The notes beneath the pieces are model-generated. The model was not told the origin of the DNA, did no database searches, and saw nothing but the letters and a program-made list of their open reading frames with translations. Below are positions 1-64,000 of a DNA stretch of 64,000 nt, piece by piece (the stretch's first letter is position 1; every line of letters starts with the position of its first letter). The stretch spans positions 372,001-436,000 of the forward strand of contig NZ_BOLN01000002.1 of assembly GCF_016861655.1 (NCBI RefSeq), read 5' to 3'. This DNA comes from Levilactobacillus lanxiensis. GTDB lineage: Bacteria; Bacillota; Bacilli; Lactobacillales; Lactobacillaceae. A program made the position numbers and the translations under genes.

Positions 1-65
1 CCATCGCCGCCGTTGTCTACCTCATCGTAGCCACGGGCGTTGGCATGTTGATCATGAATCACTAA
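1..65 (+). CDS. C-terminus of a membrane protein (partial)
   Basis: An open frame enters from the left edge and ends at the TAA at 63-65. The 20 visible residues are hydrophobic (IAAVVYLIVATGVGMLIMNH), which fits the last transmembrane helix of an integral membrane protein. It is followed at once by a bidirectional terminator. Nothing more can be said of its function. Confidence 0.55.
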   Translation, partial: IAAVVYLIVATGVGMLIMNH

Positions 66-78
66 TTTTAGCCAAACG

Positions 79-125
79 AAAACCGTTGTCATCAGCGCCT
101 GTGAGCGTTGGTGGCAACGGTTTTT
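79..125. terminator. Bidirectional rho-independent terminator
   Basis: The arms AAAACCGTTG (79-88) and CAACGGTTTT (115-124) are complementary and flanked by A and T runs on both sides. It separates the truncated + strand gene from the convergent glutathione peroxidase gene. Confidence 0.8.
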
Positions 126-127
126 GA

Positions 128-598
128 TTACTTTTGGAGAGCTGTAAGAATATCGGGTTCCACCTTCTCGGGCGTGGTAATTGGGGCGTAGCGGTCGATC
201 AGCTGGCCATCGCGGCCAATTAGAAACTTGGTGAAGTTCCATTTGATCCGACCGTGACCCGCGGTGGCCTTGAGGTAGGTGAACAGTGGGTCCTCGTCAT
301 CCCCGTTGACCGCAATCTTTTTGGTCATGGGAAAGGTGACCCCGTAATGCATCTGGCAGAAGTCGCTGGTGGCGGCGTCAGTCGCTAACTCCTGATGGAA
401 TTGATTGGAGGGCAGGCCGAGAACTTCAAGGCCCTGCTCATGGTACTTGCGGTAGAGCGCCTCAATCCCTTCTAGCTGGGGTGCGAGGCCACATTTACTG
501 GCGGTGTTCACAATCAACAGCACCTTGCCCTGATAGTCCTTGAAGTCAATGGTCTGGCCACTCATTTCCGTTTCGGTAAACTCATAAATCGTTGCCAT
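128..598 (-). CDS. Glutathione peroxidase family thiol peroxidase
   Basis: This 156-residue protein matches the length of bacterial cysteine-type glutathione peroxidases (BtuE/Gpo family), which reduce peroxides with thiols such as thioredoxin. The peroxidatic cysteine lies in NTASKCGLAPQ (about residue 36). The family's Gln and Trp positions are visible in LPSNQF (about 66) and KWNFTKFLI (about 119). There is no selenocysteine codon and no signal peptide, so it should act in the cytoplasm. The gene is probably monocistronic: a terminator follows it and the upstream gene ends more than 100 bases away. The likely role is oxidative-stress defence in a catalase-poor organism. Confidence 0.93.
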   Translation of the reverse strand: MATIYEFTETEMSGQTIDFKDYQGKVLLIVNTASKCGLAPQLEGIEALYRKYHEQGLEVLGLPSNQFHQELATDAATSDFCQMHYGVTFPMTKKIAVNGDDEDPLFTYLKATAGHGRIKWNFTKFLIGRDGQLIDRYAPITTPEKVEPDILTALQK

Positions 599-714
599 AG
601 AACAGCATCCCTTCTCTTTGTGTGCTTAATGTTTAGCTTTCGAATTAATTGCGTACAAATCAATTATACATCATCAAGTTCACATTAGCCCGCAATCAGA
701 TGACCAGCGTTGAC

Positions 715-1434
715 CTAGTCCTTGTCATAGATGGCCCGCAGGCTGGCTAAATCCGCCGTGGACAGTTGCGTCTTGCCATGATCCAACGGTGTCATGACGG
801 AAGACTTGTCCGAACTGTGGTCCAGGCCCAGCGCGTGCCCCAACTCGTGGACGGCAACGGAGTGTTTGAACGCGTGCGGATAGGTGGCGTTGAGTTTGGC
901 CGTAGCCGTGTTGGTCGTCAAGATGCCCCGCCAACTGATACGCTGCGTAATTTGGGGACCCCCGTGGCCGTACTCGATAGTCGTCTGGCCCTTGGGCTCG
1001 CGTTTGTGATAGGTGCCAAAGGTGATCTGGTTGGTCTTGGAACTCCCGGTGCCCGCTACCAGCTGAACGATGCCGGTCTGATCGTAGACATCGACGGCGT
1101 AGGTAAAGACCTCACGTACCTTCTCCGGCGTGTTCTTGGCAAAATGATAGTAGTATTTCTTCTGGAGTAAGAGTCCCTGCATAGCCTCTTCTACTGGCGT
1201 CTCGTCCGCTCCGGTCTGGGTGGTGCCGTCACTGGTGTTGCGCAGGATATAACCACTCGCCTGATAATTACCGGACTGACTCTGACTCGTAGCCGACTGT
1301 GCCTTGCCCGTCAGTGTGGCCACAATTGCCGCGCGGTAATAGGTGAACTGGGTCAACAGCGGCTGCCAATTGACAGCGATAAAAACGACGATTCCCAAAA
1401 CAATGGCAAGTAACAAACGTCTGACAATTTTCAC
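715..1434 (-). CDS. Membrane-anchored or secreted matrixin-type zinc metalloprotease
   Basis: The GTG start at 1434 is set by a GGGAAG site eight bases upstream. Of 239 residues, about 8-25 form one hydrophobic segment (signal anchor or signal peptide). The extended zinc motif HELGHALGLDH, followed by a downstream SSVM Met-turn, is the signature of metzincin (M10A, matrixin-like) proteases: three His ligands and the catalytic Glu are all present. Lactobacilli often encode such small 'matrixin family' proteins of unknown substrate. It probably acts outside the membrane on surface or environmental proteins. The active site is complete, so I regard it as functional. Confidence 0.85.
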   Translation of the reverse strand: MKIVRRLLLAIVLGIVVFIAVNWQPLLTQFTYYRAAIVATLTGKAQSATSQSQSGNYQASGYILRNTSDGTTQTGADETPVEEAMQGLLLQKKYYYHFAKNTPEKVREVFTYAVDVYDQTGIVQLVAGTGSSKTNQITFGTYHKREPKGQTTIEYGHGGPQITQRISWRGILTTNTATAKLNATYPHAFKHSVAVHELGHALGLDHSSDKSSVMTPLDHGKTQLSTADLASLRAIYDKD

Positions 1435-1500
1435 AGCGCAATCTTCCCTTCGACTCTCTTCTGCCCCGACAATGTTTCCAATTAAGTTGATTCTAGGCTA

Positions 1501-1523
1501 TCTAGTTGTGGGGCGCAACTAGA
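1501..1523. promoter_or_regulatory. Inverted repeat upstream of the metalloprotease gene
   Basis: A perfect 8-bp inverted repeat, TCTAGTTG/CAACTAGA with a 7-base G-rich centre, lies about 67 bases upstream of the metalloprotease start. It is not followed by a T-run. It could be an operator, or a hairpin between the two transcription units. Only the symmetry is seen; the role is inferred. Confidence 0.35.
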
Positions 1524-1558
1524 TTGACCTAATAATTTCTGGGCACACCGATTGGGTG

Positions 1559-1587
1559 AAAAAAGCCCGCCGGAAGCGGACTTTTAG
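1559..1587 (-). terminator. Terminator of the 150-residue secreted protein gene
   Basis: AAAAGCCCGC (1561-1570) pairs with GCGGACTTTT (1576-1585) and gives a short GC stem ending in a T-run on the minus strand, just after the stop codon of the upstream gene. Confidence 0.75.
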
Positions 1588-1591
1588 TGAT

Positions 1592-2044
1592 TTATTTATA
1601 GTAAACGTGACCGTAAGTTGGGTGCTTATTAGGTGAGGTTTGAACGCTTTCACCGGTCTGCTTGTAGCCGTACCACTGAGCCTTGTAGGACTTGTGCTTG
1701 CGGTTGGTCTTGCTGACCTTGAACTTGTAATAGTTCACCAACTTGCCATGGGTCCAGCCCATTTCGTGCCCCTTGATGTAGTAAACGTGACTGCCCTTCT
1801 TGTGTTGATACGTCATGTTCTTATTCGTAACAAATGGCAACAACAAGGCGTTGGATTTGATCGTAAACCAAGGATAATAGTCTAAAGCCTTATCCTTTTT
1901 CGGATCAACCCACTTGCCCCGCAAAACCTTCGGCGTCCCCTTGTGCCAAGTCGCGGCATTGGCGGATTGGGTGGTGCTGGCGCCAATGGCTAATCCAGCA
2001 ACAACGGCTAAAGCAGTGGTTCCTACTTTCAACATGTTCTTCAT
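1592..2044 (-). CDS. Small secreted protein of unknown function (paralogue 1)
   Basis: This 150-residue protein starts with a clear Sec signal peptide (LKVGTTALAVVAGLAIGAS, cleavage near SANA-A, about residue 30). The mature part is basic and rich in Lys, Tyr and Trp, with the core TWHKGTPKVLRGKWVDP. The next gene upstream (2147-2605) encodes a paralogue with the same layout, and the 226-residue protein at 46309-46989 shares the PK-x-[LF]RG-x-W core. I do not recognise a named domain; lactobacilli carry many such small exported proteins. Its own terminator suggests independent expression. Confidence 0.7.
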   Translation of the reverse strand: MKNMLKVGTTALAVVAGLAIGASTTQSANAATWHKGTPKVLRGKWVDPKKDKALDYYPWFTIKSNALLLPFVTNKNMTYQHKKGSHVYYIKGHEMGWTHGKLVNYYKFKVSKTNRKHKSYKAQWYGYKQTGESVQTSPNKHPTYGHVYYK

Positions 2045-2146
2045 GAAAAGCCCTCCCAGGGTGAATTATTTGCTTTTACAAGGTTAATCATACATCAAGG
2101 AAATCAAATTGAACATAAGTAATTTTGGGGCACATCTTTTAGCACT

Positions 2147-2605
2147 TTACTTGTAGAAGTAGTGACCGTACTTGGCCTTCTTTGCCTGGTAATCTTGGCC
2201 GTTCCCTCTCTGCTTGTAAATGTAGAACTTAACTTTATGGGACTTATGTTTCCGTGTGGTCTTACTTAATTTAAATCGGTAATAGTTGACCAGCTTGCCG
2301 TGGCTGTACATCGTTTCGTGGCCTCTAACGTCATAGATATGACTCCCCTTTTTGTGACGGTAGTGCAGGTGCTTGTTGATGACTGGATCGATGCCACTCT
2401 CGCTCAACTCCTTAGGCTTAACGATAATGAAAGGATAATAATTTAAGACTGCCTCCTTCTTACCGTCCGTCCACTTTCCCCGCAGTGCTTTCGGCGTTCC
2501 CCGATGCCAGGTTGCCGCACTAGCATTTTGGGTGGTATTCCCTCCAATTGCCAATCCCATTGCCAACGCAACGACCGTCATACCTAATCTCATTTGTGAC
2601 TTCAT
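2147..2605 (-). CDS. Small secreted protein of unknown function (paralogue 2)
   Basis: A 152-residue protein whose signal peptide ends near NASA-A. The mature part, TWHRGTPKALRGKWTDGKKEAVLNYYPF and onward, aligns along its whole length with the adjacent 1592-2044 product (shared blocks YYPF/YYPW, HKKGSH, HGKLVNYY, KTTRKHKSHK/KTNRKHKSYK). The pair is a tandem duplication with substantial divergence. A GGAGG site precedes the ATG at 2605. No function can be assigned. Confidence 0.7.
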   Translation of the reverse strand: MKSQMRLGMTVVALAMGLAIGGNTTQNASAATWHRGTPKALRGKWTDGKKEAVLNYYPFIIVKPKELSESGIDPVINKHLHYRHKKGSHIYDVRGHETMYSHGKLVNYYRFKLSKTTRKHKSHKVKFYIYKQRGNGQDYQAKKAKYGHYFYK

Positions 2606-2694
2606 ACAATTCCTCCAGTGGATTAATTTAACAAATTAATTGTACACCTCAAAAATAGGTTGAACACGGGAAAACGTGAGAAAAGGTCTGCATT

Positions 2695-2733
2695 AAAAAA
2701 ACGCCGAACAGCCGTAGCCATTCAACGTCGCAT
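2695..2733 (-). terminator. Terminator of the purine permease gene
   Basis: On the minus strand ACGTTGAATGGC, loop TACG, GCTGTTCGGCGT forms a 12-bp stem (with G-U pairs), followed by seven T residues. Confidence 0.8.
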
Positions 2734-2744
2734 TTCAAATTAGG

Positions 2745-4202
2745 TTAAACCAAAGCCAGTACCGTAAAGTTAATCACAAACAGAATCGAAACGATCCAGA
2801 TCAACGGGTGAACGTCCTTCGCCTTCCCCAGGACCACCTTGACGATGCAGTAGAAAATGAAACCAGCCGCAATCCCATAGGTAATGTTGTAGGCAAAGGC
2901 CATGATGAACGTGGTCATGAAGGCCGGAATCGCCTCATTCAAATCGTGCCACGGAATCTTGCTGAGGGAGCTCATCATCATGATTCCCACTAGAATCAAG
3001 GATGGTGCAATGGCTGCCGTCGGAATGATCGACAGTAACGGTGAAGCCAGGGAGCTGGCCAAGAATAGCACGGCGACTACAACACTGGTTAACCCCGTCC
3101 GGCCACCGGCCCCAATCCCCGCGGAGCTTTCCACGTAGGTCGTCAGGTTAGACGTCCCAAAGATGGAGCCAACGCCGGTCGCAATCGAATCGGCAAATAA
3201 AGCCTTGTCCAGCTTTGATTTAAACCCGGGTTGGCTTTCCAGCTCAAGCTCCCGTTTGCCGGAGAAAATTCCGGTCTGCCGGCCAGTCCCAATGAAGGTC
3301 CCCAGGGAGTCGAAGGTGTCGGACAAACTGAACGATAGAATCGTCATCAGGACTAGGATAACCCGATTATGCTCCGCAAATAATGAGCCCATCCCCTCAT
3401 GGGAAAAGGCCGCCAGGAAGGTCGTTCCCAGCTGATGAACCGACGCACCAAATGAAAAGCCACTGGCCAAATGCAGGTTGGTGACCCCCATGGGAATCCC
3501 AATGATGGTCGTCGTTAAGATGCCAATCAGGAGGGCACCCGGCACCTTGCGAACTTTAAAGATGACCGTAATGACCAGACCAATCAAGGCCAGCACCAAT
3601 GATGGTGAGTTAAAGACCTGGAGCGCCGGCACAATGCCGCCACCCGTGACGACTGAGCCGATGCCTTGGCCAAACGCCTTTTGCGTGGCGTCAAAGGCCT
3701 TGCCGTTAATTGACACGATGTTGCTGGCATCGCTGGTAAATTGGAGAAAGTTCGCGTTTTTCAGTCCCACGTAGGCAATGAACGCTCCAATCCCCCCGCT
3801 GATGGCCAGCTGGAGGTTAATCGGAATCGCTGAGATCAGCATTTTCCGAATCTTGGTAGCGGTGATAATGATATTAATAATGCCACAGAAGAAAACCAGC
3901 GCCAATGCCTGTTGCCAACTGAAACCCAGTCCCATAACGACGGTGTAGGTGAAGAAGGCATTCAGCCCCATCCCGGGTGCCAGCGCATAGGGCACGTTGG
4001 CAAAGAGGCCCATGACCAGTGTCCCGACGACAGAAGCAATAATTGTTGCGAGAAAGACTGCTTGCTGCGGCATTCCCGTTTGCCCCAAGATGGTGGGGTT
4101 CACAAATAAGATATAGGACATGGCAAAGAAGGTCGTGACGCCGGCCGCAACTTCAGTGCCGGCAGTGGTCCCCGATTCCTTAAGTTTGAAGAATTTATCC
4201 AC
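2745..4202 (-). CDS. NCS2 family (AzgA-like) purine/nucleobase permease
   Basis: A 485-residue polytopic membrane protein of the AzgA branch of the NCS2 family, importers of hypoxanthine, guanine or adenine by proton symport. Family hallmarks are the N-terminal AGVTTFFAMSYILFVNP segment, the GMGLNAFF block (about 77), DTFDSLGTFIGTGRQTG (about 294) and ESSAGIGAGGRTG (about 358). About twelve to fourteen hydrophobic segments are expected. A perfect PurBox and a TATAAT -10 element lie just upstream, so purine-dependent control by a PurR-type regulator is likely. The exact substrate cannot be read from sequence. Confidence 0.92.
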   Translation of the reverse strand: MDKFFKLKESGTTAGTEVAAGVTTFFAMSYILFVNPTILGQTGMPQQAVFLATIIASVVGTLVMGLFANVPYALAPGMGLNAFFTYTVVMGLGFSWQQALALVFFCGIINIIITATKIRKMLISAIPINLQLAISGGIGAFIAYVGLKNANFLQFTSDASNIVSINGKAFDATQKAFGQGIGSVVTGGGIVPALQVFNSPSLVLALIGLVITVIFKVRKVPGALLIGILTTTIIGIPMGVTNLHLASGFSFGASVHQLGTTFLAAFSHEGMGSLFAEHNRVILVLMTILSFSLSDTFDSLGTFIGTGRQTGIFSGKRELELESQPGFKSKLDKALFADSIATGVGSIFGTSNLTTYVESSAGIGAGGRTGLTSVVVAVLFLASSLASPLLSIIPTAAIAPSLILVGIMMMSSLSKIPWHDLNEAIPAFMTTFIMAFAYNITYGIAAGFIFYCIVKVVLGKAKDVHPLIWIVSILFVINFTVLALV

Positions 4203-4219
4203 AATCGATTCCTCCTATG

Positions 4220-4232
4220 AAATCCGAACATT
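4220..4232 (+). promoter_or_regulatory. PurBox (PurR operator)
   Basis: AAATCCGAACATT matches the Gram-positive PurBox consensus AWWWCCGAACWWT at all 13 positions. It overlaps the expected transcription start of the permease, between the -10 element and the AGGAGG site. A weaker copy (two mismatches) is at 4314-4326. Confidence 0.7.
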
Positions 4233-4238
4233 AAAATA

Positions 4239-4244
4239 ATTATA
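4239..4244 (-). promoter_or_regulatory. -10 element of the purine permease promoter
   Basis: A perfect TATAAT on the minus strand, about 37 bases before the ATG at 4202. No good -35 hexamer is visible at 17 bases (TGTAAT), which would suit an activator-dependent or weak promoter. Confidence 0.5.
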
Positions 4245-4424
4245 AACGATAAACGTTAACTATTACATTCATGACTATACCAGATTCAGGCTAAAAAAGA
4301 TAGTAAAAGATAATTTAACGAACTTTGACTGATTCATCACCAACTGATTCTATTCTAGTCATCGCGCCCAATCGTCCCCAGTCGCTCGCTAACGTTGGCA
4401 CGTTCACTTAATTATTCCGAGAAA

Positions 4425-4458
4425 ACCAAAAGGCTAACAATCGTCCTGATTGCTAGCC
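4425..4458 (-). terminator. Terminator of the small 60-residue gene
   Basis: GGCTAACAATC (4432-4442) and GATTGCTAGCC (4448-4458) form an imperfect 11-bp stem. The minus strand continues into TTTTGGTTTTC. Confidence 0.65.
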
Positions 4459-4470
4459 CCGTTTATGCTG

Positions 4471-4653
4471 TCACCGCACGCTATGTTCCGCGTCCTGTCG
4501 CAGCTTCTGTAAATCGCGATCACTGACCCGCAGCTTGACCTCCCCGGTAGTCAAATCAACGTCGGCCACCACCTCAACTGTCTTCGGCGCGACGCTCTCC
4601 CGTTTGAGCTTTAAGGGACCAGTGAACGCCACCGTTGCCAATCTTTTCTGCAC
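4471..4653 (-). CDS. Conserved-looking small protein, unknown function
   Basis: The GTG at 4651-4653 has a good GGAGG site (within 4661-4670) and a TATACT -10 element on the minus strand at 4686-4691, so I take this start rather than the upstream ATG. The 60-residue product begins VQKRLATVAFTGPLK and ends in a charged helix (SDRDLQKLRQDAEH). No signal peptide or known domain is seen. It has its own promoter and terminator, which argues that it is real and expressed alone. Confidence 0.6.
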   Translation of the reverse strand: MQKRLATVAFTGPLKLKRESVAPKTVEVVADVDLTTGEVKLRVSDRDLQKLRQDAEHSVR

Positions 4654-4740
4654 GTTGCTACGCCTCCTCACTAAACTTCGGCACCAGTATATCACCGGCA
4701 TACCGCGGTTTCTGGCCGGACGTCTTACAAATTTATTTAT

Positions 4741-4780
4741 AAAAATGCCCCGCATTGGTCAACAGACCAACTGCGGGGCA
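4741..4780 (-). terminator. Terminator of the MFS transporter gene
   Basis: TGCCCCGCATTGGTC and GACCAACTGCGGGGCA form a long GC-rich stem around a short loop, followed by TTTTTA on the minus strand. Confidence 0.9.
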
Positions 4781-4786
4781 CCCCAA

Positions 4787-5983
4787 TTATTCTTCTTGCA
4801 TAGAGACTTGTGACGACCGCTGGACCAGGCAAACGAACCCGACCAGCATGCCACTACATAAGACCAACACGTACCACGGCAGCGTTTCAACGGCCCCGTT
4901 GTGGAGCCAACTCATGCCGTAGGTCAAAGCGCTGACCATTAAATAATAGCCGAGACTGAACCAGCCACTGGCACTGCCCATCACGGCTTCGTACCCCACC
5001 AGCGCGCGATTCAAGGCGTTGGGCAAAGTCACGTTGAGCCCGAGAAAGGTGAGAAACACAAACGCTAATAAGAGGCCCGCGTGATCCAAGTAAGCGGCGC
5101 CCACTAGCCCCGCACTGGCAACGACACTGAATAACAAGCCGCCGAGGGCCACCTGTTCCGGTGTTATCCAATTCAGTAGCCAGTTGACCAGCACGGCACC
5201 GAGTAGACTGGCACTGGCTAGAATCAACCCTAGCCAACCGTATTGCACGGCGGAGTAGCCAAAATGGCTGATAAAGATGAACGGTGCTTCGGCATAGTAA
5301 CTAAACAATACGCCATTGATACCACCGATTAACAAGCCGTAACCCCAAACGACCGGATCTGTCAGTAAGTGCCGTAGCAGGGCCATTTGATTGACCCGTT
5401 TGACCTTTGTCGTCACCGGCTGTGTTTCGGGTAAACAGGTCCCCGCATACAACCCAACGGCCACGGCCATCGCGACCAGCGTGCCAAAGACGCTGCGGTA
5501 GCCAAAGTAGGTCTGCATAATTCCCCCAATTAGGGGACCCAGCGCTGGGGCTAAGGCCATGGCGGCACTGGTGTGGGCAAAAACTTTGGCTCCGGTCAGT
5601 CCACTGAAGCTTTCTCGCATAATGGTCTGGGTCACGACGGAACCAGCGCTGGCGCCAAACGCCTGAACCAACCGGCTACCAATCAGCCAACCAAAAGTTG
5701 GACTCAGCATCAGTCCCAGGTTTCCAGCCAAGTAGACGGCAATCCCCGCCAGCATGGCCGGACGCCGCCCCCATTTGTCAGCCAGTTGGCCCCAAATCAG
5801 GACACCGACGGCAAAGGCGACGAAGTACGTACTCATGGTTAACTGTGCCCGGTTGGCGCTCACGCTAAAGGCGCGCTGAAGCTGCGGTAACACCGGGGTG
5901 AAGATGGATTCGCTGATCTGGGGAAATCCCACCAGCGCAATGATCAATCCCAAGGAAGGGACTGTTTGACGGACGTTTTTCAA
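4787..5983 (-). CDS. MFS drug-efflux transporter, Bcr/CflA type
   Basis: The start is TTG at 5981-5983, with an AAAGGAG site eight bases upstream. The 398-residue protein has the 12-helix layout of DHA1 drug:proton antiporters. Motif A between helices 2 and 3 is visible as GQLADKWGRRPAMLAG (about 66). Motif C-like GPLIGG (about 154) marks antiporters. The closest named family is Bcr/CflA (bicyclomycin/chloramphenicol export). Substrate is not predictable. A 21-codon open frame with its own ribosome site ends 21 bases before the start and could regulate translation of this gene. Confidence 0.88.
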   Translation of the reverse strand: MKNVRQTVPSLGLIIALVGFPQISESIFTPVLPQLQRAFSVSANRAQLTMSTYFVAFAVGVLIWGQLADKWGRRPAMLAGIAVYLAGNLGLMLSPTFGWLIGSRLVQAFGASAGSVVTQTIMRESFSGLTGAKVFAHTSAAMALAPALGPLIGGIMQTYFGYRSVFGTLVAMAVAVGLYAGTCLPETQPVTTKVKRVNQMALLRHLLTDPVVWGYGLLIGGINGVLFSYYAEAPFIFISHFGYSAVQYGWLGLILASASLLGAVLVNWLLNWITPEQVALGGLLFSVVASAGLVGAAYLDHAGLLLAFVFLTFLGLNVTLPNALNRALVGYEAVMGSASGWFSLGYYLMVSALTYGMSWLHNGAVETLPWYVLVLCSGMLVGFVCLVQRSSQVSMQEE

Positions 5984-6003
5984 GATTTTTCTCCTTTATA
6001 AAG

Positions 6004-6069
6004 TTAATCTAGGGAAAAACGTCCTTGTCCGTTTGCGGGGACACACGCCATTAATTTATCGATACTCAT
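6004..6069 (-). CDS. Possible leader peptide of the MFS efflux gene (21 aa)
   Basis: ATG at 6067-6069, preceded by an AGAGGGGTG ribosome site at seven to eight bases, opens a 21-codon frame (MSIDKLMACVPANGQGRFSL plus D) ending at 6004. It lies directly upstream of the MFS gene on the same strand. Short translated leaders control several antibiotic-resistance genes by ribosome stalling. That function here is an inference from position and from the good ribosome site. Confidence 0.4.
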   Translation of the reverse strand: MSIDKLMACVPANGQGRFSLD

Positions 6070-6267
6070 GGGTTGTCACCCCTCTCTGTTGAATGTTTCC
6101 CTACTTTACGGGATTCCAAGTGTTCTGTCAAGACGCGTAAATGGCTGACGCGTATGACATATTGCCAAATAAAAAAGAGATTGCAGCATCAGCCACAACC
6201 TCATTAACAGTTTAAAATTCAAGTGAACAATGTTACCCAACAAAGACTGACCAAGGAACTAAATCCG

Positions 6268-6300
6268 TGTCAGCCACAGGGCTGGTAAAAATTGGGCCAG
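6268..6300 (+). repeat. Remnant of family A repeat (A0)
   Basis: TGTCAGCCACAGGGCTGG followed by TAAAAATTGGGCC matches the left outer arm of the family A repeat that starts 90 bases later. The rest of the element is missing, so this is a truncated copy. Confidence 0.5.
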
Positions 6301-6358
6301 TCATAGGAGTGACCAGGGCGCGCCATCACCACTAACAGCTGACGAAGGAATTAAACCC

Positions 6359-6546
6359 GTGTCAGCCGCAGGGCTGGTGAAAATGGGCTCAGCCGTGGGA
6401 GTTGCCTTAGCGGGTTTCCCGCTTAGGCAACTGCTATCTTTGAGACTCGGTTCTTGAGGCTCAAAGTAAGTCTGGAGACCGCTTCTCAGGCTCCAGACGT
6501 GCGCCCACAGCGCCACGGCCCATTTTCACCAGCCGAAGGCGATGTC
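6359..6546 (+). repeat. Structured repeat family A, copy A1
   Basis: A 188-base intergenic element. The outer arm GGCTGGTGAAAATGGGC pairs with GCCCATTTTCACCAGC. CCGTGG pairs with CCACGG below the branch point. Inside are three hairpins: GTTGCCTTAGCGGG/CCGCTTAGGCAAC, CTTTGAG/CTCAAAG and GTCTGGAG/CTCCAGAC. The result is a four-way cloverleaf. It lies directly after the HAD phosphatase gene (minus strand). Copies A2 and A3 share this fold. Confidence 0.85.
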
Positions 6547-6551
6547 AGAAA

Positions 6552-7358
6552 CTAAAGGATAAATTCCTGAATCGCGTCTGCTACGCCGGACTCGTAGTCA
6601 TGCGGCGTCACAAACTTAGCAACGCGCTTAACCTCATCAATCCCGTTAGCCACGGAGACGGGCATCCCCACCTTCGTCAGCATGCCCAGGTCATTGGCGT
6701 TGTCACCAATTGCCATAATTTCGTCGGCACCAACGCCCAGCTTGCGTCCGAGGTCCAGAATCGCGGTCCCCTTGTCGACGCCGGCATGATTGACTTCCAT
6801 ATAGATACCGGAAGAATAGGTACAGTTGATTTCGTCAAACGCGGCGGTGATGGCTTGGAAAACGTTCTGGCGAACACCCAAGTCAGGGTTCATGACGATG
6901 ACTTTCATGATTCGATCATTTTCAAACTGGTCAAAGGACCCGGTTAGCTCGTCAAAGGTCACGCCACGCGTCTTGAGGTAAGCCATGTCATCTGCCCGAG
7001 GCCGATAGATGTACAAGTGGTCCAGCGTATAGACGTGGATGTCGACGTCGAACTGCGTCATGATTTCAAACGTCTTTTTCGCTTCCGCAAACGGCATTTG
7101 ATTGCTGACAATAACCTGATTGTCTTGGTTTTCCACGACCACGCCACCGTTGTAAGACACGACGTACTCGCCCGGCTTTTGGTACAGGCCAAGTTGTTTC
7201 AACAGGTTTTGCACCGTCAAAAAGCTCCGGCCGGTGTTGGGCACAAATTTAACGCCCTTGGCCGAGGCCGCCGCAATCGCGTCGATGTTAGCCTGAGAAA
7301 TAGTGCCATCCTTCCGCAGTAGCGTTTCGTCTAAATCGCTGGTGATAATCTTGTACAA
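6552..7358 (-). CDS. Cof-type HAD-superfamily phosphatase
   Basis: The likely start is TTG at 7356-7358, preceded by AGAGGGAG. Upstream in-frame codons lack a ribosome site and would add 40 residues before the conserved motif. The 268-residue protein begins with HAD motif I (SDLDETLL, nucleophile and acid Asp). It then has motif II (PNTGR), a type IIB cap, a motif III Lys (VDKGTAI) and motif IV (GDNANDLGML). This is the Cof/YidA group, cytoplasmic Mg-dependent phosphatases of sugar phosphates, FMN or pyridoxal phosphate. The substrate is uncertain. Confidence 0.9.
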   Translation of the reverse strand: MYKIITSDLDETLLRKDGTISQANIDAIAAASAKGVKFVPNTGRSFLTVQNLLKQLGLYQKPGEYVVSYNGGVVVENQDNQVIVSNQMPFAEAKKTFEIMTQFDVDIHVYTLDHLYIYRPRADDMAYLKTRGVTFDELTGSFDQFENDRIMKVIVMNPDLGVRQNVFQAITAAFDEINCTYSSGIYMEVNHAGVDKGTAILDLGRKLGVGADEIMAIGDNANDLGMLTKVGMPVSVANGIDEVKRVAKFVTPHDYESGVADAIQEFIL

Positions 7359-7556
7359 GGTAATCCGCTCCCTCTGTGGTTTAGGTTTAGTGTACCATGG
7401 GATGGGCAATAGGTATAGGCCAATCACGCAACTTGATGTTTTTTGAATATAACCACCTACAACAACTTCGTTAGTCAAATCATTACCTCCGCCCCTCCGT
7501 ACATGCTATGATGAGGTGATATTAAATGGCCGCCAATACAGAGGGGAAGCAACCAC

Positions 7557-7991
7557 ATGGAGACTGACCAACTGACTTCAGCAGATATTGAGATTCTAAT
7601 TACTGCGATAAAATATTTTGTGACTCATCCCGAATTGTATCCCCTAGTCTCCGGTAAGTTCAGGCGAACTGAGGTTATCGTCGACAAGTTGCATAACTTA
7701 GGCTATAAGCTTCAAATTTACCGCGGAAATATTGAAAACAAATACAGCTTGCACATCCGTTTTTCTACTGATAATCAGCAGGTCCTCAGGCTCTGCATCA
7801 ATGGTTCTCGCCACCATAACCAAGACGGGACACTCGTTGGTCGTAGTCACGTTCACGTCTACCGACCGGAGAATCAAGAGAGTTACGCTCACGCCCTAAC
7901 TGCTTTTCCCTTCATTGAAAATGACAATCTAACTACCGCTATCACCAAATTCGTTGCCTACATCAATCTAAAGTTAGCAGGTGTTGCCTAA
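7557..7991 (+). CDS. DUF6978-like protein, first gene of a coupled pair
   Basis: A 144-residue soluble protein with an N-terminal helical part and a beta-rich C-terminal part containing CINGSRHHNQDGTLVGRSHVHVYRPE. I associate this layout with DUF6978, but from memory only. Its TAA overlaps the ATG of the next gene (TAATG), so the two are translationally coupled. A GAGGGG site precedes the ATG and TATGAT at about 7507 could be the -10. The pair has lower GC than its neighbours and is isolated between minus-strand genes, which suggests acquisition. The role is unknown; see the partner. Confidence 0.65.
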   Translation: METDQLTSADIEILITAIKYFVTHPELYPLVSGKFRRTEVIVDKLHNLGYKLQIYRGNIENKYSLHIRFSTDNQQVLRLCINGSRHHNQDGTLVGRSHVHVYRPENQESYAHALTAFPFIENDNLTTAITKFVAYINLKLAGVA

Positions 7992-8773
7992 TGCTTAATG
8001 CACATTCATTGAACCAAGATTATTTATCTTGGCTAGACTCGAATACCACCTTTGAACAGCTCGGTCCGGGAACCGTTCGCATTGACAGTCCCTTCACCGA
8101 CGCAATTGATGATGAGATTGTCATGTATGCCCTGCAACAGTCAGACAACATGATTCTCCTCACAGATGATGGTTGGACGCTCAATAATTTGGCCGCACAT
8201 GGCATTACCTTCTCGCGACCATCCCACCGTCAAAAACTATTCCACAACCAGTTAGTTGCTTATGGCGTTCAGCTTAGTGATGGCGACCTCGTCGTTCACA
8301 GTGACCGTCGTCATTTTGCTGAAGCGAAGCACCGTTTACTTCAGGCAATTCTGTTCATCAATGACATGTTCACCTTAGCACCAACCGAAGCCGCTCCAAT
8401 TTTTCTAGAAGATGTTGCCCATTTTCTGACGGAAAATAACATTCGGACCAATCAAAACATGGCCTATGTTGGCGAAAGTGGCCTGATCCATAAATTTGAT
8501 TTTTCTATTCCCGGGATCAACCAAATTCCCGCCAAGCTCATCAAAGTCTTGAGTAGCGCCAACAATTCCTTACTAGCTAAAGCCACGTTAGCTGATATTG
8601 AGCAAACACGGCCAATTGTTCCTGGACCAACTAAGTTCTACGTTTTTTTGAATGACACGCCTAGCAAGCACAAGTCCATCAATCCAGATATTTTGAGTCT
8701 GTTTCGCCTAAATCAAATCGTCCCACTACTCTATTCACGCCGAACAAACTACCTCACTGATTTAACCCGTTAA
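7991..8773 (+). CDS. DUF1828-DUF1829 protein, second gene of the coupled pair
   Basis: A 260-residue protein. The N-terminal half (about 10-110) contains DSPFTDAIDDEIVMYA and LTDDGWTLNNLAAHGI, the pattern of DUF1828. The C-terminal half (about 125-255) fits DUF1829. DUF1828/1829 proteins occur sporadically in Firmicutes, phages and accessory islands. No catalytic motif is assured, though the acidic D-E and TDDG residues could bind metal. The start overlaps the upstream stop by one base. A two-gene toxin-antitoxin or phage-defence unit is possible but unproven. Confidence 0.75.
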   Translation: MLNAHSLNQDYLSWLDSNTTFEQLGPGTVRIDSPFTDAIDDEIVMYALQQSDNMILLTDDGWTLNNLAAHGITFSRPSHRQKLFHNQLVAYGVQLSDGDLVVHSDRRHFAEAKHRLLQAILFINDMFTLAPTEAAPIFLEDVAHFLTENNIRTNQNMAYVGESGLIHKFDFSIPGINQIPAKLIKVLSSANNSLLAKATLADIEQTRPIVPGPTKFYVFLNDTPSKHKSINPDILSLFRLNQIVPLLYSRRTNYLTDLTR

Positions 8774-8850
8774 TATAGCTAACCCACAAGTGTTGACCCC
8801 CACCAGGAGAAGTGGTTAACTAAATTCAACTTGAGGAGGCACCACACACT

Positions 8851-9174
8851 ATGACAATTCCGACTGTGATCACGAATTTTATCACCACCACTAATAACGC
8901 TGATTCAACTGGCTTCGTCGCCCTTTTCACCGCCGACGCTGTCCTGAATGATTGGGGTACCGAATACCACGGCCCCAGTGGCATTGCGAAATGGAATCAA
9001 ACCGATAACATCGGCAAGCAATCCCACTTCGAACTCGTCGATGCCACCCAAAATGACAACGGCAGCTGGACGGTCAACCTAACCGTTAGTGGCAACGGCT
9101 TTAACGGCACCAGCCCCTTCCAAATGACGGTTGTGGGTGAACAGTTACAAAGTGTTCAAATCTTGCCAGATTAA
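8851..9174 (+). CDS. NTF2-like (SnoaL-type) small protein
   Basis: This 107-residue protein has the compact alpha+beta cone of the NTF2-like superfamily: N-terminal helices with TTNNADSTGFVALFTADAVLNDWG, a GPSGIAKWNQ helix, then strands ending FQMTVVGEQLQSVQILPD. Members include SnoaL-type cyclases and isomerases and many uncharacterised ligand-binding proteins, so no reaction can be assigned. A TTGAGGAGG ribosome site lies upstream, somewhat far from the ATG. A strong terminator follows directly. Confidence 0.8.
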   Translation: MTIPTVITNFITTTNNADSTGFVALFTADAVLNDWGTEYHGPSGIAKWNQTDNIGKQSHFELVDATQNDNGSWTVNLTVSGNGFNGTSPFQMTVVGEQLQSVQILPD

Positions 9175-9180
9175 CCAACA

Positions 9181-9225
9181 AACGCCCGTCACCTGTTTTT
9201 TTTAGCAGGTAGCGAGCGTTTTTTG
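9181..9225 (+). terminator. Terminator of the NTF2-like gene
   Basis: AACGCCCGTCACCTG pairs imperfectly with GCAGGTAGCGAGCGTT over a T-rich loop, and is followed by TTTTTTG. Confidence 0.85.
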
Positions 9226-9226
9226 T

Positions 9227-9724
9227 TTAGGACAATTGTGAGGGGGTGGTTACCTGACCACGGTGTAGCCAAGCCATGGCACTCCGCGCAATTGGTTGGG
9301 CGATAAAGGCCTCCACAACCAAGGCAATCGTGTAGTTACGGGGCCATTTGGCAAAGAAATGGATGATGGGATCGAGGGTCACGCTACTAGTCCCAATCCA
9401 GGTACCCAGAATCGTCAGGACCAAGGACATCAAAAAGACGTTGCACATCGCTGTAATCAGCATGGCCGAGCGAAAACTGGCATTTTCACCTAAAAAGTAA
9501 CTTGCTAGCTTATTGGCAGGCTGTTGCGTGAGCACAACCAGGATGATCACGCTGATCCATAGCAAGGGCAACTGATGGAAAACCATTTCCCAGTGACTCA
9601 GTGAGAAGCCGACTTCGAGGACGGTAATGACGGGCGCAATCAGATTGACCGAAATCAGCGAGATAATTGCCATAAATAAAACTGTTTCCTTCAGATTCTG
9701 GGGTAATCGTTGTTGAAATTCCAA
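9227..9724 (-). CDS. DUF2798 membrane protein
   Basis: TTG at 9722-9724 is the start, ten bases after AAGGAG. The 165-residue product has four hydrophobic segments arranged as two similar halves (LFMAIISLISVNLIAPV near 20 and AMLITAMCNVFLMSLVLTILG near 90), the pattern of DUF2798 proteins. Function is unknown. The protein is small enough to be a transporter subunit or membrane sensor. The 5' leader contains a 21-bp hairpin directly after a TATAAT element, so its expression may be attenuated. Confidence 0.75.
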   Translation of the reverse strand: MEFQQRLPQNLKETVLFMAIISLISVNLIAPVITVLEVGFSLSHWEMVFHQLPLLWISVIILVVLTQQPANKLASYFLGENASFRSAMLITAMCNVFLMSLVLTILGTWIGTSSVTLDPIIHFFAKWPRNYTIALVVEAFIAQPIARSAMAWLHRGQVTTPSQLS

Positions 9725-9758
9725 AAAATAAACACTCCTTCAAAGTTTAGTGGTAAAA

Positions 9759-9808
9759 AATCAGCACGCCGACTCCCTCCACAAAATGAGGGTGTCGGCG
9801 TGCTGATT
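9759..9808 (-). terminator. Strong hairpin: terminator or attenuator
   Basis: AATCAGCACGCCGAC...CCCTC pairs with GAGGG.GTCGGCGTGCTGATT, about 20 bp with one mismatch, followed on the minus strand by six T. It can end the tyrosine phosphatase transcript. A TATAAT sits at 9810-9815 immediately before it, so it would also be the first feature of a transcript reading into the DUF2798 gene. Confidence 0.75.
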
Positions 9809-9926
9809 AATTATACGCACTATTAAGTTGTGTTTAGTTTAGCATTTGCTTTCAGGAAAAGTCAAAGGGAAATTTGACCGAATCTGTAAAAAGTTCTCTC
9901 AAGATCCATCAATCTAGCTCCACTGT

Positions 9927-10811
9927 TTATTTCAGGTAAAGCCTCTGCAGCTTCGTTTGATCTGCCTTTGTCAGTCCTAAGCCCTTTTGCAGGTACTTGT
10001 CTACTGACCCATACTTCTTGTTGATGGCGGAGAAGGCCGCGTTCAGATAGGACTTCTTGACACTCATCATGTCAGTCATCATCTTAATGGTGGCGGCGTC
10101 TGCGCCCTTATCTTTCAATTGTTGAATGGCAACCTTGTTGCTGGCAGCCAGGTATTTGTTCGATAACAAATAGTCGTTCATAACCGTCTTACGGTTTACA
10201 CCTAAGGCAGTCAAGACTAAGGCCGTCCCGACACCCGTCCGGTCCTTGCCGGCAGTACAGTGCCAAAGCACTGCTTGGCCCTTGGGGTTCTTCAACAGTA
10301 CCTTGAACATTTTCCTGTAGGCCGTCTGTCCCTGCTTGGTCATGACCATAGCCTTGTAGCCGTCTTGCATGACCTTGTTGCCATCCTTGCTAGTCAGGGA
10401 AAACTGTTGGGAAACATCCTTCACGACCGGGTCGAACACGTAGTTCACGCCTGACATTTTCACATCGGGATCCTTGGCGGCCTCTGCCTTGGAGCGTAAA
10501 TCAATATCAGTCCGGACGTGGTAAGTCTTCTTCAGCTTCTGAACGTCCGCCTTGGTCAGCTTGTTTAAGGCCGCTGCCCGCAACAGCATGTGAGCCTTGA
10601 CCGTCTTACCCGTCTTGGTCCGGTAGCCGCCTAGGTCACGAACATTGACGGCGCCTTTCAGCTTGATCTGTGAACCGGCCTTGGTGCTGGCACTAGTCGT
10701 CACCGCGTGCGTAGCCGCTTGAACGGGTGTGGCCACTACCTGGGCACCCAACCCCAGCGTGACCAGCAAAGTTCCCAACGAAAGGCCTAACCGTAACTTA
10801 GATTTCAACAT
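9927..10811 (-). CDS. Secreted tyrosine/lipid phosphatase (Y_phosphatase3 family)
   Basis: The 294-residue protein has a signal peptide (SLGTLLVTLGLGAQVVATPVQA, cleavage about residue 33). NVRDLGGYRTKTG (about 56) is the conserved N-terminal block of the family that includes Mycobacterium PtpB and Listeria LipA. The P-loop HCTAGKDRTG (about 184) contains the catalytic Cys and Arg, with Lys and Asp typical of dual protein/phosphoinositide phosphatases. It should act outside the cell or at the wall; the substrate is unknown. Confidence 0.9.
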   Translation of the reverse strand: MLKSKLRLGLSLGTLLVTLGLGAQVVATPVQAATHAVTTSASTKAGSQIKLKGAVNVRDLGGYRTKTGKTVKAHMLLRAAALNKLTKADVQKLKKTYHVRTDIDLRSKAEAAKDPDVKMSGVNYVFDPVVKDVSQQFSLTSKDGNKVMQDGYKAMVMTKQGQTAYRKMFKVLLKNPKGQAVLWHCTAGKDRTGVGTALVLTALGVNRKTVMNDYLLSNKYLAASNKVAIQQLKDKGADAATIKMMTDMMSVKKSYLNAAFSAINKKYGSVDKYLQKGLGLTKADQTKLQRLYLK

Positions 10812-11269
10812 AATCTACCTCCTAATTTTTACTCCGAAATCAGGATAACAAGCTACTGTAGATTTTTGATGTAAATGCTGTAAAGGTCTTGTAGTCGTCT
10901 GATTACAATTTTTATAATCAGTGCCACTGTCAATTCCGTTACTTTTTTTAAAATCTGAGAAGTCACAGTCCATTGACTTTTCAGCCCCTTTTCAGGCATT
11001 TTTGCTTAAAGTGAAAAGGGTCACACAAAGGTAATAGGTAACTGCCATTTTCCGCGTCATAACAGCTATCGGTGTATTTTTAATCTATTATTTAGCCGAC
11101 AGCTAAACCGGCAACAGGGGTAATCGGTTTCCCCAATTAACTACCATTTAATATAACTGTTTTATGTTATTATTAAACTATCAATGAAACACACGACCGC
11201 GTCCGTTTTCTCGGATCTGCTTCTGACATCCCCTGCCACGGCCACTGTGTAGGATAGGAGCAGACTCTT
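10812..11269. other. Intergenic region between divergent phosphatase and adhesin genes
   Basis: A 458-base AT-rich stretch that must hold the promoters of both flanking genes. Possible -10 sequences for the adhesin (TATAAC near 11151 and TATTAT near 11168) lack convincing -35 partners. I see no repeat copy, RNA gene or conserved small frame here. The long leader may be regulatory. Confidence 0.4.
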
Positions 11270-14200
11270 ATGAAACAAGCACACACACCGACCACGACCA
11301 AGGTCCATTACAAGCTTTACAAGGCTGGAAAATTCTGGCTAGTTGGCACGCTGGCCACGGTATCTTTGGTGGCTGGTCTGGCAGTTACCAACTCTGCTCA
11401 GGCAGATACGACTGCAACCACTAATTCAGACGCAACAGACAGTTCAGTTGAATCGGAAACGAGTTCTACCGACAGCAAGGCTGTTGTTCTTCCGAAATCA
11501 ACGGATTCTTCAACTACCAAGTCCGACACCGATGACACCAAGACTAGCGAAGCCGATGAAACGACCACTCCCACAACTAGTAAGGGAACTGATTCATCTG
11601 CTAACGGAACTAGTGAACAGGACTCAAATAGTTCTGACTTAACTAATTCAAAGAACACTACGCAGAATTCAGAAACTGAGTCTCCCGCAAACGCTACTGC
11701 TACAAGTACCTCTAGCGTTCAATCAACCACACAATCTTTAAATACCAGCAAGGTTAATAACACGCCTGCTGACTCATCAACTAGTACAAACACTTTAAAG
11801 ATTCCAGCACAAACAGGCAAATCTTCCGCCGTTCTGGCTTCCAGTGGCCTAACTGTGAAGAAGTCTGTCGATTCACTAATGAAGCTGCGGTTAGCGCCAG
11901 CCTCCCTTGCGCACACAGCTGTTACGCCTGTCGTCGAATCCGATAATACTGACGCAACAACCACTGATAGTAGCTTCACTCTTGGCAGATTATCTAACTT
12001 TTATTTGAACTTACAAGGAAGCTACCTGCCATATAATTATTATGCCCCAGCTAAGTTATATCCTTATGTCTCCGACCACTGGACTGCTGGTCAGAAACTT
12101 TTTAACTTCTACGTTATTCTGCCCGTATCAATCACCTCTACTGTTGATAACATGCAAGCTGGTGCCGATAAATACGTGGCTGATTTGACTAACGACGGCT
12201 ACGTCTCAATTGATTCATTATCGGTTTCTGAGCTTGCCCCTACGACAGATGGGCGCCAAGTCTTCTATTTCCAACCAGATGCTAATGCTCATTTAATTGA
12301 GCCCGATATGCGGCTTGTTAGTGGGCCTAGCGGGCAACCTGGACAACCTGCTTTAACAGCAATAGTTCAAACTACTGATGATACTGCCATTAAAGGCATT
12401 ACGGCCAATAATGGTGCCACTAACAGTGATGGCACTCGTGTCACGACCATAAGTAATGATGTTATTTTAGCGGGGATTGGTGCTAATAAAGACGCGTATC
12501 CTACCGACCCCGACTACACAGTTTTCTCAACTGATGGCCTATCATCAAATACTGCGTATCCTGATCAATACGTCGTTGGGATGACCAATGATCGCTACAT
12601 CAAAACCCCCACCTATGCTTTCATCAAAGTTATCGACTACTATAGAGTGTATGAAACTGGAACGACGACTAATGCTACGTCGTATAATGCCCCTATCACC
12701 GTTGCAACCGGGGTAGCTGGCAGTAGTTACAATCCTGCTGATAAGACTTCTGACCCGAAAGCATCAACCGACCCTGCTACATTCTTCTCAAGAAGATACT
12801 CCTTGGCACCTGACAGTGTCAAAACACTCGACATGAAGCCACAGACGTACTGGATACCAAGTTTACGCTACGTTGGCACCTCAGATGCCATCAGTGATGA
12901 TGCTGTTTTGCCAGAACAATCAACTTTCGCGCTTACCAGCATGATTTCAAACGCATCTACTGTTAATGGTAAAACGTTCGTGTACTACATCGACACCATC
13001 AAGACCAGTATATCCCCGACAGCACCCGCAGTAACGATTCCCGCTGCCACTGGCACATGGAATCCACTTTCTAAAGAACATCTTAATTTCACTTCCCCAA
13101 CAGGACTTGATTATGCTGACTCATCTAAACTTACAACAAGCGAAGGTAATCTGACTGTCAAAATAGATTTCACGCCTAAAGGGAACGCGACTAGCAGTCT
13201 AGTATCTAAGGTTGACACCTCAAAGGCGGGGACTTATGTTGTCACCTACAGCTACAAAGATGCTCAAGGCAATGTCACAGGAACTGATGCGGCACCCATC
13301 TCAACCACTATCACGATTACTAATTCAGCTAGCATCAGCACTAGTTCTCAGCCAACTGAACTAATCGTGGGCCAAAACTGGGACCCCAATACTGTCGTCA
13401 ACTTAACAGACATCGATGGACAGCCACTCACACCATCCGCAAGCAACCTAAAAGTTACTTCCGTGAAGAATCCTGATGAAAGTCTCGGTAGTACGGTCAA
13501 TACAGATGTTCCAGGAACTTACACCGTCACCTATACGTATACGGACTCAGCAGGAACAGGCCACCCTGCGACTGCTACGGTTAAGGTGACAAGTAAGAGT
13601 AAACTCGTCGCACAAAATACGAATACAACTGCTGGCGTAAAGTGGTCACCAGCAGAGGCTATCACCTCATTAACCGCTGCAAATGGCACTCCAGTCACAC
13701 CAACCGACTCAGATATCACCGTTACCAACGCAGACGGTTCTTCAGTCGATACCAGTAAGCCCGGCACCTACAACGTCATCTACCACTATACCGACCCGAC
13801 TACAAAACTGGATGTCGTCTCTGACCCGGTCACGTTGACCATCGACCCTGCCCCAACCACTGGTGGTTCCGGCACCAACACCGGCACAACCACGCCGGAC
13901 AACGGTGAAACGCCAACCACACCGACAACGCCTGTCAAGCCAACTAATCCAGTCAAAACGACGAAACCAGCGAAGACGGTTCATCCTGTGACGCCAGTCA
14001 CTGTCAAGGGAGTTGCAATCAAGGATCCGCCAATCAGAGCCATCGGTGAGCCACAGTACACCCCAGGCATTCAGACGGGCGTTACCGTCAACACTTCACC
14101 CCTTTCCGGTGGTGAAGCTGCCGCGGCTCTGGAAAATCAGAACGGCCAAGCTAATCCGGCAACCGTGTTATCACAGGCCCAAGCCGACCAGTTAGCCGCT

Positions 14201-14407
14201 GAACGAGCGACTGCGCGTGAGGCCGCGGCTCGCAACGCCAACGCTAACAACGCCAACCAACAGAACCAGCAAAAACAACTGGCTGGCGGCACTAACGCCA
14301 CCACGTTGCCACAAACCAATGACCAACCCGCTACCTGGATCGCCCAACTCGGCGTCCTCCTACTGGGATTGGCCAGCGCACTGGGTTTCCGGCGCAAACG
14401 TAACTAA
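11270..14407 (+). CDS. LPQTN-anchored surface adhesin with KxYKxGKxW signal peptide and Ig-like repeats
   Basis: Of 1045 residues, 14-27 contain KLYKAGKFWLVG, the KxYKxGKxW-type signal peptide of large lactobacillal surface proteins, with cleavage near QA-D (about 46). A Ser/Thr-rich stalk covers about 47-190. A folded region rich in aromatics (about 235-570) may be the ligand-binding head. About three bacterial Ig-like repeats of the type VDTSKAGTYVVTYSYKD follow (about 585-870). Next comes a Thr/Pro linker and an Ala/Gln/Asn helix. The sortase A signal is LPQTN (about 1009), a hydrophobic helix and the tail FRRKRN. It should be covalently wall-bound and extend from the surface. Ligand unknown. 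Confidence 0.9.
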   Translation: MKQAHTPTTTKVHYKLYKAGKFWLVGTLATVSLVAGLAVTNSAQADTTATTNSDATDSSVESETSSTDSKAVVLPKSTDSSTTKSDTDDTKTSEADETTTPTTSKGTDSSANGTSEQDSNSSDLTNSKNTTQNSETESPANATATSTSSVQSTTQSLNTSKVNNTPADSSTSTNTLKIPAQTGKSSAVLASSGLTVKKSVDSLMKLRLAPASLAHTAVTPVVESDNTDATTTDSSFTLGRLSNFYLNLQGSYLPYNYYAPAKLYPYVSDHWTAGQKLFNFYVILPVSITSTVDNMQAGADKYVADLTNDGYVSIDSLSVSELAPTTDGRQVFYFQPDANAHLIEPDMRLVSGPSGQPGQPALTAIVQTTDDTAIKGITANNGATNSDGTRVTTISNDVILAGIGANKDAYPTDPDYTVFSTDGLSSNTAYPDQYVVGMTNDRYIKTPTYAFIKVIDYYRVYETGTTTNATSYNAPITVATGVAGSSYNPADKTSDPKASTDPATFFSRRYSLAPDSVKTLDMKPQTYWIPSLRYVGTSDAISDDAVLPEQSTFALTSMISNASTVNGKTFVYYIDTIKTSISPTAPAVTIPAATGTWNPLSKEHLNFTSPTGLDYADSSKLTTSEGNLTVKIDFTPKGNATSSLVSKVDTSKAGTYVVTYSYKDAQGNVTGTDAAPISTTITITNSASISTSSQPTELIVGQNWDPNTVVNLTDIDGQPLTPSASNLKVTSVKNPDESLGSTVNTDVPGTYTVTYTYTDSAGTGHPATATVKVTSKSKLVAQNTNTTAGVKWSPAEAITSLTAANGTPVTPTDSDITVTNADGSSVDTSKPGTYNVIYHYTDPTTKLDVVSDPVTLTIDPAPTTGGSGTNTGTTTPDNGETPTTPTTPVKPTNPVKTTKPAKTVHPVTPVTVKGVAIKDPPIRAIGEPQYTPGIQTGVTVNTSPLSGGEAAAALENQNGQANPATVLSQAQADQLAAERATAREAAARNANANNANQQNQQKQLAGGTNATTLPQTNDQPATWIAQLGVLLLGLASALGFRRKRN

Positions 14408-14420
14408 TTTTACACACACG

Positions 14421-14466
14421 AAACGCGTGACCCTAGCCCTATTCGGCTGTGGTCACGCGTTTTTTG
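14421..14466 (+). terminator. Terminator of the adhesin gene
   Basis: AAACGCGTGACC and GGTCACGCGTTT form a stem followed by a T-run. Confidence 0.9.
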
Positions 14467-14540
14467 ACGGTTGGCTTACGTGCGTCCACCCCATTGTGAT
14501 AACATAAACTTAAGGTCTAAAATTTTAGGAGGTCTTGGGT

Positions 14541-15284
14541 ATGACGGATCGTTTACAGAATAAAACCGCGTTGATTACCGGGGGTGCCGGTGGCATTGGG
14601 ATTGGCATTGCAAAATGTTACCTGCGTGAAGGTGCACGGATTATTTTGACGGATTTGAATGAAAGCGCTGCCGAGAAAGACTTGGTTCAGGCCAACGACC
14701 AGGCGTCATTTGTGAAGCAGGACGTCACCAGCGAGGACACCTGGCAGGCCATTATCGGTGACATCACGGCCAAGTATGGTCAGCTGGATATTTTGGTCAA
14801 CTGTGCGGGGATTTTGCCCGAAATGAAGCCGCTTGATGAGATTACGCTCAGCAAATGGCAACGCGTTATCGATATCAATTTGACCGGGAACTTTCTGGGG
14901 ATGAAGCACGCCATTAAGGCAATGAAGGCCCATGGCGGCTCAATCATCGACATTTCTTCCATTGCCGGCATGGTCGCCAGTCCCCTGATTTCGTCCTACT
15001 CCGCTTCCAAGGGTGGCACCCGCATGCTGACCAAGGCCGCCGCCATCGACGCCACGACCAAGGGCTACAACATCCGCGTCAACTCCGTTCATCCCGGCGT
15101 CATCAACACGCCCATGACCAGTGGCCCCAGCGACCAAGTGGCGCAGGTCTCCGCGGCGATTCCGATGAAGCGTGTCGGTCAGCCCCAGGACATTGGTGAA
15201 ATCTGTGTCTACTTAGGTTCAGATGAATCCAACTACGTGACCGGGTCCGAATTCACCGTTGATGGTGGGTATACCGCTGTTTAA
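14541..15284 (+). CDS. SDR family NAD(P)-dependent oxidoreductase
   Basis: The ATG at 14541 follows AGGAGG by eight bases and is preferred to the TTG six bases earlier. The 247-residue protein has the classical short-chain dehydrogenase features: cofactor motif TGGAGGIGIGIA (about 12), DLNE after strand 2 (NAD preference is likely), NCAG (about 88), catalytic Ser in DISSIAG (about 138) and YSASK (about 152), and a C-terminal GSEFTVDGGYT block. Similar lactobacillal proteins are annotated as 3-alpha-hydroxysteroid- or acetoin/diacetyl-type reductases. The substrate is not determinable. Confidence 0.93.
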   Translation: MTDRLQNKTALITGGAGGIGIGIAKCYLREGARIILTDLNESAAEKDLVQANDQASFVKQDVTSEDTWQAIIGDITAKYGQLDILVNCAGILPEMKPLDEITLSKWQRVIDINLTGNFLGMKHAIKAMKAHGGSIIDISSIAGMVASPLISSYSASKGGTRMLTKAAAIDATTKGYNIRVNSVHPGVINTPMTSGPSDQVAQVSAAIPMKRVGQPQDIGEICVYLGSDESNYVTGSEFTVDGGYTAV

Positions 15285-15317
15285 TTTCGCAAATATTTCC
15301 AACTAAAAAACGACTAA

Positions 15318-15352
15318 AAAAGGACCGACTCCCCACAGGAATCGGTCCTTTC
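15318..15352. terminator. Bidirectional terminator between SDR and map
   Basis: AAAGGACCGA and TCGGTCCTTT are complementary. The A-runs to the left give the minus strand (map) a long T-tract. Confidence 0.85.
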
Positions 15353-15354
15353 GC

Positions 15355-16143
15355 TTACTTCAACAAGTATTTCGCATCCAGTTCATGGTCAAATGACGTC
15401 AAAATCTTCGGCCCGTCATCCGTGATCACGATGGTGTGCTCGTACTGGCAACTCAGACTGCCATCGACCGTGCGGATGGTCCAGCCATCATCGGCGGGCG
15501 CGCTGCATTCCTCGCTACCCACGTTGATCATGGGTTCGATGGTGATGGTCATCCCCGCCTTCAACCGGGTACCGTGACCGGGACGCCCATAGTGGGGCAC
15601 GTCTGGGTCTTCGTGCATGGTCGGCCCAATGCCGTGACCGATGTAATCGCGCACCACGCCGTAGCCCAATTGGTTTTCCGCGTAGTCCTGAATGGCAAAG
15701 CCAATATCGCCGATACGGTTGCCGACAACGGCCTGGTCGATACCCTTGTACAGGGCCTTCAGCGTCACGTCCATTAATTTTTCAACCTCGGCGGATGGCT
15801 TGCCCACGACGAACGCGTGGCAGGCATCGCTCAGGTAGCCGTCGTAGTCGATGACCGTGTCCATTTTGATCAAGTCGCCCTCGTGAACCAGAATATCCTT
15901 GCTGGGGCAACCGTGGCAGATCATGTCGTTGACGCTGACACAGGTCGAGTACTTGTAGCCCTCAAAGTTGAGCTCGCCCGGAGTAGCGCCGTGACCGACG
16001 ATGTATTCATAGGAAAAGTGGTCGATGTCCCAGGTGGTGATGCCGGGCTTGATGTAGTCTTCCAGCTCGTGGAAGAGGCCGACCAGAATGTCACCAGCCG
16101 CCTGCATCCCCGCAATTTCGCGTTGTGATTTTAATGCTATCAT
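15355..16143 (-). CDS. map: Type I methionine aminopeptidase
   Basis: The ATG at 16141-16143 follows AGGAGG and starts MIALKSQREIAGMQAAGDILV, the standard N-terminus; the longer frame has no site. The 262-residue enzyme removes initiator methionine from nascent proteins. The pita-bread fold metal ligands are visible: D in DTVIDYDGYLSDACHAF (two Asp), H in IGHGIGPTMHE, Glu in TIEPMIN and the C-terminal QYEHT. No N-terminal zinc-finger extension is present, as usual in Firmicutes. It is probably monocistronic, flanked by terminators. Confidence 0.96.
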   Translation of the reverse strand: MIALKSQREIAGMQAAGDILVGLFHELEDYIKPGITTWDIDHFSYEYIVGHGATPGELNFEGYKYSTCVSVNDMICHGCPSKDILVHEGDLIKMDTVIDYDGYLSDACHAFVVGKPSAEVEKLMDVTLKALYKGIDQAVVGNRIGDIGFAIQDYAENQLGYGVVRDYIGHGIGPTMHEDPDVPHYGRPGHGTRLKAGMTITIEPMINVGSEECSAPADDGWTIRTVDGSLSCQYEHTIVITDDGPKILTSFDHELDAKYLLK

Positions 16144-16195
16144 GTTGTTCCTCCTGATGGTTTGATTGCTCTTTTTAGTATACCCCAAACCACAC

Positions 16196-16246
16196 GAAAA
16201 GCGTGCGTCAAAAATCAGGTAGCCGACGCACGCTTGGTTGTTTTTA
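16196..16246. terminator. Terminator of the cupin pair
   Basis: GCGTGCGTC (16201-16209) pairs with GACGCACGC (16225-16233). T-rich sequence follows on both strands. Confidence 0.7.
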
Positions 16247-16253
16247 ACATCTG

Positions 16254-16595
16254 TTACTTTGTCTGCGGCTTCACAACCACCAGTAACATCTGGAAACCTT
16301 CCACGGCGTATAGGGAATGGCGGGCGTTGGCGGGAATCACCAGCGAATGGCCAGCGGGTACCGTAAACTTCTGGTCCTCAATCGTGACCTCGGCTACCCC
16401 ACTTAAAATATTGAGCATGGCGTCCCCGGTCGCGGAATGACCGCCAATCTCCTGGTCGGTCGCCACGGAAAACAGGGTAATGCCAAGGTCGTCGCGTTGG
16501 ACCAGGGTCCGACTGTTCACTTGGTCCTCATCCAACGGAATCTGTTCGCGTAAATCCAAAACCTCGCGTGGGCTCAACTTGTTAACAAATGCCAT
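16254..16595 (-). CDS. Single-domain cupin protein 1
   Basis: The ATG at 16593-16595 follows AGGAGGAAAAATT; the longer frame overlaps the upstream gene and lacks a site. The 113-residue protein has a beta-barrel cupin core: GGHSATGDAMLNILSGVAEVTIEDQKFTVPAGHSLVIPANARHSLYAVEGFQML in two halves. The first metal motif is reduced (no HxH), the second keeps the terminal His. Together with the next gene it forms a two-cupin operon, perhaps an isomerase, sugar-binding or sensor pair. The function is unknown. Confidence 0.8.
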   Translation of the reverse strand: MAFVNKLSPREVLDLREQIPLDEDQVNSRTLVQRDDLGITLFSVATDQEIGGHSATGDAMLNILSGVAEVTIEDQKFTVPAGHSLVIPANARHSLYAVEGFQMLLVVVKPQTK

Positions 16596-16606
16596 AATTT
16601 TTCCTC

Positions 16607-16921
16607 CTACTTCGTTTCCATCTGAATAAACTGACAACGTTCTTCAGCAACGTAGCTGTGCGCTGTGCCGGCGGGAATCACCAGCAGTTCACCTGACGCC
16701 ACCGTTTCTGCATGGTCCGCCAGCTGAACCGTCAGCGTGCCGTCCAACACCTGAACCAGCTTGGTGCGGTCGGACTGTTCACTACTGATGCTCTCGCCGG
16801 CCGCAATGGCATAGGCCACAAATGGCAATTGAATCCCTAACTTGCGGCTGAGGGCCTTGCTAGCAATCTGCTGGTCGCGGTACTGAATCAGTTGGTGTAA
16901 CGCAATTTTAGTTGTGCTCAT
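16607..16921 (-). CDS. Single-domain cupin protein 2
   Basis: The 104-residue product is a second small cupin: VLDGTLTVQLADHAETVASGELLVIPAGTAHSYVAEERCQFIQMETK. It shares the layout of the downstream cupin (GELLVIPAGTAHS against GHSLVIPANARHS) and is separated from it by 11 bases, so the two are co-transcribed and may form a heterodimer or have arisen by duplication. The conserved His in AGTAHSY could bind metal. There is no signal peptide. The reaction is unknown. Confidence 0.8.
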   Translation of the reverse strand: MSTTKIALHQLIQYRDQQIASKALSRKLGIQLPFVAYAIAAGESISSEQSDRTKLVQVLDGTLTVQLADHAETVASGELLVIPAGTAHSYVAEERCQFIQMETK

Positions 16922-17001
16922 ATGTGCTTACTTCCTTAACACTATTTTTTGAAACCGATATCATAACCAACTTTAGTATACCCCAATAACCATTAAGGGA
17001 C

Positions 17002-17033
17002 AAAAAGGGCCTGGATACGTTCCAGACCCTTTC
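17002..17033 (-). terminator. Terminator of the lectin/WxL locus
   Basis: AAAAGGG.CTGGA, loop, TCCAG.CCCTTT. The minus strand continues TTTTTG. Confidence 0.75.
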
Positions 17034-17046
17034 ACTCTTATTGAAA

Positions 17047-19234
17047 TTAGGAAACGCCATCGATCAGCTGCCAGCCGACGACAATCGTATAGTCGCCCAC
17101 AAGGGCATCACTGTTGATCTGCGCCTGCATCCCGGCCTTTTGGCCCCAGCTGCTGGTCACGTCCGTCGTGCCCGTATCCGTCGCCGTATTGGTATGGGTC
17201 ATCACGGTCTGTGGCGTCTGATTCAGCGTGACCTCGGTGCCATTCTGGCGTTTATAAACTAGATTCCCCGAGAGCTGGCCATCCGGCGTGGTCGCCTGAG
17301 CTGTAGCACTGGCCTGTAAGGTCCACGCGCTCCCGGTGCCGCGGGTGTCGACCACATTAATGGTCCACCCCGCATCCGGCTCAACATCTTGCGCCGAACC
17401 AGTCAGTTTGGTGGTGAATTTCGCCTGGTCGGAAACGTTGGCTAACTGAAGCACGCCCATATTCAGCGTCCAGGTGGCAGTGTCGGAGCTGTTGCCCTCC
17501 TCGTCGGTCGCCTTCACCGCTAGTGAATTACTGCCCGAGGTCAGGTCGGCAGCGGGAATCGTGAAATTGAACTCCCCTTCATCATCCGGCTGGGTCGTCA
17601 GCGTTTTACCGTTGAGGGTTCCCGTCACAGTAACGTTTCGGTAATCGTAGTCATCAGGAATATTGTCCATGACCACCGTCCCAGTCACCTTAGTGTCCTG
17701 GTTGGGCTGCACGTTGACCGGGTCGCCACTGAGCTTGTGGATTGAGATCAAGCGGTTCGGTGTCAGGGTAAACGGCACCGTATCGGTACTCAGAATGTCA
17801 TTCGTGCCGTCAAAATTACTGGTCGTGGCGGGCACGGTCGTTTCCTTGGTCACGTCATCGGCCGTCCCCTGTAGCGTAATGCTAGCTTTTGTATTCGAGC
17901 TACTCAAGTCTTGCGGCAACGTGTATTTGGCTAGCTGACTGGCTAAGTTGTCTCCGGTCATGGTCGCTACCTGGGTGGCGCCATAGCTGACGGTTGCCTG
18001 GCTAAACGTCAGGTCACGCGGCAGACTAAGCTTAGCCACAATGTTCTTCCAGTCCTGCCGGCCGTTGACGTACCCCAGATTGTAGGTCAAACTAACCTTA
18101 TCGTCCGACTTGACCTTGTCCCCACTGGCAATGTCTTTGCCAGTCGTGACATCGGTCAGGGTGTTTTTCGCCGTTGCGTTGACCAACCCGGGAACCTGTT
18201 CAAAGATTACCAAGTTATTTTCCCACTTAGACGAGTCCGTCGTCCCGGTAAAGCCCCAGCGCGTTTCGCCGGAGTCCGTGGTCGTGATGGTGGTTGGGTC
18301 ATTACCCAAACCGACTTGACCACCAGGGTCCAAACTAAAGTCGGCCCCCTGACCCTTCAACGCCTCACCGGTCTGAGGGTCCTTGTCGTCGATGGTGTAA
18401 GTCATCGTGTTGTACCCGTTCCACGTCAGGGTGATGTGGTGCCATTTACCATCGGATAGACTTAGATTGTTCACAGCTCCCCGGTGCAACATATTAGGAG
18501 ATGAAATGCTGGAGTCAGAGATATATGTCTTGGAATCACTAGGATAATTCCAGGCAATGTGGGCGCCGGAAACACTCGCAATATTATCAAATGAATTACT
18601 GAAATCTGCAGCATTATTAGCCGCCTTATTAGCTTCCGTATCAAATTCCATCGCCCAACTGTGCTGAATCGCTGTTTTCGCTACCGCGTCAGGCGAAATA
18701 TTGCCGATGTAGCTCGCCCCCCAAACACCTAGGCTCTCTCCCTGGATAGTGCGTTCCAGTTAAAAACGCCGTCTGATACTTGGTCGTCGCCGCTAATCCA
18801 TTGCTATCATTCTGCAAGACGAAGGCCATCCCCTCGCCCGCGGTCCCAGCACTCTGCTTATTGCCGAAGTACATCCACATCGATGCCGTTTCCTGCACGT
18901 GCTTGGAATTCAGTGGAAAGGGATTGTTGTCCGTGGACCAAATGGCACCGGATTGGCCAGCGCCATTCGTCACCTCGACCGCTTGGGTTCCGGAGACGCC
19001 GGCACTCTCGGGAACATCGACTACCTTAGACTGATTGAATTTCTGTTTGCTCCAAGCCGTCCCGGGCGTAAAAACATTTGCGCTACTGTCGCTAGCATCT
19101 TGAATCTTGATCCCTTGGGGCGCCGTGTTTAAAGCATTGTCTAAGTCCGCGTCGGCGTAGGCCACCCCATTGGCACCAATCCCCATTGCCACAATAAACC
19201 CTACTAGTCCTAGGCCCCATTGTGTTACCCGCAT
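17047..19234 (-). pseudogene. L-type lectin / WxL-domain surface protein, broken by a frameshift
   Basis: Two frames together encode one protein. The upstream part (18689-19234) has a signal peptide (cleavage near AYA-D) and the start of an L-type lectin domain (GEGMAFVLQNDSNGLAATTKYQTAF). The downstream part (to 17047) continues it in another frame: SLGVWGASYIGNISPDAV, then MEFDTEAN with the metal-binding DTE region and HHITLTWNGYNTMTYTIDD. Ig-like regions follow, and the WxL cell-wall-binding domain ends it (AWTLQA; final VVGWQL). The frames meet at about 18728-18745, near an (AG)n tract and a G6 tract. Adding AG to the (AG)n tract restores the expected SLGVWG, so slippage is the likely cause. 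It could be a pseudogene, a phase-variable gene or a sequencing error. Confidence 0.85.
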
Positions 19235-19513
19235 GTCTACTCACTCCTTCGATTTACTTTGAAACATTTTCTGTCGAACATATTCAATAGTTTTTATTAT
19301 ACACTAAAATCGTTTAAATCGTAAGGTATTTTAAATAACAAACTATTTCTCGTCATTGTTATCGGGTGAACACCGATTTTTAGACGATGAAACTTGTCCG
19401 CCTAGTTTTCTTGAATTTGTCATCGAAATGAAAAACACCGTCCCAGTTGCGATTAGCCCGGCAGAAATCCAGTTAAAACGCTGTGATGGCAACGTTTTCA
19501 TGACTTGCCGGAC

Positions 19514-19542
19514 CTGAAAACAAACGAATAACGTGCTATAAT
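19514..19542 (+). promoter_or_regulatory. Promoter of the polytopic membrane protein gene
   Basis: CTGAAA, 17 bases, TATAAT. It lies 66 bases before the ATG at 19608. Confidence 0.55.
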
Positions 19543-19607
19543 CAAAAACGATTATTCAAAAATTCCGATTATATATAAAGTCATTTGCTAAGGAGGACCC
19601 CTGCACC

Positions 19608-20519
19608 ATGTCACTAACTAAACTCGAAGTCCGAGATTACCTGATAGGATTCGTTTTTGTCCTGTCTATGGTCACCATTGCCACCCTGCTCGGCGACTAC
19701 GAAATCATCCTACCCGAAATTGGCGCGTTAACGGCCGGCACCTGGATCTACCATAATAGTAGCTGGATCGCGCAGCCGTTTAAAATCTTCCTCGCCCCAT
19801 CCGGCACTGCCGTGATTGGCTTTCTGGTCAACCAACTGAGTATCACCTACGCCGAAAAGGTCTACCTGACGCTGTTACTCATCTTACTGTTGCTTAGCGT
19901 TCTGCGCTCAACCCTGGCACCGTCCTTTGCGACCGGCCTGTTGCCCATCATCATCAACGCCACCCACTGGTCATTTATCGTGGCCATCCTGGTCTTCACG
20001 CTGTCGCTGACCGTGGGCGTTCTGTTGCAGGGCCACTACCGCGGTAAGCCAGCGGGCCAACCACTCCACGTGTCCCACATGTTAGGCTTCACGCTGGTGG
20101 CTTCCGTCTGGGTCGCAGCGGTCTGGCTGGCCGGTTTCCCGCAAATGGCAGGGATTCCGCCGGTACTGGTCGTCTTCTTCGAGGTCTCTCAGATGCCCAC
20201 CTATCCCGGCAAGCTCGCCATCAAACAGATCATTGCCCTGGCTGGCGCCGCAACCCTGGGCGTCCTGATTCACCTGGTCTTGGCCTCCTGGCTCTTAACG
20301 ACGCTGATTGCGCTGCCGCTGGTCTTTGTCCTGCTGCAACTGTTACGCATCAAGCTGCCAGCCGCCTACGCGTTTCCCTTACTAGCGTTGGTCTTACCGA
20401 CAAATATGTTTCACACCCTACCCATCGCGGCCACGCTGGCGGCCTGCTTCTTCCTGGGGTCGGTCTTTGCCTTTCGCAAGGTCACGGCGCTGCGGGGCTT
20501 GGCTTCGGAAAATGATTAA
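19608..20519 (+). CDS. Polytopic membrane protein, possibly HPP family
   Basis: A 303-residue protein with about eight to ten hydrophobic segments, few charged loops and an AAGGAGG ribosome site. The segment LAPSFATGLLPIIINATHWSF and a second similar stretch resemble the HPP-type membrane proteins of Firmicutes, but the diagnostic His-Pro-Pro is not present, so the assignment is loose. A stem-loop terminator follows. No enzymatic or transport motif is apparent. An integral membrane protein of unknown function is the safe reading. Confidence 0.65.
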   Translation: MSLTKLEVRDYLIGFVFVLSMVTIATLLGDYEIILPEIGALTAGTWIYHNSSWIAQPFKIFLAPSGTAVIGFLVNQLSITYAEKVYLTLLLILLLLSVLRSTLAPSFATGLLPIIINATHWSFIVAILVFTLSLTVGVLLQGHYRGKPAGQPLHVSHMLGFTLVASVWVAAVWLAGFPQMAGIPPVLVVFFEVSQMPTYPGKLAIKQIIALAGAATLGVLIHLVLASWLLTTLIALPLVFVLLQLLRIKLPAAYAFPLLALVLPTNMFHTLPIAATLAACFFLGSVFAFRKVTALRGLASEND

Positions 20520-20525
20520 ACTTGC

Positions 20526-20558
20526 GGTTCACAACGTTAATTGGTTGTGGGCCTTTTT
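20526..20558 (+). terminator. Terminator
   Basis: GGTTCACAAC and GTTGTGGGCC pair over ten positions (two G-U) and are followed by TTTTT. Confidence 0.8.
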
Positions 20559-20651
20559 CATTTACCAATCTTTTACTGAACCATCATCAGAGTTTTACAC
20601 GACTCCCGTAAACTAGAGATTACTATTCTTCTACATAAAAGGAGTCTTCTT

Positions 20652-21479
20652 GTGTTAGATATTATTAAAGCTATTATTCTCGGTATCATCGAAGGGGTCA
20701 CGGAGTTCCTGCCGATCAGTTCCACCGGTCACCTGTACCTCGCCGACGAATTCATCAAATTAGACGAGCCCACGGCCTTCATCAACATGTTCATGGTGGT
20801 CATCCAATTAGGCGCCATCCTGGCCGTTTTGGTTCTCTACTTCACCAAGCTGAATCCCTGGGCCCGCAGTAAAAATCAACTGGAACGCCGACAAACATGG
20901 ACGCTCTGGGTCAAGGTCATCATCGCCGTTTTGCCCTCGGTCACCATTGGCCTGCCGCTGAATGATTGGATGGATGCCCACCTGACCAGCTGGCAAGTCA
21001 TCGCCACGACCTTAATCCTGTATGGTATTTTATTTATCATCATTGAAAATTACAATCGGACCAAGATACCGCGGTTTACTGACTTGAACCAGTTGCCCCT
21101 CACCTTGGCCATTAGTATTGGCTTCTTCCAAGTGCTGGCAATGGTGCCCGGAACCTCCCGTTCAGGTGCCACCATCCTGGGCGCTATCTTGATTGGCGCC
21201 TCCCGTTACGTGGCCACCGAATTTTCCTTTTTCCTAGCGATTCCGACCATGTTTGGTGCCTCCTCGTTGAAGGTTCTCAAATACTTCATCCATGGCAACA
21301 CCTTTACCTACAGCCAAGTGATTGTCCTCCTGACCGGGGTCATCGTTTCCTATATTGTGGCCTACCTGTCGATCAAGTTTCTCTTGAGCTACATTAAAAA
21401 CAACGACTTCAAGCCCTTCGGCTGGTACCGAATCGTCCTCGGAATCATCGTGATTGGCTATTTCGGATTAATCCGGTAG
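20652..21479 (+). CDS. uppP: Undecaprenyl-diphosphate phosphatase (UppP/BacA)
   Basis: The GTG start at 20652 follows AAAAGGAG. The 275-residue polytopic protein carries both family signatures: [15 protein letters not shown] (about 13) and [10 protein letters not shown] (about 165), which form the active site. It recycles undecaprenyl pyrophosphate to the monophosphate lipid carrier for peptidoglycan and wall polymer synthesis, and overproduction gives bacitracin resistance. The length matches the family. It is monocistronic by appearance. Confidence 0.96.
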
Positions 21480-21718
21480 ATTTTATTGACTGCTAATAAG
21501 TCTTCCTATTCACTATTGAAACATTTGTATAAATTCGGTTACATGCTTAGAGCCATCTAGGTTGAGGGGGTATCGTAACCCCTATGTATCCGGAGTTTAC
21601 GTCATATAACTTTACTCGCTTGTGACGCCCTTTTAATTGCGTAGTAACACGATTGCAACATTCATCGCGTATCCTACAGGGTAGAGATTAACAAACGAGG
21701 AAGAGTGTTTAAAAAAAT
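21480..21718 (+). promoter_or_regulatory. Long leader of the Apf-like gene
   Basis: A gap of 239 bases precedes the next gene. It contains a G/C-rich hairpin (GGGGGTATCGTAACCCC, about 21566-21582) and several small complementary segments. TTGCAA near 21653 may be a -35. I compared it mentally with the ydaO (c-di-AMP) riboswitch and did not find its conserved blocks. A structured 5' UTR is plausible, but no class can be named. Confidence 0.3.
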
Positions 21719-22117
21719 ATGACTAAATTTAAAATCAAATTAGCTTCAATCTTATTAATTTTCGGCTTCTCATTCGGCATGATCGCCAATGTTGCCACTA
21801 GCTTCACTTCAGAACCTAGTGTGACCGCTGAAGCCGCAACACTGTCTGCTAACCAAAAGAAGCAAATCGCCCAAATCAACTCCGGCCTGTCCAAGAAGCA
21901 AAAGGCCGCCAAAAACTGGATTGCCTTCCGCGAATCCCGTTACAGCTACCGTGCGCGTAACGGTAACTGTTATGGTCGTTACCAATTATTGAAGTCTTAC
22001 CTGCACGGTGACTTATCCGCTGTCAACCAAGAAAAGACTGCCAACAAGTACGTCGCTGGTCGTTACGGTTCTTGGACGAAAGCAAAGTCCTTCTGGCAAC
22101 ATCACCACTGGTACTAA
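21719..22117 (+). CDS. Apf-like secreted protein with a transglycosylase-type C-terminal domain
   Basis: The 132-residue protein has an N-terminal signal segment (LASILLIFGFSFGMIANVATS) and a C-terminal domain with WIAFRESRYSYRARNGNCYGRYQL and ANKYVAGRYGSWTKAKSFWQHHHWY. This is the C-terminal domain of lactobacillal aggregation-promoting factor and related muralytic proteins; the Glu in FRES corresponds to the presumed catalytic acid of resuscitation-factor/lysozyme-like folds. The LysM domain found in many relatives is absent. It is exported and probably acts on peptidoglycan. Confidence 0.85.
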   Translation: MTKFKIKLASILLIFGFSFGMIANVATSFTSEPSVTAEAATLSANQKKQIAQINSGLSKKQKAAKNWIAFRESRYSYRARNGNCYGRYQLLKSYLHGDLSAVNQEKTANKYVAGRYGSWTKAKSFWQHHHWY

Positions 22118-22133
22118 ACTAGATTTTAAGTTG

Positions 22134-22167
22134 CGACCGAACGCCTAAACCCGTTCGGTCGTTTTTT
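22134..22167 (+). terminator. Terminator of the Apf-like gene
   Basis: CGACCGAACG, loop, CGTTCGGTCG, then TTTTTT. Confidence 0.92.
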
Positions 22168-22234
22168 CTTGCCCAAATTTGTCATCCATCTCTGATTCCC
22201 GTACACTGAGAACTAAACGCTAATCTACGAAAGA

Positions 22235-22783
22235 ATGATGATTTTGAAAAAATGGCTAATTGCCGCTAGTGCTGTGGTCTTATTGTTGCTTGTTGGCGGC
22301 CTGGTTTGGACCCACCACAACGCTTCGACCACAACGACATCCACAGCTAAATCTCAGTCAACTAAAAGGGCGGCTAAGCACTCCACGCCGCCACTCACCC
22401 TAGCCGAACTGAAGGCCAGTCCCAAGCTCACCTACAGTTGTCTAATCTATTACGCCATCAAGGACACCAAGCTTCAGCGGTGGCAAGAGGTCAACGACTT
22501 TCAGGCCGGCTGGCAGGTCGAGCATTTTGCCAAGAAACATCCCACTCGCTACCTGGTCTGGTCGGACATGAACATCACGTCCGCGGAAAAGAATCTAGCA
22601 CCCAACTGGTTTTCACTCAGTGGCGACAAGGTCACCTACGACAGCATGATCGTCCACTCGTTTCATAAGGATCAGACAGCCACCACGACCCTGCCGAAAG
22701 TCATTAAGCAACTCAACGCCGACCACGCCATGAAGAAAGTCCGGTCGATGCCCACGAAGATGACGGTTCTGAATCATCGGTAA
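22235..22783 (+). CDS. Membrane-anchored extracellular protein of unknown function
   Basis: A protein of up to 182 residues with one N-terminal helix (LIAASAVVLLLLVGGLVW), a Thr/Ser/Lys-rich linker (about 28-55) and an extracellular domain of about 125 residues with CLIYYAIKDTKLQRWQEVNDFQAGW. The layout resembles the 'Lreu_0056' group of lactobacillal proteins, but that is a guess. The start is unclear: ATG at 22235 or 22238, or TTG at 22244, all have weak ribosome sites. A very strong bidirectional terminator follows. Confidence 0.65.
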   Translation: MMILKKWLIAASAVVLLLLVGGLVWTHHNASTTTTSTAKSQSTKRAAKHSTPPLTLAELKASPKLTYSCLIYYAIKDTKLQRWQEVNDFQAGWQVEHFAKKHPTRYLVWSDMNITSAEKNLAPNWFSLSGDKVTYDSMIVHSFHKDQTATTTLPKVIKQLNADHAMKKVRSMPTKMTVLNHR

Positions 22784-22788
22784 ACACA

Positions 22789-22846
22789 AACAACGAAAAA
22801 AATGGTTAACGCCCCAACCGGCATTAACCATTTTTTTCGTTGTTTT
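22789..22846. terminator. Bidirectional terminator overlapping the 3' end of the DUF998 gene
   Basis: AACAACGAAAAAAATGGTTAA pairs perfectly with its complement at 22824-22844 (21 bp). The right arm also encodes the last residues and stop of the convergent DUF998 gene. Confidence 0.92.
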
Positions 22847-24002
22847 CACGTTCTAAGACACCCTCGGTTCCCACATCAATCAACGCTTCGATCCGGTCCA
22901 GCAGCATTAACAGCCAACCAAACGCCAAAACAAACGCCATCATTTCAAACGCAGTCAGGGAGAAGTAGCCAAACACCTGAAACAGCAGCGCCGCAACCAC
23001 CAGGGCCACGCCGACACCGTCCGACAGGTACAGGAAATCCTTGGTAATATCTGGCAAGAGCCAGCGCACACCCACGATAAGCGCAATGATAAAGTACACC
23101 AATAACACGGCGACTTGGTCGTGAAGCTCATGTGAATTGGCATTGTTCGGGAAGACCCCGACCATCCCCAAATCCAGCGCCGTTAGCGTCAGCAGTGTCC
23201 GCAACACCAACAACTGCCGCGACTTGGGAAAGACCTCATGCAGCCGAACGAAGAGGTAATCGATCAACGCAATCATCAGTAGCGCCGAGAAAATCAGTGT
23301 GGCGTTGAACTGCCACCCGCTCGCCGCCCCATTAGTTCCCAAGAAGCTTAGGTTATGTTGCCACCAGTATTTCTGATTGTTCACGGCCATGGCAATGACC
23401 ACACCGCTAATAATCACCAGAATCAGCACGGTTGACAACACGCCGGCATCCACCACCAGGGCGAAGTAGATCATCACCGAGTTGGTCACCACGCCAAACG
23501 CAAACAGAATCAGGCTGGCCGTCACCCGGCCGAAGCTCGCCCCTTTGAACAGGACGCCCAGCAGCCACATGCTTCCAGTCAGTACCAATCCCAGAATCAG
23601 GGCAAAGGACAACACGATGACCGGGAAATTTCGCCAGTAGATATTTTGGCTAAAATGCGTGTGGGGATTCTTGCGGTCGCGAATAAAGAATCCGGCGAAC
23701 AAGAGCGTCCCCATGCTAACCCCCAACAAAATAATCATCGTCGCTAACGAGTAGTTGCCCACCAGTTTTACCGTATGAATACTTTGAAGCCGTAAAAAAA
23801 TATAGAATCCTAGGCTGACCACTAACGCCGTCAACACCGGCCACAGCAGCACCCGATTTTGAAATAATTGTTGCCGGGGTTCATTGAGTTGCACCACCAG
23901 CCGGTCCCGCTTGACCACCAATTTGACGGGCGTATCTTCCTTCAAGTGCAGCTGGTCGCTGAATTCTGCGGGTATTTTTAAATGAAACTCTTTCTTTGTC
24001 AT
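22824..24002 (-). CDS. AbrB-like / DUF998 membrane protein
   Basis: The 392-residue protein joins an N-terminal SpoVT/AbrB-like swapped-hairpin segment (about 1-45, FHLKIPAEFSDQLHLKEDTPVKLVVKRDRLVVQL) to about ten transmembrane helices. FLGTNGAASGWQFNATLIFSALLMIAL (about 225) is the typical DUF998 block. AbrB domains usually bind DNA as dimers; fused to a membrane domain this could tether a chromosomal site or have lost DNA binding. It is probably a single transcript. The function is unknown; the domain calls are reasonably firm. Confidence 0.75.
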   Translation of the reverse strand: MTKKEFHLKIPAEFSDQLHLKEDTPVKLVVKRDRLVVQLNEPRQQLFQNRVLLWPVLTALVVSLGFYIFLRLQSIHTVKLVGNYSLATMIILLGVSMGTLLFAGFFIRDRKNPHTHFSQNIYWRNFPVIVLSFALILGLVLTGSMWLLGVLFKGASFGRVTASLILFAFGVVTNSVMIYFALVVDAGVLSTVLILVIISGVVIAMAVNNQKYWWQHNLSFLGTNGAASGWQFNATLIFSALLMIALIDYLFVRLHEVFPKSRQLLVLRTLLTLTALDLGMVGVFPNNANSHELHDQVAVLLVYFIIALIVGVRWLLPDITKDFLYLSDGVGVALVVAALLFQVFGYFSLTAFEMMAFVLAFGWLLMLLDRIEALIDVGTEGVLERENNEKNG

Positions 24003-24109
24003 TTTTCCTCCAGGTCGTTCATATCACAATGAAGCCAATTATAACAAATTTTGTGACGGCTCGCCCCGCCATTCTGGTGAAGCGCGTGATTAATTTCTCC
24101 TGGAATCCA

Positions 24110-24144
24110 AAAAGGAACCGACCCATTCACGGTCAGTTCCCTTT
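24110..24144 (-). terminator. Terminator of the aldo/keto reductase pair
   Basis: AAAGGAACCGACC pairs with GGTCAGTTCCCTTT. The minus strand ends in TTTTTGG. Confidence 0.85.
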
Positions 24145-24153
24145 AATTAACTA

Positions 24154-25017
24154 TTAGTCGTCAGCGTGCACATCGTAAGCCGCTAACATCTGTTCAACGC
24201 CTGGGGCATCGGGATCATGGTTCCCCTTGCCAGTATCCAAGGCTTCTAACTGCTTCATTTCATCGGCCGTTAATGTGAAGTCAAAGATGTCCAAATTACT
24301 CTTGATCCGGTCGGCATGCACCGACTTAGGCAAAACAATGACGCCCAGTTGGTTTTCAAACCGCAGGATAACTTGCCCCGCGTCCTTGTGGTACTTTTCA
24401 GCCAATTTGGCAATCACTGGATTAGTTAACAACGCTTGGTTGCCTTGACCCAGGGGTGCCCAGGCTTCCAGCTTCACATCGTCGGCCGCCATGATTTCGC
24501 GGATGGCGTGTTGCTGGAATAGCGGGTTGAATTCAACCTGGTTGACGGCTGGCATGACCGTGAAGTCAGGCACAAAGTGGTTCCAGATCTTCGGTGTCAT
24601 GTTAGAGACCCCAATTGAGCGAATCTTGCCCGCCTTCTGGGCTTCTTCCATGGCTTGCCAAGCGCCGACCACGTCACCATAGGGTTGGTGAATCAAGTAA
24701 AGGTCTAAATAGTCCAGGCCCAACTTCTTCAAGGATAAATCGATGGCCTTCTTGGCTGGTTCGTACCCGAAGTCTTGCAGCCAAAGCTTACTGGTAACCC
24801 AAATTTGGTCGCGCGGAATACCGCTATCCTTGATAGCCTGGCCAACTTCGGCCTCGTTAAAGTAGGCCACGGCCGTATCAATGTGGCGGTAACCGTCCTT
24901 GAGCGCTTCCGTCACGGCCTTGTAAGTGGACCCGTCGCTAGGAATTTGGAAAACGCCAAATCCAATTGCGGGAATCTCGTTACCATCATTTAATTTAATC
25001 GTTGGTGTCGTTGTCAT
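24154..25017 (-). CDS. Aldo/keto reductase 2
   Basis: A 287-residue AKR (AKR5-like, prostaglandin-F synthase/2,5-diketogluconate reductase group) that reduces aldehydes or ketones with NADPH. The TIM-barrel tetrad is present: Asp in GYRHIDTAVAY (about 47), Tyr in YFNEAEVG (about 52), Lys in TSKLW (about 76) and His in LIHQPYGD (about 109). The cofactor-binding IVLPKSVHADRIKSN is conserved. Its ribosome site AAGGAG overlaps the stop of the upstream paralogue, so the two are co-translated. A LysR gene lies divergently beyond the pair. Confidence 0.93.
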   Translation of the reverse strand: MTTTPTIKLNDGNEIPAIGFGVFQIPSDGSTYKAVTEALKDGYRHIDTAVAYFNEAEVGQAIKDSGIPRDQIWVTSKLWLQDFGYEPAKKAIDLSLKKLGLDYLDLYLIHQPYGDVVGAWQAMEEAQKAGKIRSIGVSNMTPKIWNHFVPDFTVMPAVNQVEFNPLFQQHAIREIMAADDVKLEAWAPLGQGNQALLTNPVIAKLAEKYHKDAGQVILRFENQLGVIVLPKSVHADRIKSNLDIFDFTLTADEMKQLEALDTGKGNHDPDAPGVEQMLAAYDVHADD

Positions 25018-25023
25018 ATTATC

Positions 25024-25893
25024 TTACTCCTTTAATTGTTTTAAACTAGAACCGAAAATTTGTTCAATCGTGACCGGGTCGCGGTGATCAAAGAACTGGC
25101 TTTCTTGCCGGTCCAACGCCGCCATCGTGGTCATTTCTGCGGGGTTCAATTCAAAATCAAAGACGTCGATGTTTTCCGCCATGCGTTCTGCATGTACGGA
25201 CTTAGGAATCACCGTGATGCCGCGCTGCAAGAGCCACCGTAAGATGACCTGCCCCACCGTCTTGCCGTGTGCCTTAGCAATCGCGGCAATCGTTTCATTG
25301 GTGAAGATGTCATGCTTACCCTCGGCGAATGGTGCCCAGGCCTCGACGCGAACGTCCTCGCCCTGGTTAAACGCCACCTCAGTGGGTTGTTGGTACCACG
25401 GGTTGACCTCAATCTGGTTAATGACCGGCTTCACGTTCATGGTCAACTCCAGATTCTTCAACTGATCGGCGTAAAAGTTAGAGACCCCAATCGAGCGAAT
25501 CTTACCGGCTTGTTGGGCCTCTTCCAGTGCACGCCAAGCCCCCATCGTGTCGCCATAAGGCTGGTGCAACAGGTATAAGTCCAAATAATCCAGGCCTAAG
25601 CGTTCCAGTGAAGCATCGATTCCCCGCTTGGCCCGGTCGTAGGTGAAGTCAGACACCCACAGCTTCGAGGTCACAAAGATGTCGTCGCGGGGCACGCCAC
25701 TGCGTTTGATGGCACGGCCAACGGCTTCTTCGTTTTGGTAAGCCGTCGCGGTATCCAGTAACCGGTACCCGGCTTGCAAGGCGGCCACCACGGCGTCTTC
25801 ACATTCTTTTAAATCGGGAACCTGAAAGACCCCGAAGCCTAATTGTGGCATCTCATGACCATCGTTTAATTTAATTGTTGGGACATTTGCCAT
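25024..25893 (-). CDS. Aldo/keto reductase 1
   Basis: The 289-residue paralogue of the next gene has the same tetrad: Asp and Tyr in DTATAYQNEEAVG, Lys in TSKLW and His in LLHQPYGD. Cofactor loop VIPKSVHAERMAEN. Tandem AKR genes of this type are common in lactobacilli and detoxify aldehydes or make sugar alcohols. The gene is the first of a two-gene operon divergent from a LysR gene, from which it is separated by 521 bases holding a family A repeat. Regulation by that LysR protein is likely from the arrangement. Confidence 0.93.
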   Translation of the reverse strand: MANVPTIKLNDGHEMPQLGFGVFQVPDLKECEDAVVAALQAGYRLLDTATAYQNEEAVGRAIKRSGVPRDDIFVTSKLWVSDFTYDRAKRGIDASLERLGLDYLDLYLLHQPYGDTMGAWRALEEAQQAGKIRSIGVSNFYADQLKNLELTMNVKPVINQIEVNPWYQQPTEVAFNQGEDVRVEAWAPFAEGKHDIFTNETIAAIAKAHGKTVGQVILRWLLQRGITVIPKSVHAERMAENIDVFDFELNPAEMTTMAALDRQESQFFDHRDPVTIEQIFGSSLKQLKE

Positions 25894-26008
25894 TTAACTC
25901 ATCCTACCTTTCGCTTTGCTAATGAGATTACTATAGTCCCAAACCAATCCGTTGAAAATTACCAATAAGTTATGCTAGTATGCGGTTGATGTATACTAGT
26001 CTTTGATT

Positions 26009-26190
26009 TCGCCTCCGGGATAGTGAAAATAGACCGGGACGCGGTGGGCGCACGTCCGGAGCCAAAGAGCGGTCTCCGAACTTACTTTGAGCCTCCCAGC
26101 CCGAGTCTCAAAGATAGCAGTTGTCTAAGCGGTAAACCGCTAAGGCAACTCCCACGGCTGAGTCTATTTTCACCATCCCTGCGGCTTACA
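26009..26190 (-). repeat. Structured repeat family A, copy A2
   Basis: A reverse-oriented copy of the cloverleaf repeat between the AKR operon and the LysR gene. The outer arm is AAAATAGAC/GTCTATTTT, where A1 and A3 have AAAATGGGC/GCCCATTTT: the changes are compensatory. The inner hairpins TTGTCTAAGCGGT/ACCGCTAAGGCAA and CTTTGAG/CTCAAAG are also kept. Nothing else is recognised in the remaining 26191-26400 apart from the LysR leader. Confidence 0.85.
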
Positions 26191-26414
26191 CAGACTTAGA
26201 CCGCATACGAGCAACATATTGAGACTTAAGACCTGCATCATATTTACTAACCATAACTAACATTGGACTTACCCATCCGCAATTCTCAGCTTTACTGTCC
26301 TGCTTAACCACAAAATCCATTATAACCACGCCGCAATCAAATAGAAGAAGGCACTTCAAAGTACCTCCGCAACCTGCTCAAAATTCCATTCACCCATTAA
26401 GGAGGTTCACCAAT

Positions 26415-27290
26415 TTGTTAGACAATTACCTGCTCCAAGAACTCGTCACCTTTGCCCAAACGGGAACGCTAGCCAAGACGGCGGCTACGCTCAACGTGAC
26501 GCAGCCGACCGTGACCCGGGGCATGCAAAAGCTCGAGACTGACCTGGGCGTACAGCTCTTTGACCGTCAGCCCAACCGGATTCGCCTAACCGCGACCGGG
26601 GAACTCGCTGCTCGCGAAGCCGCCAAATTATTACAGGCCAATCATGAGACCGCGGTCCGCATTCAAAATTTTGACCGCAACCAACGCGTGTTTAAAGTGG
26701 CGGCCACTCTGCCGGGACCCATGATTGTCTTGCAATCACTGACAAGCCAGTTGCCCGCTAACCTCCAACTGATCACCGCCGTCACGCTCCCCGAACCAGC
26801 ACAGAGTCTTCGTAATCACGAGTACACCTTAGTTTTCACCAACCACCCGCTGTCCGCCACCGACATCACTAGCCAACTAATTGGCGCGGAAAATCTGGCA
26901 ATCCACCTCAACAAGTTTATGTACCAAGCCAACCAGTCCACGGTCACCTTCGCGGATCTGGCCGGCCTGAGTTTTGTGGTCCCCGTCGACATCGGTCCCT
27001 GGCGCGCCATCATCCAGGACAACATCCCCGACGCCAAGTTCTTTTACCAAAAGGAACGGGAAGCCCTGGCGGAGATTACCAAATTTTCCGACTTTCCCTA
27101 CTTTGCCACCAACGTCTCGCCCTTCGATCCGACCCTGCCGCCACAAGCAACGGTTGACGACACTCGGCGACTCCTACCCATCAGTGATGCTGCGGCCCAC
27201 ATGGCCATTTACGCCAACTATTTAACCGCCGCCACGTCCCAGGTAACCCCAATCATCACGACGCTGAAGGACGCCTGGCCTGAGGGGTGA
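26415..27290 (+). CDS. LysR family transcriptional regulator
   Basis: The TTG at 26415 follows AAGGAGG by about nine bases. The 291-residue protein has an N-terminal winged HTH (LVTFAQTGTLAKTAATLNVTQPTVTRGMQKLETDLGVQLFDR, about 8-55), a linker helix and a degenerate substrate-binding region. It is divergent from the two aldo/keto reductases and upstream of the zinc alcohol dehydrogenase gene (109 bases), so it may control either or both in response to a carbonyl or redox signal. The ligand is unknown. Confidence 0.92.
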   Translation: MLDNYLLQELVTFAQTGTLAKTAATLNVTQPTVTRGMQKLETDLGVQLFDRQPNRIRLTATGELAAREAAKLLQANHETAVRIQNFDRNQRVFKVAATLPGPMIVLQSLTSQLPANLQLITAVTLPEPAQSLRNHEYTLVFTNHPLSATDITSQLIGAENLAIHLNKFMYQANQSTVTFADLAGLSFVVPVDIGPWRAIIQDNIPDAKFFYQKEREALAEITKFSDFPYFATNVSPFDPTLPPQATVDDTRRLLPISDAAAHMAIYANYLTAATSQVTPIITTLKDAWPEG

Positions 27291-27349
27291 GCTGAAAATA
27301 CCACCCACCCGACAGAAAGGTTGAAAAGTTTAGTTACTTTACATTCAAA

Positions 27350-27364
27350 ATGCAAACGCTTAAA
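27350..27364 (+). promoter_or_regulatory. Candidate cre (CcpA) site
   Basis: ATGCAAACGCTTAAA matches the catabolite-responsive consensus WTGNAANCGNWNNCW with one mismatch. It lies about 35 bases before the alcohol dehydrogenase start, where bound CcpA would block transcription. Confidence 0.4.
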
Positions 27365-27398
27365 ATTCACTTAGATATGTTTAGGAGGTCACAAACTT

Positions 27399-28439
27399 AT
27401 GAAAACCACCATGTTCATGGAACCTGGAAAAGTTCAAATTGAAGATATTGACAAGCCAACGGTGCAAGCACCCGATGACGTGATTATTCACGTTGTCCGG
27501 ACCTGTGTCTGTGGCTCCGACCTGTGGGCTTACCGCGGGCTTGAAGACAAGGAAAAGCATTCCGAAAACACCGGCCACGAAGCCATCGGGATCGTTGAAG
27601 AAGTCGGCAGTGACATCACGACCGTCCAACCCGGCGACTTTGTTATCGCCCCATTTACCCATGGTTGCGGTCACTGTGCGGCTTGCCGGGCCGGTTTTGA
27701 CGGCGATTGCCAAAACCACACCGACAACTTCAGTAACGGTGTCCAAGCCGAATACATTCGTTTCCAACACGGCGAATGGGCCCTGGTCAAGATTCCTGGC
27801 AAGCCAGCCGACTACAGCGAAGAAATGCTGAAGTCCCTGCTGACCTTAGCCGACGTCATGGCTACCGGTTACCACGCCGCTCGCGTCGCTAACGTTTCCA
27901 CCGGTGACACGGTCGTCGTCGTTGGTGACGGTGCCGTGGGTCTCTGTGGCGTCATCGCTGCCCAAATGCGCGGTGCCAAGCGGATCATCATCATGAGCCG
28001 TCACGAAGACCGGCAAAAGCTGGCCACTGAATTTGGTGCTACCGACATCATCGCTGAACGTGGTGACGACGCGGTTGCCAAGGTGATGGCTATGACCAAC
28101 AACGCCGGTGCCGACGCCGTGCTCGAATGTGTCGGGACGGAACAGTCTAACGACACGGCCATGAAGGTCGGCCGTCCAGGCGCCATCGTTGGCCGGGTTG
28201 GCCTGCCACACGAACCTAAGATGGACATGAGCAGTTCCTTCTACAGCAACACCATCATCGCTGGGGGCCCCGCTTCCGTAACGACCTACGACAAGCAAAC
28301 CTTGTTGAAGGCCGTTCTCGACGGCGACATCCATCCTGGGAAGGTCTTCACGAAGTCCTTCAAGCTGGACGCCATTGACGATGCTTACCAAGCTATGACG
28401 AAGCGTGAAGCTATCAAGTCCTTGGTCGTTGTCGACTAA
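27399..28439 (+). CDS. Zinc-dependent medium-chain alcohol dehydrogenase
   Basis: The 346-residue MDR protein has the catalytic zinc ligands in CVCGSDLW (Cys about 37) and GHEAIG (His-Glu about 61). The structural zinc site CGHCAACRAGFDGDC (about 89-103) has four cysteines. The Rossmann motif is VVVVGDGAVGLCG (about 170). It is a cytoplasmic NAD(P)-dependent alcohol dehydrogenase of the tetrameric Zn type; the substrate could be a short or secondary alcohol. AGGAGG precedes the ATG. The stop codon is directly followed by repeat B1, with the probable terminator 270 bases further on. Confidence 0.93.
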   Translation: MKTTMFMEPGKVQIEDIDKPTVQAPDDVIIHVVRTCVCGSDLWAYRGLEDKEKHSENTGHEAIGIVEEVGSDITTVQPGDFVIAPFTHGCGHCAACRAGFDGDCQNHTDNFSNGVQAEYIRFQHGEWALVKIPGKPADYSEEMLKSLLTLADVMATGYHAARVANVSTGDTVVVVGDGAVGLCGVIAAQMRGAKRIIIMSRHEDRQKLATEFGATDIIAERGDDAVAKVMAMTNNAGADAVLECVGTEQSNDTAMKVGRPGAIVGRVGLPHEPKMDMSSSFYSNTIIAGGPASVTTYDKQTLLKAVLDGDIHPGKVFTKSFKLDAIDDAYQAMTKREAIKSLVVVD

Positions 28440-28660
28440 AAATAGGTTGATCTATTCCGTTCCCGGCGGCGGGCTCAAAGCGCCCTGCTGTGGGGTCGGT
28501 TCCAGCCTGAGGGGCGGGCTTCCACCTCAACTTTGAGCCTGAGAAACGGTCTTAAAGGTTGTCCCGTGGGCTAGGCGGGGAAAACACCCCAGCCTAGCCC
28601 ACCGACACAGCTGGTCACTTTGGCCCGCCTCTGGTCACTAACAATGATCGCCTATTTTCA
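28439..28660 (-). repeat. Structured repeat family B, copy B1
   Basis: It begins at the stop codon of the alcohol dehydrogenase gene. The outer arms are AAAATAGG/CCTATTTT and the core stem GGCGGGCTCAAAG/CTTTGGCCCGCC. An inner hairpin GTGGGCTAGGC-GGGG pairs with CCCC-AGCCTAGCCCAC. A second hairpin is CTTTAAG/CTCAAAG (one mismatch). The orientation is the reverse of A1. It probably sits in the 3' UTR, because the next terminator is at 28707. Confidence 0.85.
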
Positions 28661-28706
28661 GTTTTTCGTATTAACAACGTCATTTAAAATTGATGTATTT
28701 CATTTT

Positions 28707-28756
28707 AAAAGAAGGATTAAGCCAGCAACAATTTGGCTTAATCCTTCTTTTGTTTG
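28707..28756 (+). terminator. Terminator, probably of the alcohol dehydrogenase transcript
   Basis: AAAAGAAGGATTAAGCCA and TGGCTTAATCCTTCTTTT form an 18-bp stem and T-rich end. It is symmetrical and could serve both strands. Confidence 0.8.
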
Positions 28757-28769
28757 TCACTCAACTCAC

Positions 28770-28806
28770 AAAAAGGGCCCGAGAACATCAACGTTCTCGG
28801 GCCCTT
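28770..28806 (-). terminator. Terminator of the F420-reductase-like gene
   Basis: AAGGGCCCGAGAAC pairs with GTTCTCGGGCCCTT. The minus strand ends TTTTTG. Confidence 0.9.
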
Positions 28807-28835
28807 ACTATTTTACTAATCTTCTATTCTACTCT

Positions 28836-29411
28836 TTACTTTAAAACGCCGAAGCCACCGGTCCAGCCAATCTTTTCGCTGGCAGCCAAGGTCATTTGTA
28901 AGAAACCAAAGCTTTCGAGTTCACGCGCACGCTTCAGGGAACCAGCGTCAACGAAGGCCACACCACTGTCGTTCAAGGCGTCGGCTAATTCTTGCTTAGC
29001 AGCGGCGTCATCCCCAGCGGCCATGACAGTCGTTTGGACTTGGTCGCTGACCTTGCGGCTTTGTAACGTTGCGGCGAAGGTCGTGTTGAAGCCCTTAACC
29101 ACCTTGGAATCTGGCAATAAGGCAGCGATTTGTGCGGCTGCGGAACTGTCAGCGGGAACAACTAATTCGTCCCAAGTGTCAAAATTCAATGGGTTGGTAA
29201 TGTCGACGACAACCTTGCCAGCTAAAGCGGCTTGGTTAGCCTTGGCAATGCTCAACGCAGCGTTGAATGGCACAGCCAAAACGACGATTGAACCCAAGTT
29301 TTCAACAGCGTCACCAGCATCGATAAAACTAACCTGGTTCCCACCTTGTGTGAAGACGTCACCGATTGCTTGACCCATGTTACCCTTACCAAAAATTGTA
29401 ATTGCTGCCAT
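28836..29411 (-). CDS. NADPH-dependent F420-reductase-like oxidoreductase
   Basis: The 191-residue protein starts with a Rossmann dinucleotide fold ITIFGKGNMGQAIGDVF (about 4-20), continues with VVLAVPFNAAL and DITNPLNFD, and is the size of the archaeal F420:NADP oxidoreductase and its bacterial homologues. Lactobacilli lack coenzyme F420, so the true substrate is another flavin or carbonyl. An Rrf2 gene lies divergently, and together they look like a redox-responsive pair. The ATG follows a G-rich site (CAGGGGGT). Confidence 0.88.
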   Translation of the reverse strand: MAAITIFGKGNMGQAIGDVFTQGGNQVSFIDAGDAVENLGSIVVLAVPFNAALSIAKANQAALAGKVVVDITNPLNFDTWDELVVPADSSAAAQIAALLPDSKVVKGFNTTFAATLQSRKVSDQVQTTVMAAGDDAAAKQELADALNDSGVAFVDAGSLKRARELESFGFLQMTLAASEKIGWTGGFGVLK

Positions 29412-29467
29412 AATGCAGACCCCCTGATGTGTTTTTGATATTTTGTATTATTTTTAAGTACACTTTT

Positions 29468-29496
29468 AAGATACGTCAATTAACGATTAAAGTCAA
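29468..29496 (-). promoter_or_regulatory. Promoter of the F420-reductase-like gene
   Basis: TTGACT (minus strand, 29491-29496), 17 bases, TATCTT (29468-29473). AAGT-AC-ACTT half-site symmetry at about 29456-29465 could be an operator for the divergent Rrf2 protein. Confidence 0.6.
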
Positions 29497-29725
29497 TGAA
29501 TTCGCTTAAATTAATTTAATCAAACGGTTTTACCTGATTTTTTCACCAAAGTGTTATAGAATATAATACAGAAATGATTTGAAGTTTTCATTTAAAGACT
29601 ATCTGTATTTAAAGTAAAACCGATCAACAATCCAATCCGTCACACTGGCCAACGCAAAAATCAAAGTGGAAAGAACCGGCGCCGACTTATTTAACGCCGC
29701 CACGACTGGTTCTGGGGTCAACCAG

Positions 29726-29914
29726 TGTCAGCCGCAGGGCTGGTGAAAATGGGCTCAGCCGTGGGAGTTGCCTAAGCGGGTCTCCTGCTTAGGCAACTGC
29801 TATCTTTGAGACTCGCTTCTCAGAGGCTCAAAGTAAGTCTGGAGACCGCCCTTCGGCTCCAGACGTGCGCCCACAGCGCCACGGCCCATTTTCACCAGCC
29901 CGGAGGCGCTGACA
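29726..29914 (+). repeat. Structured repeat family A, copy A3
   Basis: The best-preserved A copy. The ends TGTCAGC and GCTGACA pair, then GGCTGGTGAAAATGGGC/GCCCATTTTCACCAGCC and CCGTGG/CCACGG. Three inner hairpins follow: AGTTGCCTAAGC/GCTTAGGCAACT, CTTTGAG/CTCAAAG and GTCTGGAG/CTCCAGAC. It lies between the divergent reductase and Rrf2 genes, 60 bases before the Rrf2 start. Confidence 0.88.
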
Positions 29915-29973
29915 ACGACCAAAGTTAAACCCAAACAAAATGTAACCAAAAAATAAAGGAGGCGCCAAAAAAC

Positions 29974-30405
29974 ATGGCGAACACGCAGTTCAGTGACACC
30001 ATCCACGTCCTAGTCTACATCGCCTACTTCAAAGGCAAAAAAATGACCAGCCAAGAAATTGCCAGCAGTCTAGAAACCTCACCCAGCCTCATCCGCAAGA
30101 TCATGGCCAATTTAAAACGCCACGACCTCTTAGCGCCAACGCACGGGCCGACCCAACTGGCGCTCGCCCGCGAACCGGCGGCCATCACGCTGCGGGACAT
30201 CTACGCGACGCTCCCCAACCAGGCGCCCCTGCTCAACGTGGACACCCATACCTCGCAGAACTGTCCAGTCGGGCAGACGGTACCCAAGGTTTTAACCAAC
30301 TACTACCAAGAGATTCAGGCCGCCGCGGAGGCCAAGATGGCGAAGATCACCCTGCAGGACGTCCTCAATGACGTCACGCTGATGCAACGACTCACCACTG
30401 AGTAA
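29974..30405 (+). CDS. Rrf2 family transcriptional regulator
   Basis: A 143-residue regulator with an N-terminal winged HTH (MTSQEIASSLETSPSLIRKIMANLKRHDLL, about 25-55), the Rrf2 core AITLRDIYATL and a C-terminal dimerisation helix. Only one Cys (QNCPVG) is present, so an Fe-S cluster of the IscR/NsrR type is unlikely; the YwnA/CymR-like group fits better. A thiol-based sensing role is possible. The gene is divergent from the F420-reductase-like gene, the likely target. AAAGGAGG precedes the ATG. Confidence 0.9.
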   Translation: MANTQFSDTIHVLVYIAYFKGKKMTSQEIASSLETSPSLIRKIMANLKRHDLLAPTHGPTQLALAREPAAITLRDIYATLPNQAPLLNVDTHTSQNCPVGQTVPKVLTNYYQEIQAAAEAKMAKITLQDVLNDVTLMQRLTTE

Positions 30406-30412
30406 TTCATTC

Positions 30413-30459
30413 AAATTGCCGACTAATTGCGCTCACAGCCAATTAGCCGGCAATTTTTG
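30413..30459 (+). terminator. Terminator of the Rrf2 gene
   Basis: AATTGCCG.CTAATTG and CAATTAG.CGGCAATTTTT form a long imperfect stem. Confidence 0.85.
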
Positions 30460-30774
30460 TCTCCCCTGTATCACGCGGAGTGCTGCGCCACAATTTACCA
30501 GCAAACGCACCCCACGTTTTGCAGTTGGTGTAGTCACCACGCTAAGCTTAGCCTTCTCATAACTGTCACTACCCAATCCCTGTTACCATACAGTTGCCAC
30601 CGGAGGAGAGCGACACTTATTTAACCCTAACTTGGTTCCCGTGACCAACCATTGCCGGCCAACCCCCGCAAACAGCCCTCTGTCACCCCAGTGCGACCGG
30701 CACCGTTGGCCACCCAACCAAGTCGGTACTTTGTTTGTCAAACTTGGGTCTAACCCAGATTGGAGGAGAAAATT

Positions 30775-31500
30775 ATGCGTGTTCTAAAATTACTGAGTGG
30801 CGTTGGCAGTACTGTGGCCGTCGCCGCAGCCGTGCTGGCCTTGAATCCGTTAGTTGCCGGCGCCGCTGGTCCTGGGACCGCAACCAGTAACTTGACCAAC
30901 GTTTCCAGTGGCTACGTTGCGGACAGCACCGGCAATGCCGAAGCCACGTCCAACGCGGAATTTACGGTGACCCCCGGGACGTTGAGCCTGAACCAGGTGC
31001 CTAACATCATGTTGGGGACCGTCAGTGTTAAAGACATCGCCACGGCCAACACCACGGTTCCGGTCACCAGTGGGGCACCCACTAGTGGAACCGCTTACGA
31101 CGGCAACAATACCGGTACCCTGAACGTGACTGACTTCCGTGGCAACAACGCCGGCTGGTCACTTTCCGTGGGGTTAAGTCCCTTTACCTCGGGCAAATCG
31201 ACCATTACCAACGCGACGTTGAACTTGAATCAGACGCCGGGCACCCTCGACAACAGTGCCACCGCTGCCCCAAGCAGTCTGAAATTAACGCAGTCCGCCG
31301 TCACCAACGGCTGGATCAGCAGTCCACAAACCTTGTGGAACGCGTCCGCTGAAACGGGTGAAGGCAACAACAGCGCCACGACCGCCACGAGCAGTAACTT
31401 ACTGGTCGATCAGCAACCCACCATCGTCGCCGGGACTTACGACGCGACGCTTTACTGGGCCTTACAAAATGCCCCAGCAACCACCACGCCTGCCCAATAG
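30775..31500 (+). CDS. WxL domain surface protein
   Basis: The ATG at 30775 follows TGGAGGAG; the upstream TTG lies inside that site. The 241-residue protein has a signal peptide (cleavage near AGA-A, about residue 30) and is essentially one WxL domain, which binds peptidoglycan non-covalently. The two diagnostic motifs are AGWSLSVGL (about 131) and the C-terminal LYWALQNAP, together with the conserved N-terminal FTVTPGTLSLNQVPNIMLG. It is the first gene of a WxL / DUF916 / WxL cluster. Confidence 0.92.
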   Translation: MRVLKLLSGVGSTVAVAAAVLALNPLVAGAAGPGTATSNLTNVSSGYVADSTGNAEATSNAEFTVTPGTLSLNQVPNIMLGTVSVKDIATANTTVPVTSGAPTSGTAYDGNNTGTLNVTDFRGNNAGWSLSVGLSPFTSGKSTITNATLNLNQTPGTLDNSATAAPSSLKLTQSAVTNGWISSPQTLWNASAETGEGNNSATTATSSNLLVDQQPTIVAGTYDATLYWALQNAPATTTPAQ

Positions 31501-31535
31501 TCATGGACCAGTCATTTGTCAGTTAAATAGTCTGG

Positions 31536-31622
31536 GCTTAGACGCCGTTTGACTACACAGCCGAATGGCGTCTAATACCCGTAGGTCCGGGTTTAACTAA
31601 CACTAAACGTTAGCTAAACCCG
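31536..31622 (+). other. Two hairpins in the gap between WxL and DUF916 genes
   Basis: TTAGACGCC/GGCGTCTAA (31539-31575) and CGGGTTTA.CTAAC/GTTAG.TAAACCCG (31588-31622). Neither is followed by a T-run. They may stabilise or process the operon RNA, giving the first (most abundant) product a longer-lived message. The rest of 31501-31806 shows nothing recognisable. Confidence 0.45.
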
Positions 31623-31806
31623 ATACTTACCGCAACCGGTTAATCTAACTAACCATCTGCGTCGCGATTGGCGCCGGCTTCTGACTAATGTTTGTCTTAG
31701 TTACTCAAGCAGAATCCCCCTAACCGCCTAAACAGTTAAGGTCACCTCACTAAGACGTTTCCCCGCCAACGGCTGCGGTTCACTGATCAAGGAAGGTCGT
31801 GCTGAA

Positions 31807-32892
31807 ATGAAACTCAAATGGCTTTACCCCCTCCTCGCCGCTGGTCTGCTTCTGACGGGGGGACTAGCTGGTGCCGCGCCCGCTTCCGCCGCCAAGGTGC
31901 CCGCCAATTTTGCGGCGACCCCCCTGTTGCCTAAAAATCAGATTTCGACGAAGGCGGGCTACTTCGATCTCAAGGTCACGCCCGGGGCGACCCAGGTGTT
32001 GAAACTGTCGGTGACGAACCCCAGCGACAACACCCGGACCCTTCAGGTCATTCCGGTCAACGCCACCACCGCCGACAGCGGCAACGCCGTTTACATTCCG
32101 TCCAAACGGACCGACGCGTCGGCCCAGACCACGTTTACCAAGATGACGTCGGGCCCCGTCACTATCACGTTGGCCCCGCGCCAGGGCAAGACGGTCACCT
32201 TTCATACCCAGATTCCCACGGCCGGCTTCTCCGGTGAGGTGCTCGGCGGCCTGTTCGTGACCGATCCGCACGCCACCAAGGCGCAAACGGAAAACGGCGA
32301 CGCCTCCGACTTCCGGCTGAACAACCGCTACGCCGAGGTCACCGCCGTGGCGCTTCAGTGTCAGCCCAATCAGACCTTCCGCACCCAGTTGAAATTAGCC
32401 GGTGTCGGCGTGCGGCAACCGAACACCCATCCAACGGCGTTCGCCCGCATCCGTAACCTGACACCCGCCCTATTTGGCCGCATGGATATTGCGGCCCGCG
32501 TCATGCAAAATAGCACGGGCAAGCAGATTGCCACGGAGAACCTCCACAACGGTTCCATGGCGCCCAACAGCTGGTTCGACTACCAGGTCGGCCTTGGCAG
32601 TAAAAAGCTAACGGCCGGCAAGTACACGTTGAAGCTCCACGTCACCAGTGGCAAACGCACGTGGAATTTCAGCGGCACGTTTACCCTGACCCGAAAACAA
32701 ATCGCGGAACACAATTCCGTGATCAAATCTGATGAGCAACCGGCCTACTGGTGGCTCTGGTTATTACTCTTCTTGTTCCTGTCCTTACTGTTGATCATTG
32801 GCGCCTACCTGCTGGGCAAACGGCGGTCACGCGACGATGATGATGACGATGATTCAGACGATTCGCAGTCAACAAACGATACGCACGCGTAA
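31807..32892 (+). CDS. WxL-interacting protein, DUF916-DUF3324 type
   Basis: The 361-residue membrane protein has a signal peptide (LLAAGLLLTGGLAGAAPASA). DUF916 covers about 40-165 (GYFDLKVTPGATQVLKLSVTNPSDNTRTLQVIPVNATT) and DUF3324 about 175-300. One transmembrane helix (WLWLLLFLFLSLLLIIGAYLLG) is followed by the basic KRRSR and a very acidic cytoplasmic tail. Such proteins (WxLIP) bind both WxL proteins and peptidoglycan and are always found in WxL clusters. It sits between two WxL genes, probably as their membrane partner. Confidence 0.92.
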   Translation: MKLKWLYPLLAAGLLLTGGLAGAAPASAAKVPANFAATPLLPKNQISTKAGYFDLKVTPGATQVLKLSVTNPSDNTRTLQVIPVNATTADSGNAVYIPSKRTDASAQTTFTKMTSGPVTITLAPRQGKTVTFHTQIPTAGFSGEVLGGLFVTDPHATKAQTENGDASDFRLNNRYAEVTAVALQCQPNQTFRTQLKLAGVGVRQPNTHPTAFARIRNLTPALFGRMDIAARVMQNSTGKQIATENLHNGSMAPNSWFDYQVGLGSKKLTAGKYTLKLHVTSGKRTWNFSGTFTLTRKQIAEHNSVIKSDEQPAYWWLWLLLFLFLSLLLIIGAYLLGKRRSRDDDDDDDSDDSQSTNDTHA

Positions 32893-32910
32893 GACATGGG
32901 GGTGTTGGAC

Positions 32911-34374
32911 ATGCGCAAATGGCAACGGCAATTAACCCGGCTGGTGATTGGGCTCCTAGTTGGCCTGAGCATCCTCAATATTGGCGTTTCCGCTCAGGCG
33001 GCCAGTACCGCGCCGCAAACGCCGACGTCACCCCCAACGTCGATTCTGGGCATCAACTTAGCCGGGGGCTTCACGCAGGAGCCCATCGACTCCAACCATA
33101 TTTCTGGCGACACGGTGACGTTGTCCGCCAAGGGGACCCGGAACATTTTGGAAGCTCTGACCAACCCCTTTGGCAGTCGGAAATACGTCTGGTGGGAATC
33201 CACGGACGGCGGCAACACCTACAGTAAGGTCGGCTCGAACAGTACGACCTATACGTTTACCGCGCCCCAAGTCAGTGGCGTCACCCACCTGTACTTTCAA
33301 TGTCAATACGACTTTACCGGCATCGGCCTGTTCTACAACGAATGGTCGCGGATCGCCGATGTCATCATCATGCCCGACCGGGTGCCCACGACCAGTATCA
33401 AAGTCACGGCCGACAGCACCGCGTTGTACAACGGTGAAATCACGACGGTTCACGCGACCGTCACGCCAAGCACCGCGACCGACCCCATCACCTGGACCAG
33501 CAGTAATCCGTCGCTGGCCTCGGTCGATGAATACGGGAACGTCGTCGCGGCCGATACCTCAAGCAGCACCGATGGCTTGGCCAACGACCACGGCATCGTC
33601 ACAATTACCGGGTCCAGCAACGGCAAAAAAGATTCCGTCAAAATCATGATTGGGACGCTACAAAACGTCACCGTCAAGGAAGGTAGCGACGCCACATTTA
33701 CCCTCCGAGATCTCCCAGAGGGCATGACCGTTTCCAATTGGTACCGCGTCGAGGACGGCACCGCCACGGCCCTGAATACGACGGACACCAGTTACACCGT
33801 CAACAGCGCTTCCGTGGCCGGCGATAACGGGACCTCGTACTACGCCACGCTGAATTACACGTTAAACGGCAGTACCAAATCGGTCACCACCAACTCAGCG
33901 CTCCTAACCGTGGAAAAGACCGGTCTGCTATCCCTGACGGCGGTCCCGAACTTTAACTTCGGCGGAATCGACGCCGCCACGCTGTGCCAAGGCGACGCGA
34001 CCCTAGACAACATGGATGTCGCCAGCAATGGCAGTAACTACGATGGCAACAACAACGGCTCCCTGACCGTCACCGACAGTCGCGAGACCGGCGGCGACTG
34101 GACGCTCACGGCGACCCTGCCCCAATTCACGTTAGACGGGACCAACAGTAGCCACCTGGGCGCAACCACGCTGGACGTCTACGACCCTGCCGACCGGCTG
34201 GACCAAAACGTGCCGGCCAATAACGAAGCCACCACGATTTACACCTCCAGCGATTACGACGGTCAGGACTTTGACGTCACCGACAGTCAGCTCTTACTGA
34301 GCCAAGATCCGTTGGTGACGGCGGGCGACTACCAGAGCACCGTCACCTGGACCCTCTCCGTCGCCCCAAGCTAG
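32911..34374 (+). CDS. WxL domain surface protein with Ig-like domains
   Basis: The ATG at 32911 follows GGGGGTG by six bases; the ATG at 32896 has no site. The 487-residue protein has a signal peptide (cleavage near AQA-A, about 30), an Ig-like region with WWESTDGGNTYSKVG (about 95), a BIG2-type domain (TSIKVTADSTALYNGEITTVHATVTPS, about 155-250) and a further Ig-like segment. A C-terminal WxL domain ends it (GDWTLTATL; final TWTLSVAPS). It should be wall-bound through WxL and co-expressed with the DUF916 gene, 18 bases upstream. Confidence 0.9.
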   Translation: MRKWQRQLTRLVIGLLVGLSILNIGVSAQAASTAPQTPTSPPTSILGINLAGGFTQEPIDSNHISGDTVTLSAKGTRNILEALTNPFGSRKYVWWESTDGGNTYSKVGSNSTTYTFTAPQVSGVTHLYFQCQYDFTGIGLFYNEWSRIADVIIMPDRVPTTSIKVTADSTALYNGEITTVHATVTPSTATDPITWTSSNPSLASVDEYGNVVAADTSSSTDGLANDHGIVTITGSSNGKKDSVKIMIGTLQNVTVKEGSDATFTLRDLPEGMTVSNWYRVEDGTATALNTTDTSYTVNSASVAGDNGTSYYATLNYTLNGSTKSVTTNSALLTVEKTGLLSLTAVPNFNFGGIDAATLCQGDATLDNMDVASNGSNYDGNNNGSLTVTDSRETGGDWTLTATLPQFTLDGTNSSHLGATTLDVYDPADRLDQNVPANNEATTIYTSSDYDGQDFDVTDSQLLLSQDPLVTAGDYQSTVTWTLSVAPS

Positions 34375-34390
34375 CTTTCCTGTCAATCTG

Positions 34391-34642
34391 ACTGTCTTAG
34401 TGAAAAGTTCGCGGTAACTTATCGTTCCCGCCGGCGGGCTCAAACCGCCCTGCTATGGGGTCGGTTCCAGCCGAAGGGCGGGCTTCCACCTCGATTTTGA
34501 GCCAAAGGACGGTCTCAAAAGTCGTCCCGTGGGCTAGGCTGGGAAAGAACCCCAGCCAAGACCACCGACACAGCTGGGCAGTTTGGCCCGCCTCTGGTCA
34601 CTGACGGCGACCGCGCTTTTCACTAGCCGCCTAACTGACAGG
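34391..34642 (-). repeat. Structured repeat family B, copy B2
   Basis: It begins 17 bases after the WxL gene stop. Outer arms TAGTGAAAAG/CTTTTCACTA with CGCGG/CCGCG inside. Core stem CAAAC/GTTTG within GGCGGGC...GGCCCGCC. Inner hairpins GGCTGGG/CCCAGCC and TTTTGAG/CTCAAAA. The fold is the same as B1 but with different bases in the outer arm. The probable terminator lies beyond it at 34767. Confidence 0.85.
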
Positions 34643-34766
34643 TTGTAGCTCCGAAACACGAACTGGGCTGGTCTATCCCGAAGTGTGTTTGGTTGGACTG
34701 GCCCTGCTTAGATTTGTTGTTGGTCTGTCTATTTGGATTTGACCGACTAGTTATTCTTTCACATCT

Positions 34767-34812
34767 CACAAAAATACTGAGTCCTCAATGCCGAGAACCC
34801 AGTATTTTTGTG
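34767..34812 (+). terminator. Terminator downstream of the WxL operon
   Basis: CACAAAAATACTG.GT and AC.CAGTATTTTTGTG form a stem. If it ends the WxL transcript, repeat B2 is part of the 3' UTR. Confidence 0.75.
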
Positions 34813-35014
34813 TGGTCACCCGATTACGGCTACCGCATATTTCCGCCGCTACGCCTTATCTGAGAATTTATCAGAAAAATTTCAGGCAAACCCTAGTGCA
34901 GTCGTTTGGCCCATCAGCTATGATAGGTTCATGGATAGCGATACCGTTTCAAACGCAAGTCGCTACCAACTTCAAACGACCTGACTGTAGTCTTTGAAAC
35001 CGGAGGAACTCCAC

Positions 35015-35212
35015 ATGAAAAATATGAATACCGAAAACAACTCTAACTTAAATCAATTCATCCAACAAGCAGCTTTGGAACACCATCCCGTCACGGTGCA
35101 TGCAACTGACACCGACGCAACGGCAATCCTGGTCAATCAGGAAGACTGGGCCACGGCTCAAGCAATCATCCGCGCCTCCATCGGCCGAGATGTGCCGTAC
35201 CTGATGGCTTAG
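35015..35212 (+). CDS. Phd/YefM-like orphan antitoxin (small protein)
   Basis: The ATG at 35015 follows CGGAGG. The 65-residue protein has a short N-terminal helix and the segment HHPVTVHATDTDATAILVNQEDWATAQAII, which resembles the Phd/YefM antitoxin core (VTVxxxxxxAVLIxxEDW). There is no RelE/Doc-type toxin gene next to it, so it is either an orphan antitoxin or a small DNA-binding regulator. Residue-level similarity is short, so the call is tentative. It is followed by hairpins that may overlap. Confidence 0.5.
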   Translation: MKNMNTENNSNLNQFIQQAALEHHPVTVHATDTDATAILVNQEDWATAQAIIRASIGRDVPYLMA

Positions 35213-35217
35213 GCCAC

Positions 35218-35275
35218 TGCGCTATTCAGGCGCTGTCACATACTGTATCCCCTACACAAATTTCTGAATAGCGCA
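35218..35275 (+). other. 12-bp inverted repeat after the antitoxin-like gene
   Basis: TGCGCTATTCAG (35218-35229) and CTGAATAGCGCA (35264-35275) are perfectly complementary. The right arm overlaps the base of the terminator stem that starts at 35271, so the two could exclude each other. Confidence 0.55.
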
Positions 35276-35321
35276 AAAAGACGCGACTAACCTTCCGCAT
35301 GCGTTAGTCGCATCTTTTGCT
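35271..35321 (+). terminator. Terminator of the antitoxin-like gene
   Basis: GCAAAAAGA.GCGACTAAC pairs with GTTAGTCGC.TCTTTTGC. Confidence 0.8.
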
Positions 35322-35362
35322 ATCTGCTTTGAACTTATCTAAAATCGTTAAATTTGTTTTTA

Positions 35363-35590
35363 AGTGAAAACGGGTGCTCAATAGTCGTTCCCGCCGGCGG
35401 GCTCAAACCGCCCTGCTATGGGGTCGGTTCCAGCCTGTGAAGCGGGCTTCCACCTCGATTTTGAGCCAAAGGTCGGTCTCAAAAGTCGTCCCGTGGGCTA
35501 GGCTGGGAAAGGACCCCAGCCAAGACCACCGACACAGCTGGGCAGTTTGGCCCGCCTCTGGTCACTGACATGGATCAGCCATTTTACCAA
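35363..35590 (-). repeat. Structured repeat family B, copy B3
   Basis: The core is nearly identical to B2: GGCGGGCTCAAAC/GTTTGGCCCGCC, GGCTGGG/CCCAGCC, TTTTGAG/CTCAAAA. The outer arms GTGAAAACGGGTG and CAGCCATTTTAC pair imperfectly, unlike in most copies. Confidence 0.8.
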
Positions 35591-35646
35591 TCACTATAAC
35601 CGTCATCACTTGACTACTGACTGTCGCCAATACCACCAACGACCGC

Positions 35647-35880
35647 CACACTGGGTCTAGCCCTAACACCAACTCTCGGTCAGAAATCAACCAGGAGTCG
35701 GAGGAAGCCAGGACGGAGACGGCTGTGTCGAGGGTGTTAGTCGGCGTTTTTGAGCCGGCTTACAGCCTGGGACGACCTTTGAGACTTGCGCTTTTCAGCA
35801 AGGCTTAAAGTTGAGGTGGGAGCCCGCCCTTCGGCGGAAGCCGGCCCCACAGCAGGCGTAGTCCTGAAAGCCGCAAGCAG
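35647..35880 (+). repeat. Structured repeat family B, copy B4 (tandem variant)
   Basis: A divergent B copy duplicated 276 bases further on (B5). The closing stem is CAGGAC/GTCCTG (35709 and 35861). Inner hairpins are AGTCGGC/GCCGGCT and CTTTGAGACTTGC/GCAAGGCTTAAAG, plus CCGCC-CTTC-GGCGG. It shares ACGACCTTTGAGAC and the CCCCACAGCAGG end with other B copies. The flank CCCTAACACC...CGGTCAGAAATCAACC is part of the duplicated unit. Confidence 0.8.
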
Positions 35881-35922
35881 CAATTTCCTACCACACTACG
35901 CTACCAACACACCAGAGGCAGG

Positions 35923-36156
35923 TCACTGGGGCTTGGCCCTAACACCAGCTTCCGGTCAGAAATCAACCAGGAGCCGGAGGAAGCCAGGACGGAGACGGCT
36001 GTGTCGAGGGTGTTAGTCGGCGTTTTTGAGCCGGCTTACAGCCTGGGACGACTTTGGAACCTCGCGAACTTCAGCGAGGTTTCAAATCGAGGTGGGAGCC
36101 CGCCCTTCGGCGGAAACCGGCCCCACAGCAGGCGTAGTCCTGGAAGCCGCAGGCGG
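35923..36156 (+). repeat. Structured repeat family B, copy B5 (tandem variant)
   Basis: The second unit of the tandem pair. Closing stem CCAGGAC/GTCCTGG (one pair longer than B4). The variable hairpin has grown to TTTGGAACCTCGC/GCGAGGTTTCAAA, while the surrounding sequence is nearly identical to B4: a compensatory difference between recent duplicates. It ends 40 bases before the stop of the GGDEF gene. Confidence 0.82.
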
Positions 36157-36196
36157 CCAATCATCCACAATCCGCCCCAAACAAGTATAAAAAGGG

Positions 36197-37327
36197 CTAA
36201 GCCACAGTAACCTGCATCCGGCCGTTGCGCTTGGAGTGGTACAGGTTCTGGTCCACGCGGTTGTAGAAATCAATCGGCGACTGGTCATCCCCAGAAACCG
36301 CCGAGACCCCCACGGAAATGGTCACGTGAATAATAGTCTGCGCGGAGTGAATTTCCAAATGGTTCACCGCGGTAAAAATCTGTTTGACGATGTGCTCGGT
36401 CTCAACCAAATCGTACCCTGGGAAGAGAATGTTAAATTCCTCGCCCCCGGTCCGGTAGAGTTTGACCGTCGAATCGTTAGCCTCTAGCACGGTCTGGACC
36501 GTGTCGGTGACCTGTTGCAAGACGGCGTCCCCCGCCGAATGGCCGTAGGTATCGTTGATGTGTTTGAAATGATCGATATCAAACATCATCATGGCCAGCG
36601 GCCGACGACTGTTCTGGTGCTCGTCAAACAGATACTGGATGGCATCCGTATAAGCCGCAAAGTTTTCCGTCTTGGTCAAGGCATCGTGACTGGCAAACTT
36701 GGCCAGCCGTAATTTTAACTCGACATCGTGTGACAACATGGATACATAAATGTAGAGCAACACCTCAAAGATAATCAGGTAGGCCCACTCTTCCCAGAAC
36801 GTCAGCCAGGTAAAATCAAACTTCAGTTTCATCCACAGCCACAGCAGGCCCCCAAACGGGATACCGACCGCCATGTACAGCACCGGTGCCATCTTGTGAT
36901 TGTGATAACGCACCCGGATCACATTTAACGTGATGAAGAACGTCATCATCGTGGCCGCGTGCCCCCACGACTCCCAGTACCCCAGCGACCCGTTGAACGT
37001 CATGTACGCCAACAAAATTGGGAAAAACCAATAGTACGGGATATGAATATTTAAGAAATACGCACAGAAGATAACGGCAATTAGCTGAAAGTTCATGAAC
37101 TCCCAGGAATTGGGCTGTCCCACCACGAACGTCTGGATGCCAAACGCAAAGGCCATCATGTACGCGACACCGTACCACGTGTTGATGGATTCCTCTGAAA
37201 CTTTTAGGCAGTGGTTCCGCGCCCAGGAGGCAATCCAGTTATATGAGACCCAATAGAGCGTGAAAACCCCTAAAACAAAGAACACACTGGTGATAAATGG
37301 CGGCACTTGCCAATGAGACCACGTCAT
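36197..37327 (-). CDS. Membrane diguanylate cyclase (GGDEF protein)
   Basis: The ATG at 37325-37327 follows AGAGGG and starts MTWSHWQVPPFITS. The 376-residue protein has about six transmembrane helices (about 10-190) and a C-terminal GGDEF domain (about 205-370) with MMFDIDHFKHINDTYGHSAGDAVL and the intact active site GGEEF. The product would be c-di-GMP from two GTP. No RxxD inhibitory site lies five residues before GGEEF (VKLYRT there), so product inhibition is probably absent. No phosphodiesterase (EAL/HD-GYP) gene is in the window. The membrane region could sense an unknown signal. Confidence 0.9.
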   Translation of the reverse strand: MTWSHWQVPPFITSVFFVLGVFTLYWVSYNWIASWARNHCLKVSEESINTWYGVAYMMAFAFGIQTFVVGQPNSWEFMNFQLIAVIFCAYFLNIHIPYYWFFPILLAYMTFNGSLGYWESWGHAATMMTFFITLNVIRVRYHNHKMAPVLYMAVGIPFGGLLWLWMKLKFDFTWLTFWEEWAYLIIFEVLLYIYVSMLSHDVELKLRLAKFASHDALTKTENFAAYTDAIQYLFDEHQNSRRPLAMMMFDIDHFKHINDTYGHSAGDAVLQQVTDTVQTVLEANDSTVKLYRTGGEEFNILFPGYDLVETEHIVKQIFTAVNHLEIHSAQTIIHVTISVGVSAVSGDDQSPIDFYNRVDQNLYHSKRNGRMQVTVA

Positions 37328-37408
37328 GGCGAAACCCTCTTCTTTTCTAAATTTTTTTACGTGAATAGCCAGCGCCACGCTTGGCCCTGGTTTTAACGAC
37401 TGTCTTTA

Positions 37409-37688
37409 TCAGCGCCTCCGGGCCGGTGAAAACTGAACCGGGACGCGGGTTGATGCTTGCCGTTCCCGGCGGCGGGCTCAAAGTGCCCTGCTATGGGGTC
37501 GGTTCCAGCCTGAGAAGCGGGCTTCCACCTCAACTTTGCGCCTGAAAACCGGTCGCAAAGGTTGTCCCGTGGGCTAGGCTGAGTAAGAACCTCAGCCAAG
37601 ACCACCGACACAGCTGGTCACTTTGGCCCGCCTCTGGTCACTGACATCGACCAACTCGGCTCAGTTTCACCAGCCCTGCGGCTGACAC
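37409..37688 (-). repeat. Composite repeat: family A outer arms (A4) enclosing family B core (B6)
   Basis: The outer part matches family A ends (TCAGCGCCTCCGGG.CGGTGAAAA on the left, CACCAGCCCTGCGGCTGACA on the right), with arms GTGAAAACTGA/TCAGTTTCAC. Inside, at about 37462-37646, is a complete B core: GGCGGGCTCAAAG/CTTTGGCCCGCC, GGCTGAG/CTCAGCC, and CTTTGCG/CGCAAAG where other copies have CTTTGAG/CTCAAAG. It shows that A and B are modules of one structure. Confidence 0.85.
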
Positions 37689-37828
37689 TGGTTTAACCCA
37701 CAAACGGTGGCTGGTTTTCACCCTGCCATCGTCTGTTCGGTGTATCTTGGTCGCCTTACTCAGCAACCAGCACGGCTTTAAACCGTAGCCACATAACTAG
37801 TTTAACGACCACGTAGCACTGATTAAAG

Positions 37829-37932
37829 GGGTCATTTACGCCTAGTTGCTGGGAATTGATACCCAACACCTACTCTAAATGACCCAATTATTCGTCTACA
37901 CAGTCAATTTATTACCACTTAATTGACTGTGT
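37829..37932. other. Two consecutive inverted repeats in a 460-base intergenic region
   Basis: GGGTCATTTA (37829-37838) pairs with TAAATGACCC (37876-37885), with a smaller pair GTTG.TGGG/CCCA.CAC inside. ACACAGTCAATT (37898-37909) pairs with AATTGACTGTGT (37921-37932). No T-runs follow. They do not resemble families A or B. Nothing else is recognised in 37689-38048. Confidence 0.45.
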
Positions 37933-38048
37933 CCAATATTAGGCTATTTATTGCGGGAAAACTATCACCAGAATGGCCAAAGTGCTGAATTATGTAAACA
38001 ATTATACTAGGCGTCTTAATATAACTATTAACTAATTGTCCTAAAACA

Positions 38049-38080
38049 CAAAAAGACCGGTTCATAATCAACCGGTCTTC
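38049..38080 (-). terminator. Terminator of the GNAT gene
   Basis: AAGACCGGTT, loop, AACCGGTCTT. T-run on the minus strand (TTTTTGTGTTTT). Confidence 0.88.
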
Positions 38081-38150
38081 GTGGTTTATTTAGTTGAAAA
38101 ACTTGTGCTGACCTCGAGCGAACGTCCCCACATTCGGCCCAGGCCTGACC

Positions 38151-38819
38151 TTATTCCTTGCATAGATGATGCTTGGGGGCAGTCGCCAGATCACTGACGT
38201 GGCCCGTGTACAAATACCCGGCTAACTGGCGCGGCTGGTCGGCTGCTGGCCAATCAACTTGCTCACGTTGGCTTTCCTGAAAGCCCTGCTGACGGTAGAA
38301 ACGCCCCAAACGTTCTGCCGCAGTAAATAAGTACACCTTATCAACCGGTGCCGCATCCCAATACTCAGCAACTGTTTGAACCAGCTGGTGGCCGATGCCC
38401 AGGTTTTGATACTCCGGGTCGACCATCAGCAGCACGATTTCCCCCAAGAACTCGCGCCGCTGCAGGCTAGACAAGAGATGATCATCAATCGTGCCCCGCT
38501 CGCGTAATTGCCGTAACAGCTGCCAGCCCCCCGGCCGAACGGCTAAAGCCGCCTTGGCCACTGCCAGTTGCCACAGATCATATGAGCGTTCCTTCTTGCG
38601 GTACTTGGTATCCGCCAAGATGGCCCCCACCACCTGGTGCTGCCACACGGCAACGCGAACGTAATTCTGTTGCGTCAAGCACGTCCGCAAGTAAACGCGC
38701 GCCGCCGCTTCATTTAACCCGCGATTAGATTGATCGAATTGCCAGAGCTGACCGACAATCTTGGCCAACGCCGGCACGTCTGCATAGTGAAGCTCCCGAA
38801 TCTTTAATGGATGCATCAT
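38151..38819 (-). CDS. GNAT family N-acetyltransferase
   Basis: The ATG at 38817-38819 follows AAAGGGGG. The 222-residue protein has the GNAT layout. Motif A is visible as VLLMVDPEYQNLGIGHQLVQTVAEYW, with the acetyl-CoA pyrophosphate loop Q-x-x-G-I-G, and motif B as VYLFTAAERLGRFYRQQGF. It is larger than the smallest GNATs, with an inserted region about 75-120. The acceptor (small molecule or protein) is unknown. It stands alone between terminators. Confidence 0.85.
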   Translation of the reverse strand: MMHPLKIRELHYADVPALAKIVGQLWQFDQSNRGLNEAAARVYLRTCLTQQNYVRVAVWQHQVVGAILADTKYRKKERSYDLWQLAVAKAALAVRPGGWQLLRQLRERGTIDDHLLSSLQRREFLGEIVLLMVDPEYQNLGIGHQLVQTVAEYWDAAPVDKVYLFTAAERLGRFYRQQGFQESQREQVDWPAADQPRQLAGYLYTGHVSDLATAPKHHLCKE

Positions 38820-38992
38820 ACTTGGCTGCCCCCTTTCTGGCGTCGTCACTGTCCCCACAGTCCGGCGCCCAGTTTAATTTTTTCCGTGCTACTCCAATAA
38901 CCATCAACCTGCTTCTATTCTGCTTACTCCTGGCCTCTGCTGTGTTGCTCCCCCGCAGATGGTGCCGGGATGATGCTTCCCCCGTTAATCAA

Positions 38993-39044
38993 AAACCCCT
39001 TCCTGATTAACTGTGACTTATTCTACACAGTTTAGTGAAGGGGC
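38993..39044 (-). terminator. Terminator of the two-component operon
   Basis: ACCCCTTC/GAAGGGGCT encloses AACTGTG/CACAGTT. The minus strand ends TTTTTGATT. Confidence 0.82.
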
Positions 39045-39094
39045 TCCATCTATTTAAAAAGAAACTTTGCTGAGAATTTCTCAGAAACGCCCAC

Positions 39095-40480
39095 TCACCG
39101 CGGCAAGGTCACTTCAAACACGCTTCCCCGCGGCTGATTATCCTTCACCACGATAGTGCCATGGCTGAGGGTGACCAGCTGATGAACGATGGCCAGGCCT
39201 AACCCATTGCCGGCCACGCTGTTGCGCACGTTGCTGGTCCGGTAAAAGCGGCCGAAGATCAAGGCCTTTTGGTCGTCCGGCACCCCCATCCCCAGGTCCG
39301 CCACGGCCACCGTCAACTGCTTGCCCACGGCCGCCAGCGTCACCGTGATGGGCGAGTCCGTCGGCGAATACTTCTGAGCATTGTTCAACAAGCTCGTGAG
39401 GATCTGCGTGAGGCTATCCGCGTTCACTTGTGCCGTGACGTGGTGTTGAACGTTTAAAATGACCTCGCGCCCCATTGACGTGCCGTAATTAGCGGCCGTC
39501 TCCGTCACCAATTGGCTCAGGTCCACGCTGGCCGTGGTTAGCTCCAGCTGATTGGCCCGCGACAGCTTCAGTAAACTCTCCACCAGCCGTTGCATCCGCT
39601 CGGACTCCTGGTCAATGAACTGCAGGGCCGTCGGAATCACCTCGGGATGCGCCGTGCCCCGCCGTTTGACCATGGAAACGTACCCGCGAATCGTCGCGAT
39701 GGGCGTTTTCAATTCGTGCGAGGCGTTGGCCACGAAGCGCCGGTCGGCCTGTTCCTGCTCGCTCAGCGAATGCAGCAGGAGGTTGAACTCGACCGTTAAG
39801 TCGTGAACTTCCTGAGGCGACGCCGGCACCGGTAACTGCCGTTGATAATTTTCCGAAATGTCCTGGTTGATGGCCTTGGTCGTGCCAGTCAGCTCAACCA
39901 GCGGGCGGTTCAGTTGCCGCGCCAACAGGTAAATGAACCAGGTCCCAATCAGTAGAAACGCTAGCGAAATCAGCAGGATCAATTTCACCAGCAACAAGAG
40001 CAAATCCGTGACCTCGTTGAGCTTCAACCACACGTCGTAGCGCACGGTCGGGTCCCGTTTATCCGTGGCGACGTCGGACGCGCGCACGTGATAATACAGC
40101 CCCGAATTTTCCAGGTAACCGAAGTTGGGCGTCACCTGGTGCACGGTCTCGTGGGCTTTGGCCCGCAAGAACTGTTGCGTGTTGGGCGAATAGAGATGCT
40201 TAGTCGGCTTGCCAGGTTTAGTGACGCTGATGCGGATAAAGGTCGTCCGCTTGTCGGCCCAGCTACTCATCCGCCACCAGTACCAGTCATCGCGGTTGGC
40301 CACGAAGGTCCGTTTCAGCCCGCGCACGATGCCCAATGCCTGTTGCCGCTGGACCTCGGCCTGCTTGACCCCGACCACGGAAATGATGACACCACCCAGA
40401 ATCACGGTGATGCCCAGCAGAAGGAGTGCGTACACCTTGGTGATTCGCGCCGCACTGGTATTAAAGAGCGTTTTCTTCAT
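39095..40480 (-). CDS. Sensor histidine kinase
   Basis: The ATG at 40478-40480 overlaps the response regulator's 3' end by 20 bases. The 461-residue kinase has two transmembrane helices (about 17-37 and 158-182) around a 120-residue extracellular sensor, a HAMP region (PLVELTGTTKAINQDISENYQ), the H-box FVANASHELKTPIATIRGYV (phosphoacceptor His about 245), and an HATPase domain with LLNNAQKYSP, VADLGMGVP and NGLGLAIVHQL. It phosphorylates the adjacent OmpR-type regulator. The signal is unknown; the class resembles envelope-stress kinases. Confidence 0.93.
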   Translation of the reverse strand: MKKTLFNTSAARITKVYALLLLGITVILGGVIISVVGVKQAEVQRQQALGIVRGLKRTFVANRDDWYWWRMSSWADKRTTFIRISVTKPGKPTKHLYSPNTQQFLRAKAHETVHQVTPNFGYLENSGLYYHVRASDVATDKRDPTVRYDVWLKLNEVTDLLLLLVKLILLISLAFLLIGTWFIYLLARQLNRPLVELTGTTKAINQDISENYQRQLPVPASPQEVHDLTVEFNLLLHSLSEQEQADRRFVANASHELKTPIATIRGYVSMVKRRGTAHPEVIPTALQFIDQESERMQRLVESLLKLSRANQLELTTASVDLSQLVTETAANYGTSMGREVILNVQHHVTAQVNADSLTQILTSLLNNAQKYSPTDSPITVTLAAVGKQLTVAVADLGMGVPDDQKALIFGRFYRTSNVRNSVAGNGLGLAIVHQLVTLSHGTIVVKDNQPRGSVFEVTLPR

Positions 40481-41165
40481 CAGCGGCACCCAGTTTGTAG
40501 CCCACGCCCCGAATCGTTTGAATCATCTGGCTGGCAACACTTTCCTTTAATTTATTGCGTAGGTAGCGGACGTAGACGTCGACGATGTTGACCTGCCCGT
40601 CGAAATTGGTGCCCCACACGGCGTCCAGTAGGTCGTCGCGGGTCAGGACCTCTCCGGGATGCTGCATGAACGTCAGGAGTAAATCGAACTCGCGCTGGGT
40701 CAGCTGAATCTCGGCATCGGCCGCAAAGACCTGGCGCGTCTTGGTATCTAACGCCAGTGGTCCCACGTGGAATTTCTTATCGTTAATATTTTTTACCACG
40801 TTGCGCCGCAGAATCACGCGAATCCGCGCGAGCAGTTCCTCGGTGTCAAACGGCTTGGTGATGTAGTCATCGGCCCCGGCATCCAGGCCGGACACCTTGT
40901 CGCCCACGTAATCCCGCGCGGTCATCATAATCACCGGAACGTCGTAGTGCCGCCGAATCTTCCGCAGCACGCCCAGCCCGTCAATGCCAGGCAACATCCA
41001 ATCCAAAATAATCAGTGAAATTTCACTCTGATGGGCCGCAAACTGCGTCAGAGCGTCTTCCCCGCTGGCACAAGGAATCACGGTGTAGTCCTCAAACGCC
41101 AGCTCGGCACTCAGTAGCGTCCGCAGCCCCTCTTCATCCTCGACTAACAAAATGGTTACGTTCAT
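40461..41165 (-). CDS. OmpR/PhoB family response regulator
   Basis: This 234-residue regulator has a receiver domain with the acidic pocket LVEDEE, phosphoacceptor Asp in LIILDWMLPGIDG (about 54), Thr in MMTARD and Lys in ITKPF, followed by a winged-helix output domain (QREFDLLLTFMQHPGEVLTRDDLLDAVWG and VDVYVRYLRNKL, about 155-230). It is the first gene of a two-gene operon with the kinase. It was not possible to read target sites. Tandem repeats B7 and B8 lie upstream, between it and the ABC operon. Confidence 0.95.
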   Translation of the reverse strand: MNVTILLVEDEEGLRTLLSAELAFEDYTVIPCASGEDALTQFAAHQSEISLIILDWMLPGIDGLGVLRKIRRHYDVPVIMMTARDYVGDKVSGLDAGADDYITKPFDTEELLARIRVILRRNVVKNINDKKFHVGPLALDTKTRQVFAADAEIQLTQREFDLLLTFMQHPGEVLTRDDLLDAVWGTNFDGQVNIVDVYVRYLRNKLKESVASQMIQTIRGVGYKLGAADEENAL

Positions 41166-41527
41166 GTGTGGTCTCCCCCTTAAACATCCCTAGTTGTTCT
41201 TAATTGCACCTATCTAACCAACAACTTGCGCGATAGGTCGCGCGCCTCATCAATTAACTAATTGAAAGGTCGTCGCTTTAATTCACCTCAAGTGCGGGTG
41301 ATTTCATTTTAGCATTATTTCTCCCCTAACTTAGGCGGCTTAACCAAATTCTAAGCTTTACGACGCCAACTCAAGACCATTCCACCGCAAAATTATTGAT
41401 ACCACCGCCTGTCCAGATAGGCTATAATGGGACATATCTAAACAACGACACAATGTATACATTTGGTGCTGGTTAGATTCAAGGGTCGCCAGCCCACTAG
41501 TCACCAAAATGGAAATAGCCGTCATCA

Positions 41528-41775
41528 ATCACCCATCCAAGTGCGGCTGACTCGGCGTCCCACGGCATTGTAAAAATTAACGACCGTGTCAGTGACCAGA
41601 GGCGGATCAAGGTTCCCTGCTGTGTCGATGGCGTTAGCTGAGGTTTCCCACTCAACTTAGAACATGGGACGACCTTTGAGACCGCTCTTCGGCTCAAAGT
41701 TGAGGTGGAAGCCCGCTTCTCAGGCTGGAACCGGCCCCATAGCAAGGCAGGTTGAGCCTGCCGCCAGAAACGGCA
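41528..41775 (+). repeat. Structured repeat family B, copy B7 (tandem unit 1)
   Basis: The core is at about 41587-41775, preceded by the shared flank TGCGGCTGACTCGG and CCACGGCATTG. Inner hairpins AGCTGAG/CTCAACT and CTTTGAG/CTCAAAG. The core closing stem is degenerate here (only TCAA/TTGA and GC ends remain), so this may be the decaying unit. The unit repeats with a 250-base offset. A fragment of the same flank also lies at about 41510. Confidence 0.75.
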
Positions 41776-41779
41776 ACAT

Positions 41780-42048
41780 CAATCACGCAATTGCGGCTGA
41801 CTCGGACATCCACGGCATTGTAAAAATAAGCAACCGTGTCAGTGACCAGAGGCGGGCCAAACTGCCCGGCTGTGTCGATGGCGTTAGCTGAGGTTTCCCA
41901 CTCAGCTTAGGCCATGGGACAACCTTTGAGACCGCTCTATGGCTCAAAGTTGAGGTGGAAGCCCGCTTCTCAGGCTGGAACCGGCCCCACAGCAGGGCGG
42001 TTTGAGCCCGCCGTCGGGAACGAAAAACATCAGTCAGTTTATTTTTAG
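41780..42048 (+). repeat. Structured repeat family B, copy B8 (tandem unit 2)
   Basis: Outer arms TAAAAATAA (41821-41829) and TTATTTTTA (42039-42047). Core stem GGCGGGCCAAACTGCC/GGGCGGTTTGAGCCCGCC. Inner hairpins TTAGCTGAG/CTCAGCTTAG and CTTTGAG/CTCAAAG. The right arm ends directly before the AAAGGAGG ribosome site of the ABC ATPase gene, so a transcript from any upstream promoter would carry the folded element in its 5' UTR. Confidence 0.87.
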
Positions 42049-42064
42049 AAAGGAGGTTGGGCCT

Positions 42065-43102
42065 ATGCGGGTCACCCTAAAAAACATCACACTAGCCTAC
42101 GACCAGCAGCCGCCCATCCTCACCAACTTTGACTGCCAGATTCCAGACGGCCAGCTGACGGCGCTCCTGGGGCCCAGCGGCAGTGGCAAGTCCACCCTCT
42201 TAAACCTGATAGCCGGCCTGTTAACACCCAACGCCGGGCAGATCATCTTCGATCAGACCGACGTGACCGCCACGGACAGTCGGCATCGCAACATCGGCAT
42301 GGTCTTCCAGGATTATGCGCTGTACCCGCACCTGACCGTCCGCGATAACATTGGTTTCCCGTTGAAAATGGCCCATGTCAAAAAGGCCGCCCGCTACCAA
42401 CGCGTGGCCGAACTGGCCGAGTTGGTTCAGGTGACCGATCAGTTGAGTAAGTTTCCCCAAGAACTCTCTGGCGGCCAGCAACAACGGGTCGCCATCGCCC
42501 GGGCCCTGGCCAAGCAACCTAACCTTTTATTGTTGGACGAACCGCTGTCGAGTCTGGACGCGACGCTCCGCGAAGAACTCCGCGGCGTCATCCGCCAGAT
42601 TCAACGCACGACCGGCGTGACCACGGTCCTGGTGACCCATGACCAGGAGGATGCGCTCCAAGTAGCCGACCAGATCATGGTGCTCGCCAACGGCCGCCTG
42701 CAACAGGTCGGGTCCGGGGGCGACCTGTATCAGCACCCCACCAACCTGACCGTGGCCCAATTCATTGGCCGGCCTCGAATCAACGTGGTACCGCTAGGCC
42801 TTCTGCCAGCCGAGTTCAAATCCTTGTTGCCAACCACAACCCAAGCCACCACGCTGGGTATCCGCAGCGAGGCTATCCGCCTGGCAACGGCCGACCGCCA
42901 CCGCTTGACCGCGACCGTGATCCAGCAGATTCAATTGGGCCGCGACGTCCAAACCCATTTACAAACGGCGCTGGGCCCGCTCGTCAGCACCGCCATCCCC
43001 ACGACCACCGCCACAACGCTTGCCATCACGCTGGCCCCGACCGGCTGCACGCTCTTCGCCGCCGATGGCCACAGTCTTGTGGGAGGTGACCGCGATGCTT
43101 AA
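42065..43102 (+). CDS. ABC transporter ATP-binding protein, UgpC/MalK type
   Basis: The ATG at 42065 follows AAAGGAGG; the longer open frame reads through repeat B8 and is not the start. The 345-residue ATPase has Walker [10 protein letters not shown] (about 39), Q-loop [11 protein letters not shown], signature [14 protein letters not shown] (about 135), Walker B LLLLDEP and the H-loop VTHDQ. A C-terminal TOBE region (about 235-345) is typical of carbohydrate/glycerol-phosphate importers. It energises the two permeases encoded next (8-base overlap). Confidence 0.93.
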
Positions 43103-44000
43103 CCAAACACCGACCGCCAAATCCACGCTCAAGGCCCTGCTCTACCTGGCCCCGTTACTGGTGCTCACCGCGGTCTTCATCCTCTGGCCGCTACTGAACG
43201 CGTTTCTCATCAGCCTATATACCAAATACAACTACTATACCGGTCACGTCGGCGCCCTGGGCTGGGCCAATTTTGGCTATCTCTGGCACGACCCGACCTT
43301 TCACCTGGCCGCACGTAACACCTTACTGTTAGTGCTGGTCGCCGTGCCGGTGTCGGTGGCTTTGGCCCTCGCCATTGCGCTGGGCATCAACCAGATTCCG
43401 CGACTCGCCGACTTTTTTCAAACGGTGTACTTCCTACCGTTTGTCACGTCAACGGTCGCCATTGGTCTGGTCTGGAACTGGATTTTCCGGCTGGATGGTG
43501 GTCTGCTCAACCGACTTCTGAGCCTCCTACATATCCCCGCCATTGATTGGCTCAACGACCCGCACTACTCGCTGGGCGCGCTGATTATCGTCTGCATCTG
43601 GCAGGGGCTGGGTTTCAATATTATTTTATTTCTCGCCGGTTTGAACCACATCGACCACCGATTTGCCCGAGCGGCCGAACTGGACGGTGCCAGCGATTGG
43701 CAGCGGTTCACCAACGTGACCTGGCCGCTGCTGATGCCCATCACCATTCTGGTCATCGTCAACACCAGCATCACCAATTTCAAGGTGTTCGACCAGGTCT
43801 ACGCGCTCTTTCACGGCGCCGCGGGACCGGGGGACGCCGACCTCACCCTGATGGTCTACCTCTATCAAAAATTTTATGTCGAAAATCAAATGGCGGTCGC
43901 CGCGGCTTGTGGCGTCGTGCTCTTTCTGTGTGTGAGTGTCCTGACCTTGATCACGGTCGGCTACTTCCACCACCGGCAACGTCAGTTAGGGGGGCGGTAA
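43095..44000 (+). CDS. ABC transporter permease, UgpA/MalF type
   Basis: The ATG at 43095 follows GGGAGGTGA inside the end of the ATPase gene. The 301-residue protein has six membrane segments and the EAA loop (AAELDGASDWQRFTNVTWPLLMPI, about 200), which contacts the ATPase. The similarity to glycerol-3-phosphate or sugar importers is general. The frame is intact. It is one of a matched pair with the next gene. Confidence 0.92.
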   Translation: MLNQTPTAKSTLKALLYLAPLLVLTAVFILWPLLNAFLISLYTKYNYYTGHVGALGWANFGYLWHDPTFHLAARNTLLLVLVAVPVSVALALAIALGINQIPRLADFFQTVYFLPFVTSTVAIGLVWNWIFRLDGGLLNRLLSLLHIPAIDWLNDPHYSLGALIIVCIWQGLGFNIILFLAGLNHIDHRFARAAELDGASDWQRFTNVTWPLLMPITILVIVNTSITNFKVFDQVYALFHGAAGPGDADLTLMVYLYQKFYVENQMAVAAACGVVLFLCVSVLTLITVGYFHHRQRQLGGR

Positions 44001-44001
44001 C

Positions 44002-44823
44002 GTGGCCCATCCCATTCGCACCACCCTCTGGTACCTCCTGCTAACGGCGGGCGCCATCCTGATTCTCCTGCCCTTTGGCTGGATGATCATCACTAGTCTG
44101 CAACCGGCCGCAACAACACTGACCGTGACCACGACCTGGCTGCCCAAATCTCTCCGGTGGCTCAACTATTGGCACGTTTGGCAGGCGGCGCCCTTTGCGC
44201 GTTACTGCCTGAATTCCGTGCTGGTGACCGTTGCGACCACGTCAGGCGAGCTGTTTACCAGCCTACTGGCGGCATTTGCCTTCACCCATCTGCGCTTCTA
44301 CGGGCAGCGGTGGCTGTTCGCGCTCATGGTGGCGCTGATGCTGGTCCCCGGTGAGCTCCTGCTCATTCCCAATTTCATCACCCTGGCCCACCTCCGCTGG
44401 ATCAACACCTACGCCGCGCTCATCGTGCCGTGGCTGGCCAGTCCCTTTATGCTGGTCGCCCTTCACCAAGCCTTCAAGGCCCAACCGCAAACGCTGTACC
44501 TGGCCGCGCGACTGGACGGTGCCAGCGACTGGCAATACCTCTGGCACGTCCTGGTGCCTATCAACCGGCCCATCATCACGGCTGTAGCGCTCCTGCAGGT
44601 CATTGGCTCCTGGAACGCCTTCATGTGGCCGCTCATCGTCACCAACACCGACGCGTTACGCACGTTGCCGGTGGGTCTGATGACCTTCACCAGCGACCAG
44701 GGCACCAACTATCCGCTCCTGATGGCCGCCTCCGTTTGCGTCATTTTGCCGTTATTCATTCTCTATCTTGCTTGTCAAAAATACTTAATTCTCGGGGTGA
44801 CCGCATCCCGTTTGAAAGGCTGA
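44002..44823 (+). CDS. ABC transporter permease, UgpE/MalG type
   Basis: The GTG at 44002 lies one base after the previous stop, with a GGGGGGCGG site. The 273-residue protein has six membrane segments, an EAA loop (AARLDGASDWQYLWHVLVPINRP, about 170) and the C-terminal LACQKYLILGVTASRLKG that closes this family. It pairs with the upstream permease to form the channel. Confidence 0.92.
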   Translation: MAHPIRTTLWYLLLTAGAILILLPFGWMIITSLQPAATTLTVTTTWLPKSLRWLNYWHVWQAAPFARYCLNSVLVTVATTSGELFTSLLAAFAFTHLRFYGQRWLFALMVALMLVPGELLLIPNFITLAHLRWINTYAALIVPWLASPFMLVALHQAFKAQPQTLYLAARLDGASDWQYLWHVLVPINRPIITAVALLQVIGSWNAFMWPLIVTNTDALRTLPVGLMTFTSDQGTNYPLLMAASVCVILPLFILYLACQKYLILGVTASRLKG

Positions 44824-44827
44824 TCAC

Positions 44828-46087
44828 ATGAAACACCACTTCCGTCTTCTTCTGAGTCTCACCGCTATCCTGGCCCTGGGGTCGCTGGCCGCCTGTTCCG
44901 GCAAACCGACCACGACCCAGTCCCCACACAAACGGGTCACGCTGACCTTTTGGCACGGCATGACCGGTTCCAGCCAACAGACGCTCAACGAATTAGTTCG
45001 CGGCTTTAACCACTCTCAGTCTAAATATACCGTCGTTGCGAGCGCTCAGGGCAACTTCGCCAACGTCCAACAAAAAATCATGGCCGCCGCCAAGTCTGAC
45101 ACCCTGCCAACCATCGCCCAGACCACGTACACCAACGTGCCCGACTACGTGCATGGTCAATTTATCGTGCCACTAAACGATTATTTGTCGAAACGCACCA
45201 TGGCCCGTATCGACCCCAATCTCCGGCAAGTCAGCTATTACCGTGGGCAAACGTACGCCATGCCATTTTCCAAATCCATCGGCCTGTTATTCTACAACCG
45301 CGACCTCCTCAAGCAGACGCACACGGCTGTGCCCCGCTCCTGGGAGGCACTCCAGCGCGATGCCACCCGGGTCAAGGCTCAGGGGCTGACCGGGCTGGCA
45401 CTGAACCAAAATTTCAGTGCCGAATGGGACACGCTGACCTCTCAGGCGGGTACGCCGCTGATGACGCCCCGGCCGAAGCTCACGAGCCCCAAGATGCTTG
45501 CGGCGACCCACGTGGTCTACGACATGTTAAAGGCCAAGACGGCCACCACAGCGGGGACGGATGGCTACGGCAACGTGCAATTTTTCAAGGGTAAAACGCT
45601 CTTCTACAGTGGTTCCTCGGCCGCGATTGGTGTGCTCCAAACCAGCACGCCTAAGGGCTTTCACTGGGGAACGGCGCCGCTGCCCAGCTATCGGGGCAAC
45701 CGCCACGTCAGTGCCATTCAAGGTAATGATCTGGTCATGTTCAAATCAGCTTCCACGGCCCAACGCCGCGGGGCCGCGGCCTTCATGACCTACCTGCTGG
45801 GCCAAAAACAGACGCTCAAATAGGCTAAGGCCACCGGCTACCTGCCGCTGACCACCCAGGCCTTGAAGAGTCGCGACTACCGGCGTTACCTGACCCAGCA
45901 CCCGGCAGCCAAGGCGACCGTGCAGTCGTTGCCCCACGCTTCACCGGATCCGACCTTCTACGGTTACACGGCTTATCTGAACGCGGTGAACCAAGCGTCT
46001 GACCAGCTGAGTGCCGGCGCCACGACGCCAGAAAAAGCTCTGAAACAGCTCCGACAACAACGCGCGAAACAGTTACGGGCGCAATAG
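44828..46087 (+). pseudogene. ABC extracellular solute-binding protein, UgpB-like, with in-frame amber stop
   Basis: The frame starts four bases after the permease stop. It encodes a lipoprotein signal with lipobox LAAC (Cys about 23), then a family 1 binding-protein fold (LTFWHGMTGSSQQTLNELVRGFN, VPLNDYLSKRT, YAMPFSKSIGLLFYNRDLL). At 45821-45823 a TAG interrupts the frame after 331 residues (GQKQTLK). The same frame then continues with AKATGYLPLTTQALKSRDYRRYL and onwards to 46087. The normal length would be about 418 residues, so the C-terminal helices that close the binding site are lost unless the stop is read through. A CAG to TAG change is the simplest cause. Confidence 0.88.
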
Positions 46088-46211
46088 CCTGGATCTTCGA
46101 GTTAGTGAAAACTAAACCGTGGCTGACATGGCGTTAGCCCGTTACTGGTTCACTGATTTTGCGGACGGTTTGTGGCCCTGTGTCTGGCCTTAATTTAAGC
46201 CGTTGTACTAA

Positions 46212-46260
46212 AAGGACGTTACGTATTGTCTGTTGTTGACAGATAAACGTAACGTCTTTT
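46212..46260 (+). terminator. Terminator of the ABC operon (TCTGT tip)
   Basis: GACGTTACGT/ACGTAACGTC with an inner TCTGT/ACAGA, then TTTTCC. Its tip sequence recurs in the hairpin at 47091-47137. Nothing else is recognised in the remainder of 46088-46308. Confidence 0.82.
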
Positions 46261-46308
46261 CCATATTCAAAATAATAGATAGCTTACTTGATTGAGGACT
46301 AACATAGG

Positions 46309-46989
46309 CTAATTCGCGATGCCTTCCCAAAAACCATAGGCCGTATAGGAAACCACGTTAATGTGCTTGAATTTCCCCGTCTTACCGCCCTTATCGACTT
46401 TCTTTTTCACCGCTGCACCAAATTGCTTCCTCACAATTGGATCAATTGTCCGGTAAAACTTGCGATTTTTCAAGGCATCTTTTCGCGTGTAGACGGACAT
46501 CCCAAACGGGTTAAAACCAGAATAGACCTTTTGGACTGAAGCCTTTTTAGTTCTAGTGAAGATGGTTAAGATAGTCCCGTGTTCTTGCTCATTGTATTGA
46601 ATTAGAACTGGCTTCCCCTTAATGGTCGTCCGGCGAACCGTGCTCAATCCTATGCCATTCAGCAGATACAGTGTCTGCTTATGTATCTTTTTGCCACTTA
46701 ATCGATATGGCGTAAAGTATTGTTCACTGGCAGCACTATAGCTATTACGATCCAAGGCATGCCGATAAGTTGAGATATCAAACTTCTTCGCACTCGCCTT
46801 GATTTTGCGACCCTTACCCTTGTAGCTGGTATACCAGGTTCCCCGAAACGCCTTAGGCAAGCTTGTCAGTTTGTGGGTTTTCACCGCAGCATTAGCGGTT
46901 TCTGGTGCCTGGCTAATCCCGCTGACCACTAAACCCAAGCTCGCCGCCACCAAGGCTGCGCCAATCATTTTCGTTAATCGATTCATCAT
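46309..46989 (-). CDS. Secreted protein of unknown function
   Basis: The ATG at 46989 (or 46986) follows GAGGAGG. The roughly 226-residue protein has a signal peptide (MIGAALVAASLGLVVSGIS, cleavage near ANA-A). The mature part is basic and contains KLTSLPKAFRGTWYTSYKGKGRK near its N-terminus, which matches the PK-x-[LF]RG-x-W core of the two small secreted proteins at 1592-2605. The rest (RKDALKNRKFYRTIDPIVRKQFG) is not recognised. These are probably members of one exported protein family. Identical-tip hairpins flank the gene. Confidence 0.7.
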   Translation of the reverse strand: MMNRLTKMIGAALVAASLGLVVSGISQAPETANAAVKTHKLTSLPKAFRGTWYTSYKGKGRKIKASAKKFDISTYRHALDRNSYSAASEQYFTPYRLSGKKIHKQTLYLLNGIGLSTVRRTTIKGKPVLIQYNEQEHGTILTIFTRTKKASVQKVYSGFNPFGMSVYTRKDALKNRKFYRTIDPIVRKQFGAAVKKKVDKGGKTGKFKHINVVSYTAYGFWEGIAN

Positions 46990-47090
46990 TGTTTCCTCCT
47001 CAAACGAATTCACCTAGTCCGATACCAGATGATGAGTTCAGTATACAAAATGGTGGCGTCACAGTTTGTCGTTTAGGAGAACGTAAGTAA

Positions 47091-47137
47091 AAACGCTACA
47101 TGTTATCTGTTGTTAACAGATACGTGTAGCGCTATTT
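47091..47137 (+). other. Hairpin with the same tip as the 46212-46260 terminator
   Basis: CGCTACA.G/C.TGTAGCG encloses TATCTGT/ACAGATA. No strong T-run follows (GCTATTTTGG). Confidence 0.5.
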
Positions 47138-47244
47138 TGGCACCCAAAATACTGGGAAAAATATTTATTTGATATTAAACTCTATTAAACTCTATTGCAT
47201 AATGGCGGGAACTCAATCAATAACCCGCTAGCCAATCAACCCGA

Positions 47245-47482
47245 CGTGAAAAGTCCCCGGTCGATGTCAGTGACCAGAGGCGGGCCAAACTGCCCAGCTG
47301 TGTCGATGGTCTTAGTAGAGCGAACTTCTCTACTTAGAGCATGGGACAACCTTTGAGACCGCTCTTCGGCTCAAAGTTGAGGTGGAAGCCAGCTTCTCAG
47401 GCTGGAACCGACCCCACAGCAGGGCGGTTTGAGCCCGCCGTCGGGAACGGCAATGACATCGTCCGGGAACGAAATTTTTCAC
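47245..47482 (+). repeat. Structured repeat family B, copy B9
   Basis: Outer arms CGATGTCA/TGACATCG and GTGAAAA/TTTTTCAC. Core stem GGCGGGCCAAACTGCCC/GGGCGGTTTGAGCCCGCC. Inner hairpins GTAGAG/CTCTAC (other copies GCTGAG/CTCAGC) and CTTTGAG/CTCAAAG. The right outer arm overlaps the stop codon of the WYL regulator gene (47479-47481). Confidence 0.87.
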
Positions 47483-48423
47483 TCGTATTGATTCAGTGTG
47501 TGGTGGAGTTCGGACTTAATGCGGTCGACCAGCGACACCGGCGACAACACCTTCAGCCCCGCGCCCTGACTCATCAGCCACAGCAAGGCCCCGTCAACTT
47601 TAACGAAGGCCTCGATCACAACACTGCCATCCGCATTTTGCTTGACGACCCGTGAACCGGGAAAGTGGTCCAGCGCCGTTTGCACATAGTTATGATACTC
47701 GAAACGAATCTGCGTCAGTGCCCCCGAATCTATCAAATAGGTATAGTTGCGGTGTTCCTGTAGCGAAAAACGTTCGGCGTAGTCGAGGTGATCTCCCGGT
47801 AGCGTATCTAAAATGTCTCCCATCCTGTCCAGACGGTAGAGCCAGTAGCCGTGGTGCTCTTCGCTCAGCATAGCAACGTAGAAGTAGTAGGTCTCGAAGA
47901 ATAGCGCCACCGGCTGGGCATGGTGAACCTGCAGTTGAGAATTGTTGTGACTGCTACTACGGTAGGTGAAAACCATTTTCTCCGTGCGCACGATGCTGGC
48001 CGCAACTTCCCGCAACCGGTGTAGCAGTGGCTTGGCGCGGGATAACGGCACGTAACTGCCCCGCGACAAAATTAATTGTTGCCGGACCACCGCCTGCATC
48101 ACGGGCGATAGGCTACTGCTGATGTAATCCAAGGTCGCCGTCAGCTCGTCTTGGTCTAACGCACGAGACCCCAACAGAATGTTGCTCATCGTTAAAACCA
48201 TTTCCACGTCGGTCTCTTCACTCTGGCGGGCCAGGCGGTAGGTGCCGTCGTGTTCCACCAGGTCACCCGCCGCATACTCCGACAGTGCCCTGCGCACGTA
48301 TGAAAAGTCCCGCTGACACGTCCGTCGACTGATATGATATTTTGTTTCCAAATCGCTCTGCTTCAGCGTTTCACCGGACATTAACTGGACCATGAGCTCT
48401 GCAATTCGTTGATTACTCTGCAC
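47479..48423 (-). CDS. HTH-WYL domain transcriptional regulator
   Basis: The GTG at 48421-48423 follows GGGGTG. The 314-residue protein has an N-terminal HTH of the DeoR/HTH_11 type (IAELMVQLMSGETLKQSDLETKYHISRRTCQRDFSYVRRAL, about 7-47). A central WYL domain (about 140-230) includes VHHAQPVALFFETYYFYVAML and YRLDRMGDI, and a C-terminal WCX-like part completes it. WYL proteins often respond to DNA damage or nucleotide ligands, and some control defence systems; none is adjacent here. It may be autonomous or regulate the quinone-reductase gene upstream. Confidence 0.9.
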   Translation of the reverse strand: MQSNQRIAELMVQLMSGETLKQSDLETKYHISRRTCQRDFSYVRRALSEYAAGDLVEHDGTYRLARQSEETDVEMVLTMSNILLGSRALDQDELTATLDYISSSLSPVMQAVVRQQLILSRGSYVPLSRAKPLLHRLREVAASIVRTEKMVFTYRSSSHNNSQLQVHHAQPVALFFETYYFYVAMLSEEHHGYWLYRLDRMGDILDTLPGDHLDYAERFSLQEHRNYTYLIDSGALTQIRFEYHNYVQTALDHFPGSRVVKQNADGSVVIEAFVKVDGALLWLMSQGAGLKVLSPVSLVDRIKSELHHTLNQYE

Positions 48424-48499
48424 GTGCCGTCACCCCGCTTTCTCCCAATTTCGTTAACCCTCATTATACCAGCAACATCTGGAAAACTCGCAACCAAAT

Positions 48500-48532
48500 T
48501 AAAAGCGGCCACCCCGCAGAGTCGCCGCCTTC
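48500..48532 (-). terminator. Terminator of the quinone-reductase-like gene
   Basis: AAGGCGGCGAC, loop, GGTGGCCGCTTTT on the minus strand. Confidence 0.65.
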
Positions 48533-48534
48533 GT

Positions 48535-49542
48535 TTACTTATCGAATTGAATGAGCACTTTACCTTTAGGACGGCCATTTGCGACCAAGTCCAAGGCTTT
48601 GTTAATGTCAGTCAAATGGAACACCGTGGGGTCAATGGCGGGTTCAATCTGATTCTCTTCGACTACCCGCGTGATTTCCCGCAACTGTTCGCCATCGCTG
48701 CGTACGAAGATGAATCGGTAATCGGCACCCACGCTTGCCGCTTGCTTATCGAAGTTGCGGCCGGCTAGGGCAAACAACGCCGTCTTCCACCAAGATAACT
48801 GGTGATCTTTAGCAAATTGCCGGTTAGGTCCCATCCGTAGGGACAGCACGCGGCCACCTGGCTTCAAAATTTGCAGTTCATGGGCAAATTCTTTCGGCCC
48901 AAGCGTGTCGATCACGTAGTCGACTGACGATAACTTTTCCCAGTAATTTTCTTGACGGAAATCAAAGTAATTCGTCGCACCCAACGCCATGACGCCCGCT
49001 CTGGCCTCGGCATTACCACTAACGCTGACTTCCAATCCCATCTGTTTGGCCAACGGAATAGCCATTTGACCAAAGGAACCGGAACCACCCGGGATCATCA
49101 CGGATTGACCGGACTTGGCGCCCAGCTCTTCGTGAAGACCTTGGTAGGCGGTCAACCCAGTCAACGGCACGGCTGCCGCGTGGGCAAAATCGAGGGTCTT
49201 GGCCATTGGCGCTAACGCTGCTTGGTCCACGGCCACGTATTCAGCGAAACCGCCCTGTTGTGGCAAGGGTAACCGGGCGTAAACGGCATCGCCAATCTGG
49301 TAATCATCGACGTTGGCTCCAACGCCCATCACTTCACCGGAGATTTCATTCCCCATCGTGACTGGCATCTGGTAGTCTTGAATCAGCTTAACGCTCCCGG
49401 TACCGATCAACATTTCTAAGGGATTCACGGCCGCATAGCGCACCTTGACCAACACCTCATTGGCGCTGGGCGTGGGCGTTGGAACGTCCCGCACCACGAG
49501 TTTGAATTTCTTGTCATACTTGTCTAATTGGGCTGCTTGCAT
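48535..49542 (-). CDS. Zeta-crystallin/quinone oxidoreductase-like MDR enzyme
   Basis: A 335-residue medium-chain dehydrogenase without zinc-site cysteines: the catalytic Cys position is Val/Met-rich (NPLEMLIGTGSV), as in quinone oxidoreductase. The cofactor fold begins SVMIPGGSGSFGQMAIPLAK (about 148). It probably reduces quinones or enones with NADPH. It is divergent from a TetR gene across an intergenic region containing repeat B10 and a palindromic possible operator, so TetR control is likely. Confidence 0.92.
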   Translation of the reverse strand: MQAAQLDKYDKKFKLVVRDVPTPTPSANEVLVKVRYAAVNPLEMLIGTGSVKLIQDYQMPVTMGNEISGEVMGVGANVDDYQIGDAVYARLPLPQQGGFAEYVAVDQAALAPMAKTLDFAHAAAVPLTGLTAYQGLHEELGAKSGQSVMIPGGSGSFGQMAIPLAKQMGLEVSVSGNAEARAGVMALGATNYFDFRQENYWEKLSSVDYVIDTLGPKEFAHELQILKPGGRVLSLRMGPNRQFAKDHQLSWWKTALFALAGRNFDKQAASVGADYRFIFVRSDGEQLREITRVVEENQIEPAIDPTVFHLTDINKALDLVANGRPKGKVLIQFDK

Positions 49543-49598
49543 GTTATTGGCTCCTCCCCGACCTTGGTCGGTATCTTTAGTTTATTATCTTTTGTTTT

Positions 49599-49846
49599 GG
49601 TTAAAATGGTCTACCGTGACGCGTGATTCCGTTTCCGACGGCGGGCTCAAGGCGCCCTGCTGTGGGGCACGGTTCCGGCCTGTGGGGCGGTCCTTCACCT
49701 CGCCTTAAAACCTCGCAAAGTTCGCGAGTTTCCAAGGTCGTCCCGTGCTCTAAACTGAGAAAAACACTCAGTTAAGACCACCGACACAGCTGGTCACCTT
49801 GGCCCGCCTCTGGTCACTGACACTGACCTCACTGACCATTTTCACC
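49599..49846 (-). repeat. Structured repeat family B, copy B10
   Basis: Outer arms AAAATGGTC/GACCATTTT (perfect). Core stem GGCGGGCTCAAGG/CCTTGGCCCGCC, where other copies have CAAAG/CTTTG or CAAAC/GTTTG: both strands of the helix changed together. Inner hairpins TAAACTGAG/CTCAGTTA and a long CCTTAAAAC...GTTTCCAAGG with CTCGC/GCGAG. It lies between the divergent quinone reductase and TetR genes. Confidence 0.88.
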
Positions 49847-49979
49847 ACTCTAGCAGTATTCCGTGCTCGGTTCTGTCCATGATGTAGTCTGACCATTAAA
49901 ATTCTAATCAGTCAAATGCACATCGCTCACCGGTAACTTCTAAGTAAGAATAAATCATTTAGTAACAAAAGTCAAATAA

Positions 49980-49990
49980 AGTAACTTACT
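49980..49990. promoter_or_regulatory. Palindromic candidate operator of the TetR gene
   Basis: AGTAACTTACT is a perfect 11-base palindrome. AGTAA occurs twice more at about 49943 and 49961. It lies just upstream of the probable TetR promoter (TACACT near 50003). Confidence 0.45.
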
Positions 49991-50040
49991 GGCATTTTGT
50001 GTTACACTAGAAGAAATACCAAATAAAGGAGTTAGGACTC

Positions 50041-50067
50041 GTGACGCTTGCGTTCAGTCCGTTATGA
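50041..50067 (+). CDS. Possible 8-codon leader coupled to tetR
   Basis: GTG at 50041, nine bases after AAAGGAG, opens MTLAFSPL and ends in TGA that overlaps the ATG of the TetR gene (ATGA at 50064-50067). The TetR start itself has no ribosome site, so translation must re-initiate or couple here. Only the arrangement is seen. Confidence 0.45.
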   Translation: MTLAFSPL

Positions 50068-50612
50068 TTATGGCTAAAATTACCCGCGAAAAAATTCTGG
50101 CGACCGCTGAAACACTGATCACCGCGAACCAACAACCGGCCGTTACCTTAGATCAGATTGCCCAACAACTCGACGTGACCCACGCGGCCATTTACAAGCA
50201 CTTCACCAACAAGCAAGCGCTTTGGGAGGCCGTGGCCGCTGCGTGGTTCCAACGGACAATCATTAATCAGATTCCGTTACCCACAACTGGCACGCCAGCT
50301 GAACAGCTTCACGACTGGCTGTGGGCGTTTGCCAATGCGAAGAAGCACGCCTACAACGACCATCCCCAAATGTTTGCCCTCAACACCCGCTACATCGATA
50401 GCAATCCGACCGCTCTGCGCGCCGTTTTGACCAGCGCCTACGTAGTGATCGACACGATTATGGGATACGATGACGCGCATCACGAGCGGGCCGAAACCAT
50501 TCTGTCAGCCTTTTCCGTCTTTGCCCTCCCCACCTTCAAGGACACTTGGAACGACGATGACTACGCCGCCCGCTTTGAAGCGCTCTGGCAATTGATTGTC
50601 CGGGGACTTTGA
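50064..50612 (+). CDS. TetR/AcrR family transcriptional regulator
   Basis: A 182-residue regulator (ATG at 50064 or 50070). The N-terminal HTH is clear: ILATAETLITANQQPAVTLDQIAQQLDVTHAAIYKHFTNKQALWEAV (about 11-58). The C-terminal ligand domain ends LPTFKDTWNDDDYAARFEALWQLIV, with no recognised ligand. It is divergent from the quinone-reductase-like gene, its most likely target, with the palindrome at 49980 between them. Confidence 0.92.
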   Translation: MIMAKITREKILATAETLITANQQPAVTLDQIAQQLDVTHAAIYKHFTNKQALWEAVAAAWFQRTIINQIPLPTTGTPAEQLHDWLWAFANAKKHAYNDHPQMFALNTRYIDSNPTALRAVLTSAYVVIDTIMGYDDAHHERAETILSAFSVFALPTFKDTWNDDDYAARFEALWQLIVRGL

Positions 50613-50635
50613 TTTAACACAAGCATACCCCAAAG

Positions 50636-50665
50636 AATCCGCAACCAATTGGCTGCGGATTTTTC
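50636..50665 (+). terminator. Terminator of the TetR gene
   Basis: AATCCGCA.CC/GG.TGCGGATTTTTC. Confidence 0.85.
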
Positions 50666-50681
50666 TATTTCCAAGCCAAAT

Positions 50682-50715
50682 AAAAAAGGCCAACCCATCA
50701 CTGGATTGACCTTTC
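50682..50715 (-). terminator. Terminator of the phosphoketolase gene
   Basis: AAAGG.CAA.CCA/TGG.TTG.CCTTT, followed on the minus strand by TTTTTTA. Confidence 0.85.
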
Positions 50716-50775
50716 ATCACACGCCTCACGAACAAGTCGCAAGTCATGCGTTTAAGTTTTGATTTAACTAAAGAA

Positions 50776-53235
50776 TTACTTCTTCAGTGGCGTCCATGCC
50801 CACTTAGTGAATTCTTCAATATCGCGACCTTCGTCACGGGTAACCTTGAAATGCTTAGCTAAGATGTCATCCATCTTCTTGTCGAAGGCCTTACCGGCAG
50901 CTTCGTCAATAACACCCTTGGCAATCAAGGTGTTAACAGCATCCTTGGCTTGGTGGAAACGGTCAAGTTCGGAGTATACACGCATGTCGTAAGCAGTCGT
51001 GATATCACCGTCTTCACGGTAACCGTGAACGTGTAAGCCTAAGTGTTGACGTTCGTAGAAGAATGATTCGATCAAGTCTTCGTAACCGTGGAAACCAAAG
51101 ACAACAGGAGTCCCGGATTCGCCGAAGAATGAACTGAATTCAGCATCGCTCAAAGCACGTTCGTCGTTAAGAGGCCCGTTCTTCTTTTGCAGACGTTCTA
51201 ATTCAACCACGTTGACGTAACGCATCTTAACAGCTGGGAATGCAGCATTGAGCAAGTCAATGGCAGCCAACGTTTCGATGGTTGGTTCAACACCAGCAGA
51301 AGCAAAGACGATATCAGCATCTTCGCCTTCAGCAACAGTGGAAGCCCAGTCGATAGTCTTCAAACCGGTGTTAGCCAGTTCTTCGGCTTCGGCAACGGAG
51401 AACCATTGTTGACGAGGTTGCTTGGAAGCAACGATGTGGTTAACCTTTTGACGGTCCTTGAAGGCACGGTCAAAGACAGCCAACAACGTGTTCCCATCAG
51501 CTGGCAGGTATTGGCGAATGAAGTCAGACTTCTTTTCAGCCAAGTGGGTCAGCATACCAGGGTCTTGGTGGGTGTAACCGTTATGGTCTTGTTGGAATAC
51601 AGTTGAAGTTGAAACCAGGTTCAATGATGGGTAATCATTACGCCATGGTTCAGCAGCAGCCTGACGGATCCACTTGAAGTGTTGCGTCGTCATTGAGTCG
51701 ACAACCCGCAAGAATGATTCGTAAGACGTGAACACACCGGTACGACCAGTTAAGGTGTAACCTTCAAGCCAACCTTCAGCTTGGTGTTCTGATAATTGGG
51801 CATCCAAGATACGGCCTTCTGGGGCTTCGTATTGGTCATTTGGTTCCTTGACCTTACTCATCCATTGACGGTTCGTAATCTTAAACATTTCCCAAAGACG
51901 GTTAGACATCGTTTCGTCAGGTCCGAAGATCCGGAATGACGTAGGGTTCTTCGTAGCAACGCCGGCGAAGAAGGTTGACAGAACGTTCATATCCATGTTC
52001 TTGTTACCATCTGGCAATTGCGTCCCACGGTTATTTTCGTTGATGTCGTTAGCGAAGTCTTTCCAGTTAGGCAGGTCGAGCGTGTCGGCCTTGGCACCGC
52101 GAACACGGCCACCATTGGCAACTGGGTTAGCAGCCATCCGCTTGTCGCCCTTAGGAGCGAAGTCAGCGACTTCTGCCTTCAATGAACCATCAGCATTGAA
52201 TAATTCAGTAGGCTTGTATGAGTTCATCCAAGCTTCGAATTCTGGTAATTCATCAAGCTTACCTTGTGCTAAGCCAAGTGGAACTTGGTGAGCACGGAAG
52301 GAGCCTTCGATTGGTTCGCCAGCTGGGTTGTGCGTAGGACCGCCCCAACCTTTAGGCAAACGAGCGATAACAACTGGCCAAGCTGGGATAGTCCCATCTT
52401 CGTACTTGCCGTTTTCGCGGGCATCCTTTTGGATTTGTTGGATATCAGCAATAGCTTGATCAAATAACTTAGCAGCTTTTTCGTGGTAAGTCATGTAATC
52501 ATGGATATCTTCGTTTTCAAGGAAACGTGGTGACCAGCCTAAGCCTTCGAAGAACTTAGCAATCTTGTCATCGCTCATCCGTGAGAACAGCGTTGGGTTA
52601 GAGATCTTAAACCCGTTTAAGTCAAGGATTGGTAATACGGCACCATCGTTCTTAGGGTTCAAGAATTTGATGGAGTTCCATGCAGTCATAGCAGGGCCGG
52701 TTTCAACTTCCCCATCACCAACAACAGTGAAGGCGATTTGGTCTGGGTTGTCTAAGACAGCACCAGTTGCGTGGGAAAGTGAGTAACCAAGTTCTCCACC
52801 TTCGTGAAGGGAACCTGGCGTTTGGGCAGTCATGTGGGAACCAATTCCACCAGGGAATGAGAACCGCTTGTACAGACGTGACATCCCTTCGAGGTCCTGA
52901 GTAATTTCAGGATAAGCATCCGTGTAGGTGCCGTCCAAGTAAGAGTTCGTTACCATAACTTGGCCACCGTGACCTGGACCACCGATATAGAACATGTTCA
53001 AGCCGTACTTGTTGATTAAACGGTTGGCGTGGGCGTACAGGAAAGTTTGTCCTGAGATAGTACCCCAGTGTCCGATAGGCTTAACCTTAACGTCGTCCTT
53101 TTGGATTGGTGTGTTCGTAACTGAGAACAATGGGTTGCTCTTCAGGAAGATCATACCACCGGAAAGGTACGTAGTGGCACGCCACCATGCGTCAACTTTT
53201 TCCAAGTATGACTTGGAATCGTAATCTACTGCCAT
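50776..53235 (-). CDS. Xylulose-5-phosphate/fructose-6-phosphate phosphoketolase
   Basis: The ATG at 53233-53235 ([20 protein letters not shown]) is preferred: the GTG four codons earlier abuts the AAGGAG site. The 819-residue TPP enzyme cleaves xylulose-5-P (or fructose-6-P) with phosphate to acetyl phosphate and glyceraldehyde-3-P (or erythrose-4-P), the key step of the heterofermentative pathway. Family motifs are visible: [27 protein letters not shown], the TPP motif GDGEVETGP and [13 protein letters not shown]. It has a strong promoter and its own terminator. Codon use is highly biased compared with neighbours, as expected for a central enzyme. It indicates the heterofermentative lifestyle. 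Confidence 0.96.
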
Positions 53236-53314
53236 GAATTCATACACTCCTTCGTGTCGTTGAGTTACATCATCTAAATCAACATCAATGATCGAGGTTA
53301 ATTTCTATTCTCTT

Positions 53315-53342
53315 ATCATACTAAACTTTCACAAAAAGTCAA
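53315..53342 (-). promoter_or_regulatory. Promoter of the phosphoketolase gene
   Basis: TTGACT, 16 bases, TATGAT on the minus strand, about 80 bases before the start codon. This is the clearest sigma-70-type promoter in the window. Confidence 0.8.
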
Positions 53343-54013
53343 CCTTTTTATAAATTGGTTCGTCCCAATTATAAAATAAATTGATTTTCATGCGTGAATC
53401 CTTGGAAAAAGGCCCGCCGATTCACCCGCATTCAACTGCTGGTCACCCTTTCTCTTTGCTGACCCAACAAGCTTTCCCGCGCGATGAAACTAAAAATCAC
53501 ATTTGCGCTTAAAGTATAGCAGACTTTTAAAAAATCTCGCATTGGTTTGCTCAGTGAACGCAATTTTCATAGGAATTTTTACTGAAAATGCCCGGATTAG
53601 GTTTCGAGCTAGCATCGGCCGGCCCCCGTTTTTGAATCTGCCCACACGGGTCGCCGATAACGTTAGCCTGCCCCCTCACTGGAAGGCAGCCACTCAACGT
53701 GAATCGAGTATAGCAAATGCTATTCGGGATTGCCGGTAATCTGTTAGGAATTGGCGGGGCTTAGGAAATCCTTTAGGTTCTGACGGCAGCGCAAACGAAA
53801 AGACGCCCAGCCGCAATTGACCAAGCACTTATACAAGCCATTCTATAGGATAGAACTGCCAAAATTTCATTTTCTACTAGTGTTGCTAAATACTTGTCCC
53901 TAAACGAGTCAATATCGTTCATGATTAAGGTTGCTCAATGATACACTAACGGTGGGAACAACTAATTGGTTTGACTCGGTTAGCACACATTCATTTCGGG
54001 GAGGTTCATCTAA
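53343..54013. other. Intergenic region without recognised gene
   Basis: About 670 bases between divergent genes. A 78-codon frame at 53503-53739 lacks a ribosome site and has atypical composition. No repeat copy, tRNA or conserved structure was recognised. AATTGG/CCAATT-like symmetry near 53355 is weak. The right part must hold the promoter of the LRR protein gene. Confidence 0.4.
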
Positions 54014-55858
54014 ATGAAGTGGAAAGTAGGCTTACTCGCATTAGGATTAGGATTACTCATTGGTTTGCGTCCGTTAGTTCCCGTTCCTCATCAGGGCAAT
54101 CTGCCCGTGACACCCTCCTTACCAAGTGCCCGGGCAGCTACTGTCGATGAAACTAGCTATTCGGGCACCATCGGCTCCGGTGAGACCAGTGTTCCCTGGA
54201 CCCTAAATAACGGTACCTTAACGCTACAGGGTGGTACGTTGCGCAAATTTTCTGGTCGCTGGCTGACGCTTCCCAATGGCCAAGTTTTGACTGACCTTGT
54301 TGAAGATAATCAAGATATCCTCACCAGAACCGATTTCCAAGACATGGTGACGAAGATTGCCATCACGGGGAAACTTAACGTTGGCGACAACGCTGCTTAC
54401 CTATTTGCTAATTTTACAAATGTAACCGATTACAGTGGGCTAGATAATTTAGACCTTACTAACTTAGACAGCACAAATATTGTCGGCGGTTCGGGTCTCA
54501 TGGGCATGTTTACCGGTAATTCAACTTTGACAGCCTTTACTGCACCGAGCTTCGCAGCCAACAATCCCCACTCCATCGCAAATATGTTTCAAAACGATAG
54601 TTCGCTCGTTTACTTGGACCTCTCCAAAATGCAGACGGCTAACGTTGCCAACCTGAGTGGGTTAACGTTGGGTTGTACAGCATTACAGGTCCTCAATTTA
54701 GGCAACTTTTCTTCACCCGACAAACTCGCTGCGAACTACACTAACTATATTGAACCCAAGGCCCAAATCAACTGCCTCACCGTCAGTCCCACGCTCATTC
54801 TCAATAAGAGTGGCCTCTACAATCTAACGAGAAGTAATGCAATGGTCACTAATCGTTGGCAGGAAGTCGGTAGTGGCAAAGTCAGCTTTAACTTAAACCA
54901 CCAACCGCCATTTGCTGGCTACGACGATTTTCTGCAGAACTATCAGGTCTATGATCCGCAGGGCCCCGTTCTGGGTGATCCAGACACAACGGTGAATGAC
55001 AGTACCCAACAATTGCTTAATCTCTATGATGGCGAAGATCACGGAATCACTGGCAATCAAACGTACGTGCGTGAGCCCCAACCAGGCATGGCCATCAAGG
55101 AACCCGATATCCCGGCACCGACACCGATTCCCTCACCAACCACACCAACGGAAGATGACACCGCAGACTTCCAACAATTTTACATCTCAGCGACCCAAAA
55201 AATCGGTCTGTATAGCAATAAGGACTTCAGCGCTGCCAACCAACTGGCCTGGTTTGCCAAAAAACCACAGATGAAGCAGCCGACCTTCTTAGTAACTGGG
55301 GTCACGACTTCTGAGGCTGGTAATCACCGCTATCAGGTTAGAGACACCAACCGGCAGTCCCAGACGTATGGCGAGACCGGTTACGTCACCACTAAGGCCG
55401 ACTCCGTCACGGCTAGCTACTACCAAAACGCCCCGCAGACGGTGACCGTCATCAATCCTGGTGGCATCAACGGCTATGGCTCCGCGGCGTTGTCTCAACC
55501 CCAAGTTGCCTACGCCCAAGGCAAACAACTAGCCGTCAAGAAGGTCGTCACACACGGGCAGACGACCCGCTTACTTCTCACCAATGGCAAATATATTTCG
55601 GGAAACCGCCACTTTGTCGTTGCCGGAAAATATCGTGTGCCTGCCCAAGTCCGTGCCAAAACAGCCGTCAACCGCTACGCTAACGTGAACCTCACCCAAC
55701 GGAAACAGCATTATCCACAGAAGACGCACCACACCTTCAAAGTACTCGGCTGGGATTACTCCCAAGGCCAGAATACGACAACCGCCGGAACGTTACGTTA
55801 CCGGGTTGCCGGTGGGTACATTACCGCTAATCCACGATTGGTTAGGGCACTGAAGTAG
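54014..55858 (+). CDS. BspA-like LRR surface protein with C-terminal DUF5776 repeats
   Basis: The ATG follows GGGGAGG. The 614-residue protein has a signal peptide (cleavage near ARA-A). The N-terminal half (about 100-250) carries BspA/DUF285-type leucine-rich repeats (NVTDYSGLDNLDLTNLDSTNI, MFQNDSSLVYLDLSKMQTANVANLSGL). A Pro/Thr linker follows (about 365-380). The C-terminal half has a region of about 100 residues and two DUF5776-like repeats (LAVKKVVTHGQTTRLLLTNGKYISGNRHFV; FKVLGWDYS...YITANPRLV), which probably bind the wall. No LPxTG is present. Likely role: adhesion or host/surface interaction. Confidence 0.85.
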   Translation: MKWKVGLLALGLGLLIGLRPLVPVPHQGNLPVTPSLPSARAATVDETSYSGTIGSGETSVPWTLNNGTLTLQGGTLRKFSGRWLTLPNGQVLTDLVEDNQDILTRTDFQDMVTKIAITGKLNVGDNAAYLFANFTNVTDYSGLDNLDLTNLDSTNIVGGSGLMGMFTGNSTLTAFTAPSFAANNPHSIANMFQNDSSLVYLDLSKMQTANVANLSGLTLGCTALQVLNLGNFSSPDKLAANYTNYIEPKAQINCLTVSPTLILNKSGLYNLTRSNAMVTNRWQEVGSGKVSFNLNHQPPFAGYDDFLQNYQVYDPQGPVLGDPDTTVNDSTQQLLNLYDGEDHGITGNQTYVREPQPGMAIKEPDIPAPTPIPSPTTPTEDDTADFQQFYISATQKIGLYSNKDFSAANQLAWFAKKPQMKQPTFLVTGVTTSEAGNHRYQVRDTNRQSQTYGETGYVTTKADSVTASYYQNAPQTVTVINPGGINGYGSAALSQPQVAYAQGKQLAVKKVVTHGQTTRLLLTNGKYISGNRHFVVAGKYRVPAQVRAKTAVNRYANVNLTQRKQHYPQKTHHTFKVLGWDYSQGQNTTTAGTLRYRVAGGYITANPRLVRALK

Positions 55859-55880
55859 CTAATAATATCTAAAGTCTGTT

Positions 55881-55922
55881 AACACAAAAGGGATACGTCT
55901 GACGACGTATCCCTTTTGTGTT
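55881..55922. terminator. Bidirectional terminator
   Basis: AACACAAAAGGGATACGTC pairs perfectly with GACGTATCCCTTTTGTGTT (19 bp). It separates the LRR gene from the convergent exosortase operon. Confidence 0.93.
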
Positions 55923-55979
55923 GGCACTCAGTCTCAACAGACCAAGTCCCCATTTAAACGATTCTAATAGGATAAAACA

Positions 55980-57569
55980 CTAATCATGACCAACAGCATC
56001 CGCCGCAATGGCCGCGGCCAACTTCGTTTTGTACCAGTTCAGTAACCGGTTCACGTTGGCCACCGCGCGGTCGAAGGAAATCGTCGCCAGCAATAGCAAG
56101 CACGGCAGGTACTGAATGATGTACCGGCTCCGCCCACCTTCAAACAATAGAAGGAACGCAAAACCACCAATCATGGCCACCTTTAAAATCTGAATGACCC
56201 GCTGCTCCGGCCCAAAGCCCAGTGCGATGATTGTGAGGAGCGTGATCCACCACAACTGGGCTGCAAACCGGAAGTCTGCGATGTGCCTCCCGTACAGGTA
56301 AATAAAGTTCTTAAGCTTATTGGTTATGCCTTTATTATTGGGCTTTTGATTTTCCAGGAAGAAGTGCCCTTCCTTTAACCACCCAAAGGTCCCGTCAGCG
56401 GTGTTATTCCGCTGTTTCATTACCAAAAATTTTAGATAACCGACTGGACCCAATTGCTTCAGTCGCTTCTTCAACATCATCACGGAGTAATCCGTCTTCT
56501 GCTGCTTGGTTGGCAGGAACGTCATTTCAACGGCTTGCCACCAACTGTAACCACCCTGACCGTAGACCCCCATGGCCATGAAGTGAATCGCGGGAATTCC
56601 TCGCGACTTATCAATCTGAATATACGTTTGATTTTCAACCTTATGATTCACGTATTGATAAGTTTCGTAGCCACTTCGGCCAACGAACAGGACCATGGCA
56701 AAGGCAATGAATAGGGCTTCCATGTGCAAGTGTTTATGATTGACCATCGCCATTAAAACCTCAATAATCACAATCGCAATCACGGGAATGATGGACGAGG
56801 GCTTCATGAAGTACGTCAGCATGACGCTAATGCCAAAACCATTGGCCGCTGCCGCCCGAATCAATGAATGGATGGACGACTTCCGCATGACAAAGTAACA
56901 CAGCAAATAGAACGACACCAGCGGCAGTCCCCAGGCATCCGTATAAGGCATGATGATACTTGGAAAGACGGCGAGCCAACCGACGTGAATGTACATGGCC
57001 GCGCCCAAGGCCTTTTTCTTAACGACCCAGACACTTACCAGGTTAAGGACCGCAGACAAATCAACGAAAAACAGCGTGACAAAGTCAAAGAACTCCCACG
57101 TAGTCTGATTGAAAGTCGTTGAGATCCAGTGCATGAACAACATGATGGGCATGTTGTTTTGGTTCAAACTGAAATAAGACGTGATGTCCGGGTCCGTCAC
57201 ACTGGTCGGGTCCGTCGCCGTATGTAACAACATCCCCGAGTCAAACCCACTATTGGGGTGCACAAAGTAGACGAAGAACAGTTGGCCCACCAACACCATC
57301 AGTAAGAGAATTGTCCCCGTCCGTACCCGTTCTGTAATAAATATACGGTACAGCCACGCGCGAAACCGTGGATAGGCATAGATGCCGACCGCCACGGCCA
57401 CCAACCCAATCACCAAGCCCGTCGTCAACATCGTGGTACTCGTCCCAAAGGTATTGTTGTCCCCTAAGATAATGTTTGGCGACGTCACCGCAAAAAAAAG
57501 TGTCAGAAAAAACAGGACGCGCCAAAAGAGGTTGATCACTGCTTGACTGAACTTATAGAACCTACGCAT
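55980..57569 (-). CDS. GT-C-like integral membrane protein of the XrtG cluster (TIGR03766-like)
   Basis: The 529-residue protein has about twelve transmembrane helices and a glycosyltransferase-C-type layout: an early extracellular loop with HPNSGFDSGMLLHTATDP (an acidic Asp typical of GT-C catalytic loops) and a C-terminal EGGRSRYIIQYLPCLLLL block seen in mannosyl/arabinosyl transferase families. In Firmicutes this family (TIGR03766 from memory) accompanies exosortase G. It probably transfers a sugar from a lipid carrier to an exported protein or glycan. It is the last gene of the operon, with an eight-base overlap with the pterin-synthase-like gene. Confidence 0.8.
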   Translation of the reverse strand: MRRFYKFSQAVINLFWRVLFFLTLFFAVTSPNIILGDNNTFGTSTTMLTTGLVIGLVAVAVGIYAYPRFRAWLYRIFITERVRTGTILLLMVLVGQLFFVYFVHPNSGFDSGMLLHTATDPTSVTDPDITSYFSLNQNNMPIMLFMHWISTTFNQTTWEFFDFVTLFFVDLSAVLNLVSVWVVKKKALGAAMYIHVGWLAVFPSIIMPYTDAWGLPLVSFYLLCYFVMRKSSIHSLIRAAAANGFGISVMLTYFMKPSSIIPVIAIVIIEVLMAMVNHKHLHMEALFIAFAMVLFVGRSGYETYQYVNHKVENQTYIQIDKSRGIPAIHFMAMGVYGQGGYSWWQAVEMTFLPTKQQKTDYSVMMLKKRLKQLGPVGYLKFLVMKQRNNTADGTFGWLKEGHFFLENQKPNNKGITNKLKNFIYLYGRHIADFRFAAQLWWITLLTIIALGFGPEQRVIQILKVAMIGGFAFLLLFEGGRSRYIIQYLPCLLLLATISFDRAVANVNRLLNWYKTKLAAAIAADAVGHD

Positions 57570-57987
57570 CGTCGTTTACCTGTTTCGCCACTTCAGCGGC
57601 TACTTCGTCTTCCGTCGGGAATTTCCGTTCCGTCACATCAATACAGAATGACCGAGTTGGCGAGTCACTGACTTCGATTCGCAGCAAAACCGCGTTGTTC
57701 TGCCGCAAAATGCCATCAATTTCATTAAACAAGTATTCCGTGACATTTTCTACGGTCGGATTGATGACCTTAAATTCGGGCAAATCATTTAAATACTGAC
57801 CGGACAAGGCATCGATGGCCTTCCCCAGAGATTTCTCGATATCAAAGAAGGAGACCATCCCTTCAAACACGTGAAGCTCACAGACGATTTCCCAAGTATG
57901 ATTATGCTTCTTACCCGTTCCGGACTTCCACCGGACCGCGTGACTCGCATTAACGTATGATTTAATTTTATAGGACCGTTGTTTCAT
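57562..57987 (-). CDS. 6-pyruvoyl-tetrahydropterin-synthase-related protein (XrtG cluster)
   Basis: The ATG at 57985-57987 is placed eight bases after AAGGA, rather than the ATG two codons upstream. The 141-residue protein has the T-fold of 6-PTPS/QueD. The zinc ligands are recognisable (SHAVRW and HNHTW), as are the C-terminal NPTVENVTEYLFNEI and Glu in RIEVSDSPT. The Cys that precedes the HGH motif in true 6-PTPS is replaced. This divergent form occurs with XrtG (TIGR03112, from memory). The reaction is unknown; a cytoplasmic pterin/deazapurine-like ligand is possible. It overlaps both neighbours. Confidence 0.82.
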   Translation of the reverse strand: MKQRSYKIKSYVNASHAVRWKSGTGKKHNHTWEIVCELHVFEGMVSFFDIEKSLGKAIDALSGQYLNDLPEFKVINPTVENVTEYLFNEIDGILRQNNAVLLRIEVSDSPTRSFCIDVTERKFPTEDEVAAEVAKQVNDDA

Positions 57988-57989
57988 AC

Positions 57990-59348
57990 TCATTTTCCTT
58001 TCCTACGCCGCCGGTACTGCTCGCGAAGGGTTTTACCATCATCGCGTAGCACCGCCACTAATCGGCTCGTTTCTTCATTGATTCCCCGCATCCGCCACGT
58101 GGCCTTGGTGGTCATGGCGTTAATGATGCCGACCAACCGAATCCACGAGTTGACGAACTGATAGACTGGCAGCGTCAATGTCACCCACCAGAGATGTAAA
58201 TAGTAACGTTGCTCGCTGGGATATTTTCGTAGCAGAATCGCCACACTGGCAAAATTGATGAGTGCCACAAAGACATACAACGAGTAAATCAGCAGGTAAG
58301 ACATCCCCACGACCAGAGTTGAATACCCAAAGGCAATCAACACGATACTCGCGAAGGTCCAGATCATCCGGGGAAACACAAACGTGTGATCAATAATCAT
58401 TCGCCGAACCAAAAAGTTGTTAAAGAATCGTTTCAAACTGGAAGTTTGGGTCATATAATTCTCGGTAACCTCGAGCTCCCCCCGTTGCCATCGCTGACGC
58501 TGGGTGTAAAGCTCAGAAAACCCGGAGATGGGCTCGACGTAGAAAATGGCGTCGGCACAGATGACCACCTTCTTGCCCAGCCGGGTTCGAATCTGGAAGG
58601 TCATGTCGGTGTCCTCCCCAATGCTATCAATATCGTAGAGGAAGGTTTCCATCAGAACTTCCCGTCGAAACGCAGAGAACGCCCCCGACATGGTAAACAG
58701 CTGATCCTTGGACGACTCAATGGTCCGTCCTGACAGAAAGGCCTGGGCGTACTCGTAATACTCGTTCTTGGCCAGTATCTTGTGCCAGAGGCCCTTGACC
58801 CCCTGGACCATTTGCCACTTGGGGAGAATTGCCCCCATCATGGCAGCGATACTGGGATCATTTTCAAATTTTAACACCATATTCTTAACGGCATCTTTTT
58901 CTAACAGCCCGTCACTATCAATGTTAATGACGTAGATGCCAATGCTTTCATAAATCGCTGTGTTTAACGCCCGGGCCTTGCCTTTGTCCGTATTGACATA
59001 CCGTAAAATCAGTTCGGGAAAGGTGTTTTGGGCCTTGGCATAGGCGCCAAAGCTATCATCCGTACTCTGATTATTGGCCAAAACAACCTGCATGGCGTTC
59101 TTGGGGTACGACTGATTGTTAATGGATCGAATACACTCAAATAAAGTGTCCTCGGAATTGTAGACCGGCACAATGATTGTGACCCATGGCCATTTTCCTG
59201 GTGGCACTAGTTTGGGCTGGTGGAGATGCAGGTGCATTAATTTAATTGTCGAAACAATTGCTGGAATAATTTCCACGATAATTGGAATTAACGCCCACGT
59301 AATCCAGAATCCCATTCTGGTCAGTGCTAGATTGATCCAGTACATCAC
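57990..59348 (-). CDS. Family 2 glycosyltransferase of the XrtG cluster
   Basis: The start is GTG at 59348 or ATG at 59345. The 452-residue protein has two N-terminal helices, a GT2 catalytic domain (about 50-300) and a C-terminal membrane region. Catalytic motifs are VPVYNSEDTL, the DxD-like NIDSDGLL, GEDTDM and QRQRWQRGE (QxxRW), all typical of processive membrane GT2 enzymes. It matches the glycosyltransferase that TIGR03111 links to exosortase G. The start overlaps the XrtG stop by four bases. It probably assembles a surface or lipid-linked glycan. Confidence 0.88.
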   Translation of the reverse strand: MMYWINLALTRMGFWITWALIPIIVEIIPAIVSTIKLMHLHLHQPKLVPPGKWPWVTIIVPVYNSEDTLFECIRSINNQSYPKNAMQVVLANNQSTDDSFGAYAKAQNTFPELILRYVNTDKGKARALNTAIYESIGIYVINIDSDGLLEKDAVKNMVLKFENDPSIAAMMGAILPKWQMVQGVKGLWHKILAKNEYYEYAQAFLSGRTIESSKDQLFTMSGAFSAFRREVLMETFLYDIDSIGEDTDMTFQIRTRLGKKVVICADAIFYVEPISGFSELYTQRQRWQRGELEVTENYMTQTSSLKRFFNNFLVRRMIIDHTFVFPRMIWTFASIVLIAFGYSTLVVGMSYLLIYSLYVFVALINFASVAILLRKYPSEQRYYLHLWWVTLTLPVYQFVNSWIRLVGIINAMTTKATWRMRGINEETSRLVAVLRDDGKTLREQYRRRRKGK

Positions 59349-59944
59349 AGCTTATCATGCCTCCAATCAACAAAGTCTCGATACAGCCCCTGGGCCAACT
59401 GAGAATAGGTAAACACGTTGTAGTACAGGACAATAATCAAGACGTAAAAGATGAGCCGGCCGAGAATCGAGTGGGCCAGAAAGAACGTCTGACCACCCCC
59501 GAAATGAACGAAGGTAATCACCACGCTTAAGCGCAAGACGTTGATGAGAAAGATGTAAATCAGGCCAAACAACGAGTAGAACACCTTTTCCTTCCGTTTG
59601 TACATCGGAAAGAACGCCACCAACGCAATGAAGGCACAGGTCTCAATGATCCCTGAACATTCATAATCGATTGACATGATGACCGAGTTACCCGCATTTG
59701 AGATGTAAACCAGGCCCATCTTATACATAATCGTGCACCAATTGGTCACGTCGTTAAATAGCGCGACGCCGTGAATCACTGCATGGGTAAAGAACCAGAC
59801 CCAGTATGGCCGGCTAATAGATGTCAGGATAAAGAAGAGTCCGGCACTCCCCGCAATAAAGTAGAAGGCGGATAGCCGAGCTCGTTTTAACACCGATAGT
59901 ACGTACAGCCACACCACGATTCCTAGTAGAATACTTACTCTCAT
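59345..59944 (-). CDS. xrtG: Exosortase family protein XrtG
   Basis: The ATG at 59942-59944 is preferred over the adjacent TTG. The 199-residue protein is all membrane (about six helices). It carries the three invariant exosortase residues: Cys in YECSGIIE (about 96), Arg in NVLRLSVV (about 138) and His in FFLAHSILGR (about 158). Exosortases are the presumed transpeptidases that process C-terminal sorting signals of the PEP-CTERM type in the membrane. The G form belongs to Gram-positive bacteria. The gene lies directly after a protein with a matching tripartite C-terminus and before the glycosyltransferase. Confidence 0.92.
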   Translation of the reverse strand: MRVSILLGIVVWLYVLSVLKRARLSAFYFIAGSAGLFFILTSISRPYWVWFFTHAVIHGVALFNDVTNWCTIMYKMGLVYISNAGNSVIMSIDYECSGIIETCAFIALVAFFPMYKRKEKVFYSLFGLIYIFLINVLRLSVVITFVHFGGGQTFFLAHSILGRLIFYVLIIVLYYNVFTYSQLAQGLYRDFVDWRHDKL

Positions 59945-59990
59945 CAATACCAGTCCTATTAGTTAACTTATCAAACGGTTGCTGCGCTGT

Positions 59991-61217
59991 TTACTTATCG
60001 GCAGCATCATTTTGACGCCGCTTCAGCTTACCAGACTTTCTGAGTCGCCAGTAACCAAAACCAGCGATGAGCACCCCGATACCGGCAATGACGTAAGGAC
60101 CGGTGGACCCACCAGCAACGGTTACTTTCTCTTTCCCAATGTTAGGGTTGTACATGGTAATGGTTTGTCCCGTCATGCTGGAGAGCTTTAACTTGCTGAC
60201 GTCAATCTGGAACTCAGCAATGCTATGACCCTCACTGTCGCTGGAGACATAACCGTCTCCGACCGTCCCATAGGAGCTATCCGAGGTATCTTCATTGTAA
60301 TTACCTGCCCGGAAAGTAACCTTAGTAGCACTCCCATGGCTAACCGGATTATATGGTATGTCCTTCGAGAAAACAAAAATCTTCTTACCATTAAACTCAA
60401 AGTTGTAGTCCCCATAGCCAGGAACCATCCCATACTTCATTTTGACATAAACGTAGACCTTATCGCCATCAGTCACCATGGCCGTATAGCCGTTGTAACC
60501 CTCAGTCAACGTGACGTTCTTCCAGTCTGCAAACTTACCATCAATCTTAATGTTGAGGTTATCATTATCATTATTCGCATCGTTGTCGGTGGTTGTGGTG
60601 GCCTTGGAACTACTGTCAGCCTTACCATCGATAACGCCTGACGTCGCCGTTACATCAGGACTAACCTTTTTGCTACCTAGATCATCAACGGTGGTTGTCG
60701 CTGTCCCCCCAATATTGGGGTTCGTCATTTCAACCTTTTTACCATTAGCTGAATCTGTCAGTCCAAATTTACTCAAATCAACTCGAAACTCTGCCAAAGG
60801 ATGTTCTCCGTCGTTGGAGACGTACCCGGTCGCAACCGTGCCATACTGAGGGCCTTCATTTGTGGTCCCACCAGTAAATGTGACGGCCTTACTTTCACCC
60901 TTCGCGACGCTGCCAGGAATATTATCGGACCAAACAAAATAATTCTTACCATCAATCGTAAAGTTATAATCTCCATAACCAGGGACTTGGCCATTTTGCA
61001 TCTTTACGTAGACATCAATGTACTGCCCGTTACTTTCCATGGCCGTCGACCCGTTGTAGCTATCGGTTAGATTAGCATTGTCCCAATCCGAAAACTTCCC
61101 ATCAATCGTGATGTTATCACTCGCCTGTGCCGTCACCGTTGCCGGTTCAGCAGTGACGACTGCGCCAGCTAGTCCTAGCGCAACAACCCCAGCCATCATT
61201 AACTTCCACAACTTCAT
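59991..61217 (-). CDS. Firmicu-CTERM sorting protein with duplicated surface domain
   Basis: The ATG at 61215-61217 follows GGGAGGAG. The 408-residue protein has a signal peptide (MMAGVVALGLAGAVVTAEP). Two repeats of about 145 residues follow, each starting IDGKFxDW (about 35 and 225). They share YNG.TAM, Y.VYVKM..G.VPGYGDYNF, FVxS.I, YGTV..GYVS and NPNIG. An Asp/Asn-rich linker joins them. The C-terminus is GSTGPYVIAGIGVLIAGFG, a helix and a basic tail (KRRQ), as in Firmicu-CTERM signals (TIGR04145). The repeat resembles carbohydrate-binding CBM9/DOMON-type folds. It is the likely XrtG substrate, exported and wall- or glycan-linked. Confidence 0.85.
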   Translation of the reverse strand: MKLWKLMMAGVVALGLAGAVVTAEPATVTAQASDNITIDGKFSDWDNANLTDSYNGSTAMESNGQYIDVYVKMQNGQVPGYGDYNFTIDGKNYFVWSDNIPGSVAKGESKAVTFTGGTTNEGPQYGTVATGYVSNDGEHPLAEFRVDLSKFGLTDSANGKKVEMTNPNIGGTATTTVDDLGSKKVSPDVTATSGVIDGKADSSSKATTTTDNDANNDNDNLNIKIDGKFADWKNVTLTEGYNGYTAMVTDGDKVYVYVKMKYGMVPGYGDYNFEFNGKKIFVFSKDIPYNPVSHGSATKVTFRAGNYNEDTSDSSYGTVGDGYVSSDSEGHSIAEFQIDVSKLKLSSMTGQTITMYNPNIGKEKVTVAGGSTGPYVIAGIGVLIAGFGYWRLRKSGKLKRRQNDAADK

Positions 61218-61561
61218 GAGGTAAACTCCTCCCTCTAAGAACAAATTGTCACCCGACCAATTGGTCGATGACATCATTTAAATTTACAACTTAACTTACT
61301 ATTATACGGTTAGTCTATGCCACCATAGTCAATTAAGCAAGACAACATTTTTCACGCAAATATGCTTTCTTGACCGCATCTTTCACCTGAAATTGAGCCG
61401 GCTTGAAAGCACGCCATTACGGGAATTGATTAACGCCCACAAGTATTTGTTGACGCTAATAATAACCCGTTGGCAATCACCCCCATTGTACTAGGTTTTG
61501 GGCCAAGTAGCGACCAAATAATCTTTAAGAATTGCGAGGGGCCACGAATTTCTCTGATGTG
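61218..61561. other. Intergenic region upstream of the XrtG operon
   Basis: TATAAT (minus strand, near 61300) with TTGACT 20 bases away is a possible operon promoter; the spacing is long. Nothing else is recognised. Confidence 0.4.
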
Positions 61562-61597
61562 AAAAGGTCAGCCCATTAAATGAACTGACCTTTTCAA
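61561..61597 (-). terminator. Terminator of the NERD gene
   Basis: AAAAGGTCAG and CTGACCTTTT are complementary. The stem lies 33 bases after the NERD gene stop. Confidence 0.78.
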
Positions 61598-61629
61598 CGT
61601 TTAATCATTTTATATTTGAAAATTCTCGT

Positions 61630-62358
61630 TTAATCCAGCACCACGGTCTCATGAATCAACCGCGCAATCGCATTGACCTGGTCGTCGGTGAGACCCAACC
61701 AGTCGGGCAGTTTTTCGTGAACTTCGCTATAGAAACTCCGGAACAGGGCTGGCTTGGAGAAGCCCTCGCCCCACTTGTTGTAGTCATCGTCGTACGGTTG
61801 GTTCAAGACGTTGTGCAGATCGATGACCTTGTTATCGGGATCCTCACTCACGTAATTGTAGAAAACAAATTCGTGGATGTAGGGTTTGATGCCCAATTGA
61901 TTGAGCTTATTTTGAATCAGCCGGTTTAGGCTCAGGCCGGAGAGGATCACCTGGTTGATGGGATTCTCATCGCCCGCATAAACCTGGATATTATCGGGAT
62001 TCTTGATGCACATGGTAAAGCTCTCGGTCCCCTGCTGCATGACTTCCTTGGGTAGCAGTCGTTTCACCAGATACAGGCCATCCATCGACCCATCTTTACC
62101 GACGCCAATCATCCGCAGTAGGTCAGCGAGCTTGATGTTGTGGTACACGGCCCCGGTCCAGTATTTTGTCTCCAGCATGAAAATACCCTTGCGGCAAACC
62201 ACTAAGTGATCCACTTGCCGGTTGGGAAAACGATTGTCGTCCGAATCAATGTAGAGGTTGGCAAAAATATGAAATTTATCCTCCGGGAATCGTTTATCAA
62301 GCTGGCGTAGCATTTTATAAGTGCGGTATTCACCGCGATTGGTATAGTTTTCTGACAT
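61630..62358 (-). CDS. NERD domain protein (nuclease-related)
   Basis: The ATG at 62356-62358 follows GGGGGGAAG. The 242-residue protein has an N-terminal NERD domain (about 8-120) with NRQVDHLVVCRKGIFMLETKYWTG. The Asp, Glu and Lys in VDH...LETK are the metal and catalytic pattern of the PD-(D/E)xK-like fold. Similar proteins in lactobacilli are cytoplasmic, of unknown target. The C-terminal half (IHEFVFYNYVSEDPD, DLHNVLNQPYD) is not assigned. Confidence 0.85.
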   Translation of the reverse strand: MSENYTNRGEYRTYKMLRQLDKRFPEDKFHIFANLYIDSDDNRFPNRQVDHLVVCRKGIFMLETKYWTGAVYHNIKLADLLRMIGVGKDGSMDGLYLVKRLLPKEVMQQGTESFTMCIKNPDNIQVYAGDENPINQVILSGLSLNRLIQNKLNQLGIKPYIHEFVFYNYVSEDPDNKVIDLHNVLNQPYDDDYNKWGEGFSKPALFRSFYSEVHEKLPDWLGLTDDQVNAIARLIHETVVLD

Positions 62359-62489
62359 TTTACTTCCCCCCATGAAACCAGTATAGGTCAAAATAGCTGA
62401 CCTACCTAGCGAAGTCGGTTGGGCCTTTTAGCCGTGCGTGGTCGACCCCCAATGTAAGCGGGCTGACCACCGGATTGGCTAGTCGGTCG

Positions 62490-62684
62490 TTAAGACGGTG
62501 ACCCGTCAAACCGGCGGAGTTCATCTAGCATGGCCGTGCGACGCGGATAGGCCTGACGCCAGGTCTCGATTAAGTCCGTCGCCGCTGAGAGGCCACCACA
62601 ATAGGCGACCATCCGGTTTAGGACGGCCAGGCCCTCACTAAAAAACGGTTCAATCCCATTGTACCAGGACTGAACCGCGGACAC
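62490..62684 (-). CDS. Small unknown protein after the VOC gene
   Basis: A GTG at 62684 opens a 64-codon frame (MSAVQSWYNGIEPFFSEGLA) that begins five bases after the VOC gene stop. It has amphipathic helices and many aromatic residues. The ribosome site is weak. The frame could be translationally coupled to the VOC gene or be spurious. No domain is recognised. Confidence 0.4.
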   Translation of the reverse strand: MSAVQSWYNGIEPFFSEGLAVLNRMVAYCGGLSAATDLIETWRQAYPRRTAMLDELRRFDGSPS

Positions 62685-62689
62685 ATCTT

Positions 62690-63154
62690 CTATTTAGCGG
62701 CCTCGAGCACCGCAATTTCAATCTTCTTCATCTGCATCAGCGCCTGCACCTGCGCTGGCGTCTGGGTCAGCTCACCAATGTTTGCCGGAACGATTTGCCA
62801 GGAGACGCCGAAACGGTCCTTGACCCAGCCACACTGTTCGGCTGCGGGCACGTGGGACAGCTTTTGCCAGTAATAATCAATTTCGGCCTGATCAGCGCAT
62901 TCAATCGTAAATGAAATGGCCTCGTTGATCCGAAAGCTCGGCCCGCCATCGAGCGCCAAAAACTTTTGCCCGTTTAAATGAAAGGACGCGTTTAAAATTC
63001 CCCCCTGCATGTCAGTGAAATGTGCATCGAGGTCAGCATCGGGATAGTAAGTCACGTCGTCCAGCGTCGAATCGGGAAAGACACTGAGATAGTAATGCAC
63101 GGCCTTGTCACAGTTGTTGTCGGCGAACCACAGACTCGGAACGATTTGCTTCAT
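62690..63154 (-). CDS. PhnB-like VOC family protein
   Basis: The 154-residue protein has the VOC fold of the PhnB/3-dmu-9_3-mt group: PSLWFADNNCDKAVHYYLSVFPDS (about 5), FLALDGGPSFRINEAISFTIEC (about 65) and CGWVKDRFGVSWQIVPAN (about 115). These proteins bind small molecules or metal; many have no known reaction. It has an AGGAGGG-type site before the ATG. Confidence 0.88.
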   Translation of the reverse strand: MKQIVPSLWFADNNCDKAVHYYLSVFPDSTLDDVTYYPDADLDAHFTDMQGGILNASFHLNGQKFLALDGGPSFRINEAISFTIECADQAEIDYYWQKLSHVPAAEQCGWVKDRFGVSWQIVPANIGELTQTPAQVQALMQMKKIEIAVLEAAK

Positions 63155-63253
63155 GGGAAACCCTCCTGGAAAGCTTATTTTTCGTTAAGCGTACTGGATT
63201 TTTGGGGTGGGTTCAAGTGAGAGCGCTTGGTAGTTGAGAGTGGAAACCACCAA

Positions 63254-63310
63254 AATAAAACGGGCCCCACCCTAAGCAATACGACGATCACTAAGGATTA
63301 GACCCGTTCT
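63254..63310 (-). terminator. Terminator of the surface protein gene
   Basis: AACGGG and CCCGTT close a long imperfect stem. The minus strand ends TTTTATTTTGG. Confidence 0.6.
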
Positions 63311-63329
63311 ATTCATGCCTATTGACTAG

Positions 63330-64000
63330 TTATTCCATTGGATGCTTACGCCGAAACGGCAGGCATAACCACCCTAATAGTGTGAGGCCCAAAAGTTGCC
63401 AGCCATTGGCCTGTGACTCACTCGTCTGTGGCAAGCTGGTTTGCCCCGCCTTCTGAGTTCTCTCCTGCTTACCCAGTTGCGTGTCCGTCGATGTCGATGC
63501 TCCTCGGAGTTGTCCCTGGTCCGCCAGCTGGTCAAAACGGACCTGTTGCTGGCGTAACTGGCCAACCTGTCTGGTTACTGCAAGGTTCTGAGCATGCACG
63601 CCAGATTTCGCTTTTGTTAAGTGCAGGCGCCGCTGTTCCGTTGCCAACTGCTTAGCCTGGCTCGTACGACCGGGACGAACTGATTTAATCACTGGCGCAA
63701 GTGATACATGACCAACTAGTTTCTTACCATTACGGGCCACAGCACGGGGCATGTCCGTCAACAATGGATTATCGCCAACCAATTTCGCTAGATCAACGGT
63801 ATTACCATCCGTAGTAACTGGCGTTTGCGGCTTTGTTGGCTGGTCGCTGACGCTTGATGGATTCACGCGATAGTGTGTGATGTGCGGATTGTTTGGGTCC
63901 GTCACGTCGACTTCCGTAAAGGTATTGTTGCCATCTTGGAGGACCACTTGCTTTACGGGCAAGGCTGACGTCTGGGTCTTGTCCGGCCGCCCCTTGACCT
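63330..64000 (-). CDS. LPQTS-anchored surface protein (C-terminal part)
   Basis: The frame is open to the right edge, so the N-terminus is outside the window. The visible 222 residues contain a beta-rich portion (QVVLQDGNNTFTEVDVTDPNNPHITHYRV), a Gln/Arg/Leu-rich coiled coil (AKQLATEQRRLHLTKAKS...QLRQQQVRFDQLADQGQLRG) and a sortase signal: LPQTS, hydrophobic helix, FRRKHPME. It should be covalently wall-bound. The domain before the linker is not recognised. Confidence 0.85.
   Translation of the reverse strand, partial: VKGRPDKTQTSALPVKQVVLQDGNNTFTEVDVTDPNNPHITHYRVNPSSVSDQPTKPQTPVTTDGNTVDLAKLVGDNPLLTDMPRAVARNGKKLVGHVSLAPVIKSVRPGRTSQAKQLATEQRRLHLTKAKSGVHAQNLAVTRQVGQLRQQQVRFDQLADQGQLRGASTSTDTQLGKQERTQKAGQTSLPQTSESQANGWQLLGLTLLGWLCLPFRRKHPME

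Follow-up and report, generated by a model that had tools for sequence, protein, structure and literature searches.

The REP/BIME, ERIC and Correia elements have shorter or simpler folds than the element described here. The BOX elements of Streptococcus pneumoniae are small intergenic repeats that are predicted to fold when transcribed and are partly expressed, and the portion of the source cited describes an apparent past spread with slow new insertion (PMC3049150). In that portion they are modular (boxA, a variable number of boxB, and boxC), their terminal inverted repeats are likened to an insertion sequence, and they occur in the pneumococcus, being less common in S. mitis and rare in other streptococci (PMC3049150). 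Northern signals were obtained for SSRC8 of S. pyogenes, which is presented, in the relevant portion of its report, as a single sRNA and not as a repeat family (PMC3675131).

In the window (the whole 64-kb stretch of Levilactobacillus lanxiensis DNA that was analysed), the original prediction had reported ten dispersed repeats with a common helix plan. All ten are real and match one covariance model, R1, which was made from 33 copies in the genome, eight of them the window's own. Copies at 6360, 26010 and 29726 match the same model, giving a window total of 13, a small share of the copies in the genome. The 13 fall into three subtypes (A, B and C) with a common fold. The ten form one set in their fold, but those at 35689-35882 and 35965-36158 belong to a separate subtype (C). 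R1 gave 154-223 bits at 28458, 34423, 35386, 37461, 41587, 41837, 47265 and 49630, and 81-83 bits at 35720 and 35965. The starts first given for the ten lie up to ~60 bases outside the R1 cores because the outer arms had been included. The stem variants listed at that time are all present in the sequence; in A2, an alignment of 33 sequences, the core stem corresponds to columns 22-28/171-177, hairpin 1 to columns 42-56/66-80 and hairpin 2 to columns 85-98/113-124. The copies, as candidate RNA elements, and one remnant are as follows (R2, a further model).

6360..6541, plus strand: subtype A element, outside the stretch covered by the original prediction; R1 62.5 bits, R2 114.8 bits.
26010..26190, minus strand: subtype A element; R1 44.4 bits, R2 97.1 bits.
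28458..28643, minus strand: subtype B element; R1 215.3 bits; 3' end ~19 bp from the stop of the dehydrogenase gene at 27399-28439.
29726..29908, plus strand: subtype A element, not among the ten; R1 55.2 bits, R2 107.3 bits.
34423..34606, minus strand: subtype B element; R1 205.8 bits; antisense, past the stop of 32896-34374.
35386..35570, minus strand: subtype B element; R1 211.7 bits.
35689..35882, plus strand: subtype C element (previously placed at 35647); R2 119.4 bits.
35965..36158, plus strand: subtype C element (previously placed at 35923), in tandem with the 35689 copy; R2 124.3 bits.
37461..37646, minus strand: subtype B element, the best R1 match (222.7 bits); 95.7% identical to the G026 copy at the orthologous site.
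41587..41772, plus strand: subtype B element, first in a tandem pair; R1 154.3 bits.
41837..42022, plus strand: subtype B element, second in the tandem pair; R1 204.6 bits; ahead of the gene starting at ~42066.
46095..46125 (approximate), strand not assigned: remnant, a left-arm piece only; in alignments, G012 and G026 have a B element here.
47265..47449, plus strand: subtype B element; R1 206.1 bits; antisense, past the stop of 47479-48423.
49630..49822, minus strand: subtype B element with a longer second hairpin; R1 171.8 bits; relatives show an empty site.

In ~145-200 bases, the common fold combines a core stem and three arms with a long closing stem; its internal loops are purine-rich. 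That base pairing is under selection, as originally proposed, is backed by three alignments, with shuffles and slid partner strands as controls. In A2, which was not fitted to the model, 95.8% of 2046 cells were paired and 23 of the 62 pairs had two-sided changes. Its covariation score was 0.197 against 0.100 in shuffles (none of 500 reached it) and at most 0.051 with a slid partner strand; one of the five measures, the number of further pair types, was at the shuffled level (44 vs 42.6, reached by 151 of 500). The other two were aligned by fitting to the model and lean toward its fold. A4, with 81 sequences from five genera (25 from this genome and 56 from others), had 90.2% of 4782 cells paired, two-sided changes in 59 of 62 pairs (1229 such cells) and a score of 0.622 (shuffled 0.180, slid at most 0.093). 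For 14 sequences, one of them partial, from the genome of another family, the values were 92.6% of 748 cells, 48 of 62 pairs and 0.474 (shuffled 0.137, slid at most 0.076). Related bacteria retain the fold while the letters change. A candidate pseudoknot pairing the GGG that follows arm 1 with the CCC that precedes the core stem is near-invariant, and its tallies are mixed.

The original prediction left the fold to RNA or a cruciform, and the G-U and A-C cells bear on this choice. G-U cells exceeded A-C cells by 61:12 in A2 and by 236:59 in A4, and both stop-facing (183 vs 64) and start-facing copies (108 vs 34) had the excess; single changes between orthologues gave 62 to G-U and 31 to A-C (binomial p=0.0017). 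Such an excess indicates that one strand folds, which fits RNA or single-stranded DNA and argues against a double-stranded cruciform. For the five plus-strand copies of the original prediction, the best-folding strand is the reverse of the orientation used there (alifold, -55.7 vs -73.9 kcal/mol, the reverse being best). An element acting as double-stranded DNA, by extruding a cruciform, binding nucleoid proteins or gyrase, or insulating supercoils, has a precedent in the BIMEs of E. coli and would suit repeats that are part palindromic, intergenic, numerous and near gene ends. We consider it improbable: a cruciform folds both strands and predicts no G-U excess, and R1 gave the opposite strand, where reported at all, 27-42 bits against 154-223 for the folded strand.

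The folded strand is strictly polar, a new observation: its 3' end faces the nearer gene. From a set of 115 copies, 3 overlapping a gene call were set aside, and the 3' end was nearer a gene in 107 of the remaining 112. Polarity was kept in 16 of 19 copies in G013 (of its 37 matches 20 were fetched, and one of these had no gene call) and in 13 of 13 copies in G434, from another family (13 of 14 matches used). Six of nine close pairs among the 150 strong copies listed are divergent, as if opposite-facing copies marked the two ends of a larger transposon, but the polarity also holds in single-copy intergenic regions (49 of 52 copies), and the idea was dropped on this ground. The folded strand is sense and faces a start codon in 44 of 109 copies, and is antisense to the gene and faces a stop codon in 65, half of them at a distance of no more than 35 bp. 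In a simple promoter scan, only 3 of 35 start-facing and 3 of 55 stop-facing copies had a strong match upstream, close to the counts for the opposite strand (2 and 2), which speaks against the cis-RNA reading given below. Two distant copies sit between genes read from sequence as purL-purF and glyQ-glyS.

The 44 start-facing copies, together with the placing of those two distant ones, are what a cis-regulatory leader such as a riboswitch or attenuator would give, but the stop-facing majority, antisense and with the same strand asymmetry, refutes a leader as the general explanation, and we regard it as very improbable. The nearness of stop-facing copies to stop codons would also be expected of terminator hairpins, which, like chance repeats, might be mistaken for a family. 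This reading is refuted by the covariation and is scarcely credible given the branched fold, the conserved junctions, the E-values of copies (down to 1e-51) and the presence of copies at orthologous sites.

The search of the genome and of relatives proposed with the original prediction extended the family well beyond the window, to other families of Lactobacillales. A 456-kb stretch of the genome holds 112 copies, around one per 4 kb, from which we extrapolate about 740 in the genome. Within the genus, R1 matches ranged from none to at least 45 per genome. G021 and G031 had zero matches with R2 as with R1, and the existence of such genomes indicates that the element is not essential. A subtype B copy used as the query had no match in plasmid or phage collections.

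The earlier statement that no known RNA class is associated holds for the window, in which Rfam 15 gave no match at gathering scores; three distant relatives overlap RF02616 (SSRC8_2, Streptococcus sRNA 8) below threshold, which makes it a partial relative. One copy searched at E-values up to 10 had only a chance snoRNA match, and a permissive search with a B copy and 20 further loci gave chance matches except for T-box, SpR19 (below threshold) and SSRC8_2. The SSRC8_2 overlaps, all in distant relatives, are on the same strand at positions 152-209 (L166), 145-210 (L171) and 152-209 (L173), span 58-66 bases and score 33.7-49.1 bits, under the gathering score of 72. We take RF02616 to model SSRC8 from its name and the matching positions, and by analogy the Northern signals of SSRC8 would give indirect support, from a relative, for transcription. 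A search of the published literature, preprints aside, found no description of the family in Lactobacillaceae.

Sites were mapped in two close relatives, and a same-orientation copy was present at 80 of 83 (67 of 70 in G026 and 13 of 13 in G012), or at 77 of 83 (77 distinct copies) when shared targets were counted once. The subtype could differ at the same site, as in 11 of 65 distinct G026 copies, a count that excludes a border-cut copy (94.6% when whole), one target shared by a tandem and two diverged C-C pairs. At 26010, G012 and G026 carry, in alignment, a subtype B core beside the same left outer arm, and each has a single copy at the site of the 41587/41837 tandem pair. These differences in close relatives point to some exchange mechanism. 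Gene conversion between copies could produce them, and it could also mimic compensatory change. Copies of the same type (at least 78% identity) had a median identity of 93.8%, against 90.4% for flanks and 93.4% for genes. Among the double changes in unshared G026 comparisons with at least 90% identity (n=30), 11 kept pairs and 4 broke them (1.2 expected by independence); with G012 and shared targets added, 40 comparisons gave 20 and 5. Single changes between orthologues broke pairs about as often as they kept them (32 vs 29), which indicates that the constraint on each copy is moderate.

These results bear on whether the family is a selfish, non-autonomous mobile element whose fold, as RNA or as single-stranded DNA with an HUH-type enzyme, serves only its own movement, the copies being insertions that cannot excise and the polarity a product of the insertion mechanism. 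Many dispersed copies in subtypes suit such an element, and the strand asymmetry fits single-stranded DNA equally with RNA. At 49630, the intergenic region of L185, L186, L189 and L242 is shorter and lacks the element, but the one empty site compared, an old insertion examined by eye against L186, L189 and L242, had no target duplication of 2 bp or more. The original prediction would have yielded to an Rfam, MITE or insertion-sequence match explaining the structure as ordinary terminal inverted repeats; the window has no Rfam match and the fold is branched, going beyond two paired ends, but the closing stem is formed by imperfect pairing of the two ends, as imperfect inverted ends would do, and a link to a transposable element is possible. 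A Y1 transposase (Y1_Tnp) occurs in 23 of 35 genus genomes, this one included, but is absent from the copy-rich G012; a reverse transcriptase (RVT_1) occurs in only 10 of 35, with no match in G026. The presence of neither tracks the R1 match counts in the genus, and both were rejected as the mobiliser; the search covered these two families. Selfish movement further has to contend with sites that are almost static although their subtype can change, with same-type copies conserved like genes and carrying pair-keeping double changes, and with a B copy lacking plasmid and phage matches. We consider it a real possibility, at well under even probability.

The flanks of the copies were also compared. 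In this genome the two flanks of a copy pair together more than flanks across loci (Mann-Whitney p ~1e-8 to 1e-11 by subtype, values that are too small since cross pairs reuse loci; 109 of 112 copies). The pairing reaches ~50-60 bases out, with no overall signal beyond 45 bases (p=0.54), and the flank also pairs with the final 20 bases of the adjacent gene (p=7e-10, n=42). Paired positions of the 5' flank changed less (9.4%) than unpaired ones (20%, 210 of 1046), and matched changes were few in 31 orthologous pairs (5 kept, 13 broken). The pairing was not replicated elsewhere (closest to the element, p=0.42 for 55 copies of other genomes; p=0.92 in G013 and p=0.56 in G434), and locus-specific complementary flanks were set aside as a lineage-only trait.

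We judge with roughly even confidence that this is one structured-RNA repeat family, formerly spreading and now mostly held in place, which acts in cis at gene boundaries. We infer that the element is transcribed here and has a function. As small interspersed repeats the family would have colonised the chromosomes of Lactobacillales, and it would today be mostly fixed at its sites, the working strand probably being that with its 3' end toward the neighbouring gene. At gene starts the element may belong to the leader RNA; at gene ends, transcription would head from the intergenic region to the stop codon, in the antisense direction. Action in cis is most likely; the element might, for instance, keep the transcription of adjacent genes apart, or shield or process the ends of transcripts. 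Against this cis-RNA reading, it is hard to see what purpose RNA antisense to so many gene ends would serve. More tentatively, and as a rather unlikely proposal, the hundreds of copies may serve as RNA punctuation, anchored by their 3' ends to starts and stops and selected singly, with subtypes that swap by homing-like exchange more than they move.

If transcribed and functional, the element would, for a structured RNA in a bacterial genome, be very abundant. Its hosts include common food bacteria such as Levilactobacillus brevis, in whose strain ATCC 14869 a copy lies at L187:16011-16167. Its polarity allows a direct test of the role of small interspersed repeats at gene ends, which is open for BOX, REP and their kin.

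We know of no REP/BIME, ERIC or Correia element whose conserved core is branched and points at genes on either side. Like them, the present family comprises many folded repeats between genes, with a possible effect on how transcripts end or are processed (general background and, in part, PMC3049150). With SSRC8_2 the likeness is confined to distant copies, which match part of the model, whereas the window copies have no match. The 33 A2 copies align end to end without a repeated module and show no boxA-boxB(n)-boxC arrangement. Compared by description with the cited portion of the BOX report (PMC3049150), the family is similar in its small interspersed repeats between genes, predicted fold and presumed past spread, and differs in being non-modular, three-armed, present in several families and polar toward genes.

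The elements share a common fold, with a closing stem, a core stem and three arms. The alignment on which this was examined (A2) drew on 30 loci of the L. lanxiensis genome gathered by DNA search, and held 33 sequences, namely 28 of the 30 loci (two lacked an exact map-back) and five window copies; the window copies at 28458, 35386 and 37461 entered as loci L005, L020 and L001, respectively, and the two subtype C copies were not included. On a hand-drawn structure of 62 pairs, 95.8% of the cells were paired and two-sided changes occurred at 23 pairs. The covariation score was double the mean of the shuffles and roughly four times that of the best slid version, with one of five measures not above the shuffles. 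The original prediction of ten repeats with covarying helices was correct. The covariance model from A2 (R1) recovered all ten, plus window repeats at 6360, 26010 and 29726 (the latter three at 44-63 bits). A second model (R2), built from 81 copies of five genera (25 from this genome and 56 from others; alignment A4), scored all 13 window copies at 97-178 bits, and 59 of the 62 pairs in A4 had two-sided changes.

The subtype A repeats beyond the original ten (window 6268-6541, 25999-26198 and 29720-29919) have the same fold as subtype B. The outer arms flanking many B copies (…GGTGAAAATGGGCC…GGCCCATTTTCACC…) are similar to the subtype A closing stem, and the window's A core at 26010 corresponds to a B core in both close relatives (G012 and G026), beside the same left arm.

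The covariation was replicated in a genome of another family (G434; 14 sequences, one partial), with two-sided changes in 48 of the 62 pairs, 92.6% of the cells paired and a covariation score reached by none of 500 shuffles. The outer stem and first arm vary in most of these copies with pairing retained, and the copies look old and individually kept.

Over 456 kb of one contig, R2 detected 112 copies with E-values no higher than 1e-9 (~246 per Mb), which at uniform density extrapolates to ~740 copies in 3.03 Mb; with R1, the whole genome had at least 150 copies, all listed ones above 150 bits. Under strict filters, R1 matched 32 of 35 genomes of the genus and none of the 23 genomes of other families. 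Across Lactobacillaceae, 57 of 301 genomes had matches, representing 10 of 40 genera, and in the order sample R2 matched 18 of 295 genomes, 12 from the same family and six from three other families. A closer search of ten genomes at E 0.01 matched eight, some weakly (G377 from 2e-4), and gave no match in G021 and G031. The phosphoketolase of this genome is 98% identical to those of L. enshiensis and L. koreensis, which points to a Levilactobacillus host. The search of named loci covered 78 of 80, the two omitted (L215 and L252) being additional Weissella confusa entries; 23 matches fell in 11 loci, representing ten Levilactobacillus species including L. brevis, plus Lactiplantibacillus dongliensis. 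One subtype B copy, searched with its flanks against plasmid and phage collections, matched nothing there.

The element is conserved in place among relatives. Among 112 copies, 70 could be mapped to G026 and 13 to G012, and a copy in the same orientation occupied the corresponding site in 67 of 70 and 13 of 13 cases, respectively; three targets (two in G026, one in G012) each correspond to a tandem pair, so the 83 sites are matched by 77 distinct copies. One of the three non-matching sites is a deletion in G026. The G026 matches were at least 78% identical in 46 of 67 cases (median 93.8%, vs 90.4% for flanks and 93.4% for genes). Of those below 70% identity, 11 carried another subtype (A, B and C exchanged), and two further low-identity matches were diverged C-C pairs. 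For 30 unshared G026 comparisons with at least 90% identity, 11 double changes kept pairing and four broke it, where independence would predict 1.2 double changes. Among single changes, pairing was kept in 29 cases and broken in 32. Gene conversion from another copy could be the source of the double changes. In G020 (BLAST, three representatives only), corresponding places hold differing subtypes, and A and B copies lie in tandem near 26010. At window 46095-46125, the B element present in both close relatives is absent, which looks like a deletion in the window, as part of the left arm is left.

The element is also polar with respect to genes. Genes were called by a home-made hexamer score (373 in 456 kb), so start positions are rough. 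After three of 115 R1 copies that overlapped a gene call were set aside, the 3' end was closer to a gene in 107 of 112 copies, with median distances of 65 bp for the 3' end and 445 bp for the 5' end. The same was true in 49 of 52 regions with a single detected copy. Among 109 full-length R2 copies, 65 had the 3' end toward a stop codon, at a median distance of 35 bp, and the other 44 toward a start codon (median 83 bp). With a cruder gene call, polarity was kept in 16 of 19 copies in another species of the genus (G013; 20 of 37 matches fetched) and in 13 of 13 in G434 (of 14 matches), where copies are often only a few bases from the stop codon. By eye among the copies listed, three (upstream sides of L127:14347, L128:4484 and L133:5230, contig G000:C2) seem to have a terminator-like hairpin with a T-run beyond the element, which would place the element after the stop codon but before the terminator of the gene. 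In two genomes of another family (L171 and L173), single copies precede predicted purF and glyS genes; by our reading of their genes, these genomes are probably Streptococcus-like. Other window genes include a small reading frame resembling a Phd-type antitoxin by eye (35016-35211), with no partner toxin recognised nearby, and large surface-type proteins (11270-14407 and 54014-55858), one with a KxYKxGKxW signal and Ig-like domains and one with DUF5776.

Between two divergent genes at 49630, the interval between conserved blocks is 387 bp in the window vs 43-45 bp in L186, L189 and L242, in which the site is empty. These sequences would allow an insertion of ~340 bp as one old event; no target duplication was seen by eye in this comparison. 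The main rival reading is that the element is purely selfish. The analysis establishes the fold, the folded strand, the polarity and the conservation in place; we regard as evenly balanced the proposal that the element would be transcribed in this host and have a cis-acting role at gene boundaries. As candidate mobilisers, neither Y1 transposase nor reverse transcriptase tracked the match counts in the genus. A promoter scan near copies was uninformative. The flanks of copies in G000:C2 are mutually complementary over 50-60 bases in a locus-specific manner, extending into the gene's last codons; this was strong in the L. lanxiensis genome and absent from three other sets tested.

One strand of the element, that with its 3' end toward the gene, is the folded one. 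G-U exceeded A-C pairs 61:12 in A2 and 236:59 in A4, with 183 vs 64 in stop-facing copies alone, and single changes between orthologues led to G-U in 62 cases vs A-C in 31. No such excess is predicted for double-stranded DNA, which argues against it. The proposed "RNA or a cruciform" can be narrowed accordingly, with a double-stranded cruciform disfavoured, and single-stranded DNA fits the strand asymmetry as RNA does. Between these two we favour RNA, because three distant copies coincide, in the same orientation and below Rfam's threshold, with part of the Rfam model of a Streptococcus sRNA (RF02616 SSRC8_2), and Northern signals are reported for the sRNA of that name, SSRC8 (PMC3675131). From name and positions, we infer that the Rfam model and the Northern-tested sRNA are the same thing.
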